This document shows, in pieces, positions 1 through 37,772 of a stretch of DNA of 37,772 bases. The notes beneath the pieces are model-generated. The model had not been told where the DNA came from. It searched no databases and saw only the letters and a list, made by a program, of their open reading frames with translations. Source of the DNA: Alphaproteobacteria bacterium (GTDB taxonomy: Bacteria > Pseudomonadota > Alphaproteobacteria > Sphingomonadales > Kordiimonadaceae); contig JABXIS010000064.1 in the NCBI GenBank assembly GCA_013372975.1, positions 1-37,772 of the forward strand, read 5' to 3'. The stretch's first letter is position 1, and each line of letters begins with the position of its first letter. Position numbers and translations under genes: made by a program.

Positions 1-1
1 A

Positions 2-1972
2 GACGAGCTTCTCGAAGGCCTTAAAGGTCTTGATCGCTGGCCTGATAAAGTACGCCTGATGCAGGAAAACTGGATCGGTCGTTCTGAAGGCCTGAAGTTC
101 GATTTTGAGATCGCGGAAACTGGCGAAAAATTGCCTGTTTATACCACGCGCCCGGACACGCTGTTTGGTGCAAGCTTCTGCGCGATCGCCGCAGACCACC
201 CGCTGGCGGCCAAGCTGGCGGAAGATAATGCCGAACTGAAAGCTTTCTGTGAGGAATGCCGCAAAACCGGCACCACGGAAGAAGCCATCGAGAAAGCCGA
301 GAAAAAAGGCTTCAACACGGGCCTAAGCGTGAAACACCCGCTGGATGACAGCTGGACGCTGCCGATCTATGTGGCGAACTTTGTGCTGATGGACTATGGC
401 ACCGGCGCGATTTTCGCATGCCCGGCCGGTGACCAGCGCGATCTTGATTTCGCCCGCAAATATGACCTGCCTGTGATCCCGGTGGTGCTGCCTGAAGGCG
501 AGGATGCAGCGTCGTTCGAGATTGGCACCGAGGCCTACACTGGCCCGGGCAAGATGATCAACAGCCGCTTTATGGACGGCATGGATGCGATGGACGCCAA
601 GGCGGCCATGATTGACAAAGCCGAAGAAGAGGGCTGGGGCGAACGCACCGTCAATTTCCGCCTGCGCGACTGGGGTGTGTCCCGCCAGCGCTATTGGGGC
701 ACGCCGATCCCGTTTGTGCATTGTGATGATTGTGGCGTGGTGCCGGTGCCTTCAGATCAGCTGCCTGTGAAATTGCCTGAGGATGTATCCTTCGACAAGC
801 CGGGCAATCCGCTCGAACATCACCCAACCTGGAAACACACTGATTGCCCAAGCTGCGGCAAGAAGGCACGCCGCGAAACAGACACCATGGATACCTTTGT
901 GGATTCGTCCTGGTATTTCCTGCGTTTTTGCACGCCCGATGCCGACGCGCCGTTTGAAACCGATGTGGTGAACGAATGGCTGCCGGTGAACCAATATATT
1001 GGTGGTGTTGAGCATGCGATTCTGCACCTTCTGTATGCCCGTTTCTTCACCCGTGCGCTCAAACACGTGGGCCGCACGAATGTGGAAGAACCGTTTGAAG
1101 GCCTTTTCACGCAGGGCATGGTCAATCACGTAACCTACAAGGACAGCGACGATCAGTGGGTGTTCCCTGAACTGGTCCGCTCGCGCGATGATGGCACACT
1201 GTTCCGGTCCGACAATGGGCTCGAGGTAACAGAAGGCCGGGTTGAGAAAATGTCCAAGTCCAAGAAAAATGTGGTGGACCCGGATGATATTATCGACCAG
1301 TACGGCGCAGATACAGCGCGCTGGTTCGTGCTTTCCGATAGCCCGCCGGAGCGGGATCTTTTGTGGACAGAAGCTGGCATCGAAGGCGCGTGGCGTTTTG
1401 CCCAGCGCGTGCACCGCCTGGTGATGACACCGCCTGCGGATATCGCGCCTCATGGTGCTGCGATGCCGGAAGGTTTGTCTGATAGTGCGCTTGCGCTGAG
1501 GAAAGCAACCCACAAAACCATCATGGGTGTAACGGCCGACATCGAAAACCTGCATTTCAACAAGGCTGTGGCGCGCTTGTATGAGTTTGCCAATGCGGTT
1601 GGCGGCAAATGTGTGGGCGAAGGTGCGGGTGAAGCGCTTCGGGAAGCGCTTGAAACGCTTGTGCTCCTCGTTGGCCCAATGATGCCGCACCTTGCGGAAG
1701 AACTTTGGCAAGCACTTGGCCATAAAACGCTGGTTGCTGAAACGCCCTGGCCGAAAGCCATTGAGGCCCTGACCGTGGACAATACTGTGAAAATGGCGGT
1801 GCAAGTGAACGGCAAGGTGCGCGACACCATCGAAGTGGCCAAAGATATGGACAAGGCCGATGTGGAAACCCTTGCTCTTGGCCTTGATAATGTGACCAAA
1901 TTCACAGACGGCAAAACGGTGCGCAAAGTGATTGTGGTGCCGGGCCGTATCGTGAACATCGTGGCGAACTGA
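2..1972 (+). CDS. leuS: Leucyl-tRNA synthetase, 3' part (5' end outside window)
   Basis: Leucyl-tRNA synthetase charges tRNA-Leu with leucine in the cytoplasm. The frame is open from base 2, reading into the conserved tryptophan-rich stretch ending [11 protein letters not shown], so the start and the HIGH motif lie upstream of the window. Visible parts are the CP1 editing domain with TTRPDTLFG, two CxxC pairs (CDDC and CPSC), the class I signature KMSKS near base 1250, the anticodon-binding region, and the C-terminal VNGKVRD segment typical of bacterial LeuRS. The stop lies two bases before the lptE start, so the two genes are probably cotranscribed. Identification is secure; only the N-terminal quarter is missing. 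Confidence 0.97.
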
Positions 1973-1974
1973 TC

Positions 1975-2475
1975 ATGCGGTATCTCTGGCTCATAGCGTT
2001 CTTTGCCCTCTCGGCTTGCGGGTTCAGGCCTCTATATGAAGCGGGAGGCTCATCGAAGGCCATGCAACAACGGCTTGCAGGGGTTGAAGTGGCGCCCATT
2101 CCGGATCGTTTGGGCCAGATCATGCACAACCATTTGCTGGACCGCCTCAATGTGGCGGGTCGGGCGGACTATCGCCTTACGGTGGCGCTTGATCAAAGCA
2201 CGCAAGGGTATGGTATTCGCCCAGATGCGGCGGCAACACAGGAACAGCTGACACTGGTGGCCACTGTCACCTTCACCAAGCTGGACGGTGAAGAAGTGAT
2301 TTTCACTGAAGACATGCGCGCCCGCACGGCTTATGACCTTGTGCTCTCGGATTTTGCCAGCGTGCAGCAACGGGAAGACAGCGCTCGCCGTCTTGTACTG
2401 GAGCTTGCCGAGCGTATCCATCGCCGCCTGGCGCTTTATTTCACCCGTTTGGAGACTGCCGACGGTGAAGGTTAA
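1975..2475 (+). CDS. lptE: LPS-assembly lipoprotein LptE
   Basis: LptE is the outer-membrane lipoprotein that plugs the LptD barrel and helps insert lipopolysaccharide. The 166-residue product starts with a short hydrophobic signal and a lipobox ending LSAC, followed by GFRPLY, the classical start of mature LptE. The gene follows leuS after two bases and overlaps holA by 11 bases; leuS-lptE-holA is a conserved order in proteobacteria. The start is the ATG just after the leuS stop; it gives a normal lipoprotein signal length. The remaining sequence is divergent, as is usual in this family, so the call rests on the lipobox, the GFRPLY motif and the neighbours. Confidence 0.9.
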   Translation: MRYLWLIAFFALSACGFRPLYEAGGSSKAMQQRLAGVEVAPIPDRLGQIMHNHLLDRLNVAGRADYRLTVALDQSTQGYGIRPDAAATQEQLTLVATVTFTKLDGEEVIFTEDMRARTAYDLVLSDFASVQQREDSARRLVLELAERIHRRLALYFTRLETADGEG

Positions 2476-3484
2476 ACCCCGCGACATACCGGCCCTGTTG
2501 AAATCTGTCGGCAATGGCACCCGTGCGGTGCTGGTGTTTGGCCGCGATGAAGGGTTGGTGCGGGAACGCGCCGAGAAGATCGGCAAGCAGGTTGCGGAAG
2601 ACCTGTCTGACCCGTTTCAGGTGGCGCGCCCAAGCCTTGGTGACATCAAGGAAAGCCCATCCATTCTGTTGGACGAAGTGTCGGCCATTTCCATGCTGGG
2701 CGGACGTCGGCTTGTCAGGCTTGAAGGCGCTGGCAATGAAAGCACGGAAGCGGTCAAGCTGGTGCTCGATAGCGAACAGGGTGACGGCCTTCTCGTGATC
2801 ACGGGCGGGGACCTGAAACCCACATCCAGCCTCAGGAAACTGATGGAAGGGGCCAAAAACGGTCTTGCCATTGCCTGTTATGAAGACAGCATGCAAGACC
2901 TGATGGGCTTGATCCAGTCTGTGCTTGGTGACGCAGGCCTGTCAGCCACACAGGATGCAGTTTCATATCTGGTGGATAACCTGGGCGGTGACCGGATGGT
3001 CTCGCGCGGTGAGCTTGAAAAGCTGGTGATCTACAAAGGCGATGAAGGCGGGCAAATTACCATCGAAGACGCCAAGGCGTGTGTGGGCGATACGTCCGCC
3101 CTTGGCCTGAACCAGATCGCTGAGGCAGTTACAGCGGGCAACCTTGTCTCTTTGGAAAAATTCCTCGAGCGCGCCTGGACTGAGGGGCACAGCGCCATCC
3201 CGATCCTCAGGCACCTGCAGATGCGGATCATGCGCTTCCATCTGGCGCGCGGCATGATGGATCAGGGCATGAATGCCGCCGAGGCGGTGAACAAACTCCG
3301 CCCCCCTGTGTTTTTTGGCGAACGCGACCGCTTTATGGGCGAACTGAGCCGCTGGACCAGCCGCAAGCTTGAAATGGCGCTTGAAATACTTCTGGAAGCC
3401 GAGCTTGACTGCAAAACCACAGGCAACCCGGCCGATGTTATCTGCGCCCGCGCGCTTCTGCGCCTTGCCAAAGCCGCACGATAG
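2465..3484 (+). CDS. holA: DNA polymerase III subunit delta
   Basis: The delta subunit of DNA polymerase III opens the beta sliding clamp as part of the clamp loader. I chose the GTG at 2465, giving 339 residues beginning MKVKPRDIPALL, close to the usual 340; the frame is also open upstream but there it only overlaps lptE. The N-terminal part has the VFGRDEGLVRERA segment typical of delta, and the C-terminal half has the helical collar-like region (for example AIPILRHLQMRIMRF). The 11-base overlap with lptE suggests translational coupling. It is followed after eight bases by an SGNH hydrolase gene. Confidence 0.93.
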   Translation: MKVKPRDIPALLKSVGNGTRAVLVFGRDEGLVRERAEKIGKQVAEDLSDPFQVARPSLGDIKESPSILLDEVSAISMLGGRRLVRLEGAGNESTEAVKLVLDSEQGDGLLVITGGDLKPTSSLRKLMEGAKNGLAIACYEDSMQDLMGLIQSVLGDAGLSATQDAVSYLVDNLGGDRMVSRGELEKLVIYKGDEGGQITIEDAKACVGDTSALGLNQIAEAVTAGNLVSLEKFLERAWTEGHSAIPILRHLQMRIMRFHLARGMMDQGMNAAEAVNKLRPPVFFGERDRFMGELSRWTSRKLEMALEILLEAELDCKTTGNPADVICARALLRLAKAAR

Positions 3485-3492
3485 GGGGCCCT

Positions 3493-4062
3493 ATGAAAAT
3501 CGGATTTTTTGGCGATAGTTTCACGGCTGGTATAGGCGACCCTGAAGGCAAGGGTTGGGCCGGGCGACTTTGCGATGCCGAAGGCCACACCCATGTGAAC
3601 TTTGGTGTGCCGGGCGATACGTCCGAAGGGGTGATGGCGCGTTGGCAGGCTGAGGCCGAAGGGCATGGTTTTGACCGTCTGGTCTTTATGGTGGGCTCGA
3701 ACGATGCGCTTCTGAATGAACACCGCCGCGTTACCATCAATGAAGTGAACCGGCTGAAGAACGCCAAGGCGATTATGGTGGGTGCGCGTGCCATGGCGCC
3801 CACGCTGTTTATCAGCGCGCTTCCTGTCGCGGATGATGGCCCGGCAAGCGGGCGCATTGGCGATATGGCCCGGCAGATGGGCATGATCGCTCGCATCAAC
3901 CGCGTGGCCTATGTGGATATCTGCGCCGAAGTGGCGGCCTCAAGCGTTTGGCGCGATGAGGCCATGGCGAACGATGGTGCCCATCCGGGTGCGGGCGGCT
4001 ACCGATTAGTTGCTGATCTCATTGCCGCCAACCCCGTGTGGCAGGGTTTCATTCAGGCCTAG
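3493..4062 (+). CDS. SGNH/GDSL-type esterase or lipase
   Basis: This 189-residue protein is a predicted SGNH-fold hydrolase, a family acting on esters such as lipids or acetylated sugars. The catalytic blocks are visible: Ser9 in GDSFTAG (block I), Gly in VPGDTSEG (block II), Asn70 in VGSND (block III), and Asp161 and His164 in DGAHPGAGGY (block V). No signal peptide is seen, so it probably acts in the cytoplasm. A Shine-Dalgarno-like GGGGGCC precedes the ATG. The gene follows holA closely and converges with the GlxA-type regulator, their stop codons overlapping by four bases. The natural substrate cannot be told from sequence. Confidence 0.85.
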   Translation: MKIGFFGDSFTAGIGDPEGKGWAGRLCDAEGHTHVNFGVPGDTSEGVMARWQAEAEGHGFDRLVFMVGSNDALLNEHRRVTINEVNRLKNAKAIMVGARAMAPTLFISALPVADDGPASGRIGDMARQMGMIARINRVAYVDICAEVAASSVWRDEAMANDGAHPGAGGYRLVADLIAANPVWQGFIQA

Positions 4063-5033
4063 GCCATGCCATGCAGCTTGCGGTAGGCGGTTGGCGATAG
4101 CCCAAAGCGCCGTTCAAATGCCTGAATAAGCCGGATGGGTGTGCCGAAACCGCTTTCCGCCGCCACTGTCTTGAGGGGCAGGTCAGGGCTTTCCAGCAAC
4201 GTGCGCGCAGCCTCTAGGCGCAGCTTTTCCATATAGCGCGCTGGTGTATCGCCGGTTTCAGCGAAAAATTTCCGGTGGAAGCTGCGTTCGCTCATCCCTG
4301 CCGCGTCGGCCGCGTCGGCCACGCCCACGGGCTCGCGAATGTTTTTCGCCATCCAGTCAAGCGATTTGGCCAAGGGGCCTGTGGCTTTGGTCTGACTTTC
4401 CAGAAGGGTGCTGAACTGGCTCTGGTTACCTGGCCTGCGGGCATAGATCACCAGACGACGAGCGATATTCATGGCAAGGGGGCGCCCGAGATCCCGCTCT
4501 ACCAGCGCCAGCGCCATATCGATGCCTGCCGTCACCCCCGCCGATGTCCACACATTGCCGTCTTCAACATAAAGCGATTCACAGTCTACGTTCAGGCTGG
4601 GATAATGTTTCTGCAAGGCCCCGGCTGCCTGCCAATGGGTGGCCACACGCTTGCCGTCGATGATGCCCGCCGCTGCCAGCAGGAAGGTTCCTGTGCAAAC
4701 AGACCCGATACGCTCTGCGTGCCGGGCGGCGGCCTGCAACCATTCCATGCCTGCGGCGTTTTTCATGGCCGCCTGCACATTGGGGGCATGCCCGCCAACG
4801 GCAATCACTGTATGCACGGTTGTTGGGTCAATGTGAGAAAGAGATTCTGCTTTCAATATAAGCCCAGCACTGGTTGAAACATCGTCGGTATCAATATTTG
4901 CCAATGTCAGGTCGTAGGCCGGGGTTTCCAACTCTTCGTTGGCGGCCGCAAACACCTGGAAGGGCCCGGTGATATCCAGCACCTGCGCCCCCCCAAAGGC
5001 AACAAAGACAATTTTCTTGCGGGCGTTGGGCAT
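4059..5033 (-). CDS. GlxA-type transcriptional regulator (DJ-1/PfpI domain plus AraC HTH)
   Basis: A 324-residue two-domain regulator. Residues 5-195 form a DJ-1/PfpI-like domain with the nucleophile-elbow cysteine Cys113 in SVCTG and the segment GVTAGIDMALALVE. Residues about 225-320 are an AraC-family double helix-turn-helix, including the conserved SERSFHRKFF and ESGFGTPIRLIQAFERRFG segments. Proteins of this layout usually activate adjacent catabolic genes in response to a small metabolite. It is divergent from a free-standing DJ-1/PfpI gene across a 100-bp gap, which suggests that it controls that gene and itself. Its ligand is unknown. Confidence 0.9.
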   Translation of the reverse strand: MPNARKKIVFVAFGGAQVLDITGPFQVFAAANEELETPAYDLTLANIDTDDVSTSAGLILKAESLSHIDPTTVHTVIAVGGHAPNVQAAMKNAAGMEWLQAAARHAERIGSVCTGTFLLAAAGIIDGKRVATHWQAAGALQKHYPSLNVDCESLYVEDGNVWTSAGVTAGIDMALALVERDLGRPLAMNIARRLVIYARRPGNQSQFSTLLESQTKATGPLAKSLDWMAKNIREPVGVADAADAAGMSERSFHRKFFAETGDTPARYMEKLRLEAARTLLESPDLPLKTVAAESGFGTPIRLIQAFERRFGLSPTAYRKLHGMA

Positions 5034-5133
5034 ATGCCTCTCCTGTTTGGCAGAATTATATAATTATTTGTCATAAGCGCCACGCAAGATCAAGCGTAAG
5101 ATCGGCTGCCTGATCACGACACAGGAGGACAAG

Positions 5134-5808
5134 ATGACAACAAAAATCGGTTTTCTGTTGTACCCCAATATGACACAGCTTGATTTCACCGGCCCTTATG
5201 AGGTGCTGTCCCGCATGCCCGGCGCCGAGGTGTATCTGGCAGCCATGAGCCTGGATCCCATAAAGGCTGACACCGGCCTTCGGTTTCTGCCGGACACTTT
5301 GCTTGAGGATTGCCCGCTGCTTGATGTGCTGTGTGTGCCCGGTGGGCCCCATGTGGATGATTGGTTCGACAATGCGGAGATTATTGACTTCCTCAAAAAA
5401 CAGGGGCAGCAGGCAAAATATGTTACGTCTGTTTGTACCGGGTCCCTGATACTGGGCGCGGCCGGGCTTCTGGACGGCTATCGCGCCGCCACGCATTGGA
5501 CCTCACTTGAGTATCTGAAGCCTTTTGGCGCCATTCCGGATAGAGCACGCGTTGTCGTTGACAGGAACCGTATCACGGGCGGTGGCGTAACGGCAGGTAT
5601 CGATTTTGCGTTTACGGTGGTGGCAGAGCTTCAGGGTGAAGCTGTGGCCAAATCCATTCAGCTGGCGCTTGAATATAACCCGGCTGCACCCTTCAAGGGG
5701 GGTCATCCTGATGCGGCTGAACCCGCGATCGTGGATGCTGTTCTGGCGGCCATGGACGCCAGGCTGGCAAAACGGCGCAGGAATACAGAAGGCTTTGTAT
5801 CATCCTAG
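5134..5808 (+). CDS. DJ-1/PfpI family protein, isonitrile hydratase-like
   Basis: A 224-residue single-domain member of the DJ-1/PfpI superfamily. It resembles isonitrile hydratase (InhA), which hydrates isonitriles to N-substituted formamides. Cys101 sits in the nucleophile elbow SVCTGSLILG, and Asp17 lies in the N-terminal QLDFTGPYEV motif; as I recall, these positions match residues important in Pseudomonas InhA. The segment GGGVTAGIDFAF is also typical of the group. A strong Shine-Dalgarno (AGGAGG, about 5123-5128) supports the ATG. It is divergent from a GlxA-type regulator. The substrate is inferred from similarity only, and other DJ-1-family activities are possible. Confidence 0.8.
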   Translation: MTTKIGFLLYPNMTQLDFTGPYEVLSRMPGAEVYLAAMSLDPIKADTGLRFLPDTLLEDCPLLDVLCVPGGPHVDDWFDNAEIIDFLKKQGQQAKYVTSVCTGSLILGAAGLLDGYRAATHWTSLEYLKPFGAIPDRARVVVDRNRITGGGVTAGIDFAFTVVAELQGEAVAKSIQLALEYNPAAPFKGGHPDAAEPAIVDAVLAAMDARLAKRRRNTEGFVSS

Positions 5809-5820
5809 GCCAATATCACG

Positions 5821-5853
5821 AAAAACCGGCTGTCTGGTTGCCCAAACAGCCGG
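5821..5853 (-). terminator. Intrinsic terminator of secB
   Basis: An 8-bp perfect stem, CCGGCTGT (5826-5833) pairing with ACAGCCGG (5846-5853), has a 12-base loop and is followed in the minus direction by five T residues. It lies just past the secB stop. On the plus strand there is no T run, so it mainly serves secB. Confidence 0.7.
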
Positions 5854-5880
5854 CTGCATTTCGGAAAGTTTCCTAGCCGA

Positions 5881-6447
5881 TTAATTAAGATTAATCGGGG
5901 TAGGTTCTTCGCCGCCTTCCGCAGCTTGCGCTGCTTGGGCTTGTTGCGCTTCCTGAGCCGCTTGGGCACGGAAAAGCGCTTCGAAGTTGATTGGCTCCAG
6001 AAGGAGCGGCGGGAAACCGCCATCACGGCTGGCATCAGCGATGATGCTACGTGCAAACGGGAACATCAGCGAAGGTGCCTGGATCAGGAGGAACGGACGA
6101 AGTGCCTCCTCAGGAACATTGCGGATGCCATAGAGGGCGCCATAAGCAAGCTCTGCAACAAACGCTACCTGCTCGCCACCTTCAGCAGTTGGCGCAGTTG
6201 CTTTTGCAGAGATTTTCAGCTCAACCTCATAAACTTCGTCATTCATCTTGCGAACGCCAACATTGACATTCACGTCAATCGCAGGCTTTTGGCCAGCCAG
6301 CGCCTGAAGGCTTGCCGGGGCGTTCGGGTTTTCAAATGAAAGATCTTTTACATATTGTGCGATAACACCGGCCTGTGGACCTTCAGCACCTTCTGGAGCC
6401 GGGCCGCCTACTGGCGCTTGGTCGTTACCAAATTCATTTTCAGCCAT
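5881..6447 (-). CDS. secB: Protein-export chaperone SecB
   Basis: SecB is a cytoplasmic tetrameric chaperone that keeps preproteins unfolded and hands them to SecA. The 188-residue product has an acidic glycine/proline-rich N-terminus, then the SecB core (IAQYVKDLSFENPNAP, the beta-strand EVELKISAKA, AFVAELAYGALYGI and the IQAPSLMFPFAR helix segment). It ends with an alanine/glutamine-rich tail typical of alphaproteobacterial SecB. An intrinsic terminator follows. It is transcribed in the same direction as fxsA, with about 125 bases between them, so it may have its own promoter. Confidence 0.96.
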   Translation of the reverse strand: MAENEFGNDQAPVGGPAPEGAEGPQAGVIAQYVKDLSFENPNAPASLQALAGQKPAIDVNVNVGVRKMNDEVYEVELKISAKATAPTAEGGEQVAFVAELAYGALYGIRNVPEEALRPFLLIQAPSLMFPFARSIIADASRDGGFPPLLLEPINFEALFRAQAAQEAQQAQAAQAAEGGEEPTPINLN

Positions 6448-6572
6448 TTTTTCACTCTTTTATCTTGGTGCCAGCCCCCCAAAAAACCAACGAGGTCGGC
6501 AAATCTGGGCAAACGGCTAGCATGGTTTGATCAATTGAACAACAAGCAATTGCGCTAAAGGTGGCGGAATCC

Positions 6573-7058
6573 CTAATTTTCCCGTCTATCGGTGTCTTCC
6601 GCCGGGTGATGAAGTTCGTGCCCGGGATCGGACCTGGTGTTTTCTTCCCAATATTCACCTTCAATAATGACAGATGAACGGGTATGGGACCCTGCCCCGC
6701 GCCTGACCACAAACTGCGCCATGCCCAGTTTGCCAAGGCCAAGACGCAGTGGCGGGATAAGAAGGAGGGCGCCCACGAAATCGGTCAGGAAGCCTGGAAT
6801 AAACAGGAAAATCCCTGCGATTGCCAGAAAGAAGCCATGCACAAGCGATGCCCCGATAGCATCGCCCTGGCGGGTGGCGGACTGCATGTCCTGAAAAACC
6901 CGCATACCCTGCATGCGGACAATCGAAAGGCCGACGGCTGCAGTCAGGAGGCACAGGCCAACAGTGGAAAGAGCCCCTATCTCGCCGCCAATGTCGATCA
7001 GGATCGCCAGTTCGACCACAGGCAGGCTTAAAATTAACAACAATATGATTAAGGGCAT
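6573..7058 (-). CDS. fxsA: FxsA family cytoplasmic membrane protein
   Basis: FxsA-family proteins are small inner-membrane proteins; E. coli FxsA relieves phage T7 exclusion by the F plasmid. I chose the ATG at 7058, which gives 161 residues starting MPLIILLLILSLPVVELAI, the typical FxsA beginning, with a GGAGG about 12 bases upstream; the longer frame adds an arginine-rich stretch unlike the family. There are about three hydrophobic helices (residues 2-22, 25-45 and 70-105) and a polar C-terminal tail. It is divergent from the Tim44-like gene, an arrangement common in alphaproteobacteria. Confidence 0.88.
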   Translation of the reverse strand: MPLIILLLILSLPVVELAILIDIGGEIGALSTVGLCLLTAAVGLSIVRMQGMRVFQDMQSATRQGDAIGASLVHGFFLAIAGIFLFIPGFLTDFVGALLLIPPLRLGLGKLGMAQFVVRRGAGSHTRSSVIIEGEYWEENTRSDPGHELHHPAEDTDRREN

Positions 7059-7169
7059 TTCTTGTTCTTTCCTCCGAATCCTCCTATCTATAAGGGGATG
7101 GAAACGCCTTGGGTCAATAGTCTTGCCCAAAAGGCGCAGAAAAAACTCAGGAAACGAGACAGTATCGAC

Positions 7170-7826
7170 ATGGAAATTGTTCTTCTTGCAATGGTTGCGG
7201 GCTTTATTCTTCTTCGGCTTCGGTCCGAGCTAGGCAAAAAAACCGGCAATGAACCTCAGCCCCCTGCGGCAGGCCACATGCGGCATACACATGCCGGGCA
7301 GCCAGAGGAGAGTGCCCGGAACCATGTGGATATCGAGGTGGGCGAAGATACGGTTGTAGACCTGGAGAGCAACCCTGCCCTCAGAAAAGCCTTTCAGGAC
7401 ATCCGGCATGCCGACCGGTCATTTGACGTTGGCACGTTCCTTGAGGGCGCCAAGGCAGCCTATGGCATGATTTTGGAAGCCTTCTGGAAAGGTGACAAGG
7501 GAACCCTGAAGGACTTCCTGGATGACAGTGTCTACCAGCAATTTTCTGCCGCCATTGACCAGCGGGAAACCAATGGCCTCACCGTGCACAACCGGCTTCT
7601 TGATGTTACGGAAGAAGATATTGTCGATGCCAGGCTCAATGGCCGTATGGCAGAGCTGACAGTCCATTTCCGGGCGGAGATTGTGGCTGTTACCAAAGAC
7701 AGTGATGGCCATGTGGTGGAAGGCAACCTGTCTGACGCGGTTGAGTTTAACGATACCTGGACATTTGCGCGTGATACCAAATCCCGCGAACCGAACTGGA
7801 CATTGATCGGCACACGAGCAGGCTAG
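7170..7826 (+). CDS. Tim44/TimA-like domain protein
   Basis: A 218-residue protein with one N-terminal membrane helix (MEIVLLAMVAGFILLRLRS) followed by a Tim44-like domain (about 85-215), including the segment FLEGAKAAYGMILEAFWKGD and the C-terminal VEFNDTWTFARD. Alphaproteobacterial homologues are inner-membrane proteins related to the mitochondrial import subunit Tim44, with a proposed role in membrane-protein or protein-complex organisation. The ATG at 7170 is preferred over an upstream one because it places the membrane helix at the N-terminus. It is followed seven bases later by mltA, and the fxsA/Tim44/mltA/smr block is conserved in the class. Confidence 0.88.
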   Translation: MEIVLLAMVAGFILLRLRSELGKKTGNEPQPPAAGHMRHTHAGQPEESARNHVDIEVGEDTVVDLESNPALRKAFQDIRHADRSFDVGTFLEGAKAAYGMILEAFWKGDKGTLKDFLDDSVYQQFSAAIDQRETNGLTVHNRLLDVTEEDIVDARLNGRMAELTVHFRAEIVAVTKDSDGHVVEGNLSDAVEFNDTWTFARDTKSREPNWTLIGTRAG

Positions 7827-7832
7827 GCTGGC

Positions 7833-9032
7833 ATGCGGGGTTTTCTCAAGGTCCTTGCCGTCGCAGTTTTTGTCGTGCTGCCTTTGCTGGCTGCCTTTTT
7901 CCTTCTGGAGCAAAAGCCTGACGGGCTGGTGTTCCGTAAGGTGCAGTTTGCTGATCTTCCCGGTTGGGCAGAGGACGACCTGAGCCGCACCCTGCCTGCC
8001 CTTTATAAAAGCTGTGACAAAATCCTCAGCATGCCCTCCAGTCGCCGGATGCCGGGTGCGCGCATTGGTGGCCGGGTAAGAGACTGGGAAGCCGCCTGCC
8101 AGGACATCTTGCTGGCCAATGATGGCGCCGCGCTCAGGGAGGTTCTCCTCCGTCATTTCCAGCCCCTGGAAGTTTCCGTTGGTGGCAACGCTGAGGGCAC
8201 TTTCACAGGATATTATGAAACACTGCTGCACGGCAGTGACGCGAAATCGGAACGATATGCCACGCCGCTTTATGTACGTCCGCCAGAACTTGTTAGCGTA
8301 GATCTCGGTGTATTCAGGCCCGACCTCAAAGGTCGGCGGATTGCAGGCGAGGTAAAGAACGGCAAGCTGATTCCTTTTGCTGACAGGGGTGCCATTACAT
8401 CTGGCGCCCTTGAGGGACGGGACCTGGAGCTTCTGTGGGTAGATGATCCGGTGGATGCCTTTTTCCTGCACATTCAGGGGTCCGGCCGGGTGCGGATGCC
8501 GGACGGGTCCTTGCGCATGATCGGCTATCACGATCAAAACGGCCATGCCTATTACGCTGTTGGCCGCACCCTGATTGAAGAAGGCGAGGTGGCACGCGAG
8601 GATATGTCCATGCAGGCTATCCGGGTGTGGCTGAACGACAATCCTGACCGGATGGATGAGTTGATGAACAAAAACCGGTCTTTCATTTTCTTCCGCGATC
8701 TGGGGGAAAGCGAAGGGCCGTTTGGATCTGCTGCTGTACCTTTGACCGCGCGTCGGTCCTTGGCGGTAGACCGCAAACACCTGCCTTTGCATGCGCCGGT
8801 GTGGTTATCCACCAGCCATCCTGATCCAGATCATAAGTTGTCTCAGCCAATTTTGTTCAATCACCTGATGGTGGCGCAGGATACCGGCGGTGCGATCAAT
8901 GGTGAAATCAGGGGCGATGTTTTTTGGGGCTTTGGCGAAGAGGCTGAGCTGATTGCCGGGCCAATGAACAATAAGGGCCGTTACTGGCTTCTGCTGCCCA
9001 AGGCGCTGGCGCAGAAAGCAGCGGAAGGTTGA
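7833..9032 (+). CDS. mltA: Membrane-bound lytic murein transglycosylase A
   Basis: MltA cleaves the glycan strands of peptidoglycan, forming 1,6-anhydromuramic ends. The 399-residue product begins with an uncleaved-looking membrane helix (about residues 5-25) without a lipobox cysteine, so it is probably anchored in the inner membrane with a periplasmic catalytic domain. The MltA core is seen in GTFTGYYETLLHGS and in FLHIQGSGRVRMPDG. The C-terminal 3D domain carries DTGGAINGEIRGDVFWG, which supplies the conserved aspartates. It lies between the Tim44-like gene and smr with very short gaps, consistent with one operon. Confidence 0.94.
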   Translation: MRGFLKVLAVAVFVVLPLLAAFFLLEQKPDGLVFRKVQFADLPGWAEDDLSRTLPALYKSCDKILSMPSSRRMPGARIGGRVRDWEAACQDILLANDGAALREVLLRHFQPLEVSVGGNAEGTFTGYYETLLHGSDAKSERYATPLYVRPPELVSVDLGVFRPDLKGRRIAGEVKNGKLIPFADRGAITSGALEGRDLELLWVDDPVDAFFLHIQGSGRVRMPDGSLRMIGYHDQNGHAYYAVGRTLIEEGEVAREDMSMQAIRVWLNDNPDRMDELMNKNRSFIFFRDLGESEGPFGSAAVPLTARRSLAVDRKHLPLHAPVWLSTSHPDPDHKLSQPILFNHLMVAQDTGGAINGEIRGDVFWGFGEEAELIAGPMNNKGRYWLLLPKALAQKAAEG

Positions 9033-9035
9033 TCC

Positions 9036-9629
9036 ATGGCCAAAAAGCCCACGCTTACGGACAGGGACAAGGCCATTTGGGAAAAGGTGGCAGAAACCGT
9101 ACGCCCGTTAGGGGGGCGGCCTGCGGCGCCGCCCATTCCGCCACGTCGCATGGTGCGGGACCTACGTGACAACCAGGAGCTGCCGAGCGAATGGCATTCC
9201 CGCCCTGGCCCGTCGCCGGACGCCCGGATCGATAAGAAAATGAAGCGTCAGATTGCTACTGGCAGGCAAGACGTGGATCGGGCGATTGACCTGCACGGCA
9301 TGACACAGGATCAGGCCTTTCGCGCGCTCAAGGGCGCGGTCGAAGGGTCGATCAGGCGTGGTGACAAAACCATGCTGGTGGTCACAGGCAAAGGTGGCAA
9401 ACGTTTTTCCCAGCTGGAAGCCACGCCCGCCGCCTATAGAACCCGCAATGAGTTCGAGCAATTTGGCGGCGTGCTCAAGCGTATGGTGCCCTTGTGGCTC
9501 AACGGGCCGGAACTGAAGCCCTTTATCCAATCCTATGGCCCTGCGGCACAGGATCATGGCGGCGAAGGGGCGCTTTATGTGATCCTAAGGCGTCGCCTGC
9601 CGGGCAGCAGAAAGGGAGGCGCGTCATGA
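9036..9629 (+). CDS. Smr/MutS2-type domain protein
   Basis: A 197-residue protein whose C-terminal half is a Smr domain, a nuclease-like fold found at the end of MutS2 and in free-standing proteins. The conserved DLHG motif (about residue 84) and TGKGG motif (about residue 115) are both present. The N-terminal third is polar and proline-rich. Free-standing Smr proteins have been linked to RNA or DNA cleavage, including at stalled ribosomes in some species, but the role here is not known. Its stop overlaps the next start as ATGA, so the downstream XRE regulator is translationally coupled. Confidence 0.88.
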   Translation: MAKKPTLTDRDKAIWEKVAETVRPLGGRPAAPPIPPRRMVRDLRDNQELPSEWHSRPGPSPDARIDKKMKRQIATGRQDVDRAIDLHGMTQDQAFRALKGAVEGSIRRGDKTMLVVTGKGGKRFSQLEATPAAYRTRNEFEQFGGVLKRMVPLWLNGPELKPFIQSYGPAAQDHGGEGALYVILRRRLPGSRKGGAS

Positions 9630-9991
9630 CCCCTTTTGGCGAGAAATTGCGAGAACTCAGGCGGATCAAGGGCGTGAAACAGGCCGAGATGGCGGCTGCG
9701 CTTGATGTGTCTCCTGCGTATCTCTCCGCGTTGGAACATGGCAATCGGGGTGCGCCAAGCTGGGCCTTTATCCAGAAGGTGATCCAATATTTCGGCTTGA
9801 TCTGGGATGAAGCCGAAGACCTGCAGGAGCTGGCGCATATGTCCAAACCCAAGGTAACGATCGACACTTCTGGCATGGACGAACGCGCCACCCGCGCCGC
9901 CAATCTGCTGGCGCGCCGGATTGGCCGGTTGAATGATAGGGAGCTGGATCAGCTTCTGGCGTTTTTGAGCGAACCTGCAAGAAACGGCTAA
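9626..9991 (+). CDS. XRE-family transcriptional regulator
   Basis: A 121-residue DNA-binding protein with an N-terminal Cro/C1-type helix-turn-helix (about residues 7-62: KLRELRRIKGVKQAEMAAAL, then SPAYLSALEHG). The remaining part is helical and charged. I chose the ATG at 9626, which overlaps the smr stop as ATGA and has GGGAGG seven bases upstream. This regulator commonly closes the mltA-smr operon in alphaproteobacteria; its targets are unknown. Confidence 0.85.
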   Translation: MTPFGEKLRELRRIKGVKQAEMAAALDVSPAYLSALEHGNRGAPSWAFIQKVIQYFGLIWDEAEDLQELAHMSKPKVTIDTSGMDERATRAANLLARRIGRLNDRELDQLLAFLSEPARNG

Positions 9992-10069
9992 CCCTATATA
10001 CTGAATCAACTGGCAATTGTTCACTTTTTGTTCTATATTGTGCAATCTTTATAAGCATGGGGAAGCTTT

Positions 10070-10661
10070 ATGGTTGCATCTGTTCAGACCGTTTCGTTTG
10101 AAGGCATAGAAGCGCGGCCGGTTGAGGTGCAGGTGCAAATCGCAGGTGGCTTGCCGGCTTTCACGGTGGTGGGCCTGCCAGACAAGGCGGTGACTGAGGC
10201 GCGCGAGCGAGTGCGTGCGTCCCTGCTCGCTATCGGACTTTCCTTGCCGCCAGAGCGGATCACCGTGAACCTGTCCCCTGCGGACCAACCCAAGGAAGGA
10301 TCGCATTATGATCTTCCAATAGCGCTTGCTATTCTGGTTGCAATGGGCGCAGTGCCGTCGGACGCCACCGAAAATGTGGTTGTGATGGGCGAACTTGGAT
10401 TGGATGGCAGCCTGCGTGCCATCAATGGTGCTTTGCCCGCGGCGATTTATGCGGGCAGCGTTGGCAAAAGCTATGTCTGCCCTGCAGCGGTAGGGCCGGA
10501 AGCAGCCTGGGCCGGGAGCGCCGAGGTAATCGCGCCGGAAAGTCTGCTTGCCTTTATCAACCACATCAAGGGACGGCAGGTGTTGTCGGGCCCGGAACCC
10601 ACCCTGGCACTTGAGCGAATGCCGCTTCCTGATCTTCGGGATATCAAGGGACAGGAGACCG
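10070..10661 (+). pseudogene. comM: comM (YifB-family Mg-chelatase-like ATPase), N-terminal fragment
   Basis: This is the first 197 codons of comM/yifB, which encodes an AAA+ protein of the Mg-chelatase fold; ComM of naturally competent bacteria is a branch-migration helicase for integrating incoming DNA. The N-terminal ChlI-like S5-fold domain is clear (ARPVEVQVQIAGGLPAFTVV, then SLPPERITVNLSPADQPKEG, then GELGLDGSLR). The gene breaks in DIKGQETA at the left end of the 17.6-kb element. The frame continues to 10936 but encodes only element-derived residues after 197. The rest of comM resumes at 28263. Because the Walker A loop lies in the right-hand piece, this half has no ATPase. Confidence 0.95.
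10654..10661. repeat. Target-site duplication, left copy (GGAGACCG)
   Basis: The 8 bases GGAGACCG directly precede the left terminal inverted repeat and recur at 28263-28270 directly after the right one. Dropping one copy with the element restores the comM reading frame. Confidence 0.93.
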
Positions 10662-10691
10662 CGGTATGGTGGCGCAAGCGCACCCATACCG
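10662..10691. repeat. Left terminal inverted repeat within a near-palindrome
   Basis: The left end CGGTATGGTGGCGC (10662-10675) is followed by AA and then GCGCACCCATACCG (10678-10691). The latter is its reverse complement except at two positions, so the tip can fold as a 14-bp hairpin. The first arm pairs perfectly with the right end of the element. Confidence 0.85.
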
Positions 10692-10805
10692 GTTTTTCTC
10701 ATTTTTCCTCATTGGGAATTGCAAAGTCTACAAAAGTCTTTGTTTCGTTTATTTCGAATATTGACGCTATAGTAATGAGAGAAAAAGACGGAGAGGGAAA
10801 GCGCG

Positions 10806-11261
10806 ATGACATTATCTGCAGATGCGAAAGGCTTTGGTGGCAGACTTCCGTCCGTGGGAGAGCGTGCCGCCGCCAACACTCTGAGACAGCTGATAGCTTC
10901 GACGTTAGATGGCAATTCTGTGCTGAGGCTTCTTGACGAAGACAGAAAGTCGACTGAGATCACTCTTACGCCAGCCATGTCCGCTCTTTTGATAGAGCTG
11001 TTGCGGCATGTGGGCAAAGGTGAAGCGGTGATCCTTGTGCCTGTGGGCCAGGAACTGACCACACAGCAAGCCGCTGACATTCTCAATGTTTCCAGGCCCT
11101 ATTTTGTTTCTATTTTGGAAGATGGTCACATACCTTTTTCAAAAACCGGGCGGCATCGCCGGGTGCGGGCGGAGGATCTGTTTGCCTATAAAGCCAAACG
11201 AGATGAAGATCGAGCGGCGGGCCTTACAGAACTCGCTGAAATGGATGAGGAGCTGATTTGA
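10806..11261 (+). CDS. Excisionase-type HTH antitoxin (partner of a PIN toxin)
   Basis: A 151-residue protein with a MerR/excisionase-like helix-turn-helix in its C-terminal half (ELTTQQAADILNVSRPYFVS, followed by IPFSKTGRHRRVRAEDLFAYK). This layout is well known in antitoxins encoded just upstream of PIN-domain RNase toxins. The start has GGAGAGGG about eight bases upstream. The expected toxin follows four bases later but is cut after seven codons by a second element end at 11286, so this is now an orphan antitoxin. It is the first gene inside the left end. The family call is confident; the partner is inferred from family habit and the remnant. Confidence 0.82.
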   Translation: MTLSADAKGFGGRLPSVGERAAANTLRQLIASTLDGNSVLRLLDEDRKSTEITLTPAMSALLIELLRHVGKGEAVILVPVGQELTTQQAADILNVSRPYFVSILEDGHIPFSKTGRHRRVRAEDLFAYKAKRDEDRAAGLTELAEMDEELI

Positions 11262-11264
11262 CCT

Positions 11265-11432
11265 GTGTTAGCTAACCGTTTCACCCGGTATGGAGGCGCA
11301 AACGCATTCAGAAGTGTTACCTTTATTTTAGTCCGTGATATTGATGCGGCCCGCAAGTGCGGTAATCCGGCCAATGAGTTAGCCGGAGAAAACAGTGTCC
11401 TCGAGAGAATTCACCAGTATTCTACTGGCTGA
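11265..11432 (+). pseudogene. PIN-domain toxin, remnant of the first seven codons
   Basis: Directly after the antitoxin a GTG opens a frame reading MLANRFT, which resembles the usual first residues of PIN toxins that pair with this antitoxin type. At 11286 the sequence switches to CGGTATGGAGGCGC, a copy of the element's left end. The frame then runs through non-homologous sequence to a TGA at 11430-11432. None of the PIN aspartates is present. The start match is short, so the identification leans on gene order. Confidence 0.55.
11286..11306. repeat. Second, internal left-type terminal repeat
   Basis: These 21 bases match the outer left end (10662-10682) at 19 positions and point the same way; differences are at positions 9 and 17. 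I found no matching right-type end inside the element other than the outer one. It marks a second insertion event. Confidence 0.8.
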
Positions 11433-11522
11433 CCTGCTTTTTATCTGCTCATCTGTCAGCGGCTTGCTCTTTTAGGCTCAAAAGCGTCCCTCAATCTTTA
11501 AAGGATAGAGAAATTAGTTCTC

Positions 11523-12575
11523 TCATATTCTTGCAAGTGCGCCGGGCAACGTGCGCTTCAAATCTGAAAAATTGAGGTCCTCAAAATGCGCGACTGGACG
11601 GTTTGCCTTGAGCGCAAAATAAAGCAGGTAGAGAAACTTTCGCCCTACCGCAGATCTGGCCTTGCCCGCCCCGCGCCGCTTCCTTATCTTGTCATAGAAA
11701 CTATAAAGACTTTCGTTCTTATACATGGCGCGCCAAGCAGCCCAACAAAGAAGTCCCCTTGCACTTGCATCACCAAATTTAGTCATCCGTCCGCCCCAAC
11801 GGTGGCTCCCAGATTGGCGGGTAATTGGAACAATTCCTATGTAGGCAGCCAATTTCTTGGGACACGGGAAGTGATCTATCCCATCGATGGCTGCTAACAA
11901 GGTTGCTGCCGTAATGGGCCCAATGTTTGGAACACTCAAAAGTACATCGTACCCGGGAAACTTCTCCGCTATGCGTGTGATGACCTTCTCTGTTTTTAAT
12001 ATTCGACCCTTCGTTGCCAAAAACTGCTCGTGCAAGAGGCGCACATAGGCTGCATCAGCCCAGTCCCATTCAAAAGCACGAATCTCCCGCCATTTCGTGA
12101 GGCTAGTTAATTGGTTCCGTGGAAGCGGCTTTCCTTTACGCTGCAACATCGACCCCAGGCAATTGCAGCTCTGTACAGTTTCACGAACCAGATTTGCTCT
12201 TAGCGTTAAGACACTGTGCAGTTGAACTGCGTTTTCTGACCGCACACGCGCTTCAGGAAGGTAGTCCTTCTCAAGACCACGAGCTAATGCTGCGGCGTCC
12301 AGTCGATCAGATTTTTTTACTGACTTTGCAATAAGTCGAAACTGGTAGGGCGCAACCATAATCACTCGTTCAACATAGGGCTCAATTCTGAAGATGAACG
12401 GTCTAGCCGCGCCACTCGCCTCTACAGCAACCCAATCTTCAGAATGAAGGGTTGCAATAAAGCGCCTTAGACCTTCTTCATCATTAATATACTTGTTGAA
12501 TGTTGGCGCTGCGCCAGCGCGCCGATAGCAGGTGTGAAAGTCCTTTTTATGTAAATCAACTCCGATATATGCCAT
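11523..12575 (-). CDS. IS110-family transposase
   Basis: A 350-residue transposase/recombinase of the IS110 family, which uses a RuvC-like DEDD domain plus a C-terminal serine domain. The N-terminal part shows IGVDLHKKDFH (Asp), VAVEAS (Glu) and KSDRLDAAALA (two Asp). The C-terminal transposase-20 region has VPNIGPITAATLLA and FPCPKKLAAYIGIVP, then RQSGSHRWGG with the candidate serine. I chose the ATG at 12575, with GAGGAG nine bases upstream; the longer frame adds residues without family character. The element ends could not be fixed because IS110 elements lack clear terminal repeats. It sits inside the larger transposon as a later insertion. Confidence 0.93.
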   Translation of the reverse strand: MAYIGVDLHKKDFHTCYRRAGAAPTFNKYINDEEGLRRFIATLHSEDWVAVEASGAARPFIFRIEPYVERVIMVAPYQFRLIAKSVKKSDRLDAAALARGLEKDYLPEARVRSENAVQLHSVLTLRANLVRETVQSCNCLGSMLQRKGKPLPRNQLTSLTKWREIRAFEWDWADAAYVRLLHEQFLATKGRILKTEKVITRIAEKFPGYDVLLSVPNIGPITAATLLAAIDGIDHFPCPKKLAAYIGIVPITRQSGSHRWGGRMTKFGDASARGLLCWAAWRAMYKNESLYSFYDKIRKRRGAGKARSAVGRKFLYLLYFALKANRPVAHFEDLNFSDLKRTLPGALARI

Positions 12576-12599
12576 GGCACTTAACTCCTCTTCGCCGAA

Positions 12600-12745
12600 G
12601 TGGCAGCCGCACCATAATTTTTCTCGAGTTTGTTTGCTCACGGGTGGGGTCGGTCCCCGTAGTCTCTCTAGCGATTTGACCAAGCTTTTTATGCTTATGA
12701 GACATGACAGAGTACGTGGGGCTGCCAACGGCAGACGGCTGCCAC
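12600..12745 (-). ncRNA. Possible IS110 bridge-RNA region (structured non-coding stretch)
   Basis: The roughly 395 bases between the IS110 start and the next likely gene hold no convincing coding sequence. Within them a perfect 10-bp inverted pair, GTGGCAGCCG (12600-12609) and CGGCTGCCAC (12736-12745), encloses two local hairpins: GGGG/CCCC (12646-12658), and CTGCC/GGCAG (12722-12734). IS110-group elements are known to make a bridge RNA from the non-coding end upstream of the transposase. The location and fold fit that, but no target or donor loops were assigned. Confidence 0.35.
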
Positions 12746-12970
12746 ATAGCATTGTAACCTAAAATCTGGTGATAATTAAGGGTACGTGGCATGAGCAAGA
12801 GAAGGGTTGCAATTTACATATGCCAAACACTCTATGAGGCATGCAATGATCGCTATCTTCGCACCCAGCATTCATATCATTGCCCAAAAGCTCGATTGGA
12901 TTTGTCGCTAGACAAACTGCTATTCCCGCTGTTAGCTGGAGACTATTATTCACAATACGAGAACAACTGT

Positions 12971-13219
12971 ATGGCAAGTGAAGCGCAAGAAAAAAGACAC
13001 AAATATCGCTTTTGGCTTTCCGTAACGGCATTTTTTGCTGCGATATGGTTTGGAACTTTGGGCTTGGGCTCTTTTGCAGCTGGCGAAGGACTTGCTGGTG
13101 AAAATGGAGCACAGGAAATGGATCGAGTTATCATTACCTTTGGTCTAGTTGGAGTTTCCTTTTTCGCGCTCACGCTACTGTGCCTATTGCTAGCGTGGCG
13201 TTTACGCCCTATTCCATAG
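12971..13219 (+). CDS. Small membrane protein, two helices, unknown
   Basis: I do not recognise this gene. From the ATG at 12971 it encodes 82 residues: a charged N-terminus (ASEAQEKRHKYR), a first hydrophobic helix at about 13-34, a small polar loop rich in glycine and glutamate, and a second helix at about 52-75 ending in arginines. The frame is open upstream to an ATG at 12791, but those 60 residues look like chance coding. The chosen start has no clear Shine-Dalgarno. It lies just outside the IS110 insertion in the A+T-rich cargo. Confidence 0.45.
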   Translation: MASEAQEKRHKYRFWLSVTAFFAAIWFGTLGLGSFAAGEGLAGENGAQEMDRVIITFGLVGVSFFALTLLCLLLAWRLRPIP

Positions 13220-13324
13220 TGGACTTGTTCGACATCGGGCCATCTATGCCAACCCAGACCAAGAGAGGAAGCAATTTTTTCCAATCTATGTTATGCTCTC
13301 TAGCTACGGGAGCAGGAGAAACCG

Positions 13325-13675
13325 ATGTTCGGAAGGGTTCGGTCGACATATATCCCCTGTCTTGCGACGATGTTGGTATTCAGCTTCGTAGGCATCCATT
13401 CGAATGCTAGCCAGCCAGTTCCTGAAATAAATACCGCCAGCATGATCCATGTCACATCGCGTTGTATCTCAACTATGAAAGCCTATAGGCAGGCAATCGC
13501 CTTCTTGGACAAGCGCCTGAAGAAAAGCCCGCCCGCTGTTACCTTTGAAATGAAAAACGGTGACAGCATTACACTTCTCAATCGCACCCATTGGATCATG
13601 TCACTGGAGAAACGGGTTCTGATATCGGGGTATGCTGCTCGCCACCAAGCCTGCCTGATCGCACTAAAAGGCTAA
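13325..13675 (+). CDS. Predicted exported protein, unknown
   Basis: A 116-residue protein of no recognised family. Residues 1-28 look like a Sec signal peptide (a basic start, a hydrophobic stretch CLATMLVFSFVG, and a likely cut near NAS-QP). The mature part of about 88 residues is basic, contains two cysteines and has the segment FEMKNGDSITLLNRTHW. A CAGGAG lies about eight bases before the ATG. It sits in a run of small exported or membrane genes, 13.0-14.2 kb, on the same strand. Confidence 0.5.
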   Translation: MFGRVRSTYIPCLATMLVFSFVGIHSNASQPVPEINTASMIHVTSRCISTMKAYRQAIAFLDKRLKKSPPAVTFEMKNGDSITLLNRTHWIMSLEKRVLISGYAARHQACLIALKG

Positions 13676-13808
13676 CTAAACACGATATAGTCGGGTTATC
13701 TGTCAGGCAGGCCTAGGCCCTAATGCCGAACCAACACACTGCCCAGCTTGAAGGTGATAGCGGCACCTGCTAGCGTAACTCATCATTATTTTGCCAAAAG
13801 GATTATAT

Positions 13809-14195
13809 ATGTTGATCCGACCTATTTTCGTCGCGAGTCTGTTTGCGAGTATACAGCTGCCAGCCCAAGCCCAAGCTGAGGAAGAGGACAAAGCACGAAT
13901 ACAGCTGCTAGAAGACCAGGTAGTTCAGCTTCAGGCAGAGATACGGAAATTAGGCGATATTATTGATGCAATGCAGGTGCGGCTCAATCAGGTTGGCAAC
14001 GATATCCATACCCTCCAAAGGGGTGAGAGAATATCCACAGCTACAGCCATTCAGGAGTGTTATGCCCGCCGAAATGACCTGATCCAAAAACGAGATATGC
14101 TTCGATCCACCGGTCTAAAGGATGGACATCCTGACATGAAAAACATCAGCAAATTGATCGATGCGCTTCACGTGGAATGTGCGTCGCAGGAATAG
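13809..14195 (+). CDS. Exported coiled-coil protein, unknown
   Basis: A 128-residue protein with a clear signal peptide (MLIRPIFVASLFASIQLPAQAQA) followed by a heptad-like coiled coil at about residues 27-70 (RIQLLEDQVVQLQAEIRKLGD). A polar C-terminus holds two cysteines. I placed the start at 13809, six bases after AAAAGGA, rather than at 13791, because it puts the basic residue and hydrophobic stretch in the right places. The coiled coil may serve oligomerisation in the periplasm, loosely like the N-terminal part of CpoB-type proteins; I would not assign a function. Confidence 0.55.
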   Translation: MLIRPIFVASLFASIQLPAQAQAEEEDKARIQLLEDQVVQLQAEIRKLGDIIDAMQVRLNQVGNDIHTLQRGERISTATAIQECYARRNDLIQKRDMLRSTGLKDGHPDMKNISKLIDALHVECASQE

Positions 14196-14341
14196 GTACC
14201 AACTGCCTCCCGATTAAGTTGAGCTACCGCTCAAGGATGCGGTTTCATATAGAATTAGTGATACGTTCAAGCACAGCACCGATGATAACATACCTGCCGG
14301 GGCCAAATGGCATTGTGGTGGTGCGGTTTCTACTAACTTCT

Positions 14342-14385
14342 GCGTTTTGCTGATCCCTGCCTTTTCCAATAACCCGCGGCGAAAC
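14342..14385. repeat. 44-bp direct repeat, copy 1
   Basis: These 44 bases recur exactly at 27768-27811, 13.4 kb away in the same element, while the flanks on both sides are unrelated. Read on the minus strand, both encode FRRGLLEKAGISKT. Here the match sits in a 298-base stretch (14196-14493) with no convincing gene; a minus-strand frame 14214-14423 runs through it and looks like a remnant of a winged-helix gene. Confidence 0.85.
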
Positions 14386-14493
14386 GATACACCCTTTCTA
14401 TTCTTAGCTATGCTCCCGACCAATGCTGCTTATAGTCAAGCCTGACAACCACGGATATACGAACGATATATAGTTAGTGGCGCGTCAAGAAGC

Positions 14494-15792
14494 CTAACCG
14501 AAGGGTTCACCAAAATATGTGAGTGCCCAAATGGCGAGCAAATATACACTTACGATGGACTGAAACCCTGAAAGGGTTCTCATCCATCCACTCGCGCTAT
14601 AAACATATTCTCGCGGCTGCATCTTTGATATCCATGTGCCCACATTAAGGTCACGCCAGCCAACATGAAAAGCCGAAAGCGTACTAAAGTACAGCGCTAT
14701 TAGTATGGCCCGCCCAACCCTTAACTTGAGGCGCAACGGGCGCTGAAATCCAATATCTTGTCGGATCCTTGTTTCATTCCAAACCAACCAAATACCATCT
14801 GTTTCATTAGAGGTTAGGCTAAAGAAATAGGGTATTGCAAAGACGAAAATGCCGACGAGAAGAATCAATAGTGGCCTACCCTGTGCGGCGCCATAGTCAA
14901 CAGGCAACTCGAAAAAGACATATTGGAACATAGCGTTTACCACTGAAAAAAGGCTCCCGCTTAGATCGCGAATTCGATGCGACTTTCCTAGAGCGGCGGA
15001 TACTTCGTTCGCTTGCTCTCTGAAACCTTTTTCTCGAAACAGTCGCCGCAACTTCTCAAGTGCATCCGGGTTGGAACTAAAGCGAAGGTTACGTAGGCCT
15101 TTTGCCCGGGCAAACTTATGAACGATTGGAAGAGAATCGGAATCAGGCTCAAACACAACGTTTGAGAAATCGGTATTGGTAAAGTCTGCATTGGAAAGGT
15201 CTGTACCTTGAAAGCGAACATTGACTAGATCGCTATCTAAAAATGATACTCCTCGCAAATCGGCGTAATCAAAATTAATGGGTTCTTCTGGGGAGCCTAA
15301 AAGCTGCGCCTCTAGAAACGATCCGTCGCGAAGAATTGCGCCGGAAAATGAAATGCCAGGGGGAACAATAGTATTATTAAAATCAGCCCATGGAATTTTT
15401 GATCCCTGAAACGAGGCACCTGCCAAATTGCCCACAAATCTAGCACCAATTAGATCGGCCCAGTCTAAATCCAAGTCATAGTCTTTATCTTCGATACTGT
15501 AGTAGTCTGGGCGGCATAAGACCAGTCGTCGTGAGTCAGACAAAATTGCGGCAATAGTATCCGTTCTCCGAAAATTCTCGGGCAACTGTCGCCCTACTTC
15601 ATCTAACCAAAACCTGTGGTCTTCCATATCATGTTTCAGTTTTTGCTCATCTAAATCGTAAAGCTCTTTAAGTTGGATGTCGCATTTTTTTGCATCACCA
15701 AAGGCCGATATCGAAGCAAAAGAAGTCAGAAGAGTGATGGAAGAAGTCAAGATAGCTAACCTGACAACATTCGATATTTCTTTGTGGAACAT
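14494..15792 (-). CDS. Pentapeptide-repeat membrane protein
   Basis: A 432-residue protein with an N-terminal signal or anchor (about 10-32). A polar region with two cysteines follows, then pentapeptide repeats at about 110-215 (for example ADLIGARF, GASFQGSK, ADLRGVSFLDSDL, TDLSNADFTNTDF). A helical linker comes next, and three or four predicted membrane helices fill the last third (about 305-325, 360-385 and 410-430). Pentapeptide repeats form a right-handed quadrilateral helix; here they probably face the periplasm. Combinations of such repeats with C-terminal membrane segments occur in several uncharacterised families, sometimes with ion-channel-like tails. The role is unknown. Confidence 0.75.
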   Translation of the reverse strand: MFHKEISNVVRLAILTSSITLLTSFASISAFGDAKKCDIQLKELYDLDEQKLKHDMEDHRFWLDEVGRQLPENFRRTDTIAAILSDSRRLVLCRPDYYSIEDKDYDLDLDWADLIGARFVGNLAGASFQGSKIPWADFNNTIVPPGISFSGAILRDGSFLEAQLLGSPEEPINFDYADLRGVSFLDSDLVNVRFQGTDLSNADFTNTDFSNVVFEPDSDSLPIVHKFARAKGLRNLRFSSNPDALEKLRRLFREKGFREQANEVSAALGKSHRIRDLSGSLFSVVNAMFQYVFFELPVDYGAAQGRPLLILLVGIFVFAIPYFFSLTSNETDGIWLVWNETRIRQDIGFQRPLRLKLRVGRAILIALYFSTLSAFHVGWRDLNVGTWISKMQPREYVYSASGWMRTLSGFQSIVSVYLLAIWALTYFGEPFG

Positions 15793-16055
15793 GCTTTAGG
15801 CTCCTTCGGTTTTTTGCAATAACAATAACCGGAAAATGCGTATTGACAGCTGCACCTGCGACTTGTGTAGCATTGGGCCAGATCATCCTTCGCTAGCAGG
15901 TCTGACGTGCAAACTATTAAACCATAAAGATTATAAAGTGACCTATGGTTTAAGTTGTGATAAATCTAGTTCAATTTTCCAGCAGTTGTGACGACTTCTG
16001 TATCTGTTGTTTCTAGTTTTGTGGTGCATGCGCAACAATAAGATAGGGGGCAACG

Positions 16056-17057
16056 ATGAATTTGCAGCAAGGGACTAATAATCAAAGCAACAAAGCCACT
16101 GAACAAGATGCAAATGCGCAGCAGCTAGGCGCCGGAAAATCCGCAAATACAAAGGTGCCCCAAAGCAAGTCCGGCGGCCACACCACTCTTGGAACCAGCT
16201 CAACACATAGTTCGGGTAGCATTTTAGGTTTATTTGGTAAACGCGGACAACTCACTCCCACATTCGATATGAATGAAATAACTGCTTTGATTGGATATGC
16301 TGCAGAAAAAGGAATTGGCTTGGGGGGTGAGCTTGAAAGCCTCCAGGACGCTGTTTTCAAATACCAGCAGGGTTCAACACTAGATACAGAGAAAGAGGTT
16401 CTAGTAAGTTACGCTAAGCTTTGCCAGAAGACCCAGCCGGTAATTGGCCGAAATGTTGTTGGGCATAGACACCTATGGCGTGAAACTCAACTTTTCATGC
16501 TCGCTACTACGCTCATATTCATTATGAGTATTTCTGCGCTCGCTGTCGGCCTCTGGCTTTCCGATGAGGTGCTATCCGACGAGATATATTTCGGGTTCAG
16601 TAGCGATGTCTTCAACCACTATTTACCGTTTGTTACTCCCTTTTTGTGGGGAGCTCTCGGCTCTTGCATATATATTCTCAAGCGTATCAACGATGAGTCA
16701 TCAAATATGTCGTTTGATGCGCATCTTTTCAAAGGGTGGCTTTCGAGGGCTTTGCTTGGAGCTGTCCTGGGTGGGAGCATTGTCCACGTCATCGACCCAG
16801 CCTCCATCGACACGGTCATGGTCTCATCAACGGCATTTGCATTTCTGACAGGCGTGGGAACCAAGGTCGTTTATGGTGCACTGGAAAAGCTGATTGAACT
16901 ATTAGCAGAAAAACTAAACTTGCAGTCGCTAAATAGAAAGGCAACATCCTCACAAGTTATCTCTGAGTTCCTGGCCGCGGAGATTGCAAATATCGACCCG
17001 ACTACCGATAAAGAGAAATATGACGCGCTGGTCGCATTACTGAATTCCCGTACCTAG
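16056..17057 (+). CDS. Membrane protein with polar N-terminus, paired with an exported MBL protein
   Basis: I do not recognise a family. The 333-residue product has a glutamine/serine-rich disordered N-terminus (1-55), a helical region (70-130), and about four membrane helices: near 150-172, 188-208, 228-246 and 256-275. A charged C-terminal helix follows (290-333). A GGGGGC precedes the ATG. Its stop overlaps the Shine-Dalgarno of the next gene, an exported metallo-beta-lactamase-fold protein, so the two form a tight operon. The 263 bases upstream (15793-16055) form the divergent control region shared with the pentapeptide gene. Confidence 0.65.
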   Translation: MNLQQGTNNQSNKATEQDANAQQLGAGKSANTKVPQSKSGGHTTLGTSSTHSSGSILGLFGKRGQLTPTFDMNEITALIGYAAEKGIGLGGELESLQDAVFKYQQGSTLDTEKEVLVSYAKLCQKTQPVIGRNVVGHRHLWRETQLFMLATTLIFIMSISALAVGLWLSDEVLSDEIYFGFSSDVFNHYLPFVTPFLWGALGSCIYILKRINDESSNMSFDAHLFKGWLSRALLGAVLGGSIVHVIDPASIDTVMVSSTAFAFLTGVGTKVVYGALEKLIELLAEKLNLQSLNRKATSSQVISEFLAAEIANIDPTTDKEKYDALVALLNSRT

Positions 17058-17067
17058 GAGGCAGGGT

Positions 17068-18255
17068 GTGATTGCGCACATATTCAGGATAATTTCAGTA
17101 TTTTTAGCCTGTGTTTCGGGTTTGGCATTGTTCCCTTTTCGAGCGGACGCCTATACACCGTCTGGCCAACTTGAAATTCACTATATCAATATCGGACAGG
17201 GAGGCTCTACCCTAATAATTGGCCCCAACGGTACTAGAATACTTTATGATTTTGGAAACGTTGGTCGGGGCTCTGCCATTGCAAGCTATCTCAATGACGC
17301 CGTTGGCCTCAAACCATCTGAAGGTATTCACTACACAATAGTTAGCCACCGAGACCAAGATCACTATGGTGGTTTTGCCCAAGTGATTGATGCGGGCTAC
17401 GACATCAAAGTTGCGAATTATGATTCAGGGAGTAAAAAACCGGCATCAAATCGGATGAATGATGTCTGGTTAGATAAGGCTGCGCAGACAACTGCCGGTG
17501 CAGTCACACCAATTTCGGTTGGGATGCGCATCCCTCTTGGGGAAGGAGCAGAGGTAAGGGTTATTGCCGCGAACGGCAAAATTTTTGAGTACACAGAGAA
17601 GTTACCTTTTGCCCGAAACGAAAATGACCGGTCTATCTCCCTCTATATCAAATACCGCAACTTCGACTACATTTTGGATGGGGATATTGGTGCTGGAGCG
17701 GAAAAATGCACTGCTCATCAGACCTCCCAGAAGGATTTTCAAGTGCCTATTGCCAAAGCTTTGATGCGGCTCGGTTGGATGAGTCCTAAGACTGGCGTTG
17801 ATGTGCTGCACATTGCGCACCACGGCAGCGAGAGTAGCACTTCGGCAAAATACTATAATTTGATGAAGCCAGAGGTGGGATTGGTGAGCGTGGGAAAGAA
17901 CCAAGGTACTTTCCGGCATCCGCGGGTTGACGTGGTCGAGAAAATTCTTTTAACCGAGGGTGAAGAACGAGCGGGCTGCGTCAAAGCCCCTCCGCTAAAG
18001 GCTCTCTTTCAGACGGATGGTGGGCTCGCAGGTACGTCATCTACTGGAGCTACGAGTTTTGCGGGAAAAATCATCGGTGACATCAAATTGGTAACTAATG
18101 GTGTGTCCAACTATCGTATCAGCGGGTCTGGACATGTAGAACATCAGACATTTACAGAGAACCCAGAAGGTGGCTCATGGTGTTTTCCGTTAGATGAGGT
18201 GGCAAACGAAGTCCAAGGAACGTGCGCCATTACTCTGACGCAAGGAAGAGACTAA
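17068..18255 (+). CDS. Exported metallo-beta-lactamase-fold hydrolase (ComEC/Rec2-like domain)
   Basis: A 395-residue protein with a signal peptide (residues 1-28, likely cut after RADA) and an MBL-fold domain of the type found at the C-terminus of ComEC/Rec2. Metal ligands are visible: HRDQDH at 94-99 (the HxDxDH motif), the aspartate in YILDGDIG, and AHHGS at 250-254. The family includes nucleases and phosphodiesterases. Here the enzyme should act outside the cytoplasm. The GTG at 17068 lies six bases after AGGAGG (17056-17061), which overlaps the stop of the membrane gene before it. The substrate is unknown; periplasmic nucleic acid or a cyclic nucleotide would be possible. Confidence 0.85.
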   Translation: MIAHIFRIISVFLACVSGLALFPFRADAYTPSGQLEIHYINIGQGGSTLIIGPNGTRILYDFGNVGRGSAIASYLNDAVGLKPSEGIHYTIVSHRDQDHYGGFAQVIDAGYDIKVANYDSGSKKPASNRMNDVWLDKAAQTTAGAVTPISVGMRIPLGEGAEVRVIAANGKIFEYTEKLPFARNENDRSISLYIKYRNFDYILDGDIGAGAEKCTAHQTSQKDFQVPIAKALMRLGWMSPKTGVDVLHIAHHGSESSTSAKYYNLMKPEVGLVSVGKNQGTFRHPRVDVVEKILLTEGEERAGCVKAPPLKALFQTDGGLAGTSSTGATSFAGKIIGDIKLVTNGVSNYRISGSGHVEHQTFTENPEGGSWCFPLDEVANEVQGTCAITLTQGRD

Positions 18256-18318
18256 AATAGTTTGTCTGATTGGTAGATCATCGTTGGATTGAGTGTTTAG
18301 GAATGAGCGAAAGCGCTG

Positions 18319-18756
18319 CTACTGGCTTGGAGGTAAGAGAGGATACCCACGCACTTTTCGGTCCGCCGAGGCCCAAAGATTTGCGCCAGCATGATACCCA
18401 TGTTTGGTAAAGCTAGTATCGTCAGTCTCACATATCATCTCTCTGGCTTCGTTTAGTGGGATGCATAGTACACCCACAACTGCCCCCTCATGCTCCGTGT
18501 TCAGGATATGCATCCGCGTTTTAAGGTTGGCTCGCCCACTCCGGGAAGGCTCGTAAGTGAACTCTTCGAGCTGGTACTCATATCGGTCAAATACATTCCC
18601 ATCGATAGCCCGAACCGCCGTCCATTGGTCTTGAGGCAGATCATTCCGATCAGGGATCGGAACACCCAAGGGTACATTTCTATGGAAATTTTCTCCATAC
18701 AGAGCATAGAAAAACGCCAGCGATCCCAACAAATACAAAAAATAAATTTTACGCAC
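18319..18756 (-). CDS. Small anchored exported protein, unknown
   Basis: A 145-residue protein without a recognised family. It has an N-terminal hydrophobic segment (residues 4-20, IYFLYLLGSLAFFYALYG) that could be a signal anchor, then a soluble domain of about 120 residues with two cysteines (VLCIPLN and MICETD). The start is a GTG at 18756 preceded by AAGGA at a good distance. It converges with the MBL gene and lies 49 bases downstream of the HigA-ImmA gene on the same strand, so it may be cotranscribed with that toxin-antitoxin pair. Confidence 0.5.
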   Translation of the reverse strand: MRKIYFLYLLGSLAFFYALYGENFHRNVPLGVPIPDRNDLPQDQWTAVRAIDGNVFDRYEYQLEEFTYEPSRSGRANLKTRMHILNTEHEGAVVGVLCIPLNEAREMICETDDTSFTKHGYHAGANLWASADRKVRGYPLLPPSQ

Positions 18757-18805
18757 CTATTTCCTTCTTTGCAGCTTCAAGCATTCGGATTGGCAATACG
18801 CCCTG

Positions 18806-19993
18806 TTAACAATCTGTGGGGATGGAACGGCTCCCTGGTAAGGAAACCGTCTTCAAATGATCAGGAACATGCAACGCAATCTTCAGCGTTTTATTCAGAT
18901 TGCTTGCCCAAGGTATTATGCCTCGTTTCTGAAGCTGCCCTAAGAGTATAGCTGGCGAAATACCTATTTCTTGAGAATACTCTTTGAGATTTTTTGCCGA
19001 GTACCTGCTTCTCGCAGCCGTGTATCTTTTAGAGTATCCTTGATAGTCTTCTTCCGAAATGAGAGCTTTAGCTGCAAACTCGTCCGCTTCTTCCTCGTAT
19101 TTGGCTACCTCAGAGTGGTCTATTGTTTGATTCTTTGAAGTGTCTATATCTAGGTAGATGCGCTTCTTACTATGCAATAACAAATGCGCCGCTTCATGCA
19201 TAAAGTTGAACCAAAACTTATCATTAGTTTTGCCCCGATTGCTGAGTTGAATAATCGCCTTGTCTTTTGTAGGCCAATAGCTTGCACCGCTAGTCCTAGT
19301 GTCTTTTAGTTCTGGGACAATGACGACGGCCACTCCAAACTCGGCGCATGCGTTCACCAAAGGATCTAAGAATTTCTCCATCGGAAGATGGGTTAATCTC
19401 CTTAGCTCAGGAAGTAGAGCTTTAAACTTCTTGGCATCAAATGGCTTACATTCAATGTTCTCCGCAGCCAGCCTACCAAGCCTCAGCCAGGTTAATTCAG
19501 AGATTTTTTCGTTGGTGAATTGCGCAGTACGTCTGTACTGAACCCCCTCCATCTTGCTTTCAAACAAATCATCACAGGCCTTAATGCTCGCGACGCCAAA
19601 GAAAGACAGGACCATTTCAATATTTTCAACGGGGTCTTTTGATAGGGCGACACGAACGCGTGAAGCGATTTCTTTTAGAGGAAACTTTTTCAACCAATCT
19701 TTGTGTGTAGCCCAATCCCCCTGTTCACTCTGGTGCTTTAGAGCCAGCCTATAGTTGGCTTCAAGTTTCATCCATGCAGCAGCAGGGATGTTGAGTACTC
19801 GCTGAAATTGGAGAGCTGTTTCTGGCACGATAGGCGCAGTACCAGAAATTATTTCACTAATAAGTTTCGGTGTGCGGCCACAACGAATTGCAAACTCTTG
19901 TTTCTGCAACCCCCTTGCCTCCAACACACCCGACAAAACTGTACCTGGGCTGACGGGTCGATCAGCTACATAACGTATCCGTTCATTAGACAT
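18806..19993 (-). CDS. HigA-like antitoxin with ImmA/IrrE peptidase domain
   Basis: A 395-residue fusion. Residues about 15-75 are a HigA-type Cro/C1 helix-turn-helix (SPGTVLSGVLEARGLQKQEF), and residues about 160-350 form an ImmA/IrrE-type metallopeptidase. The zinc motif HEAAH is at 266-270, with downstream glutamates in EEEADEFAAKALIS. Proteins of this layout act as antitoxins and repressors that may be inactivated or activated by proteolysis. It overlaps by eight bases the upstream gene for a HigB-like toxin, so both are translated from one message with the toxin first, as is usual for higBA. Confidence 0.88.
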   Translation of the reverse strand: MSNERIRYVADRPVSPGTVLSGVLEARGLQKQEFAIRCGRTPKLISEIISGTAPIVPETALQFQRVLNIPAAAWMKLEANYRLALKHQSEQGDWATHKDWLKKFPLKEIASRVRVALSKDPVENIEMVLSFFGVASIKACDDLFESKMEGVQYRRTAQFTNEKISELTWLRLGRLAAENIECKPFDAKKFKALLPELRRLTHLPMEKFLDPLVNACAEFGVAVVIVPELKDTRTSGASYWPTKDKAIIQLSNRGKTNDKFWFNFMHEAAHLLLHSKKRIYLDIDTSKNQTIDHSEVAKYEEEADEFAAKALISEEDYQGYSKRYTAARSRYSAKNLKEYSQEIGISPAILLGQLQKRGIIPWASNLNKTLKIALHVPDHLKTVSLPGSRSIPTDC

Positions 19994-20324
19994 GTCGGTT
20001 TCCTAGCGCAATCTTGGTGCAGCTGACATCTAGGCGAATTACTTCAGCCTCATGTGCTGAATTCTCGCTCCCAGAAATGGTGGTCTTAAATGTGAGAGAG
20101 TGCTTCTCGTCAACTTTTAGGCAGAATTGCTTGTTGCTCTTTGTCTTACACTGGATTGCTTCAGGCTTTCCAAAGCTAGCAACTTGCTCAACATTTTCAG
20201 CTGCATCTACAATTGCCATGCTACGACTTATCATTTCGGCGGACTTGGCGCCGAATCGCCTCTCTAGCTTGGATCGATTCATGATCAGATCGGCCAAATC
20301 AGCGTCGCTGAAATAGATATCCAC
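19986..20324 (-). CDS. HigB/RelE-like toxin
   Basis: A 112-residue protein with the RelE/HigB layout: MDIYFSDADLADLI at the start, then LERRFGAKSAEMISRSM, and strands near FCLKVDEKHSLTFKTT. HigB toxins cleave ribosome-bound mRNA. I chose the GTG at 20324, five bases after GGGAGGA, over the GTG at 20339, which lies inside that ribosome-binding site. It overlaps the HigA-ImmA gene by eight bases. Sequence is divergent at the C-terminal catalytic part, so activity is not certain. Confidence 0.75.
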   Translation of the reverse strand: MDIYFSDADLADLIMNRSKLERRFGAKSAEMISRSMAIVDAAENVEQVASFGKPEAIQCKTKSNKQFCLKVDEKHSLTFKTTISGSENSAHEAEVIRLDVSCTKIALGNRHV

Positions 20325-20483
20325 GCGGTCCTCCCCCACGACTCGGTCCAGCTTATACCACAGAGAATCCGCGCGTCAATAGCCTTAACGCACCATGTTA
20401 TGTGTTTTTTCATAACGTGATACGTGATATTTTTTCTGAAACACCCTTGACTCCAGAGTTGCGGTAGCCATATATTTTGCTTA

Positions 20484-20508
20484 ACCGAATGGGTAACCAT
20501 TTGGTACC
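20484..20508. promoter_or_regulatory. Inverted repeats in the control region before the Ubl operon
   Basis: The 252-base gap between the toxin and the Ubl-E2 gene holds AATGG-GTAA-CCATT (20488-20501), overlapped by GGTA...TACC (20492-20508). These palindromes could be an operator for either divergent unit. No clear -35/-10 pair stands out. Confidence 0.35.
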
Positions 20509-20576
20509 TTCAAAATCATGAAAAACAATGACTTATGCCTTTTCATGATAACACTATGGCGACACAGGAGCAAACC

Positions 20577-21209
20577 ATGAACGGTTTCAAATACAAAGTT
20601 GGTAGTGAAAACTACAAGTCCGACGAGCCAATCGTCACTGGATATGAAATCCTGGAAACGGCGGGGATTGATGATCCGGATAAGAAAGGCCTCTATCAAA
20701 AGCTGCACGGCAAAAAGATGGAGCGCATCAAAGATTTGGGCGCACCAATCGATCTGTCTGCGCCTGGCATTGAGAAATTTGTTGTTCTGCCCCTCGACCA
20801 GACAGAGGGTGAAGCACCTCCGTTAGCCAACCGCCTTCCTCCAGTTGACCTCGAATTTCTGGAAATTCTAGATCTCCGTTGGGAGATAAAGGCCGAAGGT
20901 AACGTGCATTGGCTGGTGCTCTATGATTTCCCGCTTCCGGAAGGCTATAACCACGCCACCAGCGACGTATCCTTGCGCTTGGAGCGTCTCTATCCGGATA
21001 CGCAGATCGACATGGTCTATTTTGGCAACTCTCTGAGCCGGAAAGACGGTGGCAACATCCGTCAGCTGACATCGGCAAATCATTTGGGCCGCACTTGGCA
21101 AAGGTGGTCCCGGCATCGCACGCCACAGAACCCTTGGCGTCCAGGGTTTGACTGTGTGGAAACGCACCTCGCCCTGGTGCAGCAGTGGCTTGAGCGCGAG
21201 CTGGCGTAG
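20577..21209 (+). CDS. Ubiquitin-like domain fused to an E2-like domain (Prok-E2 family E type)
   Basis: A 210-residue fusion. Residues 2-75 match the multiubiquitin-type beta-grasp domain (FKYKVGSENYKSDEP, then TGYEILETAG, then IDLSAPGIEKFVVL). Residues about 86-205 match the bacterial E2 family E (LVLYDFPLPEGYNHATSDVS, YPDTQIDMVYF, and the WSRH motif at 177-180). E2-like proteins carry a ubiquitin-like protein from an E1 to a target. The only cysteine is Cys193, far from the usual E2 position, so the mechanism may be unusual. I chose the ATG at 20577, six bases after ACAGGAG; ATGs at 20535 and 20556 lack such a site. It is the first gene of the operon with JAB-E1 and DUF6527. Confidence 0.85.
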   Translation: MNGFKYKVGSENYKSDEPIVTGYEILETAGIDDPDKKGLYQKLHGKKMERIKDLGAPIDLSAPGIEKFVVLPLDQTEGEAPPLANRLPPVDLEFLEILDLRWEIKAEGNVHWLVLYDFPLPEGYNHATSDVSLRLERLYPDTQIDMVYFGNSLSRKDGGNIRQLTSANHLGRTWQRWSRHRTPQNPWRPGFDCVETHLALVQQWLERELA

Positions 21210-21218
21210 GAGGCTGTG

Positions 21219-22619
21219 GTGACAGATCGAGTATCTCTTACAATCCAGCAGCAATACTATGAAGAACTCCGGGGGCATTTGTTCCCCGGGGACGGGAGAG
21301 AGGCAGTAGCCTTCATGACCTTTTCCAAACATACCGGCTTTGGGCGGTTTCGTGGGCTAACCAATCACTTCTATCCTGTTCCGCACGACTTATGCGGCGA
21401 AAGAACATCAAACTCAGTTACCTGGCCAACAGAGTTTCTCGAGGCAGTATTGAATGTCGCCGCTGAAGAGGGACTTTCGATCGTTAAGGTTCACTCTCAT
21501 CCGTCCGGGGGCAAGATGTTCTCAGAGCTGGATGACAAGGCTGATGAAGAGCTGTTCCCTGGTGTCTCAGCCTGGGTGGGACATGCCCTTCCTCACATGA
21601 GCGCCGTAATGTTGCCAGATGGAACCATGTTCGGCCGCACCGTTGATCATCGGGGGAACTTCGGTCCGGTGGATCTGATCAATGTAGCTGGTGAAGATTT
21701 GCACTACTGGTTTCGCGATGAACTCAATGACAATGTCCCCGGCAGTGCAAAGCGAATTGCGCAGGCGTTCGGGGAGAGCACCTACAACAAACTTCGCCGA
21801 CTGAGAGTTGGCTTGGTCGGTTGCTCTGGGACGGGCACTCACATCGGCATGGGCCTCAACCTGAACCACATCGGAGAGCTATTTGCTGTTGACCCGGACG
21901 TCATCGATGACGGCAATAGGAACAGAATTCCGACCGCTACTGCAGATGACGTCACCTCGGCTACCTTGAAGGTCGTCAATATGCAGCGCTCCATAGAACG
22001 CAGGGGCCTTGGCACAAAGGTTACGGCCTTTGCCGAAGATATCAGTGATGCCGAGGTCATTAGGGCCTTGGGTAGTTGTGACCTACTGATTGGGTGTGTC
22101 GACTCCGCTTCAGGCCGGCACTACATGAACAAGATCTCCTCAGCATTCCTGATCCCATACATCGACCTTGGGGTGCGTATTAACGCCGACGGGATTGGCG
22201 GTGTCGAAGGAATTTTTGCCACTGCCCACTTTATTACTCCAGGCGGGTCAAGTCTCCTTAGTCGCGGGGTGTACACTCTTGAACAGGTAAATGCGGAAGA
22301 TATGAGGGTTACCGACCCTGACGAGTATAGGCGGCAAAAAGAAGAAGGTTATGTTAAAGGCGTCAATGTGGAACGCCCTGCTGTAGCCTGCATCAACGGC
22401 GCCATTGCTAACCTGGCATTGGAAGATATTTTGGCGCGAATACACGGCTATCGCGCTGAAGATAACTGTGAGTTTGCGGTCAGGAGGCTTGTTTTCTGCC
22501 ACTCAGAACTGACGCATGAATCTGACGATGAATTCGTCTGTCCAATGTTTAACGACATCCTTGCTCGCGGCGACAAAGCCCCACTGCTCGGGCTTTGGTA
22601 TTATGGAGACGCAGCATGA
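21219..22619 (+). CDS. JAB (JAMM) peptidase fused to E1-like ThiF adenylation domain
   Basis: A 466-residue fusion. Residues 1-150 are a JAB/JAMM metalloprotease with all ligands: Glu28, HSH at 92-94, and Ser102 and Asp105 (H-x-H-x7-S-x2-D). Residues about 190-440 are an E1/ThiF-type domain with the nucleotide loop GCSGTG (201-206), the acidic VDPD and the NRNR segment (233-236). Such E1 domains adenylate a ubiquitin-like C-terminus; JAB domains remove or process it. The GTG at 21219 is five bases from AGGAGG (21208-21213), which overlaps the stop of the E2 gene; the GTG at 21216 is too close. Its stop overlaps the next start as ATGA. Confidence 0.92.
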   Translation: MTDRVSLTIQQQYYEELRGHLFPGDGREAVAFMTFSKHTGFGRFRGLTNHFYPVPHDLCGERTSNSVTWPTEFLEAVLNVAAEEGLSIVKVHSHPSGGKMFSELDDKADEELFPGVSAWVGHALPHMSAVMLPDGTMFGRTVDHRGNFGPVDLINVAGEDLHYWFRDELNDNVPGSAKRIAQAFGESTYNKLRRLRVGLVGCSGTGTHIGMGLNLNHIGELFAVDPDVIDDGNRNRIPTATADDVTSATLKVVNMQRSIERRGLGTKVTAFAEDISDAEVIRALGSCDLLIGCVDSASGRHYMNKISSAFLIPYIDLGVRINADGIGGVEGIFATAHFITPGGSSLLSRGVYTLEQVNAEDMRVTDPDEYRRQKEEGYVKGVNVERPAVACINGAIANLALEDILARIHGYRAEDNCEFAVRRLVFCHSELTHESDDEFVCPMFNDILARGDKAPLLGLWYYGDAA

Positions 22620-22951
22620 TATCTCTCGTCTCAAGATTGTGGCGCAAAATCCGAACTTCTCTTGGCTACCCGAAGCCATTCCGCACGCAGATCCGTGAGG
22701 AAATTCCCGATAGCTGTGAGTTTGAAACGATATACTTAATCGGTGAAGACGGGAACTACTGGTTCGCTGCAATGCAGTGTCCGTGTGGCTGCGGCGCCAA
22801 GATCCAATTGAGCTTGTTGTCAGATGACAAGCCAAGTTGGACCGCAACGGTTCACCGTGACGAAACGGTTTCTCTTCATCCATCCGTTTGGCGAAAAGTC
22901 GGCTGTAAAAGCCACTACTGGTTCAAACGCGGCCTCGTCCGCTGGTGTTGA
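22616..22951 (+). CDS. DUF6527-like zinc protein of the Ubl operon
   Basis: A 111-residue protein starting at an ATG that overlaps the E1 stop (ATGA). It has CPCGCG (Cys60, Cys62 and Cys64 by count), then LSL, PSW, VSLHPSVW and GCKSHYW, a pattern I associate with DUF6527 proteins found at the end of bacterial ubiquitin-like operons. The cysteines and the late Cys/His suggest a bound zinc ion. In related operons this protein has been discussed as a peptidase acting on the Ubl; I recall this but cannot verify it. The N-terminus is basic (SLVSRLWRKIR). Confidence 0.8.
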   Translation: MISLVSRLWRKIRTSLGYPKPFRTQIREEIPDSCEFETIYLIGEDGNYWFAAMQCPCGCGAKIQLSLLSDDKPSWTATVHRDETVSLHPSVWRKVGCKSHYWFKRGLVRWC

Positions 22952-22978
22952 TACCCCTTCTCTGACAAGGAAACTATA

Positions 22979-23719
22979 GTGAGCTCTATTCTTTCGAGTG
23001 TTTTTGAAACACGTAAATATCTTATTCTTGAGCGAATGCCGTTCGTTTTTTTCGCCCTGTTACTTGCGGACTTACTCATTTGCGAAACCTTTGGCACAGG
23101 CTTTTTCGCCATCCGATCGAGCACATTTCATTCGGACATAGAGTTTGGCGTCTTTTTTAAAGGTGTGGCCATCTTCGTGGGTGCAGCTGTTATCCTGGGC
23201 CCTATATTCTTCAATTTATGGGATCGCTGGATACTGCCTCAAATATCATCGATGGCATGGGCTCAAGATTTCCTGCCGCAAACCAGCCATAAGTTAGATG
23301 ATCATCCGAATCTAGGCTCAGCCATGAAGTACATTATCAGCACCGACAACCAAGTTGCATATGGTGAACACGCTAGGCTACTGAAGGCCCACAATGAGGC
23401 CAGAAATACCCGGACCTTCGTCTTTCTGTCACTCAGCATCTATCTCATCGGTGCATTTGCATATGATGCGAATGAGATTGCCGGCAGCACATGGTCCTAC
23501 TTGTCTCCCTTCAATTATGAGGGCTCTGCACTTGGAGCGCTATTTGTTGTCGGATCATTCATGGTTTCTGGCTGGTTCATCATCGTTTATCTGCTTGCCT
23601 ATTCGTTCCATGTTCCGCGCATACATCTTCCGGGGTATGCCGATTGGGTGAATGAGGAACTGAAGAAGACCTCACCTGAGGCGCTAGCAAAAAAAGCGCT
23701 TTCAAATATCCGTTTCTGA
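22979..23719 (+). CDS. Four-helix membrane protein downstream of the Ubl operon
   Basis: No family recognised. The 246-residue product has four predicted membrane helices at about 20-42, 60-82, 143-163 and 185-210, with a cytoplasmic-looking loop of about 60 residues between the second and third (QDFLPQTSHKLDDH...). Short basic ends complete it. The start is a GTG at 22979 with AAGG eight bases upstream. It follows the DUF6527 gene by 27 bases on the same strand and precedes another membrane gene by 30 bases, so it may be part of the conjugation operon. Confidence 0.65.
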   Translation: MSSILSSVFETRKYLILERMPFVFFALLLADLLICETFGTGFFAIRSSTFHSDIEFGVFFKGVAIFVGAAVILGPIFFNLWDRWILPQISSMAWAQDFLPQTSHKLDDHPNLGSAMKYIISTDNQVAYGEHARLLKAHNEARNTRTFVFLSLSIYLIGAFAYDANEIAGSTWSYLSPFNYEGSALGALFVVGSFMVSGWFIIVYLLAYSFHVPRIHLPGYADWVNEELKKTSPEALAKKALSNIRF

Positions 23720-23749
23720 ATTCTCCAACCGCAGTTCAAGGAGGCTTTC

Positions 23750-24574
23750 ATGCTCGCTCCGCTCAAGTCGTTTCTTCAATCAAACAAGATTTATCTCGAG
23801 ACCTTCTCATTCGTCTTAGTCGGCGGAATGTCGATCATTGTTTCCTACCAAGCAAATCAGATTGGAAGGAGCCAAGTAGCACTCAATCACCAGCAACTCA
23901 GATTGAGTGAACAGTCAATAGCCGCGCAAAAGGAGAGCTATTTGCCGGTTATTGATGCCCAAATAAAGCTTTTGAGTGGTTCGGGTAACCGTCGACAAGA
24001 GCAGCTGGAAATTCGAGCTTCGAAACATCCAGTTTTTGATGTCGCTGTGGATGTAGTTGGCGCAGTTAAGATTGAAAGGCGCAAGGATGGGGTTGAACCG
24101 GTTCATGCGACCAAAGGTGCGACCAGCTACAAAGCTTCAATCGAGGAGATTGCGGACATTCCTGTGCAATTTATTTCTGGGGGTATAATTGAAAAGGAAA
24201 ATAAATATGAAGGTCTAATACTTACTTCTCCCGTCGACGCAAACATTAGAACCGATGTAAAGGCTGCGCTTGAAGCTGCCTATCGTGACGAAACAACCTC
24301 CTTCTATGTTGAAATGGAGAAGATTTTGCGAGTTGCTTTCACCGACAATAGTGGCAACCGACACGTTAAGTTTTTTCGTTTCGACTTTGGTGGGCAGGGA
24401 ATTCCGGCAAGAGGCCCAATAGTCGAAGGCCGTTTTCGTGAGCTGTATGAAGCCGCTGTTCGCCGGGACAACTTGTTTGTCTCAAGTGATGCTCCTAACG
24501 AAGTTGTAAATGCTTGGCTCGCCCACAAAAGGCGGAGCGTTGAAAAGCAGAAGTCAACCTCAGGAGCCACCTAA
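23750..24574 (+). CDS. Single-pass membrane protein downstream of the Ubl operon
   Basis: A 274-residue protein with one N-terminal membrane helix (about residues 15-35, TFSFVLVGGMSIIVSYQA). A short coiled coil follows (about 37-62, rich in Gln and Ser), then a soluble domain of about 200 residues with a beta-rich pattern. No catalytic motif was recognised. A strong AAGGAGG sits seven bases before the ATG, and the gene follows the four-helix membrane gene closely. The layout resembles uncharacterised membrane-tethered proteins near phage-defence genes, but no function is assigned. Confidence 0.65.
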   Translation: MLAPLKSFLQSNKIYLETFSFVLVGGMSIIVSYQANQIGRSQVALNHQQLRLSEQSIAAQKESYLPVIDAQIKLLSGSGNRRQEQLEIRASKHPVFDVAVDVVGAVKIERRKDGVEPVHATKGATSYKASIEEIADIPVQFISGGIIEKENKYEGLILTSPVDANIRTDVKAALEAAYRDETTSFYVEMEKILRVAFTDNSGNRHVKFFRFDFGGQGIPARGPIVEGRFRELYEAAVRRDNLFVSSDAPNEVVNAWLAHKRRSVEKQKSTSGAT

Positions 24575-24641
24575 AGCGCTTTGACAAGAACCATATTACT
24601 GCTTGGTGTCTTAGGTCAGGCTCTTTGCCTATCTGGCCAAG

Positions 24642-24830
24642 CTAATCACTCGGCTTCTTGCGAAACCCCAATCGTTCAAGCATGTCCCAAAATTCAGGCC
24701 CAAGGAGGCTTATGTTTCCTAGATCCAACTTAAGCTGCCCGGAACGAATCTTTGAGGCAATTTCTTTAAGTTCTCCCGGCGCCACCAAGCGATAACGGCT
24801 CTTGGTGGCCCCCTTGCCTTCATTTTCCAT
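24642..24830 (-). CDS. Small protein, unknown
   Basis: A 62-residue basic protein (MENEGKGATKSRYRLVAPGE...) of no recognised family. The ATG at 24830 is chosen because GGAGG lies six bases upstream; a longer frame to 24857 adds a poor start. It is convergent with the membrane gene and divergent from the coiled-coil/winged-helix gene at 25080. A charged helix around residues 20-32 (ELKEIASKIRSGQ) hints at an interaction surface. Confidence 0.5.
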   Translation of the reverse strand: MENEGKGATKSRYRLVAPGELKEIASKIRSGQLKLDLGNISLLGPEFWDMLERLGFRKKPSD

Positions 24831-24910
24831 GGCACACCTCCGGCATTCCTGGCGCATTAATAGTCTATACTGATTTGGCTTCTTGTTGGAAGAAGAATGT
24901 CAACTTTGAT

Positions 24911-24941
24911 CCAATTTATTGGAATTAAATACCAAAATTGG
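24911..24941. promoter_or_regulatory. Paired CCAA...TTGG palindromes, probable operator
   Basis: CCAATTTATTGG (24911-24922) and CCAAAATTGG (24932-24941) have centres 20 bases apart, two helical turns. They lie in the 249-base gap between divergent small genes. Related palindromes recur at 25623-25642 and 28190-28201, each before another small HTH gene. Confidence 0.5.
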
Positions 24942-25079
24942 CAAGAAACTATATTTTGTTGCCACACATTGACGATATCGCAGAATGGAAAAGTCGTTTT
25001 GAAAATCGTTTCTCTTGCTTTGGTCCTTTTTTTGGCCGACAAATATGTCTCTATAGATGGGCTAACTTAGGGGGCTTAT

Positions 25080-25568
25080 ATGTCCAGCTTCGTTCTTATA
25101 AGGGAACGAATTGTTGAAGTCGAAACGCTGTGCGAGGGGATGCGCGAGGAGATTGCGGTCATCGACAGCCGAATAGAAGACTGCGTTGCAACGAGAGACG
25201 CTGTCAAAAGCCGACTTTCCGAACATGAGCTGGTTCTGAGGGAACTGTCCAACCTCTTGGAGCGAGGACAAAAAGCAGATGATGAGCCCACAAGGCCAAA
25301 GAAAAATGGGAAAAACGTTAGAGGGCCTTTACTCGATTGGCGGCCTCTCTACCAAATATTGCCAACAAAACCGGAGGATGCCCTGCCTATATCCGTTCTC
25401 CGTGACATGGTTGATGATGAGGAACTGGTTAAAAAGAACCGACACAAGTTCCGAGACCAGTTGGCGAAGTGGGAGAAACATGGCGTGGTACGGCGTCGAA
25501 AGACTGGGCCAAGGACGACTTCTTGGTACCGCATACCTTCGAACAATGGGAACGTGAGCCACGAATAA
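25080..25568 (+). CDS. Coiled-coil/winged-helix protein
   Basis: A 162-residue protein with an N-terminal coiled coil (about 5-65, IVEVETLCEGMREEIAVIDS) and a C-terminal domain that looks like a winged helix (ISVLRDMVDDEELVKKN, then LAKWEKHGVVRRRKTGPRTT with a wing-like turn). It resembles in layout the products of 25895-26275 and 27718-28176 in the same element. A GGGGG lies six bases before the ATG. It probably binds DNA, perhaps the nearby palindromes, but this is inference. A terminator follows. Confidence 0.6.
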   Translation: MSSFVLIRERIVEVETLCEGMREEIAVIDSRIEDCVATRDAVKSRLSEHELVLRELSNLLERGQKADDEPTRPKKNGKNVRGPLLDWRPLYQILPTKPEDALPISVLRDMVDDEELVKKNRHKFRDQLAKWEKHGVVRRRKTGPRTTSWYRIPSNNGNVSHE

Positions 25569-25578
25569 TATAGAAAAG

Positions 25579-25620
25579 AAAAAGCCGCCTAAGAGCGCGT
25601 GCGCATAGGACGGCTTTTGT
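25579..25620 (+). terminator. Intrinsic terminator
   Basis: AAAAGCCG (25580-25587) pairs with CGGCTTTT (25611-25618), with CCTA/TAGG extending the stem after a one-base bulge. The stem begins with A and ends with a T run, so it can stop transcription from both sides. It lies 12 bases after the coiled-coil/winged-helix gene. Confidence 0.75.
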
Positions 25621-25622
25621 AA

Positions 25623-25642
25623 CCAAATTGGAAACCAATTGG
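25623..25642. promoter_or_regulatory. Tandem CCAA...TTGG palindromes
   Basis: CCAAATTGG (25623-25631) and CCAATTGG (25635-25642) lie about one helical turn apart, directly after the terminator and 78 bases before the small HTH gene at 25720. They match the motif before other HTH genes in the element. Confidence 0.45.
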
Positions 25643-25719
25643 CCTTCGCAAGCATTAGGTTTCCACACATTGCTGAATCTTTCAACTCGAATCTTCAGGG
25701 TTCGAGAACGGAGACCTTT

Positions 25720-25863
25720 ATGCCTAGAAAATCTAAACTATCAGACACAGAAAAAGCCGAAATTCGACGCGCTTATGCAACCGGGACAGTTCGCATGAAA
25801 ACACTTGCCGCTCGCTACAAGGTTTCCGTTCCCACTATTTCCAGAATCGTCAATGAAACTTGA
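25720..25863 (+). CDS. 47-residue resolvase-type HTH protein
   Basis: A very small protein consisting of almost nothing but a Hin/resolvase-like helix-turn-helix: LSDTEKAEIRRAYATGTVRM followed by KTLAARYKVSVPTISRIV. The ATG at 25720 has GGAG six bases upstream; the frame is open further upstream without a good start. It could be a DNA-binding regulator or an accessory factor of the transposase. It is followed by the 126-residue HTH gene with a 31-base gap on the same strand. Confidence 0.65.
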   Translation: MPRKSKLSDTEKAEIRRAYATGTVRMKTLAARYKVSVPTISRIVNET

Positions 25864-25894
25864 AATCAGTAACAATTGAAGGAGGCAACCTGCC

Positions 25895-26275
25895 ATGAAA
25901 AATGACGATATTGCAGCAATATTGAATGATATGGCTGACGAAGCGACAAGCGTGTGCAGCTATGCTGCCGGGCTTTCCGATGGCCTAAAGACTGCCGCTA
26001 TGGTTTTAAAGAAGAAGTCTACCAATACGGCCTTAGCAGCAAAATCTATTATAGAAGATCAGGAACGCCGACCGAAACACAAAACCCAAGCTCCGGTCAT
26101 CGATTTATTGCGCCAACATGGCCCCCTAACGGTCACTGAACTTGTTCATTTGGCCAAATCAGACGGGCACGACTTGTTGAGGCCATCTGTTAGTGCCGCA
26201 TTGAACCAACTGGAAAGGCACGGATTGGTGTCATCGCGCCAACACAGATATCAGCTCACAAGTTTTGAGGATTAG
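25895..26275 (+). CDS. Winged-helix protein
   Basis: A 126-residue protein. The N-terminal part is helical (residues 1-45, MADEATSVCSYAAGLSDGLK). The C-terminal 60 residues look like a MarR-like winged helix (VIDLLRQHGPLTVTELVHLA, then SVSAALNQLERHGLVSSRQH with a final strand YQLTSF). A strong AAGGAGG sits ten bases before the ATG. It lies immediately upstream of the transposase gene, which begins 35 bases after its stop. Confidence 0.65.
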   Translation: MKNDDIAAILNDMADEATSVCSYAAGLSDGLKTAAMVLKKKSTNTALAAKSIIEDQERRPKHKTQAPVIDLLRQHGPLTVTELVHLAKSDGHDLLRPSVSAALNQLERHGLVSSRQHRYQLTSFED

Positions 26276-26310
26276 TTCTGCAGGGCCCTAGCTACTGAAA
26301 GCCACTCTCC

Positions 26311-27360
26311 ATGAATGCAAAGTCTGATGTTCGTTCTCCAGTATGTCAGTTTGTTGACGACTATATTCAAGGTTGCCTACTTGATGAAGATCGGACGGTT
26401 GCCAATACAGTAGATTATCTCAAGCGAAGTCACTCGAAGACACTAGCGCCAAAAGAAGTCTTTCGCCTATCGGAGGCGGCGGCCTTCGAAATCATGGCCA
26501 AATTGCGTTGGCCGGATACTTACGGAGAGCCAATCTGCATATATTGTGGCTGCGAACGCTGCTACCTCATAAAAACGAGGCGAACTTTCAAATGTGCGGG
26601 TTGTCGGCGCCATTTCTCACTTACTAGTCAAACAGCGCTCCATGGTATGAGGCTCCAGTACCGCGATTTCCTTGCAGTCCTTGCATTGTTCGCCAACAAT
26701 CCGAAAGGCATCGCCGCACTTCAAATCTCCAGGGATATAGACATCAGCTACAAGTCGGCCTTTGTACTTCTCCACAAAATTCGTGAGGCTATTGACCTCA
26801 ATCGGTCGAATTTGATGCTCAAGGGTGAGGTCGAAATCGATGGATCATACTATGGAGGCTATATTCGCCCCAGTAATGGAGGCCGCGAAGGAAAATGGCC
26901 AAGTCGAAGAAGACGAAAGAAGTGCGTTTTAGCTCTAGTTCAGCGTGATGGGCCAACGGTTACAAAAGTCATCAAATCCGAAAACACGACAGATGTGTTA
27001 AGTGCAGCCTTCATGCACATTTTACCTGGATCAGTGATCTATGCTGACGAACACAAGAGCTACGATGCTCTACATGCGAGGTATGAGACCAGGCGTATCA
27101 ATCACCGCTGGAGCTACTCCGATGGGATCGCCTGTACGAACATAGTTGAAAGCTATAATTCCCGGTTGAGACGGGCTGAGATTGGAAAATATCATCGAAT
27201 CTCCGAAAGGTATCTCTCTTCATATGCTAGCGAGTGCGCTTATCGCTGGGATAGGAGGCGAACAGATAACGGTCGTGTTTTTGTGGAACTTTTGGAGATT
27301 GTTCTGTCATCGCCGGCAAATCGAAACTGGCTTGGTTATTGGCAGAAGCGATCAGATTAA
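26311..27360 (+). CDS. IS1595-family (ISXO2-like) transposase
   Basis: A 349-residue DDE transposase. An N-terminal zinc ribbon has Cys76-x2-Cys79 and Cys95-x2-Cys98 within CIYCGCERCYL and FKCAGCRRHF. A helix-turn-helix-like region follows (GIAALQISRDIDISYKSAF). The RNase H-like catalytic core has Asp177 in EVEIDGSYYGG, Asp246 in IYADEHKSYDAL, and Asn277/Glu280 in CTNIVESYNSRLRR, as in IS1595 enzymes (DDN-E/K type). No strong Shine-Dalgarno precedes the ATG, so expression may be low. It is the only transposase consistent with the element's 8-bp duplication and is the likely mover of the whole 17.6-kb unit. It looks intact. Confidence 0.93.
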   Translation: MNAKSDVRSPVCQFVDDYIQGCLLDEDRTVANTVDYLKRSHSKTLAPKEVFRLSEAAAFEIMAKLRWPDTYGEPICIYCGCERCYLIKTRRTFKCAGCRRHFSLTSQTALHGMRLQYRDFLAVLALFANNPKGIAALQISRDIDISYKSAFVLLHKIREAIDLNRSNLMLKGEVEIDGSYYGGYIRPSNGGREGKWPSRRRRKKCVLALVQRDGPTVTKVIKSENTTDVLSAAFMHILPGSVIYADEHKSYDALHARYETRRINHRWSYSDGIACTNIVESYNSRLRRAEIGKYHRISERYLSSYASECAYRWDRRRTDNGRVFVELLEIVLSSPANRNWLGYWQKRSD

Positions 27361-27370
27361 TGCTGGCATG

Positions 27371-27757
27371 TTACCCTATATATTCCCACAAAATTGACCG
27401 GTTAGTACCCTGTACTCTCCCAAGCTTTCGTATTACTCCCAGCCTTACCCGACTATTCAGCAGTCTCGAGACGTTTTGATTGACCTTGACCCAAGTTGGA
27501 TGGTCAACATTCCGGTCAGAAACCAGCCTATTGGTTATCTCTGTTGTGGTAATTGCCCCGGATACATTGCGCATCAGGTTGTCCAGCCTTACAGGCAGTT
27601 CCAAATACCTAAATTCACCTGCGGGCCTTTTGGCTTTGCTGTGCTCAATTGCCGGTAAAGCGGCATTAGAAGCTCTCAGAAACAAAAGATATTTCTCCAG
27701 CTCTGACTGTTTCTGTTTTAGCGCATCGATCCAGTCTGTGTCCGTTTCATCAACCAT
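27371..27757 (-). CDS. Coiled-coil/winged-helix protein
   Basis: A 128-residue protein on the minus strand, facing the transposase gene. Residues 8-35 form a helix with coiled-coil character (WIDALKQKQSELEKYLLFLR). The C-terminal 80 residues have a winged-helix-like pattern (SGAITTTEITNRLVSDR, then VNQNVSRLLNSRVRLGVIRK, then a strand SILWEYIG). It begins inside the end of the upstream gene (40-base overlap), pointing to cotranscription. No clear Shine-Dalgarno is seen, so coupling is plausible. Confidence 0.6.
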   Translation of the reverse strand: MVDETDTDWIDALKQKQSELEKYLLFLRASNAALPAIEHSKAKRPAGEFRYLELPVRLDNLMRNVSGAITTTEITNRLVSDRNVDHPTWVKVNQNVSRLLNSRVRLGVIRKLGRVQGTNRSILWEYIG

Positions 27758-28176
27758 AGTATTGCTCGCGTTTTGCTGATCCCTGCCTTTTCCAATAACC
27801 CGCGGCGAAACTGAGTTTGCAGAGCAGCATGAACCTTTGAGGTAAGTGACTGGAAACGTTTGGGTGAAAGACGAGGAGCGCCTTTCAATTCCAAAAGGTG
27901 TTTGGCGATATCGATGGTTGAAACAGGTTCGCTATGGTTCCTTAGAAAATCTAGTGCGAGAAGTGGCACTTCTCCTGGCCTAAACACATCATCCTCTGTC
28001 ACAGGTCGTTTAGCCTTCAACTTGGCAAAATCGTACCCAGGATCAAAAAGCCGGATAACAGCATCAATATGTAATATCGCTTCCTCGGTTGCCTTAATCT
28101 CTCGCTGCAACCAAGCTTGTTCTCGCATGATCTCTCGTCGACGGTCGACAAGCGATGTGACGGTAGGTGAGGTCAT
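27718..28176 (-). CDS. Coiled-coil/winged-helix protein at the right end
   Basis: A 152-residue protein with an N-terminal coiled coil (residues about 6-45, VDRRREIMREQAWLQREIKA) and a C-terminal winged-helix-like domain (VPLLALDFLRNHSEPVSTID, then FQSLTSKVHAALQTQFRRG). I chose the ATG at 28176, with GGAG seven bases upstream; an ATG at 28215 has none and would lie within the promoter area. The 44-bp repeat (27768-27811) is inside the coding part that reads FRRGLLEKAGISKT. A 30-bp palindrome covers its ribosome-binding site, which suggests autoregulation. Confidence 0.65.
   Translation of the reverse strand: MTSPTVTSLVDRRREIMREQAWLQREIKATEEAILHIDAVIRLFDPGYDFAKLKAKRPVTEDDVFRPGEVPLLALDFLRNHSEPVSTIDIAKHLLELKGAPRLSPKRFQSLTSKVHAALQTQFRRGLLEKAGISKTRAILWLMKRTQTGSMR
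27768..27811. repeat. 44-bp direct repeat, copy 2
   Basis: Exact copy of 14342-14385. Here the repeat lies within the C-terminal coding region of the 152-residue winged-helix gene, so this copy is probably the source. Confidence 0.85.
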
Positions 28177-28180
28177 AAAT

Positions 28181-28210
28181 GTCTCCAACCCAATTAATTG
28201 GCTTGGAGAC
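28181..28210. promoter_or_regulatory. 30-bp palindrome, probable operator
   Basis: The sequence from GTCTCCAA to TTGGAGAC is a palindrome with one mismatched pair; the core CCAATTAATTGG (28190-28201) matches the CCAA...TTGG motif elsewhere in the element. It covers the Shine-Dalgarno and upstream region of the minus-strand winged-helix gene and lies 39 bases from the right terminal repeat. It may therefore control that gene or the end. Confidence 0.6.
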
Positions 28211-28236
28211 ATCATACTATAAGGAGACTTGCATTG

Positions 28237-28262
28237 ATGGGTGGGTTAGCGCCACCATACCG
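28237..28262. repeat. Right terminal inverted repeat of the element
   Basis: The last 14 bases (28249-28262, GCGCCACCATACCG) are the exact reverse complement of the left end at 10662-10675. Pairing continues imperfectly to 28237, with three mismatches in the inner 12 bases. The 8-bp duplication follows directly. Confidence 0.92.
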
Positions 28263-28270
28263 GGAGACCG
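28263..28270. repeat. Target-site duplication, right copy (GGAGACCG)
   Basis: Identical to 10654-10661 and directly next to the right terminal repeat. Confidence 0.93.
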
Positions 28271-29267
28271 CCAGGCGGGCACTGGAGCTTGCGGCGGCTG
28301 GCGGGCACAATATGCTGATGTCAGGACCGCCGGGCTCGGGCAAATCCATGCTGGCGTCTCGCCTGCCATCGATCTTGCCACCCATGAATGCCAGCGAAGC
28401 GTTGGAAACCAGCATGATCCTCTCCGTCGCCGGGAAATTATCCGGCGGCACGATTTCTGACAGGCGTCCTTTCCGGGCGCCGCACCATGGTGCCAGCCAA
28501 CCGGCGCTTATCGGGGGTGGGCAGAAGGCCAATCCGGGTGAGGTGTCGCTTGCCCATGGCGGTGTGCTCTTTCTGGATGAATTGCCGGAGTTTTCCCGGG
28601 CCACGCTTGAGGCGCTCAGGCAGCCCCTGGAAAGTGGCGCGGTAAGCATTGCGCGGGCGCAGGCCCATGTCACCTATCCGGCACGTTTTCAGCTTATCGC
28701 CGCGATGAACCCCTGCCGGTGCGGGTATCTTGGGGATGAATCGCTGGCATGCGGGCGGGCCCCAAAATGTGCGCTCGATTATCAGGCAAAGATATCCGGC
28801 CCTCTGTATGACCGGATAGACCTGCATGTGGATGTGCCTGCTGTCCCTGCTGGCGATCTTGGGTTGCCGCAGGCGGGAGAAAGCTCTGCCCAGGTCGCTG
28901 AAAGGGTGTTGGCTGCGCGGATGCGCCAGAGAACACGGGCCCAGCAACTGGGAGCACCAGACGAGATGGCGATCAATGCCCGGGCAGATGGCGAATTTCT
29001 GGAGCAGATAGCGGCCCCCGATGATGCGGGCCGGAAATTGCTTGGCCGGGCTGTGGATATGATGCGATTATCCGCTCGAGGGTACCACCGCGTGCTGCGG
29101 GTGGCGCGTACGGTGGCTGACCTTGAAGGCGCAGATGGGGTGGAAAGCCGACATATTGCGGAGGCCATCAGTTTCAGGCGCGTACAACCGGTACCAAGCC
29201 GCGTCGTTGCCTGAATAGCGAACCTAATATGGGGCCTGACAAAGAACCCTCAAACCGGGAGGAAAGA

Positions 29268-29597
29268 ATGGATCTAGGACTATTTTCTGTGAGCCTGGCA
29301 GTGAAGGACTTATCCACTTCAAGGCGCTTTTACGAAGCCTTGGGATTTACCGTCGAGTGTGGGGCCGAAGAAGAAAAATGGCTGTTCATGGCAAATGGCG
29401 CTACGCGCATTGGCCTGTTTGAAGGCATGTTTGACACCAACATCCTGACATTCAACCCCGCTGATGCCCGTGCAGTGCAGGCGAAGCTTCAGGAAGCGGG
29501 TATCGCGCTCGACAAAGAAGCAGATGCCGGAGAGGGCCCATGTCATGTTTTGTTGACTGACCCTGACGGCAACAAACTGATGCTGGACCAATTCTGA
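29268..29597 (+). CDS. VOC-family (glyoxalase/bleomycin-resistance fold) protein
   Basis: A 109-residue vicinal-oxygen-chelate protein with the typical pattern: VSLAVKDLSTSRRFYEALGF at the start, the central strands (MANGATRIGLFEGM), and the end VLLTDPDGNKLMLDQF. The ATG at 29268 lies five bases after GGGAGG; an upstream ATG at 29229 has no such site. VOC proteins include dioxygenases, lyases and antibiotic-binding proteins, and this small one cannot be assigned a reaction. It follows comM and is followed two bases later by a small membrane gene. Confidence 0.88.
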   Translation: MDLGLFSVSLAVKDLSTSRRFYEALGFTVECGAEEEKWLFMANGATRIGLFEGMFDTNILTFNPADARAVQAKLQEAGIALDKEADAGEGPCHVLLTDPDGNKLMLDQF

Positions 29598-29599
29598 GC

Positions 29600-29959
29600 A
29601 TGCGAAACAGGTGTTACGCCCTTGGTGGACTGTGCATGCTCGCCCTATTGTGGATCACGATCTTCGGATCAGTAGGCCATATGACTGATCCGGATGCTGC
29701 TCGTGGGGCGCTTGTGGGCACCTTTCTGATGATGCAGTTTCAGCGGTACCGGATGCTTTCGCTCCGAACTTCTCATGTGCTGATCAGCGCCTTTGTCGGT
29801 GGCTTGACCCTTGCGTTGGTGGGGCGCCGTATCTGGATGTTTTCCGCAGCGGATATGCCGGGTGAAGCTGTGGAATCCCTGCTGGCATCGTTGCTGGCAG
29901 CTTTACTTATGGCTGCCAGCTTCTATTTTTTGACCTTGAGGCGCGGGCATATGCCCTAG
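29600..29959 (+). CDS. Small membrane protein, about three helices
   Basis: A 119-residue protein with three predicted membrane helices at about 7-26, 58-76 and 90-112 and a basic end. No family is recognised. It begins two bases after the VOC stop, so the two are probably translated together. Its stop overlaps the stop of the convergent M23 peptidase by four bases. Confidence 0.7.
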   Translation: MRNRCYALGGLCMLALLWITIFGSVGHMTDPDAARGALVGTFLMMQFQRYRMLSLRTSHVLISAFVGGLTLALVGRRIWMFSAADMPGEAVESLLASLLAALLMAASFYFLTLRRGHMP

Positions 29960-31026
29960 GGAAGAACAGAAACCTCGGCAGTCTGCGTTTGATCGTCCAT
30001 ACCATCCCGCCGGAGGACAATCTCGCCGCGCCAAGTGCCGTGTTTGAACCCGCCGATTGGGCGTTTCTTGCCAAAATATTGCGTCAGAATTTGGCGGTTC
30101 TGGTCAATCGTCACAGCTTTTTCAGCAAAAGTTTCGCCGGTGGGATCCTTGATTGTGAAGGTCAGAGTGTCCCCTGTGCGGGCATGAAATATGCGGGCTG
30201 TCAGGATCAGGCCCGGCCCTTCCGCTTTCAATGTGTCAGCCCCAGCCTTCCAGCGGCTCGCCTTGTCCTGCGGATTTGCGGAGAATTGGGCCGGCATCAG
30301 CGTAACAGGACGATAGTCAATTCGTTCGCGCCAAAGCGGGTCTTTCTCGGTGTCGCACCCTTGTTCAAAGTGGCCGCCATCGAAGGGATCAATATCCATC
30401 TTGTTGTGGCGCAAACTGAAATGCAGATGTGGATATTCTGTTTGCCCGGACAGGCCAATTTCGCCGATTTTATCACCCGCGCTTACATTCTGGCCCGGCA
30501 CTACCTGAATGCTGCCTTTTTTCATATGGCAATATTGGGTCTGCCAACCACCGATATGATCGATGACCACTGCGTTGCCACATTCACGGCCGTCAAGAGC
30601 CCCCTCATCTACCTTGTCCACAGATACATCGGCCATACCATCGCGCAGGCGCGCAACCTTGCCCGATGCTGCTGCGAGTACCGCAACCCCCTCAGCCATG
30701 CGGGAGAGGTCAGCAATGGCGAAATCTGTTCCTTTGTGACCGTTCTGCGTGCTGGCTTTGCACATAAAGTCTTGAACGTCGGCGCCAATGCCGCGGTCCA
30801 TGTATCGGCCGATCCAGCAATCTTCGCCAAGCGTGCAGGCAAGGGGGAATGCAATAGGAAAAGTTGGCGTCCTGCCTTCACGGCCGGCTGCATAGTCTTC
30901 GCGTGATGCCTGGTGGCCCTTGCGTTCTGCCAGTTCGAACGGTTCGCGGGTCAGGTTTCTGTAGGTCAGCATCACAGCCATTATCAGAAGGATAACACCG
31001 AGGACCAGTCCGGGACGATTATGCAT
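29956..31026 (-). CDS. M23-family (LytM) metallopeptidase
   Basis: A 356-residue protein with an N-terminal membrane anchor (about residues 5-22, GLVLGVILLIMAVMLTY) and a LytM/M23 domain at about 85-230. Zinc ligands are seen in GHKGTDF (H-x3-D) and YPHLHFSLRH (HxH). Such enzymes cut peptidoglycan cross-links or act as non-catalytic activators; all visible ligands are present, so activity is likely. A C-terminal domain of about 110 residues (from about 245) has a beta-rich pattern. I chose the ATG at 31026, which puts the anchor at the N-terminus. It is divergent from the TauE gene. Confidence 0.88.
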   Translation of the reverse strand: MHNRPGLVLGVILLIMAVMLTYRNLTREPFELAERKGHQASREDYAAGREGRTPTFPIAFPLACTLGEDCWIGRYMDRGIGADVQDFMCKASTQNGHKGTDFAIADLSRMAEGVAVLAAASGKVARLRDGMADVSVDKVDEGALDGRECGNAVVIDHIGGWQTQYCHMKKGSIQVVPGQNVSAGDKIGEIGLSGQTEYPHLHFSLRHNKMDIDPFDGGHFEQGCDTEKDPLWRERIDYRPVTLMPAQFSANPQDKASRWKAGADTLKAEGPGLILTARIFHARTGDTLTFTIKDPTGETFAEKAVTIDQNRQILTQYFGKKRPIGGFKHGTWRGEIVLRRDGMDDQTQTAEVSVLP

Positions 31027-31153
31027 GGAACGACTTCTTTTTCTCTCTGGAGGCGCCAGTTTTGCGCCATGGTTATTCGCCTCTATCGCTTTTCTGGCCA
31101 ACATGCAAGGAAGAGGCTTTCAAACTGCCGTCTGTTGCGGCACATTCTGCGTC

Positions 31154-31927
31154 ATGGAATGGTTGCCTCAATCAATTGATATTATCGCTGCTGTCATCAT
31201 GATCGGTGCCAGTTTTTTCACATCTTTCCTGTCAGCCTCAATGGGGCTTGGCGGCGGTATTGCGCTTTTGGCGGTGATGGCGCAGATGGTGCCGCCGCTC
31301 GCGATCGTGCCAGTGCATGGCGTGGTTCAGTTGGGTTCAAATGCGGGGCGCGTCTTTTTCATGCGCCAGCATATCAACTGGCGCATCGTGGCTTATTTTG
31401 TTGCAGGTAGCCTGATAGGGGGATTTGTCGGTGGGCAAGTTGTCGTGGCCTTGCCTGCACCAACTCTTCAACTGTTTCTGGGGCTGTTTGTTCTTTATTC
31501 CCTATGGGGGCCGATGCCGAAACTTGCTGAAGGCAGCAAGGGAATGGGGTTAGTGGCTTCGGGCGGTGCACTTTCAACCCTTTTGACCATGTTTGTCGGT
31601 GCGACCGGCCCCTTTGTTACTGTTGTGGTGCGGCAGTTCAAACTGCCTCGGATGGCTCATGTCGGTACCTTCTCCAGCTGTATGGTGGCGCAACACCTGA
31701 TCAAAATCATTGTATTTGGCATACTTGGTTTTTCCTTTGCCGCCTATTTGCCATTGATCATTGCAATGGTTATCACAGGGTTTGCAGGCACTTACGCGGG
31801 TCGTCATTTTCTGCAGAAATCGACAGATGAACGTTTTCAGAAGATGTTGAATATCATTCTGGCGCTTCTTGCGGCCCGACTATTGTGGGTAGCGGCAAGC
31901 GGCTTGTTATCCGGTGGGTCTGCATGA
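31154..31927 (+). CDS. TauE/SafE-family sulfite/anion permease
   Basis: A 257-residue membrane protein with about eight hydrophobic helices. It has the TauE/SafE N-terminal pattern SASMGLGGGIALLAVMAQ and the second repeat with GATGPFVTVVV and GTFSSCMVAQHLIK. The family exports or imports sulfur-containing anions such as sulfite or sulfoacetate. The ATG at 31154 lacks a good Shine-Dalgarno; upstream ATGs give residues unlike the family, so the start is uncertain. Its stop overlaps the regulator's start as ATGA, linking transport and regulation. Confidence 0.82.
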   Translation: MEWLPQSIDIIAAVIMIGASFFTSFLSASMGLGGGIALLAVMAQMVPPLAIVPVHGVVQLGSNAGRVFFMRQHINWRIVAYFVAGSLIGGFVGGQVVVALPAPTLQLFLGLFVLYSLWGPMPKLAEGSKGMGLVASGGALSTLLTMFVGATGPFVTVVVRQFKLPRMAHVGTFSSCMVAQHLIKIIVFGILGFSFAAYLPLIIAMVITGFAGTYAGRHFLQKSTDERFQKMLNIILALLAARLLWVAASGLLSGGSA

Positions 31928-32988
31928 TGTTGACCCTGTCGATGGCTTCTTTGGCCGCCATTATTCAGATTGTCGTGGCCTTTTTCCTTACGGGTCTGTT
32001 GGTGATGGTAGCGCGGAAAGATACCCGCTGGTTGGCGGGGTTTACCTTCTTCTTCGGGGTTAGCTTCCTGCCTTACCTTTTTCTGGAACAAACAACCGAA
32101 CCGGCTCATAGGCAGATGCTTGTCTGGTCTTCCTGGCTTTCCATGTTTGCGGTGCCATGCCTTCATAGCTATGCCGCTAGTGTGATGGGCAGGAAACCAG
32201 CCTATGAATGGGCCCATTTTCTGGTCGCACCGCTTGTTGGCGCGGTTACATACCTGTTGATCGCAGGCGGGTCAGGTGCAATCGCCGGTCAGATCTTGCG
32301 GTGGGGTGTGGTTATTCAGGTTTTTGCCTATGGTTGTTCCATGCTTGCTGGTGTCTGGCGTTACCGGGTGCAACTGAAGCAAACTCAATCAAATATTGAT
32401 GATCTGGACCTTGGCTGGCTTTCAAGGCTGGTTGCCTTGTTGATAGCCCTGATGGTGGCAGATATTGGATTGTTTCCGCTTCTGGAATTGCAGGGCGTCG
32501 ATCACCAAAAGGCCCAGTTCTATTTCAACTTTTTCTCCACACTCTATCTATTGTGGCTGGCTCGCGGTGCCATTAACCAGCATGTCCTGCCGAGAGAAGA
32601 GGTTTCTGTGCCAGTACCCAGCAAGGCAGATACGACCGGTCTGGATGCTGACAGCATCAAGGCGCTTGCGGATGAGCTGGCTCTGAAGATGGAGAAGGAC
32701 CAACTCTTCCAGAAACCGACCCTGACCTTGGGACAGCTAGCAGATGAACTTGGCCTTTCGCGCCATGTGGCGTCTGAAGTGCTGAATAAAGGACATGGGC
32801 GCACCTTCTATGATTTTGTCAATGATCACCGTGTTGAGAAAGCCAAGGCGCTTCTGACGAGTACTGACAAAACTGTCCTTGAGGCGGCTTTCGAGGCCGG
32901 TTTCAATAACAAGGCGTCTTTCAATCGGGCGTTCAAGGAACGAACCGGGTTAACGCCAAGCCAATATCGCCAGAAAATAGCTGCATAG
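31924..32988 (+). CDS. AraC-family regulator with seven-helix membrane domain
   Basis: A 354-residue protein. The N-terminal 220 residues hold about seven membrane helices (near 3-28, 35-55, 66-86, 98-118, 125-148, 168-190 and 202-222). The C-terminal 100 residues are an AraC helix-turn-helix (LTLGQLADELGLSRHVASEV, then VLEAAFEAGFNNKASFNRAF and TGLTPSQYRQ). Such membrane-anchored AraC regulators sense an extracellular or membrane signal. The ATG at 31924 overlaps the TauE stop. It may respond to the anion moved by the permease, but this is inference. Confidence 0.87.
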   Translation: MMLTLSMASLAAIIQIVVAFFLTGLLVMVARKDTRWLAGFTFFFGVSFLPYLFLEQTTEPAHRQMLVWSSWLSMFAVPCLHSYAASVMGRKPAYEWAHFLVAPLVGAVTYLLIAGGSGAIAGQILRWGVVIQVFAYGCSMLAGVWRYRVQLKQTQSNIDDLDLGWLSRLVALLIALMVADIGLFPLLELQGVDHQKAQFYFNFFSTLYLLWLARGAINQHVLPREEVSVPVPSKADTTGLDADSIKALADELALKMEKDQLFQKPTLTLGQLADELGLSRHVASEVLNKGHGRTFYDFVNDHRVEKAKALLTSTDKTVLEAAFEAGFNNKASFNRAFKERTGLTPSQYRQKIAA

Positions 32989-33076
32989 TAACGTATATCT
33001 GGATCGAAAGAGACGACCGCGGGCCAAGCTTTCCCTATCTCCACGACTTCAATCTCTTGAAGTATGGAGCAACAAT

Positions 33077-33547
33077 ATGAAGACAGCATTTTTTGGGGTT
33101 TGTGCCTCACTCATTCTTTCGGTTTCTGCAGCAGCTGAAAGCCTCATTGATAAAGCCGAAACCTTTTTTCTGGCGCTTGAGCAGGAAGACATCAAAACCG
33201 TTGAAACCATGATCGCAGATGACATCATGTTCGAAGACCCCACCTGGGGCACGAAGGTGGAAGGCAAAGCTGGGGTTCTCAAGGTTTATGAAAACTACAC
33301 GGGCGGTGCGCGCAATATGCGCAAGGTACGCACCGAAGCTTATGAAAGCGCGGGCACAGTATTCCTGAATTATATCTATCATGTTGAAATGAATGTCGCC
33401 GCCAAGGGCAAGCCTGCCAACTTTATTCCGGTGATGGGCCGGGGCGGCCGGCTGGTTACATTCAACAAAGATGGGAAGGTCGCGCGCCACACAGATTTTG
33501 CCGATTATGGCGCCGTAGCGGAAGCCATGAAGGCTGCAAGTCAATAG
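33077..33547 (+). CDS. Exported NTF2-like/SnoaL-fold protein
   Basis: A 156-residue protein with a signal peptide (residues 1-20, cut near AAA-ES) and an NTF2-like fold: a first helix FFLALEQEDIKTVETMIADD, then DIMFEDPTWGTKVEGKAGVL and beta strands ending DGKVARHTDFADYG. Proteins of this type bind small ligands or catalyse isomerisations; no reaction can be assigned. A GGAG lies seven bases before the ATG. It follows the AraC gene by 88 bases. Confidence 0.85.
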   Translation: MKTAFFGVCASLILSVSAAAESLIDKAETFFLALEQEDIKTVETMIADDIMFEDPTWGTKVEGKAGVLKVYENYTGGARNMRKVRTEAYESAGTVFLNYIYHVEMNVAAKGKPANFIPVMGRGGRLVTFNKDGKVARHTDFADYGAVAEAMKAASQ

Positions 33548-33568
33548 ACATTGCCGATGCCAAAGCCT

Positions 33569-33596
33569 GTGAGGCGCGGGACTGCTCGCGCCTCAC
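33569..33596. terminator. Hairpin between convergent genes, probable terminator
   Basis: GTGAGGCGCG (33569-33578) and CGCGCCTCAC (33587-33596) form a perfect 10-bp stem with an 8-base loop. It lies between the NTF2-like gene and the end of the his operon. There is no strong T run on either side, so its strength is uncertain. Confidence 0.45.
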
Positions 33597-33609
33597 TGTT
33601 GGGCAATAG

Positions 33610-33936
33610 CTATTCGGCGCGGCGGGCCTTTTCCTCCAGGCCGGAAAGGCCTTCCCGGCGCGCTAACTCGCGGGCCACGTCGCCCAGTGTAAAGCCGCGG
33701 GATTTTAGCAACACCATCAGGTGAAACATCAGGTCGGCGCTTTCTGTGATGATGCCGATATCATCATCCATCGCAACCGCCATGGCTGTCTCTACAGCTT
33801 CTTCACCCACTTTCTGGGCAATCTTGCGCGGGCCCTTTTTATAGAGTTTGGCCACATAACTGGTGTCGGGGTCCGCTGTTTTGCGGGCCTCGAGCGTTTC
33901 TTCAAGCCGCAACAGCATTTCAAGGGTATTGCTCAT
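33610..33936 (-). CDS. hisE: Phosphoribosyl-ATP pyrophosphatase
   Basis: HisE hydrolyses phosphoribosyl-ATP to phosphoribosyl-AMP, the second step of histidine synthesis. The 108-residue product has the MazG-like helical pattern with SYVAKLYKKGPRKIAQKVGE and the acidic ETAMAVAMDDD. It is the last gene of the operon; its start shares a base with the hisF stop (TGATG). The separate hisI was not found in the window. Confidence 0.95.
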   Translation of the reverse strand: MSNTLEMLLRLEETLEARKTADPDTSYVAKLYKKGPRKIAQKVGEEAVETAMAVAMDDDIGIITESADLMFHLMVLLKSRGFTLGDVARELARREGLSGLEEKARRAE

Positions 33937-34700
33937 CAGATGGTCTCCCGTACCGGTATGCCAGCCTTGGCCATATGGGCCTTCGCTTCCGCGATGGTAT
34001 AGTCACCGAAGTGAAAAATCGAGGCTGCAAGCACGGCAGATGCGTGCCCGTCGCGGATGCCTTCCACCATATGGTCCAGGTTCCCGACACCGCCTGAGGC
34101 AATGACGGGAATGGAAACGGCGTCGGATACCGCGCGTGTGAGTTCGATGTTGAAGCCTTCGCGGGTGCCGTCCCGGTCCATGCTGGTGAGCAGGATTTCG
34201 CCTGCCCCAAGGGAAGCTACCTGTTTGGCATATTCAACGGCATCGATGCCCGTTGGTGTGCGGCCACCATGGGTGAAAATCTCCCACTTGCCGGGCGCAA
34301 CGGCTTTGGCATCAACGGCCACCACGATGCATTGGGCGCCAAATTTTTCCGATAGCTCCCCAACAAGCGCGGGGCGGTTTACAGCCGCTGTCATTACAGA
34401 CACCTTATCGGCGCCCGCGAGCAAAAGTTTGCGTACATCTTCTTCGGTGCGAACACCGCCGCCAACCGTCAGCGGCATAAAGCAGGCTTCCGCTGTGCGG
34501 CGTACCACATCAAGGAGGATGCCGCGGTCTTCGCTTGAGGCCGTGATATCAAGGAAGGTCAGTTCGTCTGCGCCTGCGGCATCGTAAACACGGGCTTGCT
34601 CAACCGGGTCACCGGCGTCCACCAGATCGACAAAATTCACACCCTTGACGACACGGCCGTCTTTCACATCAAGGCAGGGAATGATCCGTGCTTTCAGCAT
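33936..34700 (-). CDS. hisF: Imidazole glycerol phosphate synthase, cyclase subunit
   Basis: HisF forms imidazole glycerol phosphate and AICAR from PRFAR with ammonia from HisH. The 254-residue TIM barrel starts [20 protein letters not shown] with the catalytic Asp in CLDV, and has the second catalytic Asp in LTSMDRDGT. The phosphate loops GGGVRT and ASGGVG are present. I chose the ATG at 34700, which shares a base with the hisA stop (TGATG), over a GTG three bases upstream. Confidence 0.97.
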
Positions 34701-35428
34701 CACACACCGCCTTTCGCGACCAAGAGGGCTTCCTTGAGGTCAAGGCGGCCATCATAGATGGCGCGGCCGGTGACAACCCCTTCAAGGTTGCCTGCGGCCG
34801 CAACGCGGTGGATATCGTCAATATCCTTCACGCCGCCTGACGCAATCACCGGGATGGATACTGCGCTCGCGAGTGCTGAAGAAGCTTCTGCGTTCACGCC
34901 CGTGAGGGTACCGTCGCGGTCAATATCCGTATGGATAATGGCGGCCACCCCGGCATCTTCGAACTTGAGCGCCAATTCGGTCACCTCGAGCTCACTTGCC
35001 TCGGCCCAGCCCTCCACAGCAACCATGCCGCCTTTGGCATCGATACCCACGGCAATCTTGCCCGGAAACAGTTTGCAGGCCTCTTTGACAAGCGTCGGGT
35101 TTTTAACCGCAAGCGTGCCCAAAATCAGGCGGGAAATACCGGCATCAAGCCAGCGTTCCATAGTGGCAATATCCCGGATGCCGCCACCAAGCTGCACGGG
35201 CACATCTGTGGCCTTCAGGATCGCGTCCACAGCCGCCGCATTCACCGGCTCGCCCGCGAAAGCGCCATTCAGGTCCACCAAGTGCAGCCAGGTGCAGCCT
35301 GCGTCGACGAACTCGCGCGCCTGCGCGGCCGGGTTGTCGGAAAACACCGTTGCGGCGTCCATGTCGCCCTTATAAAGGCGCACGCAGTTGCCGTCTTTGA
35401 GGTCAATCGCTGGATAAACGGTAATCAT
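34700..35428 (-). CDS. hisA: ProFAR isomerase
   Basis: HisA isomerises ProFAR to PRFAR in histidine synthesis. The 242-residue TIM barrel starts [21 protein letters not shown] with the first catalytic Asp (AIDLKDG), and has the second in HTDIDRDGT. Phosphate loops GGGIRD and ASGGVKD are present. The ATG at 35428 overlaps the hisH stop (ATGA), with GGAG eight bases upstream; it is preferred over the GTG at 35437. It lies between hisH and hisF in the operon. Confidence 0.96.
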
Positions 35429-36081
35429 GGTCGCCACTCCAAAAAGCTGCTGATCAGTTTGAGGCCCACACGTTGGCTCTTCTCGGGGTGAAACTGTGTG
35501 CCAATAATGTTGTCTCGGCCAACAATTGCGGTTACGCGCCCGCCATGGCTGGTGAAACCCAAAAGTGCGTCCTCGCTTTCAAGCGCCATATGATAGCTAT
35601 GCACGAAATAGGCATGGTCGTTGGCCTCAATCACGCGGGCAACCGGGTGGCGGCACCCTGCCTCTGTCAGCTCCACTGTGTTCCAGCCCATGTGCGGAAT
35701 TTTAAGCTCAGGGTCATCAGGGGTCATTTTCTCAACCACACCGTCTACCCAGCCCATGCCCCTATGGGTGCCATGTTCATGGCCTTCGCGGGCCAGCAGG
35801 TGCATGCCTACGCAAATGCCCATGAAGGGTTTTCCCTTTTCCCGCACGGCTTCCTGGATTGCGTCTTTCATGCCGTCAACGGCCAGGAGGCCCTTGCGGC
35901 AATCGCCAAAGGCGCCCACGCCCGGCAGCACGATCCGGTCGGCTTTGGCCACCTCGTCGGCGTGGCCGGTTACAAAAATTTTGCGCTTCAGGCCGGCATC
36001 GGCCGCCGCGCGCACGAAGGCTTTCTCCGCGGAACGAAGATTGCCCGAGCCATAATCGATGATGGCAACGGTTTCGGTCAT
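35425..36081 (-). CDS. hisH: Imidazole glycerol phosphate synthase, glutaminase subunit
   Basis: HisH is the class I glutaminase that feeds ammonia to HisF. The 218-residue product starts [22 protein letters not shown], has the nucleophile cysteine in [10 protein letters not shown], and the His/Glu pair in [10 protein letters not shown] chose the ATG at 36081, since the longer frame adds only residues from the hisB overlap in another frame. It overlaps hisA by four bases and follows hisB by 19 bases. Confidence 0.96.
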
Positions 36082-36100
36082 CAGATCTGCTCCGGCTATG

Positions 36101-36700
36101 TTAGAGGCTGCCGCCCAGTGTGCCCTTGGTGGACGGCACGGCGTCGGCCTTCCTCGGGTCAATCTCCGTTGCCACACGCATGGCGCGGGCCACGGCCTTG
36201 AAACAGCTCTCGATAATATGGTGGCTGTTGGTGCCGTAGAGATTTTCCACATGCAGCGTCATGCCGGCGCCAAAGGCGAAGGCGCGGAAAAATTCTTCGA
36301 ACAGTTCCGTGTCCATATCGCCGATTTTCTCGCGCGGGAAATCCACATTCCACACAAGAAACGGGCGGCCCGAAATGTCCAAGGCCGCGCGCGTCAGCGT
36401 CTCGTCCATGGGGATATAGGCGTTTGCATAACGCGTGATGCCTGTCATGTCGCCCAGAGCGCGTTTGATCGCCGTGCCGATCACGATGCCACAGTCTTCC
36501 GTGGTGTGGTGGCCGTCGATATGCAGGTCACCCTTGGCGGTAAGCTTCAGGTCCATCAGGGAATGGCGTGACAGCTGTTCGAGCATATGATCAAGAAAAC
36601 CAATGCCGGTATGGACATCGTACGTGCCCGTACCGTCCAAGTTCAGCTCGACGGAGATTTCCGTCTCTTTGGTTTTCCGTTCATATGTTGCGGTGCGCAT
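36101..36700 (-). CDS. hisB: Imidazoleglycerol-phosphate dehydratase
   Basis: HisB removes water from imidazole glycerol phosphate, step six of histidine synthesis. The 199-residue monofunctional enzyme has the metal-binding histidines in [28 protein letters not shown] and [14 protein letters not shown], and the final segment [17 protein letters not shown] lies seven bases before the ATG. It is the first gene of the minus-strand operon hisB-hisH-hisA-hisF-hisE and is divergent from hslVU. Confidence 0.97.
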
Positions 36701-36871
36701 GTGTCACTCCTGATTAGGCGCTGGAGGGGCCAAAAAAAGCCCTAAAATCATTGATAGCCCTGCTATTAAGCATATTCTGTGCATATGACGAACAATTTCT
36801 TTTGAAACAAAAGACAATATTCCGTCACTTGGCCGAAAATATTCTATAGTTTGCGGAATTCTGCTGCGGCC

Positions 36872-36900
36872 CTTGAGTGTGGGCATCACGCGCCTTATAT
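36872..36900 (+). promoter_or_regulatory. Candidate heat-shock (sigma-32) promoter of hslVU
   Basis: CTTGAG (36872-36877) and CCTTATAT (36893-36900) are separated by 15 bases and lie 40 bases before hslV. They resemble the sigma-32 consensus (CTTGAA and CCCCATNT) with one and two differences. hslVU is a known heat-shock operon. The rest of the 239-base gap holds no clear gene. Confidence 0.5.
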
Positions 36901-36939
36901 CCAAGCCGAACGAGAAAAGAAAAAAGGACAAAGCTTCCT

Positions 36940-37530
36940 ATGACACAGTTCAATGCTGAGCTTCCCACATGGCATGCCACCACCATTTGCAGCGTTCGCA
37001 AGGACGGCAAGGTTGTGATCGCAGGCGATGGCCAGGTTTCTGTTGGTGATACAGTGATGAAAGCCAATGCACGCAAGGTGCGCCCCCTGGCAGGCGGCAA
37101 AGTGATCGCGGGCTTCGCTGGCGCAACGGCAGATGCCTTCACGCTCTTTGAGCGCCTTGAAGCCAAACTTGAGCGCCACCCTGGCCAACTGGCCCGCGCC
37201 TGTGTGGAACTGGCGAAAGACTGGCGGACAGACAAATACCTCCGCCAGCTACAGGCCATGATGATCGTGGTAGATACCGACACCAGCCTTGTGGTGACAG
37301 GGAACGGCGATGTGCTTGAACCCGAACACGGTGTGGTGGCCATTGGTTCCGGCGGCAACTATGCGCTGGCGGCCGCTCGCGCGCTCTATGATCAGCCGCT
37401 GACAGCAGAAGAAGTGGCACGCAAGGCAATGCAAATCGCGGCCGATATCTGTGTCTACACCAACCATAATGTGGTGGTGGAAACCATGGATGCCGATACA
37501 GGCGCTGATAAAGCTGCCGATAAAGAATAG
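36940..37530 (+). CDS. hslV: ATP-dependent protease, peptidase subunit HslV
   Basis: HslV is the proteasome-like peptidase of the HslUV heat-shock protease in the cytoplasm. The 196-residue product has a prosequence of about 14 residues before the catalytic threonine in [12 protein letters not shown], and the segments [22 protein letters not shown] and [15 protein letters not shown] chose the ATG at 36940, since the frame open to 36877 adds residues unlike the family. It precedes hslU by 14 bases. Confidence 0.97.
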
Positions 37531-37544
37531 TCAGGAGTACCCCT

Positions 37545-37772
37545 ATGAGCAGTTTTTCCCCGCGCGAGATCGTCTCGGAGCTCGACCGTTTCATCATCGG
37601 CCAGAAGGATGCCAAGCGTGCTGTTGCCGTTGCGCTCAGGAACCGCTGGCGCCGCCAGCAGCTTGACGGCCAGATGCGTGATGAGGTTTTACCCAAAAAC
37701 ATCCTGATGATCGGGCCAACCGGTGTTGGCAAAACCGAAATTTCCCGCCGTCTTGCCAAGCTTGCCGAAGCG
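37545..37772 (+). CDS. hslU: ATP-dependent protease, ATPase subunit HslU, 5' part
   Basis: HslU is the AAA+ unfoldase that feeds proteins to HslV. The window ends after 76 codons; these show the standard start [20 protein letters not shown], the box-II-like [14 protein letters not shown], and Walker [17 protein letters not shown] lies eight bases before the ATG. The gene is complete only beyond the window. Confidence 0.97.

Follow-up and report, generated by a model that had tools for sequence, protein, structure and literature searches.

Positions 10,662 to 28,262 of the analysed DNA (the window, a stretch of 37,772 nucleotides) are a unit transposon of the IS1595 family inserted in comM. 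We consider it likely that this element belongs to a passenger-carrying IS1595 branch in which the transposase acts together with a second protein, here called C1, which selects the target. Ends, duplication, comM insertion, the presence of C1, recurrent targets and the association of C1 with target were observed directly; it is this association, seen at the sequence level, that suggests target selection by C1. With somewhat less confidence, we favour an independent, previously undescribed target-selection system: an exchangeable C1 would home IS1595-type elements to sites in conserved genes, natural reshuffling of C1 between similar transposases would have retargeted elements, and the window would hold a defence-carrying 17.6-kb member that has a comM site of its own and encodes three C1-like proteins. 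Neither targeting nor a second gene in IS1595 elements is described in the accessible parts of PMC8101967, PMC7371123, PMC10667641, PMC6209633, PMC11092175 and PMC3281130; the founding IS1595 paper (Siguier 2009) lies outside this set, and an earlier description is possible.

An IS1595-type unit transposon in comM

A sequence-only reading had proposed a 17.6-kb IS1595-type cargo transposon placed precisely in comM, with perfect 14-bp ends, an 8-bp duplication and a 511-codon comM on removal. All of this holds to the base, with the following features:

10070..10661, + strand: left part of comM (codons 1-197 and part of 198), terminating in the first duplication copy
10654..10661: 8-bp target duplication GGAGACCG, left copy
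10662..10685, + strand: left terminal inverted repeat, 14 bp perfect, 24 bp imperfect
11286..11299, + strand: internal near-copy of the terminal repeat, 1 mismatch in 14, oriented as the left end
26311..27360, + strand: IS1595-type DDE transposase
28239..28262, - strand: right terminal inverted repeat
28263..28270: 8-bp target duplication GGAGACCG, right copy
28263..29214, + strand: right part of comM, up to the stop codon

The 14-bp left end CGGTATGGTGGCGC (10662-10675) has its perfect complement at 28249-28262, and 21 of 24 positions match when the ends are extended. Exactly two copies of GGAGACCG are present in the window, both strands counted (10654-10661 and 28263-28270). As it stands, the comM frame enters the element and meets a stop after 288 codons; deletion of 10662-28262 together with one duplicate yields an open comM of 511 codons (511 aa), interrupted near codon 196. 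The G+C content of the element is low (43-55% per kb versus 52-60% outside). Empty comM sites, which the earlier reading had suggested looking for, were indeed found: comM was unbroken across the window's site in 16 of 18 same-genus genomes, and G001 and G006 were not judged because the matched part starts downstream. Since the internal end-like copy at 11286 has the orientation of the left end, the outer left end may be a later addition outside an older one.

The transposase near the right end had been assigned to the IS1595 type, and profiles from both Pfam and NCBIfam bear this out above cutoff: DDE_Tnp_IS1595 (PF12762) with E 2e-39 and 135 bits (cutoff 27), the N-terminal zinc ribbon (PF12760) with 40.7 bits (cutoff 25.4), and NCBIfam IS1595 (NF033547) with 142 bits (cutoff 75). 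Catalytic domain, zinc ribbon, 8-bp duplication and inverted ends are thus all present. A plain IS with a single transposase gene was ruled out by the size of 17.6 kb and 21 ORFs of at least 90 aa (overlaps removed), and a composite transposon with an IS copy at each end by the single match of the transposase in its own genome. The passenger-carrying branch is presumably the ISNha5 group of IS1595, which has a larger size range. According to the accessible part of PMC8101967, where ISNha5 is one of the groups, the IS1595 family has a DDE transposase with an N-terminal zinc domain, 8-bp duplications and a single transposase gene. The window element shares the transposase type, zinc domain and duplication length; unlike the family as described there, C1 is also encoded in all 64 elements considered below, insertion is site-specific and the window unit reaches 17.6 kb. 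ISApl4 from Actinobacillus is likewise an IS1595-family element with other genes aboard, but, judging by the title of its description, it is a pseudo-compound transposon rather than a C1-bearing unit (PMC12561309, accessible part).

C1 and the recurrent targets of the family

The best 80 of 348 relatives were examined. Such ends, which the earlier reading had proposed to look for around other cargo, were present together with an 8-bp duplication in 63 of these 80, and these 63 relatives and the window element form a set of 64. The relatives measure 2.9-8.5 kb (median 3.9 kb). The window element is the largest of 79 delimited elements (the 64 and 15 further ones), the next having 8,451 bp, in a search that spanned at most about 10 kb on each side of most relatives. 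The expectation that a unit of 17.6 kb would be unusual therefore stands; the supposed rarity of cargo does not, as cargo is the rule in this branch. The ends of the window element score 12.1 and 0.8 on the family end matrix (training mean 38, minimum 17) and, being below the training minimum, are divergent. They are nevertheless 24-bp ends of the consensus type, and C1 is found at the right end:

25895..26275, + strand: second C1-like winged-helix protein (C1 profile E 3.7e-4; MarR 9e-6; hhalign 68%)
27371..27757, - strand: third C1-like winged-helix protein (C1 profile E 1.4e-5; hhalign 75%)
27718..28176, - strand: C1, long helix and winged helix, proposed target selector (profile 124 bits; AlphaFold pLDDT 90)
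28179..28212: 34-bp near-perfect palindrome, putative operator, just upstream of the C1 start

A longer start of the window's C1 is possible at 28215. C1 is predicted to be a protein of about 150 aa with a C-terminal winged helix. In a profile search (profile built from 57 of the 64 elements), C1 was detected at the right end of all 64. It was also present in 15 of the 17 relatives that lack a called duplication and in 40 of another 43 stretches, of which 12 repeat the first set. The profile did not detect C1 in L171, L172 and L175, all with a related transposase; in L171 and L172, the stretch also contains comM as far as codon 305. In a survey of 98 genomes, C1 was found in 6, exactly those with a transposase of at least 180 bits. 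A survey of 192 genomes of the class gave nine C1 matches at E <1e-20: seven lie at most 2 kb from a transposase or fragment, and the other two have a strong transposase on another contig of the same genome.

Insertion was strongly recurrent. Including the window element, 34 of the 64 lie inside comM, at codon 240 (22 elements), codon 304 (11) and near codon 196 (the window element, alone among the 64 at this site). Among glycosyltransferase genes, two sites were hit by 5 elements each; the mnmE 3' end was hit by 2, and 6 of the 15 further elements lie at tRNA 3' ends with one offset. These numbers refute chance insertion for the family. L026-L028, whose transposases match that of the window best, showed no recurrent target. 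The sequence-only reading had named comM as a landing site for islands of other elements; this is correct, but comM is also the commonest target of the present family.

An ordinary IS1595-type cargo transposon without target choice, which reached comM by chance and uses C1 only as a regulator, would account for the unit structure with nothing more. The winged helix of C1 resembles transcriptional regulators, and the window has the 34-bp palindrome upstream of C1, although this is not a family-wide feature. Given the recurrence at exact sites, we regard this explanation as quite improbable; a regulatory role of C1 alongside targeting is possible.

C1, transposase and target choice

Among 48 classified elements, the nearest neighbour had the same target in 48 of 48 cases by C1 and in 34 of 48 by transposase. 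When all 64 elements were used with any other as neighbour, C1 agreed in 47 and the transposase in 28; where the closest C1 had an identity of 50% or more, the target agreed in 41 of 46 elements. Pairs with C1 at least 50% identical shared the site in 160 of 165 cases, pairs with transposases at least 80% identical in 37 of 114. Five new elements served as a further comparison: C1 predicted the site correctly for L141, L154, L153 and L138 and the gene for L148, whereas the transposase was right for L138, L153 and L154 and missed L141 and L148.

The transposase itself might pick the target while C1 merely co-varies, since the 34 of 48 agreements of transposase neighbours compare with a mean of 13.3 for shuffled labels. 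However, similar transposases at different targets carry different C1 proteins, mostly no more alike than the between-target average (L059/L148: transposase 95% versus C1 34%; L080/L087: 93% versus 25%), and the trees require 16 target changes on the transposase and 5 on C1. We consider choice by the transposase unlikely.

C1 adjoins the right end, and the elements are mosaic, as indicated by the disagreement between C1 and transposase trees. C1 could therefore follow the site by linkage, if homologous exchange at the same site kept the flank-adjacent gene and replaced the rest. Against this, both orientations occur at one comM site, and C1 neighbours at the same comM site share orientation no more than expected by chance (11 of 22, 11.4 expected; 6 of 11, 5.1 expected). 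Elements in opposite orientations can have C1 proteins that are 85-91% identical (e.g., L031/L076 and L041/L097), which points to separate insertions. Moreover, the left-end cargo C2 does not track the target (4 of 18, compared with 18 of 18 for C1 and 9 of 18 for the transposase). Linkage thus appears very improbable as the explanation.

Several elements depart from the association. The C1 of L046 is 70% identical to one of the comM304 type and that of L137 is 72% like one of the comM240 type, yet both elements lie outside comM; L027 and L028 (C1 97% and transposase 96% identical) occupy different sites. Among loci without a called duplication, L139, L163, L088 and L143 have a comM-type C1 and comM was not found; in L071, a C1 of the comM304 type lies next to the comM240 site. 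The N-terminal part of C1 tracks the target almost as well (44 of 48) as the winged helix (47 of 48), and the DNA-reading part is therefore not pinned down.

In the reading that we prefer, target selection by C1, the DDE transposase (26311-27360) would cut and join the 24-bp ends, with duplication of 8 bp. C1, encoded inward from the right end, may dimerise via its long helix, use the winged helix to recognise a particular site within the target gene, and contact the transposase to bring it there. Different C1 lineages would lead to different sites (comM240, comM304, the two glycosyltransferase sites and the mnmE 3' end), and more distant C1 proteins probably to extragenic palindromes and tRNA 3' ends. 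For the divergent C1 of the window, the target would be comM near codon 196. This C1 shares 17-31% identity with the other 56 proteins of the alignment; its specificity therefore cannot be read off, and in its case we infer target selection.

Among DDE transposons, Tn7 and its relatives are the best-known examples of insertion into specific genes; in Tn7, Tn6022 and AbaR, a TnsD or TniQ selector chooses a conserved chromosomal target gene, including comM. In the present family, the choice of a conserved gene, such as comM, likewise appears to fall to a dedicated protein, and the cargo is large. In contrast to those elements, the transposase is of the IS1595 type, duplications are 8 bp, TnsABC and TniQ are absent from the ORFs scanned, and C1-bearing elements use both orientations at one site. 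As selector we propose a winged-helix protein of 150 aa, for which no sequence relation to TnsD/TniQ selectors was found (no TniQ match in 57 C1 proteins at E 0.01).

A Tn7-like (AbaR-type) island with an IS1595 passenger would fit comM as a known site of such islands, and in the same-genus genome G012 a broken comM is adjoined by TnsA, rve/Mu-type transposase, TniB and TniQ genes. However, the window element matches the IS1595 relatives in its ends, the length of its duplication and its transposase, and TnsA, TniA/TnsB, TniB/TnsC and TniQ/TnsD gave no Pfam match among the 20 element ORFs scanned. Such an island is extremely improbable.

If C1 does select targets, a transposase and a single partner of about 150 aa would make up a second, much smaller targeting system, and target choice would have arisen independently and be modular in nature. 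Such a system would also be relevant to the frequency of insertions in comM. In two Acinetobacter strains, removal of AbaR, which restored comM, increased transformation about 300- and 1000-fold (PMC7508600, accessible part); unrelated elements may therefore profit from breaking comM. In the present host, too, disruption of comM probably lowers natural transformation.

Cargo of the window element

The cargo comprises a bub operon and other defence-like genes, which likely act against phages:

10806..11261, + strand: HTH_17 protein (PF12728 2e-11; mad1 1.6e-8)
11523..12752, - strand: IS110-family transposase, probably a nested insertion (NF033542 201 bits; PF02371)
14494..15792, - strand: pentapeptide-repeat protein (PF00805 4e-16)
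16056..17057, + strand: protein with no Pfam match above cutoff, 5' neighbour of the metallo-beta-lactamase-fold gene
17068..18255, + strand: metallo-beta-lactamase-fold protein, ComEC-like and LmuA-like (LmuA 4.6e-11; ComEC/Rec2 1e-16 and Lactamase_B 0.0011, both below cutoff)
18806..19993, - strand: HigA/IrrE-type antitoxin-peptidase, PD-Lambda-2_B-like (PADLOC 3.8e-30; PF06114 1.3e-10)
19986..20339, - strand: HigB-like toxin of a toxin-antitoxin pair, weak (PF05015 E 0.004, below cutoff; no PADLOC match)
20535..21209, + strand: fused ubiquitin-like domain and E2, BubA-BubB-like (PF14452, PF14462; Citrobacter BubB 7.8e-19)
21216..22619, + strand: fused JAB peptidase and E1, BubCD-like (Citrobacter BubCD 2.3e-67; PF14464, PF00899)
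22595-22951, 22979-23719 and 23750-24574, + strand: three ORFs 3' of the bubCD-like gene (first: no match in the PADLOC scan; second and third: no match in the Pfam scan)
25080..25568, + strand: small protein (no Pfam match; hhalign versus C1, probability 13%)

The bub operon, the HigBA/M78 pair and the metallo-beta-lactamase-fold gene most likely defend the host, and the element would be kept for that reason. The PADLOC entries PD-Lambda-2 and LmuA match at 18806-19993 and 17068-18255, respectively; their partner genes were not recognised among the element ORFs scanned, and no complete system is therefore claimed. Ubiquitin-like domain, E2, E1 and JAB are all homologous to Bub proteins, with a weak match (E 0.05) of the ubiquitin-like part to BubA alone. 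The region 20535-22619 matches the Citrobacter Bub proteins (BubB, BubCD; PDB 9EA4, 9EAV), but here, unlike in Citrobacter, the ubiquitin-like domain and E2 are fused in one protein.

The comM element and its family

A 17.6-kb IS1595-type transposon inside comM (10662-28262) had been proposed in the sequence-only reading, and its boundaries were borne out. Perfect 14-bp inverted ends lie at 10662-10675 and 28249-28262, flanked by the 8-bp duplication GGAGACCG (10654-10661 and 28263-28270), of which the window holds no other copy. Removal of the element and one duplicate restores, as predicted, a comM of 511 codons, in which the duplication corresponds to nucleotides 585-592 (codons 195-198). 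The transposase was rightly assigned, as its matches to IS1595 models exceed the cutoffs of those models. The empty site was also found: comM crosses it uninterrupted in 16 of 18 genomes of the same genus, G001 and G006 being the two that could not be judged. The G+C content of the element is below that of its surroundings, and the transposase has one match in its own genome.

Contigs were scanned with an alignment of six transposases, yielding 348 relatives, and the best 80 of these were analyzed with a script that searches for inverted ends flanked by an 8-bp repeat. Ends of the same type around other cargo, for which the sequence-only reading had suggested a search, were called in 63 of the best 80 (consensus end CGGYATTATGTAGCAAACGCACCA). 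These elements measure 2.9-8.5 kb (median 3.9 kb), and the window's is the largest of the 64. Among the 17 relatives without a called duplication, at least one end was recognizable in 16 and none in L030; several of the 17 lie at contig ends or lack a repeat. The window's element is divergent in its terminal ends and in its transposase, which is at best 49% identical to any among the best 80 of the 348 relatives. At 11286-11299, 624 bp inside the element, a near-copy in direct orientation differs from the left end at one of 14 positions; the outer segment, which includes the HTH_17 gene, may be a later addition. In another locus, an insertion (L027:6498-12389) apparently entered the terminal repeat of another family copy.

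Cargo of the window's element, from left to right:
HTH_17 protein, the first cargo gene from the left end
IS110 transposase
pentapeptide protein
uncharacterized gene and metallo-beta-lactamase-fold gene (LmuA, 4.6e-11)
HigA/M78 protein (PD-Lambda-2_B, 3.8e-30) and a weak HigB-like partner
ubiquitin-like operon (Citrobacter BubB, 7.8e-19; BubCD, 2.3e-67)

From these protein families, we infer a putative defence role for the cargo. The cargo of the window's best relatives (L026, L027, L028) is comparable: each carries a C5 methylase and a GHKL ATPase, and L028 additionally has SprT-like and Abi_alpha genes. In the 63 relatives, 167 ORFs remain once the transposase, the second core protein C1 (see below) and two common clusters are excluded, and the 99 of these whose products reach 165 aa or more were pooled as passenger proteins. 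Among the matches listed, Pfam gave KilA-N and GHKL ATPase (4 each), C5 methylase (3), NYN (2) and Fic, SocA, Mrr and Abi_alpha domains (once each), and PADLOC gave BstA (4) and methylase (3-4); the majority of the 99 had neither a Pfam nor a PADLOC match among those listed. Two accessory genes recur: C2, encoding a ~305-aa protein with a hydrophobic N-terminal part (21 of 64 elements, e.g., L029:8722-9699), and C3, presumably encoding a DUF6471-like protein (16 of 64, e.g., L031:9681-9995).

Insertion sites

When the flanks were read, identical sequences were found to recur among elements. A tblastn search of the flanks with ComM placed 34 of the 64 insertions in comM, with comM on both flanks every time; codon 240 accounts for 22 of them and codon 304 for 11, and the window's element lies near codon 196, alone at this site in this sample. 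comM as the window's target fits the habit of the family. Both orientations occur at one site (14 antisense and 8 sense at codon 240; 6 and 5 at codon 304). Two glycosyltransferase sites, GGTSN/HFR and DGPTTKADCLN, hold five elements each; one call per site was made by Pfam (L055 and L061), the remainder by eye from flank similarity. The 3' end of mnmE is occupied in L063 (MnmE helical domain, Pfam) and L090 (flank reading), and one further gene is common to three elements. The other 15 are single or unclassified, with L058 and L080 having the repeat GGAATGAC in common.

In same-genus genomes, comM is also broken by other sequences: near codon 280 by a Tn7-like element (G012, L126), near codon 302 in a case where a tyrosine recombinase gene lies ~5 kb inside and some 70 kb separate the two comM halves (G010, L127/L128), near codon 301 (G001, L129/L181) and near codon 346 (G007, L180). 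Taken with the published work on AbaR and comM (PMC7508600), these breaks suggest that unrelated elements favour comM.

C1 and its proposed role in the choice of target

When ORFs were clustered, 57 of the 64 elements proved to encode a ~150-aa protein, C1. A profile built from those 57 detected it in all 64, in 15 of the 17 relatives without a called duplication, and also in 40 out of another 43 stretches, of which 12 were already part of the first set. C1 lies right of the transposase in 64/64 elements and points inward from the right end in 62. In the model of the window's C1 (pLDDT 90), a helix of 41 residues precedes a winged helix, and the structural matches are winged-helix proteins with middling scores. 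Pfam and NCBIfam gave no convincing name (HARE-HTH in 5/57, best E 1.5e-5). In a survey of 98 genomes, the six with C1 were identical to the six with this transposase branch. A second survey (192 genomes of the class, at least three shared with the 98) gave nine strong C1 matches: seven are no more than 2 kb from the transposase or a fragment of it, and for two the transposase lies on a different contig of the genome. Two weak matches came without the transposase. C1 was found alongside no other IS1595 transposase in the genome surveys. In the window, two further winged-helix proteins resembling C1 are encoded next to the transposase (27371-27757 and 25895-26275), and its element is alone among the 64 in having more than one profile match. 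A 34-bp near-perfect palindrome (28179-28212) lies between the right end and C1, just upstream of its start codon.

For the 48 classified elements (leaving out 15 unclassified ones and the window), the nearest neighbour had the same target in 48 cases by C1 and in 34 by transposase, compared with ~13 for shuffled labels. With all 64 and any neighbour allowed, agreement was 47 and 28, respectively. Mean identity within versus between targets was 53% versus 31% for C1 and 70% versus 67% for the transposase, and the classified targets require five changes on the C1 tree, which is as few as six states allow, against 16 on the transposase tree. Twelve listed pairs combine transposases at least 88% identical with different targets; C1 is 23-35% identical in ten, and the other two involve L164 (C1 59-62%, target class uncertain). 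Pairs with C1 at least 50% identical share the site in 160 of 165 cases, the five misses involving L027/L028 and L046. L027/L028, with 97% identical C1 at different sites, is a clear exception; the script counted this pair as sharing a target, since both carried the label 'other'.

C1 might follow the site merely by linkage. This is unlikely, since C1 neighbours share orientation no more than by chance and the left-end gene C2 follows the target in only 4/18 cases (C1 in 18/18, transposase in 9/18). The simplest account of these sequence comparisons is that C1 would select the target for the transposase. Against it stand L046, L027/L028 and L137, and the finding that no target recurs among the three best relatives of the window. 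In Tn7-like elements, the target is selected by TnsD or TniQ; the role proposed for C1 is similar, but no sequence relation of C1 to them was found.

Elements outside the first set

When 397 genomes of the order were searched and the earlier matches added, 43 stretches were obtained, to which matches in G558, G251 and G253 do not contribute: 16 without a called duplication, 12 already in the set and 15 new. C1 gave the correct site for L141 (comM304), L154 (comM240), L138 (the palindrome of L103) and L153 (the GGAATGAC repeat). For L148 it gave the correct gene, the insertion being at another site, and for L137 the wrong target. The transposase was also correct for L138, L153 and L154, but its prediction for L141 and for L148 was comM240. 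The flanks of L144 resemble three glycosyltransferase loci and L083, its C1 being too distant for a call; L164 is undecided and L167 unclassified.

The 33 loci without a called duplication were checked for comM and comM-type C1. comM adjoins an end in seven. C1 fits the comM site in five of these (L036, L073, L077, L081, L151) and conflicts with it in L071, while L038 gave no C1 match. L171 and L172 have comM in the same stretch, with no C1 found; no comM was found beside the comM-type C1 of L139, L163, L088 and L143. Loss of the duplication at such loci may reflect later rearrangement.

None of the 64 elements has a tRNA within 400 bp. Six of the 15 new ones (L140, L156, L165, L168, L169, L176) are inserted at tRNA 3' ends. 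In each of them the 8-bp duplication takes in the final two bases of the tRNA, and C1 is less than 30% identical to the training set. The sites of L058, L080, L153, L103, L138 and L164 resemble short extragenic palindromic repeats.
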